Source: Rhytidiadelphus loreus
Lineage: Eukaryota; Streptophyta; Bryopsida; Hypnales; Hylocomiaceae
Assembly (NCBI GenBank): GCA_947034895.1
Contig: OX344763.1
Span: 82,913,093 to 82,977,092, forward strand
Length of the DNA: 64,000 nucleotides
Direction: 5' to 3'
This document shows positions 1-64,000 of this stretch, piece after piece (position 1 is the stretch's first letter; each line of letters opens with the position of its first letter). The translations under genes and the position numbers were made by a program. The notes beneath the pieces are model-generated. The model was not told the origin of the DNA and did no database searches. It saw only the letters and a list, made by a program, of their open reading frames with translations.

Positions 1-868
1 CTTCTTCCTCAGAAAACGTCTGAGCCTATACAACAACGAAGACAACTTTTGGAGGGACAAGTGGAAGGAATTCAAGAAGTCGTACAATGTGACGAGGGCC
101 ACGAAGAACACCCTCATTTCAGGTCCGCCGGATGAATTCTACTCCCTCGTAAAGATGCCCTGCAATAAAATTAAGAGCATTGAAGAGCTCTCACCGATGG
201 CTGTCTAGTTTTTCAAGTTCGTCAAGCCCAAGGGGAGAGCCTTCTATCGGCCTTATAACATGAAGAACGACGAGCTTGGGGGATGGGATACCAATGTGTA
301 GGAGGAGGAAGTCAGCTAGAGCATCAAATTGGTGGTGATGGATTTCTGCAACATCCTTGGATCCATCAACAGAGAGAGGACGAAGGACTCGGATTTGTAC
401 GTCGAGCCCTTCGTGAGTGTTCTCTCGATGATGGACCAACCCAAGACGAAGGACCCGAGTGTCTGGTTGTGGATATGCAGTGATATGGACCTTCAGGTCG
501 ATCTCAAGTCGCACATCCGGACCTCATCGTACGGCGAGGTGTACACGGTACATTTTGCCGAGTACGTTCCGTCAGTTTGGGAGCGGATTTGCGATGCATT
601 TGAAAAATCAAATTAGGCGAAGGAATCCGTGCACTTGATCTTCTTGATGAAGAAGGGGGTGAAGTTCAGTAAGAAGATCCCCAAGAAGTTTGAGGCCCAC
701 CCAGAAGGACGGTATTCCAGGTCAAGGGCCACCAATGACTTGGATTACAGAATTTACAACACCGAGTTGCACATGGATTTTTATTTGCAGGTGTTGAGTC
801 TGTTTGCTTGGCCTCAGGATAACGTTCTCTCCATTTTTGGTGGGGGCAAAATAATATGTGCCATATGG
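1..868 (+). pseudogene. Methylase-like segment of the family A large gene (A1, decayed)
   Basis: The frame can be followed from base 3 to the donor site at 869 and matches A2 (14875-15770, minus) almost residue for residue. Stops interrupt it at 206-208 (Gln in A2), 299-301 (Trp in A2), 317-319 (Gln in A2) and 614-616 (Lys in A2). The last 30 residues read MDFYLQVLSLF, then NVLSIFGGGK; the second part resembles the VLD.F.GSG motif of N6/N4 DNA methylases. No DPPY-type catalytic motif is visible. The methylase relationship is an inference from this single motif and general order, so treat the family call as weak. The pairing with A2 and B copies is strong. Confidence 0.6.
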
Positions 869-1000
869 GTAAGTTTTCTATGTACAGTCTTGTAATTAAT
901 CTTGATGCGAGTTGAATTGCTAGATTGTTTTGGAAATTTGTTTCATCTCAAGTCGAGTTGAAATGGTATCTGACCTCTTCGTTTCTCTAATCATTTTTAG
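869..1000 (+). repeat. Intron with two A-type 21-bp palindromes
   Basis: The GTAAGT donor at 869 and TTTTTAG acceptor at 1000 are clear, and the same intron exists in A2 (14736-14874). Two imperfect 21-bp palindromes of the A type lie inside it, at 896-916 and 942-962. Their right arms (GCGAGTTGAA, TCGAGTTGAA) are closer to the consensus than their left arms. The matching intron of element B (38452-38649) also has two palindromes, but of the B type. Confidence 0.8.
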
Positions 1001-1129
1001 ATGCAGTCACTGGAGTACTACGTCATTGGCGACTCCAAGTACAATGAGAAGTTCTTGATTTTGACTGTAGCTTCCGAGTACCTTGACAAGGATGACTTTC
1101 TTGATTCAAGTTACTTCGTGGATCAAAGA
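1001..1129 (+). pseudogene. Exon following the methylase-like segment (A1), cut by insertion
   Basis: The exon starts MQSLEYYVIGDSK after the acceptor and matches A2 (14526-14735) and B (38209-38451, MFEAFFYGFVDKED). In a methylase fold this would correspond to the strand after the glycine-rich loop, where the motif ends in IG(I/D). The reading frame runs to 1129, where a CACTA-like element begins. The roughly 500 bp that follow in A2, coding for the coiled coil, are missing here, so the insertion was accompanied or followed by a deletion. Confidence 0.6.
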
Positions 1130-2810
1130 CACTACAAAAAAAACCTGTCCTAAATGACTGGAGGAAATGACAAAAATATGAGTATGTGTCCGGAACAACT
1201 GAAAAATGACTTAGAATTCCATAATTGCACCAGCCAAATCGGAATAGTCATTTGCAAGTCATATTTCAGAATCGCGAACGAGGGTGCACCCTTCGTAGAC
1301 TTTCATCCGCGGTTTTCAGTTCTCCTTGGGAACGAGATTACATTGGGAACTGCGTGAAGGCAGCGGCGGTTTATTCAGCCATTAAAGAATGACTCGAAGT
1401 CACGAAATACTATTGCCCGTGTCTTTGTAGTGAGTAAGAAATGACTTTATGATTTTGGTTGGGTAATGTTGCCCGCTGTGGCGGACTTTGGGCAGGAATT
1501 AAAAAATTCAAAGCACGTATGCAGTGTAGGACTTCGAAGACGCGGCTTCTAGTAACTTGAATGAGACTCAGAAATGACTACCTCACAACAGAACGCCAAG
1601 TAGGGTGGATTTCCACTACCAACTGGACATATGATATGACTTTCGCCTCAAATAATATATAATATGACTTTCAGGAAGATTGAAAAATGAAGGGAAATGA
1701 CTCATATTGACATGTAGTCCAACTCAAATACTTATTGAAAATACATTTTGTTGACCATTGCATCAATATTCAAAAAGTAAAGGATCCAAAGTCTTTATTG
1801 CATGTGGTTTGCTAACAATATAAATACATGGAGTGCTTCCCCTAGGTTTATCTTATTCATTTATTCTTAAACATCTTCTTCTAGAATACAAGACTTCTTT
1901 TGTTTTTTTAATTTTATTATAAAATGATGCATTGTTATTGGTCTTTTTCTTTATTCGTGTACACTATTTTTTTCTTTAGAGTCCATTTCTAAGATTTATT
2001 TAAATTCCAATAAATATGCCACCAATACTTCTAGAAATGTGTGCAATTGTTATTGCACTAGTTTTGAACACTCCATATGATTTACATTTGAAATATTAAG
2101 AATTTCAATAAATATACACTAAGGTATTTAGAAAAGACCCAATAGTAATTATTAAGTCCCATTTTTTCACTCTGGTTCTACTACAATATGACTTTGTGTG
2201 ACTACGAAACAACTACTCAAAAGTCTAGTACTCTTCCTATGTCAATCCTTTTCAAATCTTTCAACAAATTTGTCTATAACTTTTGATTTAAGGCTCAAAT
2301 CTGAAACGAATTTTTGGAGGTGAAAGTGACAATGATCTTCTAACCTTCATTAGTTCAAAGTTTAAAAAAAAAATTCATATACTATGCCTCAGTGAGGTTC
2401 AAAATATTATTTGTAATGCAATTCCTGTGTTGTACATATCCCACAAGCTTTGTCTTGCCAACTACTATCCTCCTTCTATAAAATGCTTATCATTTCTTCT
2501 ATTCATACTCACACATTAAGTTGCTTTGGAATGATGCATGGCATATGGTATATGGTATATTCTATATGGTGAATTGTGTATGGCGTATGGTGTATGGTGT
2601 TTTGTATATGATGAATTTTATATGGTGTATTGTATGTGGTGTATTGTGCAATACAAAATTATTGTGTATAGTGTATCATTGTAAAATTTTGAATGTATTC
2701 ATATATGACTATTGAGTGACTACTTCCCATATAATCACTTCACAATGACTTCCATGTGACTTTGACGTGGATGTTCACATCAGCAACACTCAAATTACAT
2801 TACAATTGCA
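1130..2810. mobile_element. CACTA-like element, 3' terminus lost
   Basis: It begins CACTACAAAAAAAACC, a typical CACTA terminus, exactly where A1 departs from A2. The start resembles that of the element at 62290 (CACTACAAAAAAACGG), and both carry many scattered AAATGACT and GTCAC motifs. Close to the right junction there are again GTGACT and GACGTGGA motifs, but no TTGTAGTG end. A1 homology resumes near 2820, so the right end was probably removed with part of the host exon. No transposase coding is visible; the element is non-autonomous. Confidence 0.65.
2525..2690. repeat. Degenerate TATGGTGTAT repeat tract
   Basis: Short degenerate copies of ATGGTATAT and TATGGTGTAT follow one another for about 160 bp. 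The reverse complement of the same motif (ATACACCATA) makes up a tract at 22265-22520, inside another CACTA-like element. The 64-residue open frame here is a by-product of the repeat. Confidence 0.6.
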
Positions 2811-2825
2811 AAATGATAACCTATA

Positions 2826-3284
2826 GTTCATTAAGGACATTGTCTCCAACATCCCTCAGTTGGTGGTGTCAACTGTGAGGCAGATCCACCCGGATCTTCT
2901 GCTAGCGGTTGCGCGATTGCAGTAGATGTCTCTGGCAGAAACATCTTCCCAGCTCATGCTTGGCAACCGGCCTCACACATCCGCGGACAGTGCCATGCAG
3001 TAGTTGACGTCGTCTCGTAATCCATCACAGAATATGACGACATCCGAGGATGTGCTTCCTACTCCAGCTCCATCATCCGCTGCCATAGATCCGGACGACG
3101 CTGTGGCTGAACCCGATCACGAGATCGAGGATGAAGGTCAGGACGACATGGCAGAGGATTCGGCAGACATCCCTTTTGATCCTGAGGCCGAAAATGTAGT
3201 TAGTAGGACGCCGGCGAAATGGGTACATGCGGACCCTGTGACTGATGCTCTTCCAGGTTGTTCCTCGTGACTCTTAGCATGTAT
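2826..3284 (+). pseudogene. Acidic linker exon of the family A large gene (A1)
   Basis: This matches A2 13668-14105. It encodes a low-complexity acidic stretch (for example EDEGQDDMAEDSADIP) ending in ALPGCSS near 3268. A stop at 3001-3003 (CAG CAG ancestor) is next to a different stop in A2: A1 reads ATG CAG TAG and A2 reads ATG TAG CAG, so the two adjacent glutamines were hit independently. No domain is recognisable. It probably links the coiled coil to the HAD domain. Confidence 0.55.
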
Positions 3285-3305
3285 TTCAACTCAACTTGAG
3301 TTGAA
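3285..3305. repeat. A-type palindrome, perfect
   Basis: A perfect 21-bp palindrome with one unpaired central base; half-site TTCAACTCAA. It sits in the non-coding gap after the acidic exon. The A2 counterpart is at 13640-13660. Confidence 0.85.
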
Positions 3306-3464
3306 GCTCCTTCCACTATGCGTGTATTAGTTTGACCAGCAATGACACTTTCAGTTAGTTCTAGGATAGGCCAAACTATACGCACTTTGTATCTTCCTCT
3401 CTCTTCATGAGACATTGTAATATATATTTTCTCTTACCATATCCTTGTCGTGTTCAATTTCCAC

Positions 3465-3745
3465 AGTCGTAGGGTCTAAATGTATCGACTACGTTGCTCC
3501 ATGTCCTAGGCCTGTTGTAGATGATTCTCCACCACATGCGTCTCCTTCGTGTCCTACGGGAAATCAAGTTGAGGATGATCATCTTCCTTAACACAATGCA
3601 AAGGTCCTCGAAGTCATTCTTGATAACGTGGAGGTGCTTGAAGTCATTTACAAAGTCGCGGAGGTGGTGATAGATGATGTTCCTTGTGGTGAAGAAGAGG
3701 ATCCTGAAACGTCTCCTCGAAATGTTTCATTAGAAGATGCGGTAT
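3465..3745 (+). pseudogene. Second acidic exon of the large gene (A1)
   Basis: After a CACAG acceptor-like site the frame encodes a Pro/Asp/Glu/Val-rich stretch with repeated (K/E)VLEVI and VIDDVPCGEEEDPE motifs. A2 has the same exon at 13200-13480. One TAA stop (at about 3591, after HLP) breaks the frame. It is probably a disordered acidic region preceding the HAD domain; no function can be assigned. Confidence 0.5.
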
Positions 3746-3839
3746 GTAATTTGCCATGTTTGTACTGTTGTGCGTGTCGTGGTTGTTGTGACTGACCTTG
3801 GTTCAAAACATTGTTTATTTGTTGGCCTCATCGATGTGT

Positions 3840-5201
3840 TCTATAGTCTGCTATGCTTGACTTCGGTGTAGCCTTCGCAATCAAATTTGACCCAGTGTAA
3901 TTTCCAGTGTGTCTTTATTCCTTATGAGCAGGGTACCAGTGAGGAAATCGTAGGTGATTTAATTGCGGATGTGCAAATTTGTAGTCCGTTCACATCCAGA
4001 TTCAATAAGAAATGGTTGAATGTCGTTCTAGATCTAAATGGACTACTGTGCTTTTGTGATGATATGAGATATCACATAAAAGAAAGGAGAGTATGCTCTC
4101 TTCATGAGGTAGTCCCGAGAGCGGAGAGCTTCATCATGGAAATGGAAAGGGTCACTTTCCGACCCCATGTAAGAAGGTTTGTGTGGGAATTGACCTCTTT
4201 CACAAACGTCGTAATCTGGAGCTCCATGGACCAATCCTACGCCAAGCTCATTGCTAATTGTCTCTTCCACGGGCTAACGCCCCCCTCCGGTGTTCTTGGC
4301 CAAGAACAATGTATAGTCATGAAATTTAGAGACAAAAATGACATGCTACAGAACAACAGGTTGAGGGGATCGCGCAAGGACCTGTTTCTCAAGCCATTGG
4401 AAAGGTTGTACAAACTAAAGGGGTCCGTCTTCACTAAAGACAACACTATAATAGTGGACGATAGCTCCAAGAAACACTTCTTGAATGATTCTAAAAAACG
4501 TAGTGCTCCTAGACTTGTGGTCATTTGACGGACAAGGGCCGAGAGACGGGGTCCTCATATTTGAACTCCTGCCTTGGATTAGGAGATTGCATGTAGAGAG
4601 GCCATAGAAATTGTTTCCTTTTTGTAGAGATGATGCTGTGGGGAGGATCTACCTCAAGCATGATATCGACCAATCCAAATACAAGGAACTTCAGAGGGCA
4701 CTTGCGGTCTACAATAGACTTAAAACACAATATTCGTTATTTTGGGAGTTTTCCTATCTCCCAATTTCGGTTGGTTTGCGATGATCTGAATCACAGATTG
4801 GGAAATTGGAATTTTTGAATGGCCATAACTTACTCAAATTTTGTCCAAACTGGGCATATGAGGTGTTTTTTGACATCTACAGATTCCGTAGATGTCAAAA
4901 AACACCTCATATGCCCAGTTTGGACAAAATCTGAGTAAGTTATGGCCATTTGAAAATTCCAGTTTTCCAATCTGTGGTGCAGATCAGCGCGAACTGCGCT
5001 GAACTGCATACTCCCAAAATCATGGAATTCTCCCAAAATAATGAATATCGTGTTTTAATAGAGAACGAAGAGTGGATGAATTCGGGCGTACTATTCCTTT
5101 GGCGAAACCACGTGCAACGGGCACAACGAAGCGCAAGGAGCTCACCCACGAAGACATCTATTTCCGTCCTTGTCCGCCTCCCGAACAAACTTGTCTATAG
5201 G
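3840..5201 (+). pseudogene. FCP1/NIF-like HAD phosphatase domain (A1, decayed)
   Basis: The frame shows the order of motifs of the FCP1/NIF branch of HAD hydrolases. Motif I is VVLDLNGLLC (about 4023-4052), motif II is VVIWSSMD, and motif IV is NTIIVDD near 4443-4463. The usual DxDGT is DLNG, so the second catalytic Asp is Asn. The same Asn is kept in A2 and B, so it is ancestral. Decay: one extra A in a run near 4492-4497 shifts the frame; TAG at 4605-4607 replaces a Trp of A2; a MITE (4724-5054) splits the C-terminal part, which ends near 5201 in PCPPPEQTCL. FCP1-like enzymes dephosphorylate proteins; activity here is doubtful. Confidence 0.75.
4724..5054. mobile_element. Hairpin MITE with TTAA target duplication
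   Basis: This 331-bp insert is absent from A2, where the target reads CTTAATAG. It is flanked by TTAA on both sides (4720-4723, 5055-5058). Ends are AACACAATATTC and its inverted near-copy, followed by GTTATTTTGGGAG. The middle folds into a nearly perfect long hairpin around GACATCTACAGATTC at about 4880. A TTAA duplication is typical of piggyBac-type elements; the assignment to that superfamily is an inference. Confidence 0.85.
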
Positions 5202-5309
5202 ACCTCTAGAAATTTATAGACGCTGTAGTTGTGTTGAGAGGGTACGCCTTAAAATGTAATTTATATTGTTTTATCAAATACAATTCATCATTCATATTTG
5301 CAGTGGAAT

Positions 5310-5935
5310 ATTTCTGTGTTGTGCCCAGGAATAAAGGAATGCTGTAGCTCTTGTAATTTGGCATGTCATGTACTCAGAGGCCACTGCACAGTCGACAATG
5401 GATTTTTCAATGATGGACATAGACGATGGCATTGTTGATAGTCCTCCCAATGGAGGGAAGCGCCCCAAAGTAATGCACTCTCCATCTTCTCTAAAGTCCT
5501 GCTCGCAAACTACCCGGGATTGGTCTATAGTCAATTTGGAAACGTAGAGGAAGCTCTACGATGAAGAAGTGGGTGTAGTGGCCTTTATGGAGGTGTATTA
5601 TCAGTGATTGAGTGAAATGTTTCGACAATTGTGTCTGTCTTTATGTTTCGCTTTGTAGACGTTGTAGGTTATGAATGTCTTATTTTATTGGTTTTGGTAG
5701 GTGGAGGATTCAATGCCTATATCTGTTGCCATGTTGGGCAACACTTCCAAAGGCGTGAAGAGTATACAATTAGAGAAGCGGAATGCAATAGCCGAAGACG
5801 CATTGCCTCGTCTGTCTTCTTTGGATATCGTAAAACGACAATGCAAAACAAATGATGGATTGCCTCCTCTTTATTGTAGGACTGGTACGTGGGATGCTTG
5901 GGAGTGGAGGTCTTTAAAGAAACAACAATGAGAGA
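5310..5935 (+). pseudogene. Tail exons of the large gene (A1)
   Basis: Two exons follow the HAD domain. The first (about 5330-5610) encodes MDFSMMDIDDGIVDSPPNGGKRPK and SPSSLKS. The second (about 5701-5931) encodes VEDSMPISVAMLGNTSKGVKS and ends SLKKQQ at a TGA. Both match A2 (8007-8330 and 7660-7917). Element B has the conserved motif DGVVDSPP..G and SPSPLK in the same place. No known domain is seen; the pattern looks like a disordered tail with a short linear motif. Confidence 0.6.
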
Positions 5936-6129
5936 ATGCGCGACAATTATCCACTAGGCGTAAAGGATATAGTCAAGGCCTAGAAATATTGAAGAGTAGG
6001 TCACAATCATAGCATGTAGAGTTAGCATCATCGTTATCGCATTCATAGTATCTACAGATAGCATCATGTTCAAGCTTCCATAATGCTCAATACATTGCCA
6101 TTATGATTTTACTTCCGAACATATTGTGT

Positions 6130-6256
6130 ATGTTTGTCTATTAATGTATTCTTCTCTTGTGGTGGTGGGCATGAAATTCTTCTTGCATTGTTAGTTTATG
6201 AAGCTCGTAGAACTCCCATTTCATTGGAAAACTCCCATTTTAATGAATATGATGTT
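6130..6256 (+). repeat. Right terminus of A1, with ATGATGTT outside it
   Basis: The last 115 bp match, inverted, the start of A2. The terminus contains AACTCCCATTTCATTGG, then AACTCCCATTTTAATGAAT ending at 6248. Homology to A2 continues through ATGATGTT (6249-6256) and then stops. These 8 bp are either part of the element or a shared target sequence. Confidence 0.7.
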
Positions 6257-7507
6257 ATTGTTGTTCTTTGCGCTTTGGCAAATTTATCTAGACATTCCCA
6301 AATGCATTCTCCCTCTTTGCATGCAAGGATAAGCAAGGTTTTCATTTTACATTGTTCATTTTATTTGTGAAAATGTAAAATTATCTCAATTGATTAGCAA
6401 GGCTCTATTGGATGATGTTTAAATGTGATATTTCAAAAGATGAAGGTATCATTGATACAGTGGATTTTTGCCATGCAAGGTAGAGAACTAAAGTGTCATC
6501 CTAAAACTTTTATTTTCATTTTATTCTTTCTTCAGTTAGGAACCATGAAGGTCCAATTTTAGTTGTAGAATGTATACATTTTTTGTTGTATTCTCCATGA
6601 AATAATAATAGTTGTAATAATTACTCTTCTATAGACTAAGAACATAGAACCATCATCTTGAGAGCTTTTGGTAGGTTTTGGGATGTACAGAGAGTGTAAG
6701 CAAAAATCCTTATCAATATGCAATGTGTGATTGTTGTACATCACTTGGTTCATGGAGATCTCCAAATGCATACTTAGAAAATGGGAATTCTCTAGATGCA
6801 TAGAAGAACAACTAGAGATTTTAGCAATATTTTATTTTTGAACTCCTCTAAAGTCCTAAAATAGTTAAATGTGGCATATGGCCGGAATTCCATTTGAATC
6901 CAAGTAGGATGTCACTTGTTCCAGCTGAGTGTGTCTAACAAGGATATTGCCACCATCGACATATTGTGCAAACCACAAAATCCGTTTTTTTCAATATTTA
7001 GATAGAATAAAGAATAAGGTATTTTAACTTGGTAAAATTTTTTTATTTCTTGAGACCCAATTGGAGAGATTACTAAGATTATGGATTGAGAACATATAAA
7101 TTATTTTATAGAGATAAAATGATTAAGGTAAACTAAGTTTCTGGTCCTAATCGAAAATCGGAATTGGGATATGGACGAGGAAATGGTTTCCAGATCCTCT
7201 CAAGTATCAAGAATACATGATGGACCCTACCGGAACCTAGCAGGAACTACAGTAGGTCACAGGGAACCAATGGAACCCTAACGGAACTCCCAATGGCAAG
7301 ATCGGGAATTTTCTGGAGAACACGAATCAGAACCCAAAATGGCTGGAAAGAAGGCCATATGACAGGGGCTTGGGGAAGTCACTCCCATTGTTGGCTGTCA
7401 CATATTTTTCTTTGGATTGTTGCTCATATGTTTAGAGGTTGTTTTTGAGCTGGAAGGGAGCAAGTTAGGAATTGAGTTCGGATTCCAGTTGAGAGGAAGA
7501 CGGACAA
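6257..7507. other. Spacer between the inverted copies A1 and A2
   Basis: About 1.25 kb of AT-rich DNA without a convincing gene, promoter or repeat. The few short open frames are random. It may be the host DNA between two insertions or the remains of an older element. Confidence 0.5.
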
Positions 7508-7620
7508 AACATCATATTCATTAAAATGGGAGTTTTCCAATGAAATGGGAGTTCTACAAGCTTCATATACTAAGAACGCAAGAAGAATTTCATACCCACA
7601 ACCACAATTTCTCTATTGCC
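7508..7620 (-). repeat. Left terminus of A2, with AACATCAT outside it
   Basis: It reads AACATCAT, then ATTCATTAAAATGGGAG, and a second AAATGGGAG 10 bp on. It is the inverted match to 6130-6256. The end is clearly related to the B end (ATTCATTAAAATGAGAC at 27091). Confidence 0.75.
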
Positions 7621-7654
7621 TTTCATATTTCTGGCCCTCGACTATATCCTTTAT

Positions 7655-8335
7655 TCCTAGCGGATAATTGTCGCGCATTCTCTCGTTGTTGTTTCTTCAA
7701 GGACCTCCGCTTCCAAGCATCCTACGGACTAGTCCTACAATAAAGAGGAGGCAATCCATCATTTGTTTTGCATTATCGTTTCATGATATCCAAAGAAGAT
7801 AGACGGGGCAATGCATCTTCGGCTATTGCATTCCGCTTCTCCAATTGTATACTCTTCACACCTTTGGAAGTGTTGCCCAACATGGCAACAGATATAGGCA
7901 TTGAATCCTCCACCTACCAAAACCAATAAAATAAGACATTCATAAGCCACAACGTCTACAAAGCAAAACAGAAAAACAAATACGATTGCTCAAACATTTC
8001 ACTCAATTAATGATAACACACCTCCATAAAGGCCACCACACCCACTTCTTCATCATAGAGCTTCCTCTGCATTTTCAGATTGACTATAGACCGATCCCGG
8101 GTAGTTTGCGAGCAGGACTTTAGAGGAGATGGAGAGTACATTACTTTGGGGCGCTTCCCTCCATTGGGAGGACTATCAACAACGCCATCGTCTATGTCCA
8201 TCTTTGAAAAATCCATTGTCGACTGTGCAGTGGCCTCTGAGTACATGACATGCCAAATTACCGGAGCCACAGTATTCCTTAACTCCTGAGTACAAGATAG
8301 AGATATTCCAATGCAAATATGAATGATGAATTGTA
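7655..8335 (-). pseudogene. Tail exons of the large gene (A2)
   Basis: Two leftward exons. The exon at about 8007-8290 encodes MDFSKMDIDDGVVDSPPNGG and SPSPLKS and then reaches a GTGTTATC donor-like site. The exon at about 7655-7917 encodes VEDSMPISVAMLGNMATGV-type sequence with a Lys/Arg-rich end. Both match A1 at 5310-5935 with small differences. They lie after the HAD domain in gene order and end about 140 bp before the element terminus. The motif DGVVDSPP is kept in element B as well; no domain is recognised. Confidence 0.6.
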
Positions 8336-8413
8336 TTTGATAAAACAATATAAATTACATTTTAAGGCGTACCCTCTCAACACAACTACGGCGTCTACAA
8401 ATTTCTAGAGGTC

Positions 8414-9182
8414 CTATAGACAAGTTTGTTCGGGAGGCGGACAAGGACGGAAATAGATGTCTTCGTAGGTGAGCTCCTTGCACTTCGTTGCGCCTGTTGC
8501 GCGTGGTTTCGCCAAAGGAATGGTACGCCCGAATTCATCCACTCTTCGTTCTCTATTAAGTCTATTGTAGACCGCAAGTGCCCTCTGAAGTTCCTTGTAC
8601 TTGGATTGGTTGAGATCATGCTTGAGGTGGATCCCCCCCACAACATCATCTCTACAAAAAGGAAACAATTCCCACAGCCTCTCTACATGCAGTCTCCTAA
8701 TCCAAGGCAGGAGTTCAAATATGAGGACCCCGTCTCTTGGCCCCTGTCCGTCGAACAACTATAAATCTAGGAGCACTACGTTCGTGCGATCATTCAAGAA
8801 GTATTTCTCTGGCCTGTCGTCCACTATTATAGTGTTTTCTTTAGTGAAGATGGACCCCTTTAGTTTGTACAACCTTTCCAATGGCTTGAGAAATAGGTCC
8901 TTGCGCGATCCCCTCAACCTGTAGTTTTGTAGCATGTCATTTTTGTCTCTAAATTTCATGACAACACATTGTACTTGGCCAAGGACACCGGAGGGGGGCA
9001 TTAGCCCATGGAAGAGACAATTAGCAATGAGCTTGGCGTAGGATTGGTCCATGGAGCTCCAGATTATGACGTTTGTGAAAGAGGTCAATTCCCGCATGAA
9101 CCTTCTAATATGGGGTCGGAAAGTGACCCTTTCCATTTCCATGATGAAGCTCTCTGCTCTCGGGACTACCTCATGAAGAGAG
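8414..9182 (-). pseudogene. C-terminal part of the HAD domain (A2), cut by an LTR
   Basis: Continues from 12865 after removal of the LTR. It carries HAD motif II (VIIWSSMD), motif IV (NTIIVDDRPEKYF) and then FDGQGPRDGVLIFELLPWI. A TAG at 8759-8761 stands where A1 has Trp (TGG). Apart from that the frame is open to the end at 8414, PCPPPEQTCL, and it lacks the MITE found in A1. With motif I at 12.9 kb the whole domain resembles FCP1/NIF phosphatases. The LTR insertion in an exon makes the gene non-functional. Confidence 0.75.
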
Positions 9183-12100
9183 TGTCGTGACCCAAAATCA
9201 CTCTGGGCGTATAGATACTATATAATTATAGTTATTTTTTTATTTTTTTCAATAGGAAATTCAATTTTTTATTTATTTAACCAGGTGCATAGCATAGTAT
9301 TGAAAACCGGAAGATAGGGAAATCATAAAATGATAAAGTAGTTAAGCAGGAAATTAGTAATCAACAGAACAGGAAATACTAAGGATATCGGGAAACCCAA
9401 TGCGGAGACCGGAATCGGGAATTGAGGCAGTAATTAGACTATCGGGCGACAACTGGAGCTAATTAGGACCACCAATGGTACCTGGCAATTACGGAACGGT
9501 CGGATTAACGGGTAATTAGTAGGAACGGTAGGATCAAACGGTAGGAAATTAGGGGTTTTCCGATCGGAAAGTTTAAAGCCAGGACATTTAGGGTTTCTGT
9601 ACACATTTCCGGCCTCCTCCGTTGTTGTTTGTTATTTTTTTCATGTGTAGTAGTTTTCGGGGTTTCCCAACATAGTATCTGTTTCAATACCTTCAGTTGG
9701 GGCAGTGAGCATGGTGAGGAACTATTGCAGTAATGTGAAGTAAGGAGACAACCATGACCGGAAGTGAGTCGAAAGAGGAGACTGTGAAAGTATCGTTGAA
9801 GCACGTCAGTCCGGTGATTCCGGAAGATGTAGTGTTGCAAGCGGATCTGCTGGAGGACTTGAGCCAGCTGGGCTGCACGGATTGCTGGAGAGACCATGGA
9901 ATTTCAAGGACGAGGTGATGGTGAGGGAAGTGTTACACCCACAGTCGAACGAGTGGAAGAAGACCATGCGAGCAGTTCCGGACAAATGGACCCCAGTGGT
10001 ATGGCGGGAAGTTTACGGATTCACAAGGGGAGGAGTAGGGCCCGCTTCAAGGACGGACAAGTATGCGGTGGGTAAGTTTTTAAACCCTCCTCACCCTAAG
10101 GATGGGTACACCGTGAGTGAGTGCAAAGACGATTGGGAAAGGAGGGTGTTAGAATTCCTGGTCCCCATCCTTAGTCCGGATAGGGGTACTAGGTTAACTA
10201 TTACTCTAGGCAACACGATTTTCGGTGCTCTGTCCGGAGACCGGAAAGTCGATTGGGGGTTAGTTTTGCGGGATCATGTGGGAAAGCTTTGTAAGGCAGT
10301 AGGGAAAACAAAGCCGTCTAGTCTTTCTCCTTTCCTTTACCACCTGTACCACGCGCATGACTGCATGAGAGTAGAAGAAAGGCGTGAGTATAAGGGTCAG
10401 GAAATAAGGCTAGCACATGGTATGAAGGCAGACTCAGAAGAAGAAAATGTGGAGAGACCGGAAGAGTCTTCCGGGGATTCCGGCAAGGATAAACCGGAAC
10501 AGTCAAAAAGGGAGGAACGAGACCCAGTCTGGGGGAGTGATCCGCTTAAGAAGATCATCAAGGATCTAAATCAGATTAGGGAGGGTCATGAGAAAGAAAG
10601 AAGTACCCTAGTTCGGGTGAATAAATTGCTAGGTGATATCCCCGTGAGTCAATGTGAGGAACAAATCCAGAATTTCATTTGGGATGCTGAGAGTAGGGCC
10701 GGAAAAGAGAAAATCACTGTACTGATGGATGAGGTGATCACCTTGAAAAAGGAGTTGAGAGAGAGGAGTCAGGAGAGTGATCAGGTGAGGAAAAACTCAA
10801 TCTGGTCAAAGGAGATGCTCGACCAGATTGCAGAGTTTACTGCATATCTAGCTGAGACACTAAACAAGGCCAAGCTCTTCGATGAAAAAGTTTTAGAAGG
10901 GGAAGGAAAAATAGGGAACAAAGTCATTAATGTTCTAGTTACCTTCCATTCACAACTGGAAGAATTACTTGTTCAGTTGAGGGATGTAGTGGGAGAGAGC
11001 AGTCAGCCTCCGAAATCGGAATCGAAACTGGAAACCACAGCAAGAAAGGAGGGTACTCCCGCCAAACCTCCCCGATCAGATAGTCAGCATATATCACCAT
11101 TGGGTCAGGATAAAACCGGAAAGTCTCCGGGAAGTGTGGAGGTTACTACGCCAGCGAAAGGAAGTGCTATGCAAGAATCCGGTGCGGATCGGGTATCTAC
11201 ACCTGGATCTCAGACTTGTGGTCAGACCAAAGTCAAAGAAGGAAGTCGGGAAACCCCGAAAAGTAAGAAATCGTCCGTTTCCCCGTCTCCAAGTGAAGCA
11301 GCAAAGAGAAGATCGGAGTTGCACAAGAAACCCATCGAGTTAGGGTCCGAAGAAGAAAAAAAAGAAGACGAATCTAAAGAGGAAGAGGAAGAATCCGGTT
11401 CCAGGAGTGGGGAAGAATTTGAGCCATACTCCGATCCAGACCAAGAATTAGCAGCTCCAAAGCGAACCAAGACCAAGTTGAAGGCATAGAAGTCAAAGAC
11501 GAAGAAGCGAAGGGCTTCGAATGTTTCCGGTTCTGCCCGGAAACAGCCAACAAGGAAGGGGGCTACCACTTCAGTCAAGACCCCAGCTAAGCGACAGAAG
11601 AAGTGATTTTAGGGTTAGGTAGAACAATAGTTGGGCGGCTAAAAACCTAAGTTTTTGGTGGAAAAGTAGTTTCCAAGTAGTTTTTAGGTGAGTAGGGAGT
11701 TTCTGTTGAAATTGCCTGGATCCGGATTTTTAGGATCTGAGATCCGTTTTTTATGGTAAGGGCCGGCTGATATGAAGTCAACTATGATGAGGATAAGGAG
11801 AATGACACGTGTCATTCCCTTGGGGTTTTACTTTTGATTCCCTCGGGCGGTAAAAGCCCTTGGGTTGTAAACTATTTAGGATTCAGATTTTTAGTTGTTA
11901 AGTGTGCATTTTCGGATCTTGTTTTCCTAGCATCGTGCAATACAAGTCAGAGCTTTCTGATTCACCTTTTGTGTTTGAGCGTACTTGGATGGCATAATCA
12001 GTCATTGTATGTTCATTTGGATTGCAGGAATAGGTAGAGGGGAAGTGTGCCCGGATGTTGGCTTTATCCGGATTCTGGAGTTTAAGTGAGTCTGTGTGAG

Positions 12101-12864
12101 ATGGCGTTTTCCTGATCCCAAATGGCGTGATCGGTTCAGATTCCGTTAAGTTGAATACGGTCCCAGTAGGCTAGGAGTTGTAACCGTCGAATTACCGGAA
12201 CTCTCTAAGCTTAAAGGTTGATAGGTTCTTCGGTTAACCGGAAACTGAAGGAGATGTGATATTTCTCCATTTCGTCTGTCTCGGATTCTACCCGGATCTT
12301 AGACTAATCCAATAGGTCGTCGTTGTAGTATTTGTTAGGTTGTTTAGCTGGGTTTTCTTGCGTGACCTGCTGATCCAGAATCTTCCGGTTTAGCTGTGAA
12401 GGAAAGTCGGTTAAGTAGTATATGTGTGTGTTGTTGTTGGTTTACTTGAAAGTGGCACTCTTGACACTATAAAACGCAGAGGGTAGGTAATCAGCTTCCT
12501 TCCTTAAGCACAATACGCAGACCCCTCTTGGTCCAGAGGTTAAACTCGAATCCGGTTACGCTGACAGGAAATCCGGAAACTGGGTTAGCTACCTGGTTTC
12601 TAGTTCCGGTCCTTAGTGTAGGTAAACTGTAGAGAGCAAGGGGTTAGGAAATAGCTTAGATTCAGGTCTAGAGGTGATCTGGATAGTTTAGTTTAGTTTT
12701 CTTATCGGATTTGAGTAGGTTTTGCTTGGGGTTGTTGTGGTAAACCTTGTCCGTATTTTCGGTTATTAAGAATCAGTGACAAATCTCTGTGGGAACGATA
12801 AACGAGTCACTTTAGGACCTTTTCCGGTCTTAGAGAAGCATTTCGATTTTCCTGTGCTACGACA
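9183..12864. mobile_element. Solo LTR, 3.7 kb, with 5-bp target duplication
   Basis: The insert interrupts the A2 HAD exon exactly: removing it rejoins the frame seen in A1. It starts TGTCGTGACCC and ends GTGCTACGACA, so it has the TG...CA ends of an LTR with a short inverted repeat TGTCGT/ACGACA. GAGAG is duplicated on either side (9178-9182, 12865-12869). Near the right end CTCTGTGGGAACGATA resembles the end of plant Ty3-type LTRs. The first and last 500 bp are not alike, so it is one long LTR and not a pair. It contains a large ORF (9754-11606). Confidence 0.8.
9754..11606 (+). pseudogene. LTR-embedded ORF, plant transposon protein (PF20167-like)
   Basis: The best ATG is at 9754 (MTGSESKEETV). 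The frame changes near 9880, where one base appears to be missing before LLERPWNFKDEVMV. It then stays open to a TAG at 11487-11489, and a Lys-rich tail continues in frame to a TGA at 11604-11606. The region around YTVSECKDDWERRVLEFL and KVDWGLVLRDHV resembles the putative plant transposon protein domain that accompanies Ty3-type elements. The C-terminal half is Ser/Lys/Glu-rich and coiled-coil-like, with likely nuclear localisation signals. Its function is unknown. Its presence inside an LTR means a full-length element would carry two copies. Confidence 0.7.
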
Positions 12865-13095
12865 GAGAGCATATTCTCCTTTCTTTTATGTGATATCTCA
12901 TATCATCACAAAAGCACAGTAGTCCATTCAGATCTAGAATGACATTAAGCCATTTCTTATTGAATTTGGATGTGAACGGACTACAAATTTGCACATCTGC
13001 CATTAAATCACCTACGATTCCCTCACTGGTACCCTACTCATGGGTAACAAAGACACATTGAAAAATTAAACCAGGTCGAATTCAATTGCGAAGGC
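12865..13095 (-). pseudogene. N-terminal part of the HAD domain (A2)
   Basis: The leftward frame contains motif I as VILDLNGLLC at about 12910-12945. It is followed by YHIKERR up to the LTR junction, and preceded by a stretch equivalent to A1 3880-4020 that has gathered stops. As in A1 and B, the second Asp of DxD is Asn. Confidence 0.65.
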
Positions 13096-13199
13096 TACAG
13101 GGAAGTCGAGCATAGCAGGTTATAGAACACATCAATGATGCCAAAATATAAACAATGTTTTCAACCAAGGTGAGACATACATGGCAAATTACATATCGC

Positions 13200-13480
13200 A
13201 TCATCCACCGAAACATTTCAAGGAGACGTTTCAGGATCCTCTTGTTTACCGCAAGGAACATCATCTGTCACCACCTCCAGGACTTCATGAATGACTTCAA
13301 GCACCTTCACGGCATCGGGAATGACTTCAAGCACCTCTTCATCGTGTTGAGGAAGAGCATCATCCTCAACGTCCACTGCCACAGGACACGAAGGAGACGC
13401 CTCTAGTGGAGGATCATCCACAAGGGGACTAGGACATGGAGCAACATAATCGACACACTAAGAGTCTGAGACCCTGCGAC
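13200..13480 (-). pseudogene. Second acidic exon of the large gene (A2)
   Basis: Matches A1 3465-3745. The leftward frame encodes VAVDVEDDALPQHDEEVLEV, repeated (K/E)VLEVI units and DDVPCGKQEDPETSP. The open frame lacks the TAA found in A1. It is an acidic, probably disordered linker of unknown role. Confidence 0.5.
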
Positions 13481-13639
13481 TGTGGCAATTGAACACAAGA
13501 AGGATGTGGTAAGAACAAAATATATTACAATGTCTCACGAAGAGAGAAAATGATACAAAGCGCATATAGTTTGGCCTATCCTAGAACTAACTAAAAGTAT
13601 TTGTGCTAGTCAAACTAATACACGCACGACGGAAGGAGC

Positions 13640-13660
13640 TTCAATTTGAGTCGAGTTGAA
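13640..13660. repeat. A-type palindrome
   Basis: Half-sites TTCAATTTGA and TCGAGTTGAA around a single central G. It corresponds to the perfect copy at 3285-3305 in A1. Confidence 0.8.
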
Positions 13661-13667
13661 ATAGAGG

Positions 13668-14735
13668 CTAAGAGAGTCTCAAGGAACAACCTGGAGGAGC
13701 ATTAGCCACAGGGGCCTGTGACTGCTCCGCATCTACTCTTTCCACTGGCGAAGTGCCAACTATATCCATGGCCTCAGGATCCAGAGGGATGTCTGCCAAA
13801 TCCTCTGCAATGGAGTTGTGACCTTCATCCTCGCACTCGTGATCGGGCTCAGCTACAACAGCGTCTATATCGGTGGCAACGAAGGAGAGAGTTGGCTCTG
13901 GAAGGATGGCCTCGGATGTTGTCATATTCTAGAATGGATTCCGCGACGATGTCCGCTGCTACATGGCTCTGTCTGCGGAAGCGTGAGGTCGGTTGCCAAA
14001 CATGAGCCGGGAAGAGGTTTTGGCCAGAGACATTTGTTGCAATGGCGCAATTGCTAGCAGAAGGTCCGGATTGATTGCCCTCACGGTCGAAACCACCAAC
14101 TAAGGGATGTTCAAGACGAGATCCTTAATCATTTGCAGGTTCTCCTCTCTCGCCCTTTTGTTTTCCTCCCTCATCTTCTCGCAAATCCTTTGGTTCTCTT
14201 CCTTATTTGCCTGAATTAAATCAATCATCCATTTTTGGTTCGGGGTGACTGATTCAGATTCTGGATTCTTCTTCTTTTTGGACGGGCGCCAACTAGAGAC
14301 AGGAGTCATCTTCGGTTGAGTGGAAAGAGGGGTCGCATGCATCTGCGCCGAGGTGTCCGAGGAACCCCTCATATTGGTAGAGGCGGGAAAACCCTCTGAC
14401 AATCCTCCACCCTAAGGAAGCAACTCCTCGACGATATCGGCTGCTGGATCCTTCCATTCCTCTTCCCTTTCGACGTTGTCACCTTCTTCCTTAGTTAAGT
14501 TGATGGCAACATCCCTCCGAGACCCCTAGATCGCGGCTTTGTCGACCTTTGTGATCCTCTCCTTCCCTTTTGTAGAGCTAGAAGCACCCTTGGTGGCCTT
14601 CCTTGCGTGAACTCTTTGGTCCACGAAGTAACTTGAATCAAGGAAATCATCCTTGTCAAGGCACTTAGATGCCAGAATCAAAGCTAGGAACTTCTCATTG
14701 AACTTGGAGTCCCCAATGACAAAGTGCTCCAGTGA
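13668..14735 (-). pseudogene. Coiled-coil and acidic exon of the large gene (A2)
   Basis: Read leftward from the acceptor at 14736 it encodes the post-glycine-loop segment (SLEHFVIGDSKFNEKFLALIL), a basic Ser/Thr stretch (KATKGASSSTKGKERI), a stop at 14526-14528, an acidic stretch, a TAG near 14412, and a Lys/Glu-rich coiled coil (QANKEENQRICEKMREENKR, 14100-14402). It finishes with the acidic region ending NAPPGCS near 13690. A1 has lost the coiled-coil part to a CACTA insertion. B keeps an equivalent coiled coil, split by a hAT element. The coiled coil suggests self-association of the protein, which would fit binding to palindromes; that is inference. Confidence 0.6.
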
Positions 14736-14874
14736 CTGCAATTATAAACGATCAGGGGAACATAGAGATCAGATACCATTTCAACTCGAATCGAAATGAA
14801 ACTAATGTCTAAATGAAAGTAGCAATTCAACTCGCATCGAGATTAATGACAAGATTGTACATAAAAAAACTTAC
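14736..14874. repeat. Intron with two A-type palindromes (A2)
   Basis: Donor GTAAGT at 14874 and acceptor TTGCAG at 14736, minus strand. Palindromes at 14780-14800 and 14826-14846, 46 bp apart. It is the counterpart of the A1 intron at 869-1000 and of the B intron at 38452-38649. Confidence 0.8.
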
Positions 14875-16161
14875 CTACGCGGCACAGATTATTTTACCCC
14901 CACCAAAAATGGAGAGAACGTTTTCCTGAGGCGCAACAAACAAACTCAACACCTGAAAATAGAAATCCATGTGCAATTCAGTGTTGTATATTCTGTAATC
15001 CAAGTCATTAGTGGCCCTTAACCTGGAATACCTTCCTTCTGGGTGGGCCTCAAATTTCTTGAGGATCTTCTTGCTGAACTTCACCCCCTTCTTCATCAAG
15101 AAGATCAAGTGCACGGATTCCTTTGCCTTATTTGATTTTTCGGGTGCATCGCAAATCCGCTCCCAAACTGACGGAACGTACTCGGCAAAATGTATCGTGT
15201 ATACCTCGCCGTACAATGAGGTCTGGATGTGCGACTTGAGATCGACTTGAAGGTCTATATCACCGCATATCCACAACTAGACACTCGGGTCCTTTGTCTT
15301 GGGTTGGTCCATCGTCGAGAGAACACTCATGAAGGGCTCAAAGTACAAATCCGAGTCCTTCATCCTCTCCCTGTTGATGGACCCAGGAATGTTGCGGAAG
15401 TCCATCACCGCCAATTTGATGCTTTGGTTGTCTTCCTCCTCCCACACATTGGTATCCCATCCCCCAAGCTCGTCGTCTGTCATGTCATAAGGCCAATAGA
15501 AGGTTCTCCCCTCGAGCTTGACAAACTTGCCCTTGCTGCCCATAAAAACCTTGAAAAACTGGGTAGCCATCGATGAAAGCTCTTCAATGCTCTTATTTTT
15601 ATTGTATGGCATCTTTGCGAGGGCGTAGAATTCATCAAGCGGACCAGAAATGAAGGTGTTCTTCGTGGCCCTCGTCACATTGTACGCCTTCTTGAATTCC
15701 TTCTACTTGTCCCTCTGAAAATTGCCTTCGTTGTTGTATAGGCTGAGACTTTTCCTGAGGAAGAAGATCTACCTGCGGATGATCTTCTTCCTTTTGCACC
15801 TCTCAAGCCACTCCTTGGTAGTGTAGCAATCCTCGAGAACCCCGGTGGACTTCTTCATTGTCACCTTGGGGTGTGCTAATTCCCTGTTCGAGGTCCTACC
15901 AAGGAGATGCAAAACCAACCTCTTCAAATCTCCTTCACTGCAATTCCCGAGCCACTTGAAGAACTCCTGGGTCATGCCCCCATCTCTTTCTTAATCCCAT
16001 CCCTTGGTTTGCTTGAACTTTAGCAAGGTATCAAGATCTGTAAGCGGCCCTTTGGAATTCATGGAGATCACCTCGCTCTAGAGGTCATACACTTCCTTGG
16101 AAGTAGTGATGATCTTGAGTTTGTTATGGATGTCGAGGTCTGTGAGCTCCCAATTCATCAC
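14875..16161 (-). pseudogene. Methylase-like segment of the large gene (A2)
   Basis: Starting near 16161 the leftward frame reads INWELTDLDIHNKLKIITTS, passes stops at about 16078, 15991 and 15772, and stays open from 15678 to the donor at 14874 apart from a codon joint near 15276. Recognisable blocks are TFYWPYDMTDDELGGWDTN, SIKLAVMDFRNIPGS, VHLIFLMKKG and FVAPQENVLSIFGGGK. The last resembles the S-adenosylmethionine loop of N6/N4 DNA methylases. B has the same blocks (NLAVVDMREIP, LRMEFYLEILQLFAQPKENV, LGIYTGVK). No DPPY/DPPW motif is visible, so if the fold is right the enzyme is probably inactive or strongly diverged. The upstream end is cut by an insert at about 16.165 kb. Confidence 0.55.
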
Positions 16162-17383
16162 TTGGGACTCATGATTTTCTTTTTTTCAATTTTTGCAAAA
16201 TTAATTTAGGTTTTAGGTACAAAAAGCCCAAAAAAGAGTAGAAAGCCAAAATGAGTATGTCACATACCAATACGGTATATGGGCATAAATTGAGTGTTTT
16301 GGCTTAGTTAGTTCATAAAACCGCTTGTATATAGGTTGAAACCCGGGAAATAGGGCAAATTGTACATATTGAGTGATATTGCCCATAATAGCCTAATCTA
16401 CCCTGCTTGTGACAAACTATGGCCAATTTGGTCCGAGGGAACCTAGGTGAGAACCCTAAAGTCAATTCCCAAAGAGAGGTTTCAGTTCCAAAACGTTTAT
16501 CCAATTTAGTAGAAACCCCAATTGTTAGCCTGCAGGTGGCACAAATTCAAGGCGGGCCAGTAGAGAGAATCTATGGCCAAGGGATGGTGTTTTGGGGTCT
16601 ATACCATGTTAGGAGCTCAACGGCAAAATTGATTTACCAAGATTCTTCTTTATGTGGAAGATTCCCTAGACACCGGTAATTCTAGGAGATGGCATCCTTC
16701 GAATCTCCTATGACCATTGTGCAAAGTAAGAATATAAGCTTGCACATGGGTTGTGGAATTCCATGAGAGGTTCCACAAAAAGTCTCGGTTTTTTCTGATC
16801 ATCAAAGATCTTTTTCCGAGTAGTCAACCGCTCAAAACCTACGATGGGAAATTCCTAGAAATTACCCAAATTGCGGTAAAATCTCACTAAAAATTAGAGT
16901 AGCTTTTTTTATGTTAATAAGATGCTCCAACAAGTTTCAAGACATTCTGATAGCCAAAAGTACCCGAACTTGCAAGATTCCTCTAAGACCGGCAAATTTA
17001 AAGATTACCGTGGAGTTGACCGGCGTTTTGGGAGCATACGAAATCGGAATGAGGTCAAAGTTAGGTCTTTTCTTACTCCTTTACACCTACTAAAGAGCCT
17101 AGGCCACTTACTTTTCATAGAAAAGTCAAACTCCAAAAGTTGGGTTTTTACCCTTTTGGGTCGTTAAGTTGGCGTTAGGATTCATTGAGTTTTTAGTGAT
17201 AGAAAAGGGGGAGGGGGTACCTTTAAACTAAAAATGGCCTTCTGAAGCCAATGGCGCAATCCGTTTGTGATTTGGAGTTAAACTCCAAAAGTTAGAAGTT
17301 AGGTCCAGCGTAGAAGTGAAAATAGGGAAAATTAGGATGAAAATCTTAAGTGATAAGATTACCGTAGGAAAATGAGAGGAGTT

Positions 17384-17415
17384 GAGTGCCCTTGGAAACG
17401 TATAAAAGGGCACTC
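17384..17415 (+). promoter_or_regulatory. TATA box inside a 10-bp stem
   Basis: GAGTGCCCTT (17384-17393) pairs with AAGGGCACTC (17406-17415), and TATAAAA starts at 17401 between and into the right arm. A pyrimidine-rich stretch (CTCCTCTCTTCTC) follows, as at many plant transcription starts. It is probably the promoter of the inserted element. Confidence 0.5.
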
Positions 17416-17929
17416 ATTCTCCTCTCTTCTCACCCCTTCTTGCCATTTTTTGGCAAATTTATACACATGCTCCATTAACGTGGAGTTTTTGGTCATTTTT
17501 TGAGCCGAAGTTGTCAACGTGTTTTTTTTGAGCATTTCAAGCTCATCTTGTTGTTGTTTTTGCAAGCTTTGAAGGACTTTGGGGTCCCTTCAAACCTTGT
17601 GTTTGATTTGTGCATGTTTTGGGAGTCTTGGACAAGTATTAGTTGTGTTTTGTTGCTCTAACTTTGTGTGTTGCTTCTTTGGGCAACTTTTGTTGGTGTT
17701 TTGGGACTAACTTTGTACTAACTCTAGAGGTTCTTCCCTTGTGATTGGCGATGCCACTTAGGGAAGTCCTTTGGCTTGTTATTTCTCAATTTGTACTAAT
17801 TATGTTTGTGTTTTGTATCACTAACACTCACTTGTTGTAAATTTCTTAAGTGTTGTGTTTTGTGTTCTATCTCTTCCCTTGGACAAGCCAAACTCTTTAG
17901 AAACTTGTCTAGAAAATCTCTCATATTCC

Positions 17930-18200
17930 AACTCACGGTGAAGCTCTGGCTTTGTACGGTTAGGAGTGTTCTAAATGTGTTAGTACTTCCTAGAAATACG
18001 GCGGAGCTATGGTTTCCTTTTGTTAGGATTCTTTAGAGTTTTTTCCAAGCTACGGCAACGCTTTGACCTTGTGCAAAAGGGATAGTTTTAGAAGTATTAG
18101 AGTTTCCTAAAACTACGGCGAAGCTTTGACTTCAAGTATTAGAATTAATTAGAGTATTTGTTGTGGTTTTTTGAAAGTACGGCGAAGCTTTGACTTCAAG
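17930..18200. repeat. Five spaced copies of TACGGCGAAGCTTTGACT
   Basis: Variants of TACGGCGAAGCTTTGACT recur about every 60 bp (near 17935, 17997, 18052, 18114 and 18178), separated by AT-rich variable sequence. It looks like a degenerate tandem repeat in the leader of the inserted element. Confidence 0.65.
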
Positions 18201-18363
18201 TATAAATTATTACAAAACTTAGTTTCCAAAAGTTGGTAAAAAAAAAAATACAAAGTTTAGCTCTCAATTTTGAGCGTCTAAAATTCCAACTAGTTTAGTC
18301 GTTGAAATCAACGACTATTTGTAGTGGAAATTATCCCAAAAATATTTCAATTTTTGTTTGAAT

Positions 18364-18590
18364 TTTGGGGGCCAGCCCCCGCAAGGCTTGGCCAGCCCGG
18401 CCAAAGCCTCGCCTGCAGCAGAGCCACTCGCTGCTCGCAGGCCCCAAGCGACAGGGAGAGCCCGCCTGCAGCAAAGCCGCTCGCTGCTCGCAAGGCCCCA
18501 AGCAACAGGGAGAGCCTGCCTGAGCGAAGCCGCTTGCAGGCCCAAGCGACAGGGAGAGCCGCCTAAGCGGCCGGAGGGGGGCTTAATCAC
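18364..18590. other. GC-rich block in AT-rich surroundings
   Basis: About 220 bp with repeated GCTCGCTGCTCGCA, CCCCAAGC and ACAGGGAGAGCC motifs, sharply richer in G and C than the flanks. Open frames on both strands are a consequence of composition. It is followed by poly-purine DNA to about 18720. Confidence 0.5.
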
Positions 18591-20092
18591 CCTCTCCCAC
18601 CTAATCATGACTTGTGGTTTTCTTTTTTTTGGTTTTTTTTTTGGATTAGTAGACGAAGGGAAAAGAAAAAAAAAAAGAGGGAAGAAAATAGAAATAGAAA
18701 AGGAGGGAAGGAAATAGAGGTGAAAGGAAGCTAGGAGCCATAGTATAGAAATAATCAACAAATTAAAACAAATTAGAGTAGTCTTAGGAGCAAAAAATAT
18801 AGGGAGGAGAAGTAGGTGAAGAAGCATAACGGTTGAAGAGAAGGGGGAGGAGCAAACTTAAAAACCTTTCATAGAAATAGCAATTAGCACTTGAAAAATA
18901 GTGGAAATTAGCAAGAAAGTAGTAGAAATTAGCAACTCTAAACTCACCACTCTTTCTCTCAACTACCAACTATCACTATCATAGAAACTTAGAGTTCAAA
19001 AATTCAAAGATGGAAGCATAGAATGAAGTGGAGAACAAGAAAAATGGCATAATTATACCATTGATGAGTAGAATTTGGAAGTTGATAGGATTAGGTTGGA
19101 AATCTTTGCAAAGTAATTTAGACCATTAGAAATAAGATAGAATAATAATTGACTTGAAAAGTTTGGAAGTCAATTATTGTTTAGAGAGGATCAAATAATA
19201 GAGTCTAAATAGTGTAGAAGTAAAAGAAGAAGAAAGAAAGAAAAGGGAAGGAAGAAGTTGAGAAATAGAACTTAGACTTGTATTTAACACCTTTTTTAAG
19301 CCGTGGGCAAAATTATCAAAGGACTAAGGAAGATGGCGAACAATGAAGATATCGAGGGAGTACACTACAACCTTCACAATGACATTAACCCCGAGGTATG
19401 AATTTGAGTTCTTGAATTTCCTTTTTAACCTTTAAAAGTAGTATTTAGACATAGGAACCGAATTAGAGGATCAAGTCAGTCAGACTAGACTATTTCAATT
19501 CCAAAGTTTTAGAGTATGATCTTAAAGCTTAAGTCCATATCTTTCTAAGAAGGTATCATACGACTAATTTGGATCAAAATTGAAGAAGTTATGAATGGAT
19601 GAAAAATAGGTAAGAATTTGGGTGACACAGAGTAGAAATCATCCAAATGACTTAAAATTAAAACAATAAATATTAAATAGTAACTTAAGCCAGTAGGTAA
19701 AATTTCAGAATTAATTGAATTAGGTAAGTATTTTAAAACACTGGATGAAGTTTTCAGGGTCCTTTTAGGACAAAACTTCATCCGCTCAAAACCTTGGCTA
19801 GGAAGGTTGGATTTCGATGAATTTTATGTTTTTAGAAATGGCATGAGATGACCTACAAACTTAAGTAGTTAAATTTAGCCTGTAATTACTTATACTTAGA
19901 AACCACCGTGACCTTAGCTTTGAACCAATTAAAGGAATAACCTTAGTTAAGTAAAGACTAAACTTCTTTTAACACAAGAAGGAACATGTAAGAATTTAAA
20001 GAAAGAGTTCATTGCTTGGAAGGCACAATGGACGACGCTTAGACACCCCTAGCAAAAGAAGTGAAAATAAACAAGAACCTGTTGTGAATTTA

Positions 20093-20211
20093 TTTACCAT
20101 GGGGGGGTAAAAAACACTCACAAGGTCCTTCTCCTTCTTTCTGCTCAATGCTCCTTGGGACTTTTTGACATCTATCATAGCAAACCTGAGCCTCACTGTG
20201 TCCGTAAAGTC
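20093..20211 (-). pseudogene. Short exon between ParB-like and methylase-like parts (A2)
   Basis: Minus-strand exon DFTDTVRLRFAMIDVKKSQG, which aligns with SFTDAVIERFQNINPERDGA of B (39954 downward). The acceptor is at 20212 and the exon is broken by the 3.9-kb insert. No domain is recognised. Confidence 0.6.
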
Positions 20212-20350
20212 CTATAGGTACATTTAGATATAAACCATTAATCTCGGTATAATCAACTCGACTCGACTTGAATACATACGTGAAGTAATATTTCAGCATA
20301 TGCAGCAGATTGGAAATTCAACTTAGCTTGAGTTGAATTACACTACTTAC
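20212..20350. repeat. Intron with two A-type palindromes (A2)
   Basis: Donor GTAAGT ends at 20350, acceptor TATAG at 20212, minus strand. Palindromes lie at 20252-20272 and 20317-20337. The B counterpart is the intron 39955-40229, which has two B-type palindromes. Confidence 0.8.
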
Positions 20351-21790
20351 CCTGAACCGCTTCTAGTTGTTCGTGTCCTTGATGGTCTTCCGAGGCCTAT
20401 TTGAGGCCTTGCCCAACTCAGTGGGCTCTTTGTCAGGAGGAGGACAACCCATATTCTCTCAAACAAATCTCGCACCCATGATGTTGGTGGCTCAGGTCGG
20501 CATGAAATTCTGGAAATGATTCACCCGGTTATAGTAGGCAGAGATTTTCCAAATGATGTGGTCGTTTATGTTCCAGACAACAAAACACTCCCACGTCTTA
20601 AACTTCTTTGCCTTTGCTTTGATCGCGGGCATCAGCTGCATGTGCTTCAATGCAGCAACGGTGTGCTGCCCATTTACCATCCAAAACAGCATATCTTTGA
20701 TTTCCTCAAAGCTTTGTGGCTTGCTCTTCAGGTTTTGGGGCATGACGCACAACGTCATCTTCTTGTCAAGATCAAGCATGTTCAACAAGAAGTTGAGAGA
20801 TTTCATAATTCCCTGCTCTTCAAGGCCCCGAATGTTCAAGTTCTCGAAGGGCGTCTCCAACTGCTCAATCGGAATGATGAACTTCATTCCAATTGCTGGC
20901 ACATACGAGTCAGTGCGCTCACTCCAGTAGGCTTTGTATGTCCGGTTGGAGTCCTCATAGTCAATTTCCTTGATGTCCGCTCCTAGGTCCTTAGGAATGG
21001 CCGTGAGGTCCGACACCATACTCTCATCAGGTTGATGAGATGTTCCGACCTTGGCGGGGCCCTTCGCGGCGCCTCTCTTGACTCCAGACGAAGGGGTCAG
21101 CGATGGGTTCCCTCTGGCAAACTTTTCAATTTGCTTAAGTCTGGTGTGACTCCGCCTAGTTCCTGGTGTCCCAATGGCCAGTGAACTATGACTGGTGTTT
21201 TGACTGCTATAGTCCCTAACTACAGAGGTAGGTCTCATCTCCTTCTTATTCTGCATTAACATCATGTGACCTCGCTCGAAGTCCAACTTGAGATGGTTTA
21301 GCCGAGACAGAAGAGTTTTGGGTGCTAGTGGTGCGCCGTTATTTGCCACCCACTTCTTCTGATTGATGGTGGTTTGGATTGGTGATATGAGCTCCTCGTA
21401 ATTAATGTCCATCAGACTACAAAGATACTCGAAGATGTTGAAAATTGTCTTGCGCGCATCGACGTTGTAGGAGAATATGTATGGTTTCTCCTACTTAGGG
21501 TCCACCGTCTCGTAGGATACAAATATCACACCATTTGGTCCACTACTGAAGTTTGTTACTGACTCCGTTAAAGAAACAAAGAGGGTGGCATCGAACTTTT
21601 TGAACTTTGTCCTGAATGCTAAGTGATTTGTCATGGGTACTAAGACCACGGTCCAGTACTCGACTTCATGGGGGTCTTGCCACTCCCAACACTTGCCCAG
21701 AATTGTGTCATCGATTAAATCATTGACCTGCTCTAAGGGGATGTCGTAGTGCTTGTATGTGGCTTGGAGCTTTGATCTCTGACTTTCCAT
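20351..21790 (-). pseudogene. ParB/DGQHR-like N-terminal segment of the large gene (A2)
   Basis: The probable start is ATG 21788-21790 (MESQRSKLQATYK), just after an ATTGCAG acceptor. The frame runs to a TAG at 21491-21493, resumes in frame (EKPYIFSYNVDARK) and stays open to a TGA at 20492-20494. The last part contains MTLCVMPQNLK and then FWMVNGQHTVAALKHMQ. NGQH(T/S) followed by a hydrophobic helix resembles the DGQHR motif of ParB-superfamily proteins such as DndB; that family call is tentative. B has IINGQHSITGSQEL at the same place. Stops at 20492 and 20459 stand where B has Trp (PTWGNQ, QIWMAY). The middle (about 21230-21000) is a low-complexity basic linker. The exon ends at the donor at 20350. 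Confidence 0.6.
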
Positions 21791-21833
21791 GTCTGCAATA
21801 TTTTCCAACAAATTTTATATTATGACCAATGTA

Positions 21834-21854
21834 TTTAACTCGAGTCGAGTTGAG
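21834..21854. repeat. A-type palindrome upstream of the ParB-like start
   Basis: Half-sites TTTAACTCGA and TCGAGTTGAG around G. It lies 44 bp upstream of the start codon, and its last base belongs to the GTA duplication of the CACTA element inserted next to it. Confidence 0.85.
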
Positions 21855-21856
21855 TA

Positions 21857-24800
21857 CACTAGAAGAAACCTGCGTTTTTTTTGACAAACTAATGAACATG
21901 GTTAGATGTTTAGCTTAACGTCAGGCATGTCTACTGTGGATGTCTAGGAAAATCCGTCAACATTGACAAGACCAAAACACGTGAAAATTTCAAAAAACAT
22001 GCTTTGTTTTTAAAGCAACATCACAACAAACATGGTGAAAAAAAGAGCCAAAAGTGTGCCATGTGGCAGCCACGTAAGCGCCATGTATACAGGCGGGCAG
22101 TGGCCTATAGAATTTTTTACACCTGACCTTCTATTGATGTGGCACCTGACGTTACACTGTTTGAAAAAATTAATATTGTTTTCAACAACATCAACGTAGA
22201 TGTCTAAAAGAATTTTAATGCTGTTTTTTGCAATGTCCACTTAGATGTCTAAATGTTTTTTTAAACGTCAGCTTAGACATACACTTTATACAATACACCA
22301 TACAAAAAAAAGACATAAAATACACCATATAGAATACATTGTACATCATACACAATACAAAATAGGCCATACACAATATATTATACACTATATACAATAT
22401 TTCACATCATACATTATACACCATACATAATACACAATATACTATACATCATATACAATACATCATACATTGTACACCATATATAATACATAGTATATTA
22501 TACACAATACAAAATACACCATATTGGCAATTATGTCAAATGGCCTAAAAAGCCACTTATTATAAGTATATTGACATGACAAGACAAGCTACTTATACAG
22601 GTGTGGTGATAGGACCAAAGACAAAGCATATGGGATATGTGAAACTTAGAGATTGTATTTTATGAGAAAACGTCTGGACATCTCAATTGATGCATTAGTT
22701 GACATTGCAAAAAATATGTAGACATGTTCTAAGACGTCTCAGTTGATGTGCTAGTTGACATTGCAGTTGACATCACAAAAATCATCTAGATGTTTTAGAA
22801 GATGTCTCAATTGACGTTTTAGTTGATGTCTTCAAAAATAGTATTAACCTAAATGTTTTCGACTATGTTTTCACCAAAAATGCTCCCAAACTGCCATCTC
22901 TAGGACAAGTACCAAAGTTTAGAGGAAAAAAAACATTTGTAGATACATGTAACCTTAGGATCTTGCAATACACTTATTTGAGAAGATGTGGAAAAAAATT
23001 CAAAAATTTTCATTGTGTAGATTGCAAGATATTAGTGTTTGAATTGACAGAAAATCTTTAAATATTGACTTTCCAAAAAACAGGCAACTACACTTCACAA
23101 GGTCACATTTATATACAAAAATGTCCATATTGATGGTACTTCTTTGGATTCATTCTTCAAGGCAAGTTGGCTACATGCTTGAAGAATTTATGATCCTTTG
23201 GAATTGTACAAGATATAGGAAAAAAATAGTAAGTCTGTAGGAAAAAAAAATAATGATTGAAAATACTAAACTATCAAGAATTTAGTTATAGAATTGAAAA
23301 ATGCCAATTCCAATGATTGCAATGTTGCAATAAAAAATCTACATCCTATAATTTTATTTTCTTACAAAAAAATTGAAAATTGAGTTAAATAAAAGACTTC
23401 AAAGTTTATTTTAGAGTAGCGAATCCATAATTTCCCACAAACTAAAACTCCTCATAACTTTCATCTCATTGATCAAAATGATTTGACTGAAAACTTTTTA
23501 CGCATATATAAATCTAGAAAACCAATTTCAAATTTTTATTTTAGAAAAAAGTAATTTTATAAAGAATTTTTTGAGTTGCCCGTTAAGCAATGAAAATTAC
23601 ATACCATGTAGTCAAAAGTTATGAAAATTATTGTGCCTTAACCCCTAAATGCCTGGGCAACCAAATATATTCGATTTGAAATTTTAGGCTCATTTTGCAA
23701 TGGGCAATTAAATTCGTTTGACCGGTTTAAAAAAAAATTCGGATAGTTTTTAGGGTTAACTATTGAAAACTTTCATTTTTCATTGAAAAAGGTACATATT
23801 AGATTGTTGAGAGGTTTCCAAAGCCATATATGTCCATATATGTGGAAGAGTAAAGTTTGCTAATTTTTTCTTCATTTTCCAACTTTGAGCAATTTTCACT
23901 TGATTTGAGATCTAAAAACTTGTACTCATCCATTTGTTTTGAAAATGGTCCCAATGGAAAGAGTAAAGTGTTTTCATGATTTTTACCATTGAAAATTTAA
24001 ACAAGAAAGTATTGATTTGGAATTATTTGTGGTTTATGCTTATAAAAGAAAATTGCATCTCAACAATTGCAAGGTGCATTGTATAATGAATTTAATAGCT
24101 TTTCAAGTGATATTAAGTTTTTTGAAAGGGCATTTTAGTGTGCTAACACAATTTGTAGTTGTTCATGTCACCTCCAATCCCCAAAAAAGTTTATGTGCAA
24201 ATTTCTGAAACATTGTGGGGAGGGACAACATATTAAAAATAGAAAACATACATTTCTCTTATTATAATCTTACAACTCTTATGCAATTTTGCACTCAAAA
24301 CTGGTGTGCATACTAATAAGCAAGTTCTTTAAACATCCATACGGTTAGATTTTGAAAAAAAATCAATTTGCTTCAATGGGGATAACTATAAGCCCATGCT
24401 CTTTTTTCATAAGAAAAACACACTTGAAAATGCTTAGGCACTTAGGGGTTAAAGGTACCCTTTGGCACATGTTGTGTGAAAATTTCAAAGAAAATAAAAA
24501 TAAAAATTCAATTCATAGTGAATTGCCCAAAATCACTATGTTGCCCCATTACATTGTTTGGACATTTAGGGGTTAAAATTTACAGACAACATCAACGTTT
24601 ACTGAAGTGGCATGCCACTTCAGCTTCATTGGATGCCATATCATTGAAATGCCATGTCAAATACCATTTTTTTAAAACCGTGCCATGTGGCTGCCCTTCC
24701 CATGTCTTTTTTACATGTAATCAACATTTCACCTCAGCCCCCAATAATTTTTAGAAACTCACTCACAATCAAACCGTAAGCCTATGCAAGTCATTTCTAG

Positions 24801-26102
24801 TCTAGAAAGTATAAGTCTTATGAAAATGAATATCTATTGTGATTTTTCTTCTAAGATGTATTGTTCTTGATGCTAATTTTGAAGAACCCTTAACAATAGA
24901 AAATGAAGATTAGTAGTGGATACCCTTGTACAAAATGTTGAATTGAAAAATGATAATCATCCATTATAAAAATCAAATGTTTGATGCTAAAACTACACTT
25001 CAAGAAGACATCATTCTTAAGAAAAATCTAATTAGAATAATGAGTATTTTTAATAAGGATTTCATTCACTTCAAAGTTCAATTAATATCCAAATGTAGTA
25101 CCTTCTGCATTTCTGGTTTGAATGTCATAAACGTAATAGTAGAAGGTTAATACCTACTTTTACAATACTATTACTTTACTACACCATCAAGATAAATTTT
25201 GATTAATAAAATAATGAAATGGAACAAAATCTCAATTTATAAAAGAAGAGTTGCCTCATAAAATTCCAAGTTGATAGCAATATTGTTTTTGAACATGTAA
25301 ACAAGAATTTGCATTGGGAGTATTGAACATGGTTATAATATGAAGATTGCATTGTCTTCTAATATATTTGCAATCCAATTATTTTGAAGCCCTTAATGGA
25401 GAATGGAGAAAGTGTAGTACACAATGGAAGTGAGTGCAAAGTCCCTGTTTTGTTTCCAATATTCTTTGTTGTTTGGGAGAAGATATGAATAATAACTTTA
25501 GCGGAACAAAAATTTATTTGCAATGTAGTCAAAAAATGAATCTTCAAAAATTGACAACAAAATATGTTTTATTATGAAGTATTTGGGAGCATAGAGACAA
25601 ATATTTACGTATAGTATATATACTATAATTATAATGCATTATACTAATTTTTTATGACTTGTTAATATAATTTGTGCTATATTGGAAGTACAACAGAAAA
25701 TGAAGTCATTCCGCAGCTTTTCCATCCATGCATGCAAGGTTTTTGTGAAAAGATGCCAAAGAGCTACCCTTTTTTGTATTTTTCACATGTGGTTAGTGTT
25801 TTACTTCAGCCCATAGAAAATTTCAGTAACTTACCTGTAGTCAAACCGAGATCCTTTGCCGACATGGCAATTACTTGTTTCTCAAGATGTCATGAGAAAC
25901 ATGACTATGTTTTTTGTAATGTTCTCTAAAACATGGACAGTAGACAAGACATGAGCTTGTTATGACCCTAATGCTGACATGTTTCTTGCAACATTCAAGT
26001 AAATTAAGTCTCCCATGGCCAAAGTCCCATTTCTTTGCTTCTGTTTTAAAAAACATTTTTGTTTCATGCTAACGTCCAAAAAAACAAAGGCTCCTACTAG
26101 TG
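21857..26102. mobile_element. CACTA element, 4.2 kb, non-autonomous, GTA duplication
   Basis: Ends are CACTAGAAGAAACCTGCG and, inverted, CACTAGTAGGAGCCTTTG, each followed by a run of T and GGAC/GACA. GTA is duplicated (21854-21856 and 26103-26105). Subterminal DNA carries many copies of AGATGTCT, TTGACATTGCA and GATGTGCTAG-like words near the left end. No open frame with transposase motifs is found; most of the interior is AT-rich. It sits in the A2 control region, between the ParB-like start and the other palindromes. Confidence 0.85.
22260..22520. repeat. Degenerate ATACACCATA repeat tract
   Basis: About 260 bp of imperfect ATACACCATA/ATACAATA words, the reverse complement of the tract at 2525-2690. 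Both tracts are in CACTA-like elements. Confidence 0.65.
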
Positions 26103-26190
26103 GTAGCTACATCGACAGGTCAGCAGTTGTTCTCATCTATTTGATTCCATTTATCCTTGTTCTCATCTATCTGATTCCGTTTAGTAGTGT

Positions 26191-26562
26191 TCAACTCGAG
26201 TCGAGTTGAATAGAACCGGGGGATTAATAGTTATTTAACTAATTGGTGCTATTCAAACTGAATCTAATGTCACGTCATCATTGGGTATTAGTTTGACGTG
26301 TTGTTCAACTCAAGCCGAGTTGAATTAACACGAATTGCATGAGTGCTTGTATTTTTATTCTAGATTTTATGTAATTTAACTCGGGCCGAGATGAATTGTG
26401 TCATTAATGTCTTCCATTTTCTCGTTGAATTTGCTCTAATGCGGTATTGATCTTGATTGTTGGTGAATTGAAAAGACCTGAAGCCTTTTTTCACCCATAT
26501 ATTTATATTTCTAAAGGCTGTGATTTCCAACAATTGTGCAATTCAACTCAGCTCGAGTTGAA
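26191..26562. repeat. Cluster of four A-type palindromes
   Basis: Palindromes at 26191-26211 (perfect, TTCAACTCGA half-site), 26304-26324, 26375-26395 and 26542-26562. Variation is mostly at the centre (for example AAGCC, GGGCC, AGCTC). The cluster lies upstream of the leftward gene. B has six to seven B-type sites in the equivalent place (41702-42496). Confidence 0.85.
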
Positions 26563-27082
26563 TTTCAGTATAGGGGTTTGTTTTTTGTAATTCGCGTTCA
26601 CTTCTTTGAGGGTTCTATCGAGTTCAATTGACATCGAGTTCAACTGACATGGACCTCAAGCAACATGGACCTCAAGCAACAATCCTACAGCTGTATCCAA
26701 ACTGAACAGCTTCTGTCGATGTGGAACTTTGGTTACAGGGAATTTGAAGGAACCTAAACCCTATTGCCGAATTTCAAGTGACCACAGCAAAAAAGCTTGG
26801 AGAAATCACTAAAATCACGAGATATTGATTTCATTCATACAACACAGAATGCCATAATGCATTGAAATAGACATTCCAACAAGTGCAATACAAAATGCAA
26901 ACAACACAAAACAAATACAAACAATTTCAGATGATAAGCAACTTTTGCAATCTAAAACAACAACCGTGCACAAATGTGTAAGAAACAACGAAATGCAATT
27001 CCAAAACATGAAACATGCAACCGCAACTTATACCTTGTGTGAAATTGTGCAAAAATGGAAGAAGCATACATGAAATCCTTAA
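26563..27082. other. Probable A2 promoter and leader region
   Basis: No gene is seen. A telo-box (CTAAACCCTA, about 26753-26762) follows the palindrome cluster, as in B at 42541. GACATCGAGTTCAA- and CATGGACCTCAAGCAA-like words are each duplicated near 26615-26675. The rest is AT-rich. Element B is inserted at its right edge. Confidence 0.45.
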
Positions 27083-27120
27083 AAGGCCTTATTCATTAAA
27101 ATGAGACGAAATAGGCATTT
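27083..27120 (+). repeat. Left terminal inverted repeat of element B
   Basis: AAGGCCTT (27083-27090) is followed by ATTCATTAAAATGAGAC (27091-27107). The right end has the inverted match ATTCGTTAAAATGAGAC, also next to AAGGCCTT. TTAA precedes the left and follows the right AAGGCCTT. AAGGCCTT is its own reverse complement, so it may be an 8-bp target duplication or the outer part of the repeat. Confidence 0.8.
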
Positions 27121-27656
27121 TGAGACATTGAAAACGAGAAGCGATGTTGTATAGAGCATAGAGTTGTTGAACCCCATGATAAATTGAGCCGATCGTTGAC
27201 AAGAATTATAAGCTTTGACTTACAATATCCCCAAATGTATTAAACCGAAGGTGTGGATTTGCATGATCACACAAGAAGACATACATTCAAACGATATGCT
27301 CGAGTAGAAGAGAAGTAACTTGTTGTGGCAAATCCAATATATTCAATTCACTTGGGCCTTAGAAAATACACAGAAAAAGTGACTTATGCTCACAAAATGC
27401 ATTGAAGTCTACGATACCAATGAATAAGATATACAGTTTTGTATAATCGAAGTACAATTGAAGAAGCATACTTTTTTTTCTAAAACGTTTTTATGTCCAA
27501 AATTTACATTCTATTAATAGTAAGCAAGCCGTAGAATCGGATGGTTGTATTACATGAAGCCTTGCAGTTCCCTAAGCACTTTCAATGTGTATTTACCACG
27601 GTATTTATCTTAAAAAATCATAGAAGCGAAAAGCTTCGAAAACTTGACACGGTATC

Positions 27657-28600
27657 TTAAGCGTTGCTCTTGGATGCACAATTGCTCTTTTCAATCTCTT
27701 TTGCCTTCAGCTTCGCTCGGCCTCTCAAGATATCCTCGAGTCGAGAATGATATTGCGGCCTGCTTGCACTATCCAAAGCATCACATAGCCCTAGACTATG
27801 AGATCCCCCTGCTTTCCTTTTCGAATTGTATGTGGCATGAGGAACTTCCGAAGCGGAATGAGACTTTGATCCTCGCGGAGGCACGGTTGGCAGCGACACT
27901 TTCCCATTGTTGGCGTACGGAAATCCAGTACTAGTCGATTTAGAGCCCGAAGCCCGTCGAAGTTCTCTAAGATTTCAATGACAGAAAAGACTATCTGCAG
28001 AAGGTAACCGTCTGGGGATCGTGAACTTGGAGGGAGAAGTCCAATTATCATCGAGTCGAGGTAAGCGTCTCGCAGCACATGGCCCGGGACTTAGAATTGT
28101 TATCCCGTCCTCAACCCCATCCGATGACATCACTCCAACCTTGAGGACAGTAGGCAGTGTAGACGGATCGGAGACGACATCCTCGCCTCGAGGATGACCG
28201 AGTGTATCTTCGAGAGGAAGTTGCAGTTTGCGGCTCGTCCCTCCGTCCGTCCGCAGACCTGGCGACAACGACGGCCCACGACTTGAGGATGTCCGCTTCA
28301 ACGGCGAAGGGGAGCAGGTGGGAGTCCTGCCGGGTCCGCGACTGGGTGGGCTGTCTACGACCCCATCCTCGACGTTCCCCTTCGAATAGTCTATGGCAGC
28401 CGAGGCGGCGTCTGTGGCTGAACGCAACATGTAGGGCTTAGACAGGGGAACCGTATCGTAGCTTCTCCCTTCCGATTCGGACTTGGTAGTCACCGACCTC
28501 ACGGAACCGGAAAGGAGACTCCTCGTGAGCTTTTGCCTTTTCACTGTTTTAACAAAACAGAGACCTTCAACCTGCAATACATAATTGCAGAAACCCACAC
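27657..28600 (-). pseudogene. Tail exons of the large gene (B)
   Basis: The first exon (28570 down to about 27975) is open and GC-rich. It encodes VRSVTTKSESEGRS, DYSKGNVEDGVVDSPPSRG and SPSPLKRTSSSRG, matching the A tail motif. The second (27899-27657) encodes MSLPTVPPRGSKSHSASEVP and ends in a Lys-rich stretch at a TAA. Three B-type palindromes lie inside the open frames (28177, 28045, 27730), all in the same codon phase, where they encode (H/P)(P/S)R(L/G)(E/D)D-like peptides. It is probably a disordered tail; function unknown. Confidence 0.6.
27730..28197. repeat. Three B-type palindromes inside open frames
   Basis: Sites at 27730-27750, 28045-28065 and 28177-28197. Half-sites are variants of TTATCCTCGA. 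Unlike all A-type sites they overlap apparently coding sequence. Confidence 0.75.
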
Positions 28601-28789
28601 ACATTTTCCTCCAATTGTTAAAGGATGAAAACATGGAATACAACGTAGAGTCCAAGATGAAGCGAAGAATAGAAGAAATGATGAAGAAGAACTCCATATA
28701 TTATTTACAATTTATAAATATTGAATACATAAATATAAAATACAAAATACGATATGCCTGGGCCCCTGAATGCGCGTCTATACGGAAGT

Positions 28790-29570
28790 CTATTTTTTCC
28801 GGCTGCGTTTCTTTTCTATCACTAGGCCTATACCTCGAAGATCAAATCTCGAACCCATGACCTCGGCCGACTCCATCATGCCCTCTATGACCTCCTTCAT
28901 GTTATAGTCATCACGTTCGAGCGGGTTTAAACCAATTCAGTTGTCGTTGACATATTGCAACAATCCGCCGTCCGGACAAGACGAATGCAACCGCCAAAGC
29001 CAAGGAAGGAGGATGCCCAAGAGAACGTCGTCCCTCCGATAGGTGTGATCCCAAGACTTGAGGAATATCGCATTCCCATTCTCATTGCAGATACTCTTGT
29101 GAGGACTATCGTCAATGAGAAGGGTGTTGGACGAGTCAATGGACGGCCCCCCACCATTACTCGTGAACAAACTGTTCGAAAGCACTTTCATGAAATGCAC
29201 TTGTTTATTCAAATGGAAGTATTTTCCCTTAGCGATTTCTATTTTCGTGCTCTGCTCTTGACCTAGGATATCATATGGGGTTCGGCAGCCCGAGAACAAG
29301 TGCCCCGCGATCGGTTCAGCGTTGCGCTTCAACATAGTCGTCCACACAATGACCCTATGTGCAATCTCCGAAGCCTGCTGGAGGAATTCGCCGAGATTCT
29401 GCCTAGCGAATACCGCCTTCGGCCTGATGATCGTGGGGTTTCGATGCCAGAGAACATTGTCTTCGAGCCTGTAGGGTTTCATTTTCTCCCCGTATGATTT
29501 CTACGCCATCTGGCACAACACGCCGTTCAGGTCGAAGACAATGTTCAGTCATTTCCTCCGCGGTGGAGGC
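28790..29570 (-). pseudogene. FCP1/NIF-like HAD domain (B, decayed)
   Basis: Motif I reads NIVFDLNGVLC with DLNG at 29522-29533, motif II VIVWTTML, and motif IV NTLLIDDSPHKSI. The order and spacing agree with A1 and A2, and the second Asp is again Asn. Two stops break the frame: TAG at 29501-29503 (just after motif I) and TGA at 28937-28939. After the second one the frame continues to a basic C-terminus (KKRSRKK) and TAG at 28790-28792. The FCP1-like family acts on phosphoproteins, for example the RNA polymerase II tail; the target here is unknown. No frameshift was found. Confidence 0.75.
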
Positions 29571-30081
29571 ATCATAGGACGTTCAGTCCTGGCCTCCACC
29601 TCTTTCCACCCCTCTGATTCTACCTGATCAAAACAAAACAACGAAGAATGGGAGGTACCTGGTTAAATGCAGAAGTTGTAGAGCCAGAAAGCTGATAGAT
29701 TCATTTAATTCCACTAATCGACTGAGGGCTCCCGATAGGAAGTGCTTTCATTTGTAGTGCACGGTGTACGCTTTCATGTTTTTGAAGCTGAGCCAAAAAA
29801 ACATGGACAGTGGGATACAATTAGATAGACTTGCACCTTATATAAATAAATGTGCGTATTTTATTTACATAGATTATATAATACATGTCGAAAACTCGTC
29901 TTTCCACTAAGCCGCCAAAAATGCAGAGTCAACACTATGCTACACTATTGTACAGACGGAATCTCCATCAACGCCGTCTGCGCCAGGTAATCAAGGACGG
30001 GGCTCGCATTCCTGTCACAAAGCACGAGTACAATTAAGCTCGTGAAACTACAAACACACTGGTCCAGAAGAATTCCTTCAA

Positions 30082-30450
30082 TTAATCGAATTTATAAGGG
30101 TCAGAGGGCTGTACTTGTGTAGTATCGGCCGGTCGTTGATCAGTTTTAGCTTCGACGGGGACCTCCAAAGAATCACCCCCGGTTTCCATTGGGACATTGT
30201 CCTCTGGATCCTTCTCGTCTTCTCCGTAGTCCACTCTCTCCTCATCATCAAGATCAGAAGGCAACTGGATCTCTGGCATGACCTGCTCCGATAGCTGACA
30301 CGGGAGCAGAGAAACTTTGCCGCCCGATGTCCCAGGAAGCGCTTGGACAATATCACCGAGTCGAGGATAATCCTTTGCAGCCTCTGTGACGTTGCGGAGT
30401 TGGTGGAGGGCCTCGACCTTGTTTTGGTCTTGGGAGGAGATGATTGGCAT
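30082..30450 (-). pseudogene. Acidic linker exon of the large gene (B)
   Basis: Open leftward frame, acidic (DLDDEERVDYGEDEKDPEDN), ending DPYKFD. It corresponds by position to the acidic exons of A. The B-type palindrome 30350-30370 lies inside it and encodes YPRLGDI. It is in a different frame from the coiled-coil exon upstream, so an intron or a frameshift lies at about 30450-30482. No domain. Confidence 0.5.
30350..30370. repeat. B-type palindrome in an open frame
   Basis: Half-sites ATATCACCGA and TCGAGGATAA around G. It has the same codon phase as the three sites at 27.7-28.2 kb. Confidence 0.75.
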
Positions 30451-30481
30451 TTGAGATGCCGGGGTTGACTTGATAAACTCA

Positions 30482-30683
30482 TCAGAGCCCTAACGGAGCA
30501 GGGAATGAGGAAGGAAGAGGTGGTGGCGGTGGAGCTTGAGACGCAACAGAGGAACCTGGCACTCCCTGACTTCCTTGTGAACTAATCATTTTTTTCAGCT
30601 CTGCAAGTTGAAAAGTGATACTCTCCACCTCCCTTCTGGAATCCAACTGCATCTGAATAATCTTCGCATTTGCTTCCGCCAAT
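30482..30683 (-). pseudogene. Coiled-coil exon of the large gene (B), downstream half
   Basis: Encodes EANAKIIQMQLDSRREVESI, LAELKKMISSQG and then a Pro-rich stretch (QAPPPPPLPSSFPAPLGL) to a TGA at 30482-30484. Its N-terminal continuation is at 37553 and upward on the far side of the hAT element. Removing the element and one copy of the 8-bp duplication joins the two halves in frame. Confidence 0.7.
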
Positions 30684-30915
30684 CAGGGTTGTTCGCTGCA
30701 ACAGCGCGACACCGCGACAGACAGACGTCGCGCGACGTCTAGTAGAGCTCGCGCGACGTCACAAAAAGTCAAATTTACCTTTGACTTTATATAAAATTAC
30801 CCCCCTCCAGCTGGATGCCATGTGGCATCTACATGGCAAACTCAAGGGGCGCATACGGGTACTAGGCGACTGCATGTAGGGGCGACTGGAGGTAGGGGCG
30901 ACCTCTTGTAGGAGT
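30684..30915. repeat. Left subterminal GGGCGAC motif cluster of the hAT element
   Basis: After the terminus come CGCGACA, GACGTCGCGCGACGTC and CGCGCGACGTC, and then, at 30849-30912, four spaced GGGCGA(C)/AGGCGAC words. The right end has the inverted forms. Confidence 0.65.
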
Positions 30916-32516
30916 GATTTGTAGTGCAATTCAAAACTGCCACTTCTGCTGCAGTCATCCAAGAAAATAGAAAAAATATTTTTTGGAGAATCTAACCGTA
31001 AGATCTTGTACTTAAGTTGTTTAAGATCATGTGGTAAAAATTTCATAAAGTTTGGCCATATAGATTGGAAGATATTAGCATTCAAAGTTGGAAAAAAAAA
31101 TTGAACTTTGGCTTGCAATTTCAGATGACTTTGACCACCATTTGTGGAAAAAAATTGCACTATAAACTCTAAATTTTAAAAAATTATGTTGAAAAATTGA
31201 ATTGAAAGTTTAAGCAAAAAATTTCAATAGAAACACACTTGATTTTCATTCTTTAAGAAATTGTTGAATAGAAGTTGGTCTATGATTGAATGAAAAACTA
31301 AATTGTTAATAGCTCTAAGTTGGAATTGAAACACAATAAGCACAATGGTGAGATTGTTCTAGTAGACATACTTAACTATATTAAAAAAATTTCAAAAAAA
31401 TTGTATAAATTGCATTCAAAAATATATCATATAAGATGTTTTTTCAAAAAATTGTTTAGATTGTCTAAAAGACAAGATTGTCCATAATTTTTTCATTGCT
31501 AGTCCAAATGGAATGAATCAAAGCTTCACATGTAGACAAAAATATAATATTTGAGGGAAAAAAATTTAATATTAATTGACTTATTGTAATTTTTTTATTG
31601 CTTGCTGACCTCTATTTTCAGCTTAGGGTGGCATAAATTTTGCTTTTGGACACCAATTGAAGAAAAATTTATATTCTTACAAAGATGATGTACTCTTCTA
31701 TCCTCCAAAAAAGTTCAAAAAATGAAAATGAAAATTGAGACTATATGCACCTACTTGAACTCTTTAAAGTCCTTCAAAAGGACTCAAGTTGGTCCTTTAG
31801 GGGTTAAAACTCAACTTTATTTTTGTACACTTTTACACACATTAGTTTAGAAGCAAATAAATTAAAGTACATTGTTTGGAAAAAATTACAAAATATTTGC
31901 ACAAAAGAATTCAAATTCAAGATTCAATACATAGACCTTGGCACCTAGCGTTTTGAATATTTAATATTTTTTCTAAATGGCACATCATATAAAAAGTGGT
32001 TAATATATTTACTTTCCTTTTCAAAATTTAGAAGCATGAAATGTGACCTATGTTTTTATTTGTACTAACATAATAACAACATACCCTATTACAAAACATC
32101 AATGCGATAAACAACTTCAGGGGCTTTATCAACCATGAGTAGCTTTACCACCTATCTACATATTAGTTGCTTCTTTGAATCAGGTTCAATGACTATACCC
32201 AACTTCCTCACAAAGTACCTCATTACTAATGTGTTTTCAAATATTTCATTGTCATATTTGAATAGTTGCGTGGATTAGTGTCTCTATAGTAGCACCTGCG
32301 GCCTTACTATAGGTAACTAAAATCAAAAGAATCCTTTTATTAATGACCACATCATCAAATATTTGTTTCTACTAACGATCTCTCATTAAAAAGCGTATAA
32401 TCTCTGTCCTCACTTGTTGGTGACCAACTTTGAATTAGAAGCACATGTCATTATGTCACCATATGCTTAGTGATGTCAGTTTTAGTTGCCTCTAGAAACC
32501 CCCAAACGGCCCAAAT

Positions 32517-33135
32517 TTGTCAATTTTTGGACAAAAGGAGGGGCATTCTTTCCACCTCCACCCGCACTCGCCCCTTACCCGAGGTCGCCCTTAAGCACTC
32601 GCCCTGACCCACGTTCTCCTCCATGAGAGGTCGCCCAAGACCCGAAGTCGCCCCTTGAAACCCCCAAACGGCCCAAATTTGCCAATTTTTGGACAAAAGG
32701 AGGGCCATTCTTTCCACCTCCACCCGCACTCGCCCCTTACCCGAGGTCGCCCTTAAGCACTCGCCCTGACCCGCGTTCTCCTCCATGAGAGGTCGCCCAA
32801 GACCCGAAGTCGCCCCTTGAAACCTCCAAACGGCCCAAATTTGCCAATTTTTGGACAAAAGGAAGGCCATTCTTTCCACCTCCACCCGCACTCGCCCCTT
32901 ACTCGAGGTCGCCCTTAAGCACTCGCCTTGACCCGCGTTCTCCTCCATGAGAGGTCGCCCAAGACCCGAAGTCGCCCCTTGAAACCCCCAAACGGCCCAA
33001 ATTTGCCAATTTTTGGACAAAAGGAAGGCCATTCTTTCCACCTCCACCCGCGGTCGCCCCTTACCCGAGGTCGCCCTTAAGCACTCGCCCTGACCCGCGT
33101 TCTTCTCCATGAGAGGTTGCCCAAGACTCAAAGTT
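32517..33135. repeat. 162-bp tandem repeat, about 3.8 copies
   Basis: CAATTTTTGGACAAAAGGA recurs at 32521, 32683, 32845 and 33007, an exact 162-bp step. Each unit has five or six GGGCGA-type words (CTCGCCC, GTCGCCC), the same word as at the element ends. Because 162 is divisible by 3, a 203-residue open frame with 54-residue repeats arises on the minus strand; nothing suggests that it is expressed. Confidence 0.85.
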
Positions 33136-33599
33136 ACTTGAAAAACTCATTGGATTGCAATTTTTGGGTGATGAAAGTAGAAATTGACAACTTCATTATA
33201 GTCAATTACTTTTGTTTTAGTTTGCTAGTTACATTAGTGGACGTACTTTGTTAGGTGAGCTAAGTAAATGGACCTTGATGAAATCAAATTTCATAGCTTT
33301 GACACCTAATCTCATTTATTAGAAATGAAAGCTCTTTTAAAAATCTAATTGCTTTGGATTCTCTATAGTACTACTTGTATTTGATAATATCTTGTTTGAT
33401 TTATTAATTAGCTCTAGTATATAAATTTTATGGCAAGATGTCATCTTCTATTGAACACTCAAGTTTTGCAAATATGCAATTTTGTTAAATATATATCAAT
33501 GGTTCATTTTCATTTATTCGGTTGGGATTATATGATATGAAATAAATCAAATAAGAAAGATTATACATATCTCTCCATCTATTTTTTTGTATTTTAGAA

Positions 33600-35105
33600 A
33601 TCATTTGATAAATTATATACTTATAGAATGACTATTTGAGATTTTTTTAAATCCGTAGGGGAAATTTTCATTTAAATCTCTTCCCCATTAATTTAGAAGT
33701 GAATATGGTAAATAATTCATAAGTACAAAGATGTTTGGAGAATCAAGAAAATTAAATGGAGAAGGTATGGCAAATATTTTCATGCATTATTTTGTATTTT
33801 GAAATACACTTCATAAATTATAGACCCCTTTAGTAGGATAATTCGTTGAAATTTGCATAAATTAAATCAAAAGGGGAAGTTTTCATTTAAATTCCTTCCC
33901 CACTAATTTTTTAAGTTAGAGATGAAGGTGGTAAATAATTCATAAGTACATAGATGTTTCGAGAATCAAGAAAATTAAATGGGGAAGGTATTGCAAATAT
34001 TTTCATGCATTATTTTGTATTTTGAAATACACTTTATAAATTATAGACCCCTTTAGTAGGATAATTTGTTGAAATTTGCATAAATTAAATCAAAAGGGGA
34101 AGTTTTCATTTAAATTCCTTCCCCACTAATTTTTTAAATTAAAGATGAAGGTGGTAAATAATTCATGAGTACAAAGAAGCTTGGAGAATCAAGAAAATTA
34201 AATGGGGAAGGTATTGCAAATATTTTCATGCATTATTTTGTATTTTGAAATACACTTTATAAATTATAGACCCCTTTAGTAGGATAATTTGTTGAAATTT
34301 GCATAAATTAAATCAAAAGGGGAAGTTTTCATTTAAATTCCTTCCCCACTAATTTTTTAAATTAAAGATGAAGGTGGTAAATAATTCATGAGTACAAAGA
34401 AGCTTGGAGAATCAAGAAAATTAAATGGGGAAGGTATTGCAAATATTTTCATGCATTATTTTGTATTTTGAAATACACTTTATAAATTATAGACCCCTTT
34501 AGTAGGATAATTTGTTGAAATTTGCATAAATTAAATCAAAAGGGGAAGTTTTCATTTAAATTCCTTCCCCACTAATTTTTTAAATTAAAGATGAAGGTGG
34601 TAAATAATTCATGAGTACAAAGAAGCTTGGAGAATCAAGAAAATTAAATGGGGAAGGTATTGCAAATATTTTCATGCATTATTTTGTATTTTGAAATACA
34701 CTTTATAAATTATAGACCCCTTTAGTAGGATAATTTGTTGAAATTTGCATAAATTAAATCAAAAGGGGAAGTTTTCATTTAAATTCCTTCCCCACTAATT
34801 TTTTAAATTAAAGATGAAGGTGGTAAATAATTCATGAGTACAAAGAAGCTTGGAGAATCAAGAAAATTAAATGGGGAAGGTATTGCAAATATTTTCATGC
34901 ATTATTTTGTATTTTGAAATACACTTTATAAATTATAGACCCCTTTAGTAGGATAATTTGTTGAAATTTGCATAAATTAAATCAAAAGGGGAAGTTTTCA
35001 TTTAAATTCCTTCCCCACTAATTTTTTAAATTAAAGATGAAGGTGGTAAATAATTCATGAGTACAAAGAAGCTTGGAGAATCAAGAAAATTAAATGGGTA
35101 AGGTA
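33600..35105. repeat. 223-bp AT-rich tandem repeat, about 6 copies
   Basis: GACCCCTTTAGTAGGATAA occurs at 33823, 34046, 34269, 34492, 34715 and 34938, an exact 223-bp step. The middle copies are almost identical, pointing to recent amplification or gene conversion. Confidence 0.9.
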
Positions 35106-35830
35106 TTGCAAATATCTTCATACATTATTTTGTATCTTGAAAAACAATTTATAAATAATACACCCATAGGATAAGTCTTTGAGATTTGCATAAATCAAAA
35201 GGGGAAGTTTTAATTCAAATCTCTTCCTTCTAATTTTTAAGTTAGAGATAAATGTGGTAAATAATTTATAAGTAGTTGAGTACAAGGATGCTTGGTGAAT
35301 CAAGAAAATTAAATGGGGAAGGTATTGCAAATATCTCCATTCATTATTTTGTATCTTGAAAAACAATTTATAAATAATACACCCATAGGATAAGTCTTTG
35401 AGATTTGCATTAATCAAAAGGGGAAGTTTTAATTCAAATCTCTTCTTTCTAATTTTTAAGTTAGAGATAAATGTGGTAAATAATTCATAAGTAGTTGAGT
35501 ACAAAGAAGCTTGGTGAATCAAGAAAATTAAATGGGGAAGGTATTGCAAATATCTCCATTCATTATTTTGTATCTTGAAAAACAATTTATAAATAATACA
35601 CCCATAGGATAAGTCTTTGGGATTTGCATTAATCAGAAGGGGAAGTTTTAATTCAAATCTCTTCCTTCTAATTTTTAAGTTAGAGATAAATGTGGTAAAT
35701 AATTCATAAGTAGTTGAGTACAAGGATGCTTGGAGAATCGAGAAAATTAAATGGGGAAGGTATTGCAAATATCTCCATTCATTATTTTGTATTTTGAAAT
35801 ACATTTGATAAATAATACTCCCATAGGATG
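35106..35830. repeat. 219-bp tandem repeat, about 3 copies, related to the 223-bp array
   Basis: C(A/T)CCCATAGGAT(A/G)A occurs at 35161, 35380, 35599 and 35818, a 219-bp step. The unit is a diverged version of the 223-bp unit. As 219 is 3 x 73, a minus-strand frame of 228 residues with 73-residue repeats is open; it is AT-rich and probably not a gene. Confidence 0.85.
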
Positions 35831-37155
35831 ATTATTTGAGATTGCATATATTAAATCAAATGGAATAATTCTTATTTAAATCTCTTTCTTCTAATTTTTA
35901 AGCTTGAAATTAAAGTGGTAAATAATACATGAGTATGATGAATTGATGATACTTGGAAGATGGTGAAATTCAAAATGGAAAGCTCTTTCTAAAATCTACA
36001 TTTTATTATTTTGTATTTTAAAATCTACTTCATAAATAATACCATGGTAGGATGACTTTTAGAGATTTGCGTAATTCAAGAGGAGAAGCTCTAATTTAAA
36101 TCTCTTTCCTCTATTTTTAAATTTTAGATGAAGGTGGTAAATTATACATACGTATGATGATGCATAGAGAATAGAGAAAATCAAATAGGAATGTTTTTAT
36201 ACAAATCTTCAGAGGGTGTTCAAATTTAAAATCCACTTGTTAAATAATACACTGATAGGATGTTAATCTCTAAATTCTCATTGTCTTCACAAGGGGCAAA
36301 TGGATTTTGGCCAAGTTCCTATATGGTCAAATTTTTATGAAAAGATAGGAAAAAAAAATTAGCTTTCTAGGAATGTAATTTTAATTTTAATTGGTGCCTA
36401 GGAGCAAGAGTTATACAACAATTAGCTTTGATCTAAATTAAATCATTTGGATGAGCAAAAACAAATCTTGAAAAATTTGAATTAAAAATTAATTTTTTTT
36501 CTCATATATTTTATTTTATTTTCATATGGAAAGCTTTTATTCATTTCATTTAGATTTATGATATGAAGAGGTTGCCAAGAAGTTGTAGAGCATCTTGTTT
36601 TGCAAGCAATTATAATATTGATTTGTAAAATATAGGTATAGGATTTGTTTTTGAGTTCAATTTTCAGAAAAATTCAAAACAAATAGGTCCACCAAATCAA
36701 CATTGATTGTTAGAACAATCTCACTATTGGAATTCGTGAGTTTTAATTCCATCTTAGAGCTATTAATGATTTAGTTTTTCCCTCTATGATACCTTCTTCT
36801 ACTAAATAAATTTTTAAATAATGAAAATTACATTATATTTTAAACTTTTATTTTTTCTATATTTTCAACTCAATTTTGAATGATGAAAAAAAACTAAATT
36901 CAAGATCTACAATTCAAACTATTTAAGTTAAGAAGATTTGAAGTCTTAAACTAGTTTGCCATTGTGCCAAAAAAACACAATTTCTTCACTTTGAATGCAT
37001 TTATCTTGCAATCTATGTGGTCAAAATGTCTGAAATTTTTTCCATGCATTCTCAAACTATTCTATTGTAAGATCCTATGGTAACATATGGAAAAAAAATA
37101 CCATTCTAAATTTTTTTTCTCTTTGCAATTTGCACAAAAATGGCAGTTTTGAGTG
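35831..37155. other. AT-rich interior of the hAT element
   Basis: More diverged, single copies related to the 219/223-bp units can be followed to about 36250; after that only AT-rich DNA without a gene. Confidence 0.5.
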
Positions 37156-37159
37156 TTTT

Positions 37160-37552
37160 TTGACAATTGCAACAAGGAGGTCGCCCCCCTGGACCAGCAG
37201 TCGCCCCCTTGGACCAGCAGTCGCCCCCCTAGACCAGCAGTCGCCCCCTTAGACCAGAGGTCGCCCTAATTTTAGAACCCGTACTCGCCCCATTTGTACT
37301 TGCACGCGCCCCCATCCGCGGTCGCCCAAGGCTGAAGTACATGCGCCCCTACCCGCAGTCGCCCAAGTTGGCTTTCCACGTCATTTTGTAAACCTTGCCA
37401 CATAGGCAAAATCTATTTACCGTGGGGTAAATTTTTTTACCCCTCCGCGACGCGATGTCAAGTAAACTCGACACTTGGTGACACGCGACACGCGACGTCA
37501 GACGTCATACACGACGCCTAAACCCAAAAATATGTCAGACAAGACAACCCTG
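37160..37552. repeat. Right subterminal GTCGCCC motif cluster of the hAT element
   Basis: GAGGTCGCCC, CAGTCGCCC (three close copies about 26 bp apart), GCGCCCC and GTCGCCC words fill 37178-37370. GACACGCGACACGCGACGTC-type words and the terminus ACAACCCTG follow. The cluster mirrors that at the left end. Confidence 0.7.
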
Positions 37553-38451
37553 CTGCCAATGCTTTGTCCTTCACCTCCTTTTCCAATTTCTTGGCCTCTG
37601 TTTGCTTGAAACGGTCGATCCTCCTCTTCCTCCTCTCCTCCTCATTTTTCCAGAAGTCCTTCTTCACCTTCACAACGGAGCTAGAAGGTAAAACGAGAGG
37701 CTTTACTTCCTTCACCTTGGGAGGGCCGTCCAGATCTTCTTCATCCTCGTCCGACTCTCGAGGGTGATCTAATTCATCATCGTCATCGCCGAGGTCAATG
37801 ATCTCACGCGCTTCTTCTTGAGTGCCCTCTTGTGTAATGAGGGGTTCGTCGTCGAGAGCGTCGGCATCGTCCTGACCTTGAGTTTCCCTTTACCCCCCTT
37901 GTCCGCTTGCTGCACGCTGCCGATCGAACTTGGAGTCCGTCTCTATGCCCTCATCAACTGGGAACTCATTCACTGGTGCAGCAGGTACATCGGACCGTAT
38001 AGGCGTAGAGGAACTCGCAGGCGCTGTGGTTTCTATAGGTGTAGTGGTCCTTGCACGCCGAGTGGACCTTGGAGAGGCAGTCGGCTCCGTCGCCGTTTCC
38101 TCAACCGGAGGATTGGTTCTCTCGAAGGGTATGACTCCAAGAGTGGCCATCCACGTGAAAATCTGGAACGTGTTTGTTCCATACTCGTCGATACCCTCGA
38201 CGACAGGGTCAGATCTGGGTCTCCCTGTCACTATGAACCGTCGGAGACACTAGAATCATCGGTGGTGATGCGGGGGGGCTCGAGTCATCCGCGACAGGTT
38301 CACGAGTAGGTGGCTTCTCATACAGCATGGAATAAGGTGAATTGGACATCATGAAATCATTTCTATCCATCTTATTCGCCAAATATGAAACGCTGAGGAA
38401 GGCCTTGACGTCCTCCTTATCCACAAATCCGTAGAAAAACGCCTCGAACAT
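37553..38451 (-). pseudogene. Exon from methylase end to coiled coil (B), upstream half
   Basis: Read leftward from the acceptor at 38452: MFEAFFYGFVDKEDVKAFLS (matches SLEHFVIGDSKFNEKFLA of A2), then a Pro/Ser-rich stretch and TGRPRSDPVVEGIDEYGTNT (38231), a Thr/Arg-rich stretch (RSTRRARTTTPIETTAP), stops around 37888, and a Lys/Glu/Arg-rich coiled coil (KNEEERRKRRIDRFKQ, KKLEKEVKDKALA) up to the hAT junction. Frame changes are needed between 37890 and 37715, so indels have accumulated. It is equivalent to A2 14100-14735. Confidence 0.55.
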
Positions 38452-38649
38452 CTGCCACACACAAGACAGATCATCAACTTCAGTGCCCAAAGAAATATAG
38501 GTGGTTATCCTCGGTTTGAGGATAAGTCCAGTCTGCGAATCACATGAGATAGATGAAAATACAGACAGTAATGACATTCCAATGGAAATGTCTAAGAGGC
38601 TTATCCTCAACTCGGTGATAAGAAAAGCCTATGTGAGAATGTATCATAC
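38452..38649. repeat. Intron with two B-type palindromes
   Basis: Donor GTATGA at 38649 and acceptor GGCAG at 38452, minus strand. Palindromes at 38505-38525 and 38601-38621 have TTATCCTC half-sites. It occupies the same intron as the A-type pairs at 896/942 and 14780/14826. Confidence 0.85.
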
Positions 38650-39954
38650 CTTTGCTGCGAGCATAAACTTGACTCCCGTGTAAATGCCCAGAACGTTTTC
38701 CTTGGGCTGTGCAAATAGCTGAAGAATCTCGAGGTAGAACTCCATTCGGAGTTCGGAGGCCTCGAATCTCCACTTGTCCTCCGTGTTCCTACCAAATTTG
38801 TAGTAGTACACGTTGTGGTCGGACGTCACATACCTCGTCTTGAACAAAGTACAAGCCGCTTCCTCAAATTTGTTTTCTTTTTTGAAAAGGAAAAGGAGTG
38901 GCACGTCTGGAGCGGTCGCGCGCGTTGAGATGTTGTCTAGCAGCTCTGCTCTACTTGGTACGTACTTCGACAACGCACACTCATACTCGTTGAGGTGCAG
39001 ACCTGCAAAAGCTGTTGCAGTCTTGATGTCGTCTCTACGTTTCAAAATGAAAAGCCACACATTTGGCATTGTCATTTCTGGCTCGAGTTTCTTCTTCAGG
39101 AATTGGAGGAAGGGCTCCATGGGGTTGCCTCCCTCTTTGTAAATAGGGATTTCTCTCATATCCACGACAGCCAGGTTGACCTCCAAGGGGTGGTATTGGT
39201 AACTGGAGCTCGTTATCAACGCCTTCGCACTATAATCAATCCCCCTGATCTGCACACCTCCAACAAGTTCAGGAAGTTGGTACTTCAACTTCATGAACCA
39301 GACGAACATGTGAAGGACCTTGGGGAACTACTTCTCGAGATCCTTCGCCCGCTTTAGCCAAGCATCATTACGCAAACGCCGCTTGAAGTACTCTGCCTTC
39401 GGGTGAGTGAGCAGGAAATCCCACGAGGCTGAAGTGAACCTGTGCCTTGCCTTCCAAGAGTGCCACGTCTCATGGACAACATCACTTGCACTTATCAAAG
39501 AATTTTAAGGTGGGCTTGATTGCCATCAAGTCCTGAAGCACAACTTTTTTGCACTTCTTCCTATCCACCCAGTCTTTGTGTGTCATGTTGTCGGGAACAA
39601 TGAATTTGGAAACCCCAACGGATACTTTCGGGTACAAAGCCTTTCGCCCAGGTGTTGTGCATTGACCCCGTAGTCCTTGTCAGTGAAGTGCCCAAAATGT
39701 TTGAAGAACTCTCTTTTGAGAGAGTGATTCTTCAGCTTGAATCCCTTCACGTCCTTATGCATTGTCAGGTGGAATGGATCGATTAACTCACCCTCTGAGT
39801 GCTTAGTGAGAAACGTCTCCCGCAACGCCCAAAGATCGTTGGGCAACGTAATGATTTGGATTTCCGGTTTGAGATCCGCGGTCCCACTAATTAAGGCACC
39901 ATCCCTCTCGGGATTTATATTCTGGAACCTCTCGATTACCGCGTCAGTAAAACT
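38650..39954 (-). pseudogene. Methylase-like segment of the large gene (B)
   Basis: It starts at the acceptor with SFTDAVIERFQNINPERDGA, is open to 39583, has stops or indels between 39580 and 39310, and is open again from 39309 to the donor. Blocks shared with A2 are LKPEIQIITLPNDLWAL, REFFKHFGHF, VNLAVVDMREIPIYKEG, MPNVWLFILKR, VPLLFLFKKE, and LRMEFYLEILQLFAQPKENV followed by LGIYTGVKFMLAAK. The last resembles the AdoMet-binding loop of DNA methylases, but without the usual acidic-Pro-Pro motif. Identity to A2 is low overall, so A and B are old, separate families. Confidence 0.55.
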
Positions 39955-40229
39955 CTGCAAGATCCGTTAGTACAGAATGTTAGAACGATCATATTGAATG
40001 TCCAGAACAACTTATCCTCGACTCGAGGATGAGGTTAACTTATTGATATTAGCACATTAACACTTGCTAAATGGAATGATCACTTGAACAACTGTTATTT
40101 GGTATTAGCAGTTTATCACTTACTTTATCCTATTCTATTCAAGTTTAATGTTTGACGAAATTTGTTGTCGATTGTTTATTCGAGTTGACGATACTTGTTA
40201 TCACCGAATCGGTGATAACGAGGCTGTAC
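39955..40229. repeat. Intron with two B-type palindromes
   Basis: Donor GTACAG at 40229 and acceptor TTGCAG at 39955, minus strand. Palindromes lie at 40012-40032 (TTATCCTCGA half-site) and 40198-40218 (perfect, TTATCACCGA half-site). It is the counterpart of the A2 intron 20212-20350. A weaker half-match lies at 40176-40196. Confidence 0.85.
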
Positions 40230-41654
40230 CTTGAAATTGCTCAAGTGGAACACGACTTCATTCTTTCGTGTCTAAGGTTCGCTGCACGTGTCGGTTGGCT
40301 GTTTGTAGGCCATCCATATTTGTCTGCAGCTGATCATTTGGTTCCCCCAAGTTGGTTGGGCGTGGTCCAAATGGTTAGTGATGTTGTAAAACTTCGAAAT
40401 ACCCCTGAGCTTGGCGGGATCGAGCGTCCACACAATGTAAGCATCCCATCTCTGAAGTTCTACCTTCCTAGCCTCTCCACATCCTCCTTCCTGTAGCTCT
40501 TGGGAACCTGTTATGCTGTGCTGGCCGTTGATGATCATAAATCGACCATCCTTTATATCATCCCAGTTTTCTGGCTTCTTTTTCAATAATCTATTTCTGC
40601 CGTCAACTGGTGTGAGGCAGAGCTTCTGCCGTTGCTTGATGTCAATGTACTGAATGAGTTCTTTCTTGTTGGCATCGACAATGTCCCGTTGTAGGGTCCG
40701 AATGACACACTGGGGAAGAGCCAATATGCATTGGTTGATGTCAACCTGCAAGGATTGATCATCAAAAAGGAAGCAGTTCTTGTGCTCCGTCCAGAAGTTC
40801 TTCTGAATCTCTGCAAACTTCTCGTACTCGAGCACTAAAGTTGACAACGTGGTTGTACCGGCCGACACTATCGTCAATGCTGATCCCGTACTAGTACCTG
40901 CACCTGCTGGCCCGCCCGAAAGACTTTTCCTCCTTTTCTTGGATGGCCCTACTTCCTCAGTGGGTACTGAGGCTCGTTTTTGAGGCTCGGATCTGGTTTG
41001 TCCCGGCCTGACAGCTCTCCCTCCTGATGCCCCCCCGACAGATGTTGTTGGGGTGCGTGACTCCACCTCCTTCTGTCTTCCTTGATCAGTGGCGCGACCA
41101 ATTGTTGGTTCCGGCTCTACATTCTCCAATGCGTAGCGATCTAGCGTCTAAAAGATAATGCGCAGTTTGGTGGCAATTGATTTCGCCGTGGTGTTAAGCC
41201 ATGGAACGTATCCTGATTTCACAAACTAGTCATTGAGGGACTCCATTTGTGATCCCTTAAGGAATTCCATGAGGTTCTCGAGATCGAACTTTGTGTGGTT
41301 GGAATTTACGTCGATGACAATTGAGTGGGAGTGGTCACCAGGATTTCCTTTGTCGTCGCATTCACGTAGAACGAGGACAATGTAATCTTTATTGTGCTCC
41401 TCAATTAAGGTGACCTTCTCCTTGATGTTTCAAGGCATATAGGTAGTAGTTCCTCGGACACGGTAACGGAGGAATACGTAATTCTTGAACCGATTTACTC
41501 TGAATGACCATGTCGAGATGTAGTCCTTAAACTCCCAGAGTGTTCCATATGTGTCCTCCATCTCGGCAATGAAGGGTTCGTCCTTTATTGGATTCTGGAA
41601 GGGAACTAAATGGTGTCCACTCACTGAGTAGTCATACGCATCTGTTGGTTCCAT
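40230..41654 (-). pseudogene. ParB/DGQHR-like N-terminal segment of the large gene (B)
   Basis: ATG at 41652-41654 (MEPTDAYDYSVSG) follows a GGCAG acceptor, as in A2. The frame meets a TGA at 41430-41432 (then NIKEKVTLIEEHNKDY) and a TAG near 41229, and is open from 41129 to 40272. The N-terminal part has LWEFKDYISTWSFRVNRF, aligning with A2. A basic, Ser/Thr/Gly-rich linker contains a likely nuclear signal (SKKRRKS). The C-terminal part carries KLCLTPVDGR and RFMIINGQHSITGSQEL, the DGQHR-like motif, then YIVWTLDPAKLRGISKFYNI. DGQHR/ParB proteins bind DNA or nucleotides, but the resemblance rests on a short motif. Confidence 0.6.
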
Positions 41655-41701
41655 CGTCAGGTACCTGCCATCAGATTACTTGTCGATCAGTCAATGTACC
41701 A

Positions 41702-42496
41702 CTATCGTCGATGCGAGGATAATGTACCCGTCTGGTTGGGTTTGCCAACTTTGCGTTTTATGTTTCTGGAATTACTGTAATTCCACATTCTTATGTGGGA
41801 CAGGATAGTTGCTCATCCTTTTCATTATCACTGATTCGATGTTAGTTTCCTTCTAATTAATTTGGGAAGAATTGTTTACTTGTAAGTTTGTCTATTTTTT
41901 TATCTGATAGTATGCCGCGGACCTTGAAGACAGTTTGGTTATCACCGATTCGAGGATATGGGGATTCTGATGTTTGTAGATTTGTTTTTAGGCTATTAGT
42001 TATATTATCACCGACTCGAGGATGTGGTTGGTTGCATATGACGTTGTTTATTGAGTTCATTGCTGAGTGTCGTCTACGGATTTATTGATTTTATCTTTTA
42101 ATTCGGGGATGACCCTAATTTTTTTATGGTAGTTTGTTATTGAGTATTTGTCTATTTAATGATATTCTTTGTTATATATATGTTATGTGTCTCTTCAAGT
42201 GTGAATTGTTTGAATATTTATATCCTAGGGATTATCCTCGATTCAAGGATATAGTCTTATTTTTAATTTTGTTACTTGTCTCACTATTTCATAGTCTATT
42301 GATATAATTTATTTTGTAGGATATTGATTATATTAGTGAACTAAATGTAGCAGACATCGGTTCGTCAGTTATCCTCGAGTCGAAGATAACTGAGAGTGTA
42401 TTGGTTTTCTGTCCCATAATCGGGGACTCAATTTTCCGCTCTTGTGAGCGTTTTTGGAATTTTAAAAACGGGTTATTATCGTCGCATCGACGATAA
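41702..42496. repeat. Cluster of seven B-type palindromes upstream of the large gene
   Basis: Sites at 41702-41722, 41825-41845 (weak), 41939-41959, 42005-42025, 42232-42252, 42369-42389 and 42476-42496. Half-sites vary as TTATC(C/A/G)(T/C)CGA. They lie in the leader or intron upstream of the ATG at 41654. Confidence 0.85.
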
Positions 42497-42534
42497 TTTT
42501 TCAGATTCCTGGAGTTTAATGCGGTCGTATTTTG

Positions 42535-42580
42535 TAAATCCTAAACCCTAATTCGGTAGCCTAAACCCTAATCTCTATTT
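42535..42580 (-). promoter_or_regulatory. Two telo-box motifs near the probable promoter of the large gene
   Basis: CCTAAACCCTAATTC and CCTAAACCCTAATC lie 22 bp apart. Telo-boxes are frequent near plant transcription starts. A2 has a single one in the same relation to its palindromes (about 26755). Confidence 0.55.
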
Positions 42581-42599
42581 TTGCAGATTACTGACCTGG

Positions 42600-44040
42600 A
42601 GCCAAAAATCGTAAGAGTGTGTGTAAGCGTTGATCAACAACACAATTGTGTTTCTGTCACACTCACCTGCAGACGTGACAACAAGAGAGTACTCAAATTT
42701 TGATTTTGATGCATGGTATTAAGTTTTCCGAATGCAATAGCAACTCATAGTTCGACCATCCCGGAAAGAATTTATATTTTGCATCATTTTTCAACCTCAT
42801 TATTCACGCATGGTTTACAACATCAACAGAACAACTCTGTGTGGTAGCTCGATCCTGCATTCACAAAAATCATGGAAGACCCCGACGTTCACAACAATCA
42901 CGGAAGACCTCACAAAACCTGGAAATGTTAAATTCATTTAAGTACGAGCATGAACTAAAAAAAAGGTCAAAAGGAGCACAGCGAGCTACCTCCAAACACT
43001 CGTCCTGCATCCTCAGCGCAATTGCTAGACTACGCCGACCATCTTCAATTCCAACCTCCGAAGCTATTCAAGATCACAATTCAACTCCAAAATAGCGCGA
43101 TCACTCTTCCTCCGTGAATTTCACTGCTTCCAATTCAATAACGTAGTCGGTTTACTTTCAATGAACACAAAAGATGCTCAATTACGCAAACAGCAATCAC
43201 GGAAAACCCTCACGGAAAACCTCAATGAACACAGAAGATGCTCAATAAAAAAAAAACCAATCACGAAAGACCTCAAAGTCTCAAACAGCAATCGTGCAAA
43301 CAACAATAAAAGAAGATGCTCAATCACAATGGCCTGAAGCTCCTCTAAACCCTAGGGGAACAAACAAACTTGCATATCTGCGTGCATGAGAAGGAGCGCC
43401 GACATCCTCGGTGTTGCAGCTCCCTCGTCGATGTTGCGCCAAGCTCGTCCGATGCGAGAAGCTCGTCCGCTCCCTCGTCCGATCCGATAGAGAACAACGC
43501 GCCCACAAACACAAATTCAAAACATGAAGCCGACCTCCTCGGTGTTGCACCGACCTCCTGGATGTTGCGCCAACCTCGTCCGATTTTGTGCCGACCTCCT
43601 CTGAAGCAAAGCAACACAGAGAACAACGCGCCTACAAACGCAAATTAACAATCACGAATCACGCATAGAACACAGATTTTGAAGCGCGTCCAGAAATGCA
43701 GATTCACAAGGTCGAAGAAATTGAGCACCAAACCCTAACAAGAAGTACGCCGAAACTCACATATCCGCCCGATGACTAAAACCCTCCCGGTGCACATACC
43801 CGCTCAATGAACACGCCGAAACTCACCTGCTGACGGACATATCCGCCCGATCACTCAAACCCTCACGGTGCACATACCCGCCCAATGTACACACCTGCCT
43901 GATGACCGCCCCTTGCTTATACCCGCCCGGTAAATAAACCCTGAATTATATTGGGTATACATGAAAACCACCCGGCTTGTGTAAGACACACAATGTTCGC
44001 TTTAAATCGTAGTCCTTCATATGCAAGCGGTCTTCATGAA
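42600..44040. other. Repetitive, moderately GC-rich middle of element B
   Basis: No convincing gene. Words such as AATCACGGAAGACC, CTCGTCCGATGC, AACAACGCGCC and CATATCCGCCCGATG recur two to four times, so the region is a set of degenerate short duplications. It may hold the core promoter and 5' leader of the leftward gene (minus strand). Confidence 0.4.
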
Positions 44041-44042
44041 CA

Positions 44043-44271
44043 TTTAACCCCTAAACGCATATATCATTTTTCATACTTTGTCACATTTTTGCTTATGTCT
44101 TTGTACAGTAACACCATTTACCAAAATTTCATAAAAATGGACATAAAAAAAGGTTGTCTTTTCAGGATTCAAATATTACATTGGATGAATCAGAAGGTAG
44201 TCGGATGAAATAGTGCCTGCAAGGCCTCTGTTCATCATCTACAATTTTGACGTCAGAGCACTTAATGGTTA
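44043..44271. mobile_element. MITE with TTTAACCC end, family shared with 55052-55629
   Basis: Left end TTTAACCCCTAAACG. Right end, inverted, TAACCATTAAGTGCTCTGACGTC, preceded by CTGTTCATC. The element at 55052 has TTTAACCCCTGAACG and, inverted, TTTAACCCTAGAGCGCTCCGACGTC with CTGTTCATC. No clear target duplication. Confidence 0.5.
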
Positions 44272-44310
44272 CTAAAAACTGTAATGTTTGATTGTGGACC
44301 ACTTAGCCCT

Positions 44311-44531
44311 CACTACAATAGAAAGGGGTGTTTTAAGTAGGGTTTTAAGTATAGTCCTAGACACAAGATATTAAGTAATGACCTTTAAGTCAAATTTCAG
44401 CAAAAAATGACAAAAAAGACATGTGTTTAGGTCATTTTTTGCTGAAATTTGACTTATAGGTCATTACTTAATATCATGTGTCTAGGACTATACTTAAAAC
44501 CTTGCTTAAAACAACCCTTTTTCTTGTAGTG
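44311..44531. mobile_element. CACTA-type hairpin MITE with CCT duplication
   Basis: 221 bp, CACTACAATAGAAA to TTTTTCTTGTAGTG, almost fully self-complementary: the arm GTATAGTCCTAGACACA is matched by TGTGTCTAGGACTATAC. CCT is duplicated (44308-44310 and 44532-44534), the 3-bp size of CACTA elements. Confidence 0.9.
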
Positions 44532-45439
44532 CCTGGAATGCTGCTATGGACACAAAATGTGCAATGCATCATAGTGAAACTCTTTTGTATAGGACAACTA
44601 TGAAACTATTCATCCTCAAAAATAAATTCCTCAAAAAAAATCTCGAAATGAATTTATACTTTATATTACTACTTTTCCATTTCTTGAAAAAATTGATTCC
44701 ACAATATTAGAAAATGATGATTTCTTTAAAAAAAAAAATTCAATCACTTTATGAAGTTCAACAATGTGTGCATGTATTTTTGCTATACAAGGTATGAAAA
44801 TTTTGTACTAAGTATTAAGAAGATCTTCATTAGAAAGACCTTATTTTTATGTAACTATTTTATTTCTACAATTGCCAATAATTTGATTATTTAAAGACGA
44901 TAGGTAGTTGTAACTTATAGCTGATATCTATAATTTTTGCATGTCGATTGTTCAAGAAGTACTAAAGTTTCCACTGTAGACATCTTGGACAAGGCTCAAA
45001 ATATAGTGATTTTTTTTCTAATTGACCCTAATGAACTTCAAAATTTCTTTAATGCCCCACTTCGTGGACATGGTTTAGTGTCTTTCGAGAAAGAACACAT
45101 AGGAAAATAATAAATTCTTCACCAAAAAAGATTCAAGAGGTTCGAATTTGTTGTACTTTCAATTGCATGATGTTCTCAAAAAATGAAAAAAAAAATAGTT
45201 TGAGTTAGGAAAGTATTTTAGAGGAGTAGTGAATTTAAAGACAGAATCAAATGTTGGTTCACAATTCTTCCAAATAAACTTTGGCCATTCACATATACAG
45301 AATTTGATTCCTCCCTTTTTTTATTTTTCAGAGAGATTTTGACTCTTAATTATTCTTAATTGTGAATCCTACATGGTTTTTATTTTTCTACTGTACAATT
45401 GTCCATAAAAAAAAAACATCAATCCAATTGACTATTTTC

Positions 45440-45515
45440 AGATAGGTAAGACATTGTTCCTTAGGAATTTGATACCAGGTAAGACATTGTTCTTTAGGAA
45501 TTTGATACCATTGTT
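45440..45515. repeat. Small tandem duplication (about 36 bp)
   Basis: GGTAAGACATTGTTC(C/T)TTAGG, then AATTTGATACCA, occurs twice in a row. Confidence 0.8.
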
Positions 45516-46276
45516 CCACAATGGCCTTCACATATATAAGATTGCATACACTTTAAAATATAATTCTAAACACATTTAAATAATGCATTAGATTGGATTC
45601 AATGAATTTGAGGGTTGCAAGTTCCCATGCGTTTCCAAACGTTAGAAACTGCACCGCACATGATGCTAATGTGGTCGAGAGACGACCACATTAGCAATTA
45701 TTAAAAAATTAATTAATTAATTTTTAATCCAAATTTTTTTATTTTTTAATATTTTTAATTTTTAATTTTAATACTTTCATAATTTTTTTTAAAATTTTAT
45801 TTTTTATTTTTTATTTTTTTTATTTTTTTCTTTGGCAACACAGGCCGGTTCATAGTGACAAGAATTAGCCTAAAACTGCCCTCCCCAAGGCTCAATCCCA
45901 TGTAATGCTAGTACCTTTTGTGAATTTAATTTCCACAATTCAATTCAATGACTTTAGTATGTACTTTCAAAAATGCAAAAAAATATTGCGTTGTTTTTTT
46001 GGGGTGTTGAATTAACATTACAAACTTCTCACAATTGCATTGGATGGAACAAAACTATAATTAAAATCAACGTGTAAATAATTCGGTATTAGAGTGATTT
46101 GATCTTATATCCCAAAAAATCCTAGAACGTGAATGTGAAGTTAGAGTACTCAAATTTTGTGGGTGTCATAAGAGTAAAATAAAAAGTTCAAAGTTTACAT
46201 TTTCGGATTTGAAGCATATGTTTCAATATTTATTGTAACAAGTAACTGAAATTCAAAATCATACTCAAGCAAAATT

Positions 46277-46568
46277 TAGTTGTCTTGTTTCACCATTCTT
46301 TCAAAATAATTAGTCAACATAAATAGTCATTCACTTGCATAATTGTCATTCATGATTGTACTACATATTGAAAGTGTGCCACAATGCGCAATGATTTCTG
46401 ACTTACAATTAGCAATCCATTTAGTTGTCTTGTTTCACCATTCTTTCAAAATAATTAGTAAACATAAATAGTCATTCACCTGCATAATTGTCATTCATGA
46501 TTGTACTAAATATTGAAAGTGTGCCACCATGCGCAATAATGTCTGACTTATAATTGGCAATCCATTCT
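46277..46568. repeat. Tandem duplication, about 144-bp unit
   Basis: TAGTTGTCTTGTTTCACC at 46278 and 46422; the two units differ at about ten positions. The rest of 44.6-46.9 kb is AT-rich without a gene. Confidence 0.8.
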
Positions 46569-46959
46569 TAATTAAAGTAGTCTCCTAATCTCCTTGAATG
46601 CTCCAACTTTTTAAAAGTTCGATTTTTCAAAATTGTCCATAATCTTTCGATTCTTATTCATGACATTTGACATTTTGTGAACCCAAAATACACTGGAGTT
46701 CACCGAATTTGGTGTACATAATGTAGAAAAAAAGAATTCCTTGAATTAAATGTATTCATGATTATTTTCTAAGTAAATTAACAACTTCAACCTTTAGATT
46801 GAATCGTTAACCTTTTATGAGTTCTTATAGTTTGGAAAATTATTCGTCCATTAGGAATTGTTGTGGAAAAAAAATTCATACTACTTTTAAAGATTTTTAT
46901 ACACTAACCAACTTTTCTTTTGAATGAAGTTGTGTATATAATGTTTAAAAAAAAATAGC

Positions 46960-48410
46960 TTTCACTCAATGTTTTCAATTTATGATTATTTTCTAAATAA
47001 ACTTTCAACTTCAACAATTACAAGTAACCCCAAACCTTTAATGAATTTTTATAGTATGGGGAATTATACGTACATTAAGAAATATTTAGAAAAAAAAAAT
47101 CAAACTATTTCTATGCATTTTTGTACGCCAAGGAACTTTTATTTAATTGAACCAGGCGTTGTAGTTAACAAATACCTAAAGCCCAGAAGCCATGGAATAA
47201 ATGAAGTAAATGAAATAAAAAAAATATGTAGAAGTTCAAAATTAGTTGAACATTTAGAATTCATGGAAACAATTATTTTATGGTACTTTCATGCCTTTTT
47301 GTACGCCAAAGAACTTTTATTTAATTGAACCAGGTGTTGTAGTTAACAAATACCTAAAGCCCAGAAGCCATGGAATAAATGAAGTAAATGAAATAAAAAA
47401 AATATGTAGAAGTTCAAAATTAGTTGAACATTTAGAATTCATGGAAACAATTATTTTATGGTACTTTCATGCCTTTTTGTACGCCAAAGAACTTTTATTT
47501 AATTGAACCAGGTGTTGTAGTTAACAAATACCTAAAGCCCAGAAGCCATGGAATAAATGAAGTAAATGAAATCAAAAAATTATGTAGAAGTTCAAAATTA
47601 GTTGAACATTTAGAATTCATGGAAACAATTATTTTATGGTACTTTCATGCCTTTTTGTACGCCAAAGAACTTTTATTTAATTGAACCAGGTGTTGTAGTT
47701 AACAAATACCTAAAGCCCAGAAGCCATGGAATAAATGAAGTAAATGAAATCAAAAAATTATGTAGAAGTTCAAAATTAGTTGAACATTTAGAATTCATGG
47801 AAACAATTATTTTATGGTACTTTCATGCCTTTTTGTACGCCAAAGAACTTTTATTTAATTGAACCAGGTGTTGTAGTTAACAAATACCTAAAGCCCAGAA
47901 GCCATGGAATAAATGAAGTAAATGAAATCAAAAAAATATGTAGAAGTTCAAAATTAGTTGAACATTTAGAATTCATGGAAACAATTATTTTATGGTACTT
48001 TCATGCCTTTTTGTACGCCAAAAAACTTTTATTTAATTGAACCAAGCGCTGTAGTTAACAAATACCTAAAGCCCAGAAGCCATGGGATAAATGAAGTAAA
48101 TGAAATCAAAAAATTATGTAGAAGTTCAAAATTAGTTGAACATTTAGAATTCATGGAAACAATTATTTTATGGTACTTTCATGCCTTTTTGTACGCCAAA
48201 GAACTTTTATTTAATTGAACCAAGCGCTGTAGTTAACAAATACCTAAAGCCCAGAAGCCATGGGATAAATGAAGTAAATGAAATCAAAAAAATATGTAGA
48301 AGTTCAAAATTAGTTGAACATTTAGAATTCATGGAAATAATTAATTTATGGTACTTTCATGCATTTCTGTACGCAAATGAACCAGGCGTTGTAGTTTATA
48401 AGCCTTGAAG
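46960..48410. repeat. 178-bp tandem repeat, about 7.5 copies
   Basis: GTACGCC occurs at 47123, 47301, 47479, 47657, 47835, 48013 and 48191, with a variant at 48369: an exact 178-bp step. Copies are nearly identical. 178 is not divisible by 3, so the frame changes from unit to unit, and the chain of 71-residue open frames is an artefact. The unit length equals that of several plant centromere satellites, but such a short array inside a transposon is more likely an element-internal repeat. Confidence 0.9.
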
Positions 48411-49200
48411 CCCTAATTAAAAACCATCAGGTGTATATATATATATCTTTTAAATTATTTTATTTCAGTTGAAATTTACGATATCTAGACAATAGCATAT
48501 GGCATATGAAAGTAGAATACTTTGGCGGATTGAAGATTGCATACAAGTACCATAAAATTAGTTTCCGAATCAAAATTTAACTATTCTGTACTTTAGAACA
48601 TTGACATATTTCTTTTATTTCTTGTTTTCAATTTCTCTTTTATTTTCTAGACTTTCGTTTCTTAAACTACAAATGTTACACATTGCCTAATGAAAATAGT
48701 GAAAGTTATATTGCGCAGGGAAAGGCCCACTAATGTTTATTATCCAATTTTGATGCTTGAAAAAAGAATGACTCATGCCCTGTATTTAAGAAAACCTAAT
48801 CAAACTCTATATTCCATTCAATGCACATATTAGAAGATGCAGAATGCTTCGAATAAGTTACTAATACTTCAAAGATGTTGCATTCATGACCACATAATTT
48901 CTTAATCACTTATATTATATATTTGTTTTAAATTTAGGTATTTTCATTCACGTATATGTTATTTAAAAATGATCAAGAGCAAAAGATTTTTATGGATTAC
49001 AAATCTAAAGTGTATTTGCAACTTGTACATATGCTTTCTAAATCTTTTTAGGTGGAAATTGGACTTGTGAGATTGACAAATCTTACAATCTAATTTATTT
49101 TGTATTGATTTTAAATATTACTAGAGGGTCCCGTGTCATTGCCACAATGAAAATAAACTTAAAAGTAATTTTCTAAATTTCTTAACGTATAAATGATCTC
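48411..49200. other. AT-rich stretch without recognised features
   Basis: I see no gene, palindrome or clear repeat here, apart from a short (TA)n run at 48436. Confidence 0.5.
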
Positions 49201-49455
49201 ATTCTTGTACCATGAGTCCAAACATCAAGAAACAAAGTGTATGCACCCCGGCCTCCTTGCCGAGGGTTTCCTAACAGTACCAAGCACATTGAAATCAAGA
49301 ATAAAAAAAAATTTAATTTTTTTTTAATCCATAAATAACTTCAAAATTAAAGAATTTTTGCACTATGTGTCCAAACGTCACGAAACCATGTCCGTGCACC
49401 CTTCCTTGCCGAGGGCTTTCCAACATTACGCAACACGCAATCGGGGGATCCTTCG
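49200..49455. repeat. Imperfect tandem duplication, about 149-bp unit
   Basis: TTGCCGAGGG(T/C)TTTC with the preceding GTCCAAAC(A/G)TCA(C/A)GAAAC occurs at about 49257 and 49406. The units are separated by an A/T-rich stretch. Confidence 0.65.
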
Positions 49456-49879
49456 ATTTGAGAGGTCTAAACATAACAAACAAAACAAACAAATAAGGAT
49501 TGGACTCAATGTTTTATGGCTACATGTTCTTCAGGATTCATTTTCGTTTACACTTTTTTCTAGAAATCTATAACATTTGCTTACTATGATTTTTTTTATT
49601 TTCAAAGGTTTGTAATTGATTCGAAATTTAGGAAAACTAACTAACATTTATGTTACTAAAAAATTAATTGAATCCACGGTCATAGGTTCCTAACTTCTAC
49701 TTTTTTAGAATTTTTTTCCCGCTCGCAGGCTGGCAACCACGGAATTTCCTCCAACTATGGAATCCGTGGACTAGAGCAGCCTTTTGGAAGGACTTCTCCC
49801 TGTCCAAAATTAGGTGTCATCGTCACTGGAAGCACCTTTAGAGACGGAAATATCGGCCAAAGTTGAAAGCAGATCTAAT

Positions 49880-50020
49880 TCTAAACTTGGAAACTTCCGT
49901 TTGAATTTCAGTTTCCCACCTCATACATCCCGCCATATCTCACTCCCACCCTCTCTCTCTTTCTCTCCCTCCGTATTCGGAAGCAAGTTCAACACCACTA
50001 GCTGATGCGCATCATTTTCA
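49880..50020 (+). promoter_or_regulatory. Probable transcription start region of the B transposase
   Basis: A pyrimidine tract (CACCCTCTCTCTCTTTCTC, about 49947-49965) stands out in AT-rich DNA, 1 kb before the ATG. The leader between it and the coding exon holds the six B-type palindromes, so these are likely in a 5' UTR intron. Confidence 0.4.
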
Positions 50021-50448
50021 GCCGTTTGGAGTGAAGAGTAGTGCATGTTATCGTCGAGTGATTGTGTTTCTTCTGAATGTGGGTATGATTTTCTGCACTA
50101 AAGAATGGTGTTGCTCATTTATGGTTCTACTTGATGTTGTTTTGTTTGTATATGATGTATTATAGGTTTCTCGAGGTTGGCATTGACGAAGTCATTATGT
50201 CATCGGTTGTGTTATTATTTGTGTTGCAGTGGATTGACATGATAACCTTGTAGTGAATGTAGAGAGATGTAGGTTGATAGTGTTCAGTATGTCATTATTT
50301 GGTTTTCGATGTACTGTACAGGATGGAAGTAGAAAACATTTTTGTAGTTCAATCTGCCAGGTGCAATCATTTACTCATGACGTAAATGTGAAGAATGTTC
50401 AAAAACTAAGGCTTCCGATTTTTTAGCCGCATTTAACGGGATCATCGA

Positions 50449-50977
50449 CTCGAGGATACCAAAGTGACAACAGTACTGAGATTCTGAATCAGAGAACATT
50501 ATCATCGAGTTGACGATATGAGAATGACTCCGTCTGCCGGACAAACTAACGAAGTATATTATCATAATTAACATTGACCTTACATAATAGCTTCAAGGTT
50601 CAAGGTCAGGAAATTATCCTCGAGTCGACGATAATTTCCCTCCAATTGGGGAGATGATTACTGTCGAGAAATTAATAAGCAATCTGAGATCATCATCGGA
50701 ATTAGCAAATCTCAGTCACAGTACTTGTATGGTTTTTTGTGAAATAATTATTTATCATCGATTCGATGATAAATTATAATCCTACTGAAAACCCTAGAAT
50801 CGTGTGTATACTCTATAATCGAGTTGACAATGTAGTATTGACCTCTGTCCTTTACACGATATTCTGAAACATCTGTATCATTTTCTCTTACTTTGCATTT
50901 GCCATGTACTGAGGGATTTACTTTTCCTATATATTGACTTGCTGCATTGAAATTTGTCATCCTCGAGTCGACGATAA
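50449..50977. repeat. Six B-type palindromes upstream of the transposase
   Basis: Sites at 50449-50469, 50499-50519, 50614-50634, 50752-50772 (perfect, TTATCATCGA half-site), 50813-50833 (weak) and 50957-50977. The last ends 29 bp before the start codon. The A transposase also has six sites upstream, of the A type. Confidence 0.85.
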
Positions 50978-51006
50978 TTCTAACTATTGGTCTTCGTATT
51001 TTCAGA

Positions 51007-53845
51007 ATGGATTTTCATAGACCTCATGAGTTTGTAAATCCAGTTCCTACACTTCCAGATGGTGTTCAAGCTTGCGAAGGAATTCCTTGTGCAAAATGGG
51101 TGTCATTGCCCGTCACTCTAAGAGATGAAGAGGGGTTGGATGTCGCAAGGGGTGTTTGTCAAAATGTTGATCCAGATTTGGTCATTGACATGGATAAGAA
51201 GCCTCTTGGTGATGATCGAGTTGCCATTCAGATTGCAGAGTCTTTGAATGAAGAGTTGTTCTCATCTGCAAATATATGGTCGTTGCGTTCTTGGCACATT
51301 AAACGAGTGTTTCTCCATGATGGTGTAAATTTGTATGACCATGACCAGACCTATTTATACAACATGGCTGTAAACGCCTCAAACAGAAGAGTTCGTAAAG
51401 GGGTCCGATCATATGAAACAACTCGTGAGAAGGTTGATCCTGTTGTGCCTCCTAAGAGAGAACTTCTCCTCACTATGGAATCCATCACAACAGTTTCCAC
51501 GAAAACATGTTGTAGTAGAAATTGTGTGCAACCTTTTCTTTGTGAGCAAATTCAAGCAATTTGGCGGTTATGACTTCAAGGCTCGCAACAAGATACTTTT
51601 AGAAGTGCATAGGCAGATCCACAAAGATGGTGATGGCAAGGAGTGGATAACTTTGAAAGGTAGGGAAGTATGTCCCACTACATGGTGGATCATTCACGGG
51701 ATTGCGAAAACTACCTACTATAGGTATAAAGAAAAGGCCCAAGTTGGAAAGCAATCTGAGGTCCACGGAAATGTGGGATCCAAGAAGCCTCGCATGCATA
51801 CTCTTCAAGCTACTGCCACACTTCGACAACTTATTGAGTCTGATGCAGATAAAATGCCACACAAAACAAGAACACTAGAGTCTGGAGAGAAAGTCCCATC
51901 AATGGTTCTACCATCTGCATTTTGTTGGAGTGAGCAATTACCAAAAATCAACGAGTGTACTGCATCACTTGACTTGCAACCAATTTCTTCTAGTGGCTTG
52001 AGCAACATTCGCCATGCTTCTTTCCCAAAATTTGCTGCAAAGGCTCGTGGAGACACTTTTGCAAGGTGTGGGCTATGTGATACATACAAGCAATTGAGGA
52101 GTGCTTGTGTGTGTTCAGAGACACAAAATAAGTGGACAAATCTTTTGAATATCCACGTTGTTGGGCAGAAGGCACACAGGGAATACTACTATGGAAATCG
52201 GTATTTTTCCGAGACATATCCAGAGAAGATGTTGTGCATCATTCATGATAAAATGGATCATTCAAAGACATCTTCTCCACACTTTTCTCACAAGACCAAA
52301 GTGACAGAGTCCTTCATGAAAATGCCCGTTGCTGTTACAAGTATGATTGCTCATGGTCATGGAGATGTGCAATATGCACACTACGGTTTGGGCATTTTCC
52401 CATTTGATTCAAATCATACCATTGGATCCATTACAAGGTTGTTGCGTGATTTGGAAGGACCGCCAAAGAATTCATCGCGTACATTATTCTCTATCGAGAG
52501 AGACCAATCCACCTTGATGAAGGCACTTCTAAATGGAGCAGAGAATTGCTTGGACTCCCTCCTTCCACCTCTCCAAGAACCAATTCCGGCTCAACCTCTC
52601 CCACCAGTATTAGTATTGCAATTGGATAATGCTTCAGGGGACATCAAGAATCGATATGTTTTTGCTTTTTGCTCTTTGCTTGTATATAAAGGCATTTTTC
52701 GTGAGGTGTACATCAACTTCCTCATTGTGGGACACACTCACGAAGACATTGATGCTCTTTTTGGTTGATGGAGCTCAAGATTGAAGACAAATAACTACCC
52801 AACACTTCCTTTGCTCATGAAATCCTTCATGGATTGTGAAACGCATCCCGTGATTCCTCATCTCATCGAGGAGCTTCCTGATTTCAAGAAATTTGTGGAG
52901 GGTTACTTGGGCTCTCACGGGGACTACCTTGAAGGACATTTGAAGTCCCAACAATTTAAGTTTTTTATCGATTCTTCAGGATGGCCTTTGATGGAGTATA
53001 AGAATTTGTGTACGGACGATAAGTGGTTGCCAGAGCATGGCAAAGGAATTAGGTTGTGGATTGAGAGTGAGGATGGACTTCCCATAGTGCCAAGTGGTAG
53101 TCTTCTACCTTTGGCTCCTCAGCCGATGAAAGCTCTTGATGACATAAAAAAGGGCTTGAATGGTTATGTTGGACATTGGAACAAAATGGCAAATGACGAT
53201 TATACTGGAGAGTTTAGGCGGAAGAATGGTCCACTACAAGATTATTGGAAAGGCGTCAGAAGTGCTTTGGATGCTCCTCTTCAGGTGCGTGAGGCGTTAC
53301 TTGATGGTTTTTGGCTGGCTTCCAGGATCGCACCTGACGAGACAGATCGAATGCAAAGAGATGACACATTGCGTGAAGAGGATGCAGAGGATGCACCCTT
53401 TGTTGAACGTAGACGTGATCGTCCACGTCCTTCATTTCGTGTTAATCGTGATACGCACGCAGGTTCTTTTGTTGTGGTGCGTCTCGCAGATCATGACTCG
53501 AAGCCATTTTGGCTTGCCAGGGCCATTACAGCTTCCAGCCTAGATCCGGGGCATATGCATAAGATCAAAATCCAATATTGGACACCTACTTCGGATCGGC
53601 ACATTAATATGGAGAACTATGCCGAATGGGACACCAAAGAAGGGAATGTGTGGCGTGAGGATTGCGTAATACCTTCAGATTGGGCAAATACAGATTGTAT
53701 CATGACAGCTTGGAAGCCACGTTTTCGTGAAACAACTAAACATCCAAAAGTGACAATTCCAAGTACCCAAATTGATATCATAAAGGCATCAGTGGCGGCC
53801 TTTACGACAACTGCAACTAATGATGACTCTATGGAAGAAGATTGA
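51007..53845 (+). pseudogene. DUF7869-type transposase-like gene (B), one frameshift and one stop
   Basis: The start ATG (51007) follows a TTTTCAG acceptor. N-terminal blocks EGIPCAKWVSLPV and AIQIAESL are shared with the A copy. A Cys-rich block (STKTCCSRNCVQPF) follows, then a frameshift near 51565 where about ten codons are lost relative to A. Then come IIHDKMDHSKTSSP, IAHGHGDVQYAHYG, VLQLDNASGDIKNR and GHTHEDIDALFG, with a TGA at 52766-52768 where A has Arg (RWS), and the C-terminal half to 53845. D of HDKMD, D of LDN and the H/D cluster of GHTHEDID are candidates for an RNase H-like catalytic centre. The last 130 residues (GSFVVVRLADHDSKPFWLAR) look like a small beta-barrel reader domain. 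Probably the mobility protein; only the motif match supports this. Confidence 0.75.
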
Positions 53846-54369
53846 TTAGTTCATAGTTGTAATTACTAGTAGACTATTATTTTGGTAGTTCAATTACAAT
53901 TAGAATGATCATTGCAACTATCAATATGTTTTGAGATGTTTCATTGATATATGTATTGGTTTTATTATGATAGTGTGGCTATGTAAGTAAGGAGATCCTA
54001 TTTCTATTAATAGTAAACTTATTTCATACTATTGCATCTTCAAGCTTTATATTTAACTAATTTTTTGATATATTTTGTTTATTTTTCATGTGTTTCATAT
54101 CAAAGTTTCATATCTCCAATATGTAGATTAGTGCTTTCAATTGACATTTGTAAGTCTCAATTTAAAGAAATATCTCACTTTATAATGTCTTTGAGTATTT
54201 TTTTCCCTTCTTACAAATAAGTTTGTAAATCCAAATGTGATTTCGAATTTTTGCTACATTTTTTGATGGTAGAAAAATAATCAAATACATTTTTTGACAT
54301 TTCTAAGTCTCAATTTAATGAAGAGTCTCAATTTAATGAAAGATTTCTTGATCCTAAATATAGGAATGA
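53846..54369. other. 3' region between the B transposase and the right end
   Basis: AT-rich, presumably the 3' UTR of the transposase. TTTGACATTT(C/G)TAAGTCTCAATTTAA recurs near 54142 and 54292. No gene. Confidence 0.45.
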
Positions 54370-54415
54370 ATTAAAATGAGACTGCAACTTGTCTCATTTT
54401 AACGAATAAGGCCTT
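54370..54415 (-). repeat. Right terminal inverted repeat of element B
   Basis: GTCTCATTTTAACGAAT (54391-54407) is the inverted match to 27091-27107, with AAGGCCTT at 54408-54415. Just inside, TTAAAATGAGAC (54371-54382) forms a small hairpin with the terminus. Confidence 0.8.
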
Positions 54416-55051
54416 TTAATCGTAAATCGCCGCTTACAAAGCGCCGCTACCTCACAGAGCTTGGGCGGCAACCAATTACAACAACTCGAAATCCAAGCAC
54501 AACAATCACAGAGCAGAAGAAAAAAGAACGACACCTGAGCACAATTGTCACAAATACTCGCAAAAGGAAGAAAGATGGCAATCAATCACAGAAGCGCACT
54601 AACGAAGCTCACTCACGGAAACTCATTGTTGAACCCTAAACTGAAGAACAAAGTGAAGAACCCTAAATTGAAAAACAAGAACCCAAAAGCAGGTGGTCAC
54701 ACTGAAAAAGTACACAAATGTTGCAAACTCCTTCTAACACGTCGCAGAACTCCGCAAAAGACGAGGTAAAATTTAACAAAACAAGTCGCAAATACAAAAC
54801 CCTAGTTCGCAAAACACAAAACATTTCGCGAAACAGGAAATACAAAACCCCAGTCTCTAGGCAGACTCGAGTTTCGGGGAGGGGTCGTGTAATCTGGGCC
54901 CTCCATGGCAATCGAGCGTGCGAATTGAAGATTGCTGTCTCTAGCGCATTTAGCCTTCAAATATGGCAGGACATAAGGTAACATGCTCTAAATGTGCCCA
55001 ACTTCTTTATACCGCCCCTATTTTTAGGTGGAAAATGGAGATGGGGTGATC
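54416..55051. other. A2 DNA flanking element B
   Basis: Moderately GC-rich with telo-box-like words (GAACCCTAAACTG near 54635, GAACCCTAAATTG near 54658, AAAACCCTAG near 54798). It may be part of the A2 leader on the far side of B, resembling in style 42.6-43.9 kb of element B. No convincing gene. Confidence 0.4.
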
Positions 55052-55629
55052 TTTAACCCCTGAACGTCTGGATTCATCTCCAAAATTGACGATTTGAGAA
55101 AAAACATTATAAACTACAATTTGGAAGAATATTTTGGAATTGGTATACAAATGGAAGCTCTAGATTTTGATTTTTAAATTCTATCTGTACAGTTAGATCT
55201 ACTAATGCTATCACCAATTTTTTCTATAAATTTTGAAAAGAAAATTTCAGAAAACCTTTTAAATTCAATTACAAGTAAAATTTTATCATTTTTTGAGTAA
55301 AACTTGTTGGAATGGATTTGAAATAAGGTTTTGTTCATGTTGTGATTTTTTGAAATTTTTGTGACCTTTACATCTTTGACCTTGTTTTTGCACATCTAGT
55401 TTTGAACTAAAGTCAATGCAAATTGACCACTTGACATACTTCCACATTTGTAATTTTAGAAATGTATATATTCTAGTAACACCAAATCCAACCGATGGAT
55501 AGGACACCAACTTGATAAAGTATCACCAAAAATTAGGATGACTTTCATCCAAGCAAGAATGAGACAGGAACAAGGATCTGAATCTGTTCATCGTCCAGAA
55601 AATGGACGTCGGAGCGCTCTAGGGTTAAA
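55052..55629. mobile_element. MITE-like element, TTTAACCC ends, 578 bp
   Basis: TTTAACCC at 55052 and GGGTTAAA ending at 55629. Inside each end GAACGTC and GACGTC words follow. It shares both ends with 44043-44271 but is longer. No target duplication is clear and no protein coding is seen. Confidence 0.5.
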
Positions 55630-55689
55630 TGGACCACTTTAGCAATTGAATGCATCAAGGAATTTTTTTTTAATTGATTCTTATTATAA

Positions 55690-57075
55690 AAAAATTATAC
55701 TACTGATCTATATAAATAATAGAAGATATAAAATCTAAGATTAAAATATGAATAGTACTATTCAATTAGGCAATTTAATTAATTAATAAAAAGTTTGTAT
55801 GAAATCACTATATTTAGAGTGTTACATTTCAACCCATCACAACTAATTTCATACATAGTTTGTCAATATTGTATTCATTATCATGTAAAAATCAGGTGCA
55901 ATTAAGATTTGAAGGGTTAATGAAATTTTATTTCTTCCATTATATCAATTGTGATTAGTGTGACTTCTATTTAAGCAGTCAATGACCACCTTTTGAATAA
56001 AGAATAAAGAATTTAAAAAAAACCTTCAAGTGTGCTTTAGGTGTGCATAAGGAGTGCGTGAAGTGCTTCAAATGTGCATGAGGTGTGCTTGAAGTCTAGC
56101 TCAAGCACACCTCAAGTTCACTTCTTTTTTTTTAAATGAGTAAAGAATTTCAACAAACTTTTTTTCCATTGTCATCTAAATTCATTGCAATGACAATAGT
56201 AAAAGTGTGGTTGAGGTATGATTGAGCTAGTCCTCAAGCACATCTAAAGCATAGGTAAAACTTGAAATATCTATGCATTTTATTTGAATTTCAATTGTAT
56301 GGATGTCTTCTAAAGAGGATGACACCCCTATACTCATTAGAGTTGAAGGTACAAAAATGTTACACAAACATTGTTTATAATAGCTTTCGGTATCGCCTAA
56401 AGTCTTCACTCTTTAGACACCTAGTACGGATTAATGTTTACAATAAATTGTTTTAGGCCTAAAGTCTTCAAATACCTATGGATTAATTTACTTTTATGAT
56501 ATAAATTCATATTTTATTTTCAATCTTTTTTCTTTAAATGTTTCACTTCCATTTTCCTTTACATGTTCAAAGAAGATTAAGCTTTCCAAAAAAACATTTT
56601 ACATTTTATTAATGTAACTAACCCCTACTTCTGAGGTTAGTGTCATTAGTCACATGTGAATTAACAAGCTTTTAACATTCTATAACTTTTTATAACAAAT
56701 TCAAATAATACTCACCAATGTACATTGGAATTGCCACAAACCCATATATAATAAAACTTTTTGAACTTGTATATGATGCACATATAGTATTGAAGCAAGC
56801 AATAAAAACATGATACAAATTAATGTTACACATAATATATGCTAATACCATAACCATAATAAATTCACCATTAAAAACACTATAATTTGAATCTTCATTA
56901 AATGAATAACACCAAACAACTAGTTTTGTGATGGCTTGAAATGTAGCACTCTAAGATTAGTGATTTTATGCACACTTTTTATTCAATAATTATATGCTGT
57001 AATTGAATAGCACTATTCACATTTTTAATCTTAGATTTTATCTCTTCCATTATTAATACACTGCAGTAGGTACTC
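55690..57075. mobile_element. Element with about 150-bp terminal inverted repeats
   Basis: The left arm (about 55690-55845) and right arm (about 56925-57075) are imperfect inverted copies. Examples are AAATCTAAGATTAAAA with its complement TTTTAATCTTAGATTT, and AGTGTTACATTTCAA with TTGAAATGTAGCACT. The outermost shared bases are CTACTG...CAGTAG. The interior is AT-rich, with some GTGCTT(G/C)A(A/G)GTGTGC-type words around 56030-56110. The long arms recall Mutator-like elements, but I could not define a target duplication. Confidence 0.6.
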
Positions 57076-57945
57076 TTAAGATGTAAAGAAATGAACATTC
57101 AAGAGTATTCAAAAGCATTGGAGAAAATCTTGTAAACTATGGTATGGATAGGGAAGATTTAATATGGATTGGTAACGTCATAATTATAAAATTTAAATAG
57201 TGATTTTTGTCATACCTTTATAATAGTAATGACTATATATGAAATATTAAGAATCCTACATTTCATGGAAATATAAATCCGTAGACTCTTTAAAAGTTTA
57301 ACATTCAACCTTTCTATTGATTTTTATTATATCCCTTACAAGGAATTGAAGTGTGCCTCAATGTAAATGACACGTAGGGGACATCATAATGGGATTTTTC
57401 AAACACTCATTGAACTCCAGTGCTACATTTATGTTAGTGAAAGCCCAATGAGGATTATTTGAAAGCATGTCCTAGTATTGTATTGCAAGTACTAGTAGGT
57501 ATTCATGAGCAATCATATAAATTTTGTATGAGTGCTTTCATTGTTTTTAGTGTTTCAATAATGGGATTGCTGTCAAAGAACATAAATTTCACAACATGAT
57601 TTTTTTTTTAAAAGCATTTCATTGAGTGCAATGATTCATTTTACAGTATATTGTTGTTGTTCTACATGTTAAAAGTACATGTCAAGTATGATTCTTTTAT
57701 GAACCTCAAATAATTTAATTCGGTATTATAGGTTAATGTAGTGATTAAAGTATTTGGAATACTTGCAACTTTTACATCTTCTTTTTGCATTCCATAACGT
57801 AGAAATTCCATGTGTTCATAATTTAGGAGTTTTCAAATACAAGACTGACGTGGCTAAATAATTCAATTATTTTATTATCACACAATTTTTTACTAGAAAT
57901 ATATTACAAATATCTTATAAATTCTTACTGAAAATCTCCTAAAAA

Positions 57946-58006
57946 GGTCATTACTTAAAATGTTATCTCTAGGACTATACTTAAAACACCCCTCTCTCTT
58001 GTAGTG
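57946..58006 (-). mobile_element. Solitary CACTA-type MITE terminus
   Basis: AGGTCATTACTTAAAATG, then AGGACTATACTTAAAACACC and a CTTGTAGTG end at 58006 match the right arm of the MITE at 44311-44531. The left arm is not found nearby, so it is a fragment or the end of a longer, diverged element. Confidence 0.7.
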
Positions 58007-58755
58007 AAAATGAATGAGTATAAGGCATGGTTTATTATTTGTTTTTTTTATTCCCATGTATGTTTCAATAAATCTATGGAAATCAAGAAAATTGAAGAGT
58101 ATATAGAAACGAAGAATCTTTTTTTTAAAAGACCTATGATCCCCTGTATTTTGAAGTGATTGAATTTTAAATTCCAACAAATGAATTTGTGAAAGAAGAA
58201 AAATTACAATTTGTAGAAGTTAAAAACCATCTAAAGACCTTTGGTATATGATACTTTTAGGATTGGATTGTGCATAAAAAATTGAAGCCTAAATAGAAAT
58301 CAAACATGATTTAAGAAAGCCATCACTTATGTTTTAAGGTACTCCAAGTATTCTACATTCTATCATATTAATATGAAAAAGAAGGAAAAGTATAGAGGAT
58401 GATGGCTCTTTTAAAGTAATATGAAGTTTTTCAATACTTGGAAATTTGTTGACTATGAAAAGAATGTGAGGCCTATATACAATGTGGAATAATTATTATT
58501 CACTATTTATGTATTGTCACGTATGTATACGACCCACAACCAAATGATTCCAAGAATTATAAATCCTTCAGGTATTTGGAAGTTCCAAATTGTTTTCGTT
58601 CATTCATGTACAAATTCCATGAGTTCATCATTTTTGATGTCTCTTAGTTCATTTCAATTCTCCAAAATATTTGCGTTAATATTAAGAAATTGCTACAAAG
58701 TCTATGTTATGATTTTTTATTACCAAGAACATGTATATTCTAAATTATGAAGACT
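58007..58755. other. AT-rich stretch without recognised features
   Basis: No gene, palindrome or repeat seen. Confidence 0.5.
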
Positions 58756-59339
58756 CTGAATCCAAGAACCAGAACCCTAAATCCTAAACCCTAAGATCTT
58801 CAATAAAAAAAAGGACCAGCATTTTCGGCACTCCGTAAGGTCCAGAAGGACTGAACTTGCATTTTGAAAATGACTCAACAATCGCTTTCCCTAATTCCAG
58901 TCCACGTGAAATATACGGATCCTAAACCAGGAATGCGTTCACTCTTCGGCACTATTCATCAGCGTCTTATAGGGAAAAGAGATTCCTCTCCAGAATTGGC
59001 CCATGACTTTCAGTGATAGCCGTTTCAAATGTCGTCCAACTTTTCCCACTGAGGATATCCCACCTATGTGCGATGCTGTGTCTCCTCACCAGCGAAACAT
59101 TTCCGTGCCATTTTTTTGTTCTGCTTTTGTGTCTCGAGTCAATATTCTTTACGCTGTTCTTCGAGGTCCACTACCTTGTTCTAACGCCGCCTTCTATTAT
59201 TTTGATTGTCGGCCATTTCTCTAGTTCTCATTAACATGCTAGTGTATGGGGTTTGATTGAACGGCTGTTCATTCTCAGTTGGCGAAGTGTGGTAGGTTTT
59301 CTCATCACGAAGTGAAATTTCAATCCAGAAAATTCTGAA
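58756..59339 (+). promoter_or_regulatory. Probable promoter and first leader exon of the A transposase
   Basis: Telo-box words (GAACCCTAAATCC and TAAACCCTAAG, 58770-58793) precede a less AT-rich block to about 59230 that includes no long frame. A-type palindromes follow and the coding exon starts at 60270. The order telo-box, leader, six palindromes, coding exon resembles the B leader. Confidence 0.45.
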
Positions 59340-60176
59340 TTCAACTCGACTCGAGTTAACGAAATAACCAAACATTGACAATAAAGAATCATTCTATCTA
59401 CTGTTCAACTCGGCTCGAGTTGAATATTTGGTCTAAGTATTGAACTGAAATGTTAATTTGTAATGAATGTAAAATAATTTTCACCACTGTTTACTTGGTA
59501 TTTAAGTCGACTCAAGTTGAAAAGATATCCTTGAACGTTTGGTTTGGATTCCAATAAACATGATGTATATAAACCCAATCCCTCATACAGGTTAATGTGC
59601 TCTCGCCATTTAACTCGACTCGAGTTAAAAGGCTGACTTGTATAGTGAGATGCTTAGATGTTCAATGGTGATTGATATTTTTGTATCTTATTTAATGAAG
59701 GTTCTCTGGATTGAACTCATGACACTTGTGAATTAATTTATATTCAATGGAAGTCATGGTGAACATGTGAATGCTAATTGTAACTTTACAGTTAAAGATA
59801 TATATGCCTATGATTAATTTCTTCATATCAGAAGAATTTTTAACTCGATGCGAGTTGAACCTTGAATTCATAATTATTATCCCTGGAAACTTTTAATATT
59901 AAAATAATCAACGAGTACATTGAAACTTCAGTTGAACAGGAATGAATGGACACAATTTAAATGTTAGACATTATTGGTGTTTTTATCTATATAGAAATCT
60001 AGAGTGGATGTATTTTTCAGCTAAAGTTAGTTATTTTTTATTCAGTGAAATGCGTTGTTTGATGACTTCTTCTTCTATACAATAAGTTGTGTTCGTAATT
60101 ATGAACTGGAATTTTATTATTCAATGTTGCGATTAGTTAGATTATTGTCTGAACATTCAACTCGAGTCGAGTTGAA
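59340..60176. repeat. Six A-type palindromes upstream of the A transposase
   Basis: Sites at 59340-59360, 59404-59424, 59501-59521, 59609-59629 (perfect, TTTAACTCGA half-site), 59839-59859 and 60156-60176 (perfect, TTCAACTCGA half-site). The last ends 93 bp before the start codon. They lie in what is probably a 5' UTR intron ending at the TTTTACAG acceptor at 60264. Confidence 0.9.
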
Positions 60177-60269
60177 TTATGGATATTTTGGTGCCCTACT
60201 ACTTCCAAATGCATGGATGTATGTCCTGTTCTGGTCCACTCATTTGTCTATGGTTCTTTTACAGATGTA

Positions 60270-62289
60270 ATGGAGAACAAAATGGTGGTGGTGCTAGAGT
60301 ACTCTTCCAATGAAGGCGAGATTCACAATGATCCTGAAGAAACTGTCAACATTCCTGACTGTAAGGGTATCCCTCGGCGGCTTTGGATGACGAAGGTGGT
60401 CATCCTTCACAATGTTGATGGTGTGCCTGTAGCGGAGGGGCTTTGTCACAATGTGAACTCCAACCTTGTCTTTGGTTTTGAAGGTCCCTTGGGAGATTCT
60501 CTTATTGCAGTTTACATCTCTAAATCACTACGTGCTGAAGATGTTCCAGTAGATTGGAGATATTCTCTCTGCGCTTCGCCTATCGAACGTGTGTTCTTGA
60601 ATGGATCAAGTCTTTGCGATCATGAACTTCGTGACAATTACAATCGTCGGGAAACTAGTCGCGCACAAACTTCCTCTTCAAGCTCGAGACCATATACATC
60701 CTCTGTCAGAAATCCTCGTCCGGAAACTTGTGTGAAGGCCAAGGACTTGCTCACTCAAGAGTCAATCAATTCGGTGTTGAGTAAAACTTGCTGCTCTAGC
60801 AATTGCATTCAACCTTTTCCAAGGGAAAAGATTCGAGCTTTCCGTGAACGTATGTACCACAACTCAACGTTCGAGTTCCGATACCACATGAAACTAGACG
60901 TTCATCATCAAGTCTATCGTGATGCCCAGGGGAAGAAGGTGGTTACTATCGAAGGAATTGATGTTTGCCTGACGGCATTACGACATATTGTTGGTGTCTC
61001 AAAGACAACATTCCATCGTTTCCAAGGATTCGCTGCGAGAGGTAATCAAGCTCAGCATCATGGAAACTTTAGTACACAGAAGCCTAGAAATCATACTGTG
61101 CAAGCCACCACGACGTTGAAATGCCTACTTGATAAGTCGATGGATCACTTGCCACATCGCACGTACACTCTTGCATCTGGAGAAAAGAAGGTGTCCATGA
61201 TCTTGCCGGCTACTTTCACATGAAAGGAAACTATTCTTGAGGTCAATGCAGCAAATGCTATGTTTGGACTTAAAGAAGTTTCAGCTTCTAATGTCTGTAA
61301 GATTAGGAAACTGAACTTCCTTGAATTTAGTGCCAAAAAGCCGGGGGACAATTTTGCTAGGTGCTCCAAGTGTGATCAACTACAAACTTTGAGGAGGACC
61401 GCCGTTCATGGTTTACAAAGGAAGTGGACTCATCTATTAGACAAGCATTTGGCAAAGGCTCGAGCACATCGAGATCAATATTACGCAAATCGCTACAAGT
61501 CAAGCGCGTATCTTCACGAATGCTTGACGATCATGCATGACAAAATGGATCATGCCAAAACGGCATCCCCTGTATTCTCTCACAAAAGTAAACAACTTGA
61601 CAAGCTCATGAAGCTACCGGTTTCTGTGACAGGTATGATTGCCCATGGACACGATGATGTGCGTTATGCTCATTATGGTTTAGACATTTTTCTTCACGAC
61701 TCAAATTACACGGTGGGGTCGTTAGCAAAACTCTTTCGAGATCTTGAGCTTCCACCGAAGTATTCCTCGCAGGAATTGTTTACTGGATCGGGCTCCGCTC
61801 CTCTATTCCGTGCTGTGCTACAAGGATCAGATGTTTGCAAATCTTCGCTTTGTCCACAACCCGAAGTTGCAATTCTTCCGACTTCTCTTCCTCCGGTTCT
61901 AAATGTGCAAATGGACAACACCATGGGAGACAACAAGAATAGATTTGTGTTTGCGTTTTGGTCCCTTCTTGTTGCTAAGAAGGTCTTCCATGAAGTCTAT
62001 GTTAGTTTCATATTGGTTGGGCATACGCATGATGACATAGACGCCTTATTTGGGAGGTGGAGTATGCAGTTGAAAAAAGAGAACTTCCCTACCATCTCAT
62101 CTCTCATGAAGTCCTTCATGGATGTGGATTTTGTACCTACAATTCCTCACCTTATTGAGGAGGTGCTAGATTTTAAAGCCTTCATAGAAGGTTCCATTTT
62201 GGATGGAGAGGAGGCACTTGTTGGCCATATGAAGGCACAACAATTCAAGTTTTATCTGAACTCAATAGGTGTTCCAGTTATGAAGTACA
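60270..62289 (+). pseudogene. DUF7869-type transposase-like gene (A2), stop and 3' truncation
   Basis: ATG at 60270 (MENKMVVVLEYSSNEGE) follows the acceptor. Conserved order: CKGIPRRLWMTKVV, LSKTCCSSNCIQPFPREKIR, VTIEGIDVCLTALRHIVGVS, IMHDKMDHAKTASP, IAHGHDDVRYAHYG, VQMDNTMGDNKNRFVFAF and GHTHDDIDALFGRWS. One TGA at 61221-61223 stands where B has Trp. Otherwise the frame is open until a CACTA element cuts it at 62290 after VPVMKY; the C-terminal 300 or so residues seen in B are missing. The single stop and long open frame make it the best-preserved protein of family A in the window. Confidence 0.8.
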
Positions 62290-62573
62290 CACTACAAAAA
62301 AACGGAGAAAAATGTGACTACGCAAATGACTGCAATTTAGTCGCGTTGTAGTCGCAAATCGAAAGAATGACTCCGTGGCGTTGCAGTCATTTCGGACAAG
62401 TCATTTACAAGAATGACTGCAGTAGTATTATCACCGGACGAAGAGGGAACGGATGAGAAAACGGATGAGATGAGGCTTGATAAAGAAAGACAGTGTTGGA
62501 AAGATGGTTTTGAGCTGCCATGTGGAAAGGAAGGGCTTTTGGGGACTAGGTGGACAACAACTTGACCCCCGAT

Positions 62574-62930
62574 AAATCTGACGTGGACAATGGAATTGCA
62601 GTCACGGTGAAGTCATTTTGGAGTTGTGTCTGACCCCTTCTAAATCTGACGTGGACATCGTCAACGCAGTCACGCCGCAGTCATGATAAAGTTGCAATTG
62701 ACCCGTATAAAATCTGACGTGGACTTCCTGCTGTAGTCACGGAGAAGTCATTTTAGAGTCATAACCGACCCCTTGTAGATCTGACGTGGACATAACTCGG
62801 ATTGTAGGTGCGGTAGTCATTCTACAGTTACGTTTTACCCCTTTAAAATCTGATGTGGACATTCCTCTCGCAGTCACGGTGCAGTCACATCACAGTCACG
62901 AGTGACCCCTCGTGAATCTGATGTGGACGT
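62574..62930. repeat. Subterminal 68-bp repeats, six copies
   Basis: AATCTGA(C/T)GTGGAC recurs near 62575, 62643, 62711, 62779, 62847 and 62915, in steps of about 68 bp. Between them are variants of GCAGTCACGGTGAAGTCATT and GACCCCTT. In CACTA elements such repeats are transposase-binding sites; here that is inferred. Confidence 0.85.
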
Positions 62931-63388
62931 TTTCCAAAAGTCATACTACAGTCATTGTGTAGTCGTGGAAGAGTGTGATGGTCACAATAGGGGGTGGACA
63001 TGAATGCAGTTGCGGAGAAATCGTGCTACCGTCACCCTAGAGTTGCGTACCAGAAGCATGTGCAGTTACTTTGAAGTAGTGTTGAAGTCACGACTACAAA
63101 ATGTGGAGACATTTGGGTGACTTCATCTAAACTACATGCGGACATGCTACCAGCTAATCGAAGGGTTGAGAAATTAAAACACATTGCTAATATGCAAGGA
63201 GTAGTCCAAAACATGAATGCACTTCCCTATTGATAGAAACATGACATATTACAAGGCATGCAGTTTGAAAGAAGGTTCTGCATTTTACAAAAAAAGGAGT
63301 GGGAGGAAACCGCAGCCCCTATATACATGGCGTCCACAAAGTCGTCCTCAAGGCTCCAATGTTAGTTGACACAACTGAATGCCCTACA

Positions 63389-63671
63389 TCAAGTCACATT
63401 TGCCTGCTTGACGTACTTTTGGTCCCAGATTGCGGAGGACCCCTTTGCATGCTCTACCAACGACATGTCCGCTGCTTCATTGGGGAACATGAGGGCCACC
63501 CCAATTTGAAGCGCTTCACGGATGTCCACCTTCAACCACGACGGTGGAATTTCCGCTCCATGAAACTTGTGAGACCCATGAAGTCCACTAACCTTTCCAA
63601 TTGCCACCTTTTGTCGTACAGCACGTGGGTTCATCAGGAACACTTCGTCGCCAAGGCTGAAACCCTGTGGC
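63389..63671 (-). CDS. CACTA-associated protein, DUF8039-like C-terminal exon
   Basis: The exon begins after a CCACAG acceptor near 63671 and is open to a TGA at 63389-63391. It reads GFSLGDEVFLMNPRAV, VAIGKVSGLHGSHKFHG, WLKVDIREAL, then FPNEAADMSLVEHAKGSSAI and WDQKYVKQANVT. The pattern G(D)xVxL...VA.G.V.G...G..I....V.V, ending in a W..K.(L/V) block, matches the DUF8039 domain that follows CACTA transposases in plants. It lies 1.1 kb from the element end. The upstream exons are outside the window or not recognised in 63.7-64.0 kb. Confidence 0.6.
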
Positions 63672-64000
63672 ATGCATGAAACCAAAATTATTTCACTTAA
63701 GGTGTAATTACTGAGACTGCGTCTGTGAAACTAGAACCTCTCTAGCACTACATCCCCTGTGAAAGTAGTCATTCGTACAAACAAGGACACCCTCATGGAG
63801 ACTACAGTGACTTCCTCCCTAGAAACTGTGGCAGCACTTTGTTAGTCCTCTGAATAAAATACAACCTGCTGCCCTACATACTGTAGGGGCTACCATCACA
63901 TGAGAACAAATAAGCACGATTAGGTCTAGCCTAACGAATCCATTGGATTGCATGCCCTCATGCATCCACTTCTTCAATTACTCTAAGCAGAATGCAGCGT

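Follow-up and report, generated by a model that had tools for sequence, protein, structure and literature searches.

We found two families of 21-bp palindromes in the window, the 64,000-nt stretch of Rhytidiadelphus loreus DNA analyzed here, and each family keeps to its own transposon. The two elements, A and B, are related giant transposons, both broken-down, in this moss genome. Each carries about 20 sites of its own type, in introns and control regions that correspond between the two. This pattern suggests that A and B each code for a protein that reads only its own signal. We give about even chances to the reading that the palindromes are putative operators of an element-encoded dimeric DNA-binding protein, most likely a large fusion protein, that controls its own element. 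Dimer binding, an element-encoded reader, the identity of that reader and an effect on transcription or silencing are what we infer from this arrangement. Since both copies in the window are broken, present function cannot be deduced from them.

Two palindrome families in separate elements

Element B is complete and nested in element A (Table 1). Its terminal inverted repeats are 29 bp long with one mismatch, and TTAA is outermost at both ends. The right end of element A was not found within the window. The sites of a second A-type copy, A', at 896, 942 and 3285 mirror the A sites at 14826, 14780 and 13640 and are therefore not independent.

The site model consisted of two 10-bp half-sites around an odd centre (21 bp in total), with up to 4 of 20 mismatches allowed, and the numbers of matching places were compared with those in 50 simulated windows (order-3 Markov). 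The A half-site TTCAACTCGA matched 19 places in the window (simulations: mean 0.04, maximum 1), and the B half-site TTATCCTCGA also matched 19 (mean 0.02, maximum 1). Two extra B places, at 27294 (5 mismatches) and 41825 (6 mismatches), bring the B total to 21. Leave-one-out weight-matrix scores, compared with 30 simulations, were 20.6-34.8 for all 19 A sites against a best simulated score of 14.1. For 20 of the 21 B sites they were 15.7-31.1; the simulated maxima averaged 11.1, and because one of the 30 simulations reached 21.7, we regard the sites at 28045 (18.1), 50439 (16.1) and 41825 (15.7) as weaker. The candidate at 27294 scored 8.2, within chance level, and is unsupported as a site. 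The sequence-only reading had counted 19 A and 21 B sites; its A count stands, and its B count drops to 20 sound sites.

No further place elsewhere in the window exceeded the highest simulated score. No site passed as the other type, the top A site scoring 6.0 on the B matrix and the top B site 0.4 on the A matrix. Every listed B site lies inside 27079-54419 and every A site outside it, in agreement with the earlier claim that neither element holds a site of the other's type. The palindrome observation in the window is thus confirmed. Neighboring palindromes are spaced from 46 bp to several kb apart. None of the tandem arrays in the window spans a sound site; the array at 26122-26192 abuts the site at 26190, and that at 26617-26681 holds a degraded site at 26623.

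Table 1. Palindromic sites, genes and element boundaries in the window
Feature	Positions	Strand	Location or remark
Element A	7504..62351		holds B and other insertions; B-like terminus 7504-7550; transposase at right
Second A-type copy (A')	1..6260		orientation opposite to A; extends beyond window
Element B	27079..54419		27.3 kb, complete, nested in A; terminal inverted repeats, TTAA at tips; A-type sites flanking both sides
B left terminal inverted repeat	27079..27107	+
B right terminal inverted repeat	54391..54419	-
A large gene exon 1	20351..21790	-	N-terminal domain and ParB-fold domain; stops
A large gene, methyltransferase-fold part	14875..15990	-	stops
A large gene, NIF/FCP1-like part, second half	8762..9217	-	first half 12860-13033; insertion between
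B large gene exon 1	40230..41654	-	N-terminal domain and ParB-fold domain; 4 in-frame stops
B intron 1 (putative)	39955..40229	-	GT/AG read directly; homologues continue into exon 2; sites 40198, 40012
B large gene exon 2	38650..39954	-	methyltransferase-fold part; frameshifted, stops
B intron 2 (putative)	38452..38649	-	sites 38601, 38505
B large gene, NIF/FCP1-like phosphatase part	28940..29500	-	PF03031, E 9e-11; fused in single protein in mosses
A transposase, DUF7869	60270..62351	+	PF25273, E 1e-43; in-frame stop at 61221; lacks C-terminal part
B transposase, DUF7869	51007..53845	+	PF25273; one frame change, one in-frame stop
A site	896..916		A' intron 2, intron base 28
A site	942..962		A' intron 2
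A site	3285..3305		A', between methyltransferase part and NIF
A site	13640..13660		between methyltransferase part and NIF
A site	14780..14800		intron 2, second
A site	14826..14846		intron 2, start at intron base 29
A site	20252..20272		intron 1, second
A site	20317..20337		intron 1, start at intron base 14
A site	21834..21854		43 nt before putative ATG of large gene
A site, perfect	26190..26210		cluster upstream of large gene
A site	26304..26324		cluster upstream of large gene
A site	26375..26395		cluster upstream of large gene
A site	26542..26562		cluster upstream of large gene
A site	59340..59360		upstream of transposase
A site	59404..59424		upstream of transposase
A site	59501..59521		upstream of transposase
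A site	59609..59629		upstream of transposase
A site	59839..59859		upstream of transposase
A site, perfect	60156..60176		93 nt before transposase ATG
B site	27730..27750		3' end of large gene
B site, weaker	28045..28065		3' end of large gene
B site	28177..28197		3' end of large gene
B site	30350..30370		between methyltransferase part and NIF
B site	38505..38525		intron 2, second
B site	38601..38621		intron 2, start at intron base 29
B site	40012..40032		intron 1, second
B site	40198..40218		intron 1, start at intron base 12
B site	41702..41722		47 nt before putative ATG of large gene
B site, weak	41825..41845		upstream of large gene
B site	41939..41959		upstream of large gene
B site	42005..42025		upstream of large gene
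B site	42232..42252		upstream of large gene
B site	42369..42389		upstream of large gene
B site	42476..42496		upstream of large gene
B site, weaker	50439..50459		upstream of transposase
B site	50499..50519		upstream of transposase
B site	50614..50634		upstream of transposase
B site, perfectly symmetric	50752..50772		upstream of transposase
B site	50957..50977		29 nt before transposase ATG

Placement and half-site sequence

The placement of sites corresponds between A and B. The first intron 2 site starts at the same intron base in both elements (29), and the first intron 1 site starts at base 14 in A and base 12 in B. These near-identical positions uphold the view that placement was kept while the half-site changed. 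Six sites had been claimed before each transposase; A has six, and B has five (50439-50957), with no more at up to 6 mismatches. In B, the sites clustered upstream of the large gene are within 0.9 kb of its ATG; in A the distance is 4.4-4.8 kb. Open reading frames close to the 3' half of the large gene contain the B sites at 27730, 28045, 28177 and 30350; those at 27730-28177 have no A counterparts.

The refined half-sites are TTYAWCTCGA for A and TTATCVTCGA for B. Position 6 of the B half-site is degenerate (C 21, A 13, G 6 and T 2 of 42), so the core firmly shared by A and B is TCGA only, one base shorter than the CTCGA first proposed. CG pairs are intact in 28 of 38 cases in A sites, against about 0.61 per copy estimated from A versus A' (binomial p 0.13), and are not clearly spared from decay. 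In B sites 36 of 42 are intact, a figure without a comparison value since a baseline from B itself is lacking.

The large gene, the transposase and their moss relatives

The large protein (about 1300-1590 aa) joins ParB-like, methyltransferase-like and FCP1-like parts in one fusion. Its N-terminal domain is possibly PH-like. The domain that follows is predicted to adopt a ParB/sulfiredoxin fold, and the next is modeled as a methyltransferase fold without the usual catalytic motif. These predictions agree with the 'ParB-like' and 'methylase-like' labels of the sequence-only reading, more firmly for ParB. No helix-turn-helix was recognized after the ParB domain, in a stretch much of which has pLDDT below 50 (the mean pLDDT of the P0005 model is 63). 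In the large-gene ORFs of the window and in P0001, P0003, P0008, P0017, P0020, P0043 and P0060, NIF alone passed the Pfam cut-off; the NIF/FCP1-like part of A' (3872-4528) also matches PF03031. For the transposase, DUF7869 (PF25273) was the sole Pfam match above the cut-off, and no solved structures related to it by sequence were found. Pieces of the A and B transposases match at 35-55%; the transposase co-diverges too.

All organisms named among the relatives are mosses, and Physcomitrium and Ceratodon hold long, annotated relatives of both proteins. Some Ceratodon relatives bear U or V chromosome locus names. We read the intron 1 sites of relatives from 25 hand-picked reading-frame tails that run into the intron. 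A site was visible in 17 of these, 2 of them B-type and 15 A-like, and 8 were undecided. As far as protein tails show, positional correspondence thus extends to further copies. The B-type tails belong only to two close relatives of B's protein, which form one clade. The 10-aa tail of P0043, which lies outside the B clade, fits the two types about equally (cost 4 for either); its shuffles matched B in 0 of 100 cases in one test and 2 of 100 in another. As read from these tails, the switch in site type appears as one clear event.

Candidate readers of the palindromes

We weighed several other readers. The transposase, or the product of its gene, might bind the sites for transposition or autoregulation, in the manner of CACTA subterminal repeats. 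Transposases also differ between A and B, and each transposase gene has five or six sites ahead of it. The placement is not subterminal, however: between 50978 and 54419, the right end of B, nothing scores above the simulations, and at the left end of B the first sound site (27730) is 650 bp in. The element ends carry a separate repeat, and the other gene has sites in its leader and in two introns. We consider a transposase reader unlikely. Host transcription-factor sites, hijacked by the elements and differing in factor or specificity between A and B, would account for a promoter and first-intron placement that fits ordinary enhancer elements, and the B half-site includes GATAA on one strand. 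Under this model, however, about 20 places in the clade with the other half-site would have had to switch in concert to a different host factor. The lack of extra high-scoring places in the window also speaks against it, weakly, as the window is mostly element. We judge host factors distinctly unlikely.

The palindromes could instead act in RNA, as 9-bp hairpins near splice sites or as small-RNA sources. In the window they do lie close to 5' splice sites, at intron bases 12-29, and their mirror symmetry permits a stem with a three-base loop. Covariation between the two halves was not significant, and G-U mismatches were not commoner than A-C (8 versus 11 in A, 11 versus 11 in B). Position 10, which would sit in the loop, is conserved (29 of 38 in A, 38 of 42 in B), and no Rfam match reached the gathering threshold. 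Because the half-sites vary independently, a DNA-binding dimer, as the sequence-only reading had supposed, is favored over an RNA hairpin, and we hold an RNA role to be very unlikely. Also very unlikely is a partition-like function, in which a ParB-fold protein at parS-like palindromes segregates or clusters element copies and has no role in transcription. The best fold match is the ParB N-domain, and palindromic sites are typical of ParB-family proteins. Against this, placement tracks genes and introns rather than a single locus, and no partner ATPase was found among the 10 window ORFs (of 19 listed) scanned against Pfam.

If the palindromes are operators of the large protein, a symmetric dimer would bind two 10-bp half-sites that flank a single unbound base. 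It would sit upstream of each of the two divergent genes and near the start of the first introns, and in this way regulate transcription, or keep it open, for its own element only. Recognition would have changed on the branch that separates the B clade from the other elements, with the sites changing along; such a joint switch would leave A and B elements isolated from each other. A long shot is that the elements captured a ParB-like loading system. The helper might clamp at parS-like palindromes, spread along its own 27-kb element and keep it transcribable, while the dead methyltransferase fold senses or masks modification and the FCP1-like domain acts on RNA polymerase II. A private palindrome per clade would then insulate elements from each other's helper.

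If the operator model is true, it adds a further, independent case of sequence-specific self-recognition in plant transposons, one outside VANDAL and from mosses, that relies on other proteins and on a palindromic code. Co-evolution of helper and target would be directly testable in Physcomitrium and Ceratodon, and the system could yield a new type of sequence-specific DNA-binding module.

Comparison with known systems

We compared the moss elements to known systems. Element B resembles piggyBac and other TTAA-targeting DNA transposons in having TTAA at both tips, but its transposase lacks a piggyBac domain match and passes the Pfam cut-off for DUF7869 only. The large protein shares PF03031, above the curated cut-off in the window and in moss proteins, with NIF/FCP1-like phosphatases; unlike theirs, the moss domain is fused to a transposon protein. 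The catalytic DxDx(T/V) was not found in it, and DLNG occurs in 11 of 11 rows retrieved by an N-or-D pattern. Plant NIF/FCP1 homologues with a DLNG motif exist. A second predicted fold is that of beta-class DNA N6-adenine/N4-cytosine methyltransferases and MTA1/METTL3. Motif IV, [DNS]PP[YFW], is absent throughout 86 relatives, only some of which include this part; the aligned place reads D-x-R-x in 16 of 17 rows, and the remaining row is an ORF tail that lacks the domain.

The predicted ParB/sulfiredoxin N-domain fold is common to the moss protein and ParB, Noc and KorB, but the moss protein is eukaryotic and carries methyltransferase-fold and FCP1-like domains in the same chain. In ParB the N-domain is a fold that binds nucleotides and is not known as the part that reads DNA; CTP binding and sliding are further traits of the family. 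An arginine box of ParB stands at the place where the moss proteins read NGQH (45 of the 46 rows of alignment A4 with residues at the box; NGEH in the other).

VANDAL elements have a MULE-type VANA transposase and a helper, VANC, that binds the motif and removes DNA methylation, whereas the moss transposase is DUF7869 and the helper candidate has ParB, methyltransferase and FCP1 folds. In Arabidopsis, VANDAL motif regions are reported upstream of VANA21 and within introns of both VANC21 and VANB21 (PMC5735166), and the VANC21 motif is a 9-bp YAGTATTAY in same-orientation arrays that grow by tandem duplication (PMC5735166, PMC10398659). The moss sites, unlike those described there, are spaced 21-bp palindromes outside tandem arrays. 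The likeness to VANC drawn earlier thus fails for transposase and motif form and holds for placement: as in those accounts, element-specific non-coding motifs occupy helper-gene introns and the region upstream of the transposase gene, motifs change between related elements, and an element-encoded helper diverges fast (PMC5735166, PMC10398659). By this analogy, anti-silencing as in VANC would be a plausible role for the moss palindromes and their reader.

Copies of the element in the window

We found three copies of one giant DNA transposon family in the window, designated A', A and B. The inverted ends of B are 29 bp long with one mismatch, and TTAA is outermost at both, an arrangement compatible with TTAA as the target site. 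The left end of A carries a repeat related to the B ends. Genes in the window have GT/AG introns; the introns and start codons were read from the sequence against homologues and are putative. Named relatives of the large gene (ParB-like, methyltransferase-like and NIF/FCP1-like parts) and of the DUF7869 transposase all come from Physcomitrium patens or Ceratodon purpureus; most rows are nameless, and one listing holds the best 120 of 166. These introns and protein relatives suggest that the window comes from a moss. The large protein is found in many annotated copies in C. purpureus (relatives P0003-P0018), several of them carrying locus names of the U or V chromosome, and one cluster represents 139 member sequences.

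Other features were recorded in and around the elements. A MITE-like insertion has TTAAAACAC-type inverted ends tipped by TTAA, in a style similar to the element ends. CACTA-type ends (CACTACAA...) occur as an inverted pair and as a lone end. The open frame inside the insertion that splits the NIF exon of A had no Pfam match at E 0.01. The tandem arrays in B are distant from the palindromes.

Element copies, palindromic sites and other features (positions in the window unless marked as intron bases)
Feature	Copy	Position	Remark
Element copy	A'	1 to about 6260	partial; orientation opposite to A
Element copy	A	about 7504 to beyond the transposase at 62351	opposite to A'
Element copy	B	27079-54419	complete; nested inside A
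Cluster upstream of large gene	A	26190-26542	four sites
Cluster upstream of large gene	B	41825-42476	six sites
Large-gene leader site	A	21834	43 nt before putative start codon
Large-gene leader site	B	41702	47 nt before putative start codon
Intron 1, first site	A	intron base 14	second site deeper
Intron 1, first site	B	intron base 12	second site deeper
Intron 2, first site	A	intron base 29	second site further in
Intron 2, first site	B	intron base 29	second site further in
Intron 2, first site	A'	intron base 28	second site further in
Site between methyltransferase part and NIF	A	13640
Site between methyltransferase part and NIF	B	30350
16-bp tandem repeats		26617-26681	enclose degraded A-like site at 26623
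MITE-like insertion		4720-5058
CACTA-type ends		44311-44531	221-bp inverted pair at 44311
CACTA-type end		57943-58007	lone end at 58006
573-aa open frame	A	9768-11489	within insertion
Tandem array	B	32484-33134	162-bp period
Tandem array	B	33706-35817	223-bp period
Tandem array	B	47108-48382	178-bp period

Palindromes occupy matching places in A and B

The sequence-only reading had counted 19 A-type and 21 B-type palindromes; all 19 A-type sites held up, and 20 B-type sites are sound. Its claim that the two sets correspond in position was borne out upstream of the large gene, in the leader, in introns 1 and 2, in the methyltransferase-NIF interval and upstream of the transposase. The upstream cluster sits nearer the large gene in B than in A, and the 3' end of the large gene carries sites in B alone. 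Six sites had been reported before each transposase, a number that is correct for A and becomes five for B; the last lies 93 nt before the ATG in A and 29 nt in B. The 16-bp tandem repeats are the sole hint that sites grew in tandem.

Sites in further copies appear to follow the protein

Many database proteins are plain ORFs in which exon 1 reads on into intron 1, and we scored these tails for palindromes via codon choice, an indirect reading of the intron DNA. The 25 tails were hand-picked from 86 relatives, leaving out annotated spliced models, ORFs that did not reach the intron, and tails that were very short (P0031, P0038, P0040 and P0049; the 9-aa tail of P0040 was site-free when scored against A and B of the window alone). 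With the window's A and B half-sites plus variants, 17 of 25 tails held a palindrome and eight were undecided. Ten matches were A-like at cost ≤1 (shuffles 0/100), five A-like at cost 2-3 (≤2/100) and two B-type at cost 1 (0/100). The variants (C, C2, D, D2, D3) were picked after the tails were inspected, so their matches are partly circular. In most rows the matched site begins at about intron base 4 to 58 (in P0075 the best match begins at base 80), assuming that the intron starts at the marked valine codon.

Using the window's own half-sites only, P0001 matched B (shuffles as good, 0/100), as did P0002 (cost 1); P0048, P0056, P0066, P0067, P0075 and P0079 matched A at cost 1-3 (0/100), and P0077 matched A at 2/100. 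A alone was not passed by P0029, P0030, P0033 and P0069 (10, 13, 12 and 32 of 100 shuffles as good) or by P0081 (32/100, with its tail wrongly cut in that scoring). The intron-2 tails P0025, P0026 and P0027 fit well only the post-hoc variant D (cost 3, 2 and 2; shuffles 2, 0 and 0 of 100); for A, 40, 1 and 5 shuffles were as good. The variant TTTAGCTCGA was the best fit in P0048, P0066 and P0079; its outer TTTAGC matches half of the KorB operator, possibly by chance.

The two B-type tails belong to exactly the two close relatives of the B protein (52% and 49% identity). In the exon 1 tree the B-type rows form a single clade on a long branch (support 100/100), and the label changes once. Outside this clade, B-like scores were obtained for P0056 (cost 3, 0/100), P0079 (cost 3, 2/100) and P0082 (cost 2, 2/100), all three of which matched an A-like half-site better, and for P0043 (B-like cost 4, 2/100; A-like cost 4, 7/100). 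Leader sites were found in P0014 and before the transposase in P0120, with a weaker one in P0084, 42 nt upstream of the ATG. P0120 was the only one of 23 transposase N-terminal stretches with sites; by our reading most of the others start at or near the start codon and are uninformative. P0126, a transposase with an N-terminal extension, gave no site on leader scoring. Thus, where tails, exon 1 tree and leaders are informative, positions correspond in further copies and the half-site follows the protein, as had been proposed. This co-variation rests on one clear type switch plus milder changes among A-like clades.

A candidate reader and comparison with VANC

The two palindrome halves vary independently of each other, G-U mismatches between them are not enriched, and position 10, unpaired in a 9-bp stem, is conserved. 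These patterns speak for sites read in DNA by a protein contacting two half-sites, and they count against a hairpin reading. Because sites and protein co-diverge, we infer that the reader would be encoded by the element. The leading candidate is the large protein, because its folds are of kinds associated with DNA and because the majority of sites, 13 of 19 A-type and 15 of 20 B-type, belong to its own gene. Its methyltransferase motif count was taken from the alignment, setting aside a pattern that already demanded D-x-R. The transposase is a possible reader as well.

An element-encoded reader such as the large protein could act at the sites in autoregulation or in anti-silencing. PMC5735166 places VANC motif regions in introns of VANC21 and VANB21 and upstream of VANA21. 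The sites in the window resemble these regions in placement, a likeness that favours anti-silencing over autoregulation as the candidate outcome, by analogy with the VANC helper protein of VANDAL transposons.
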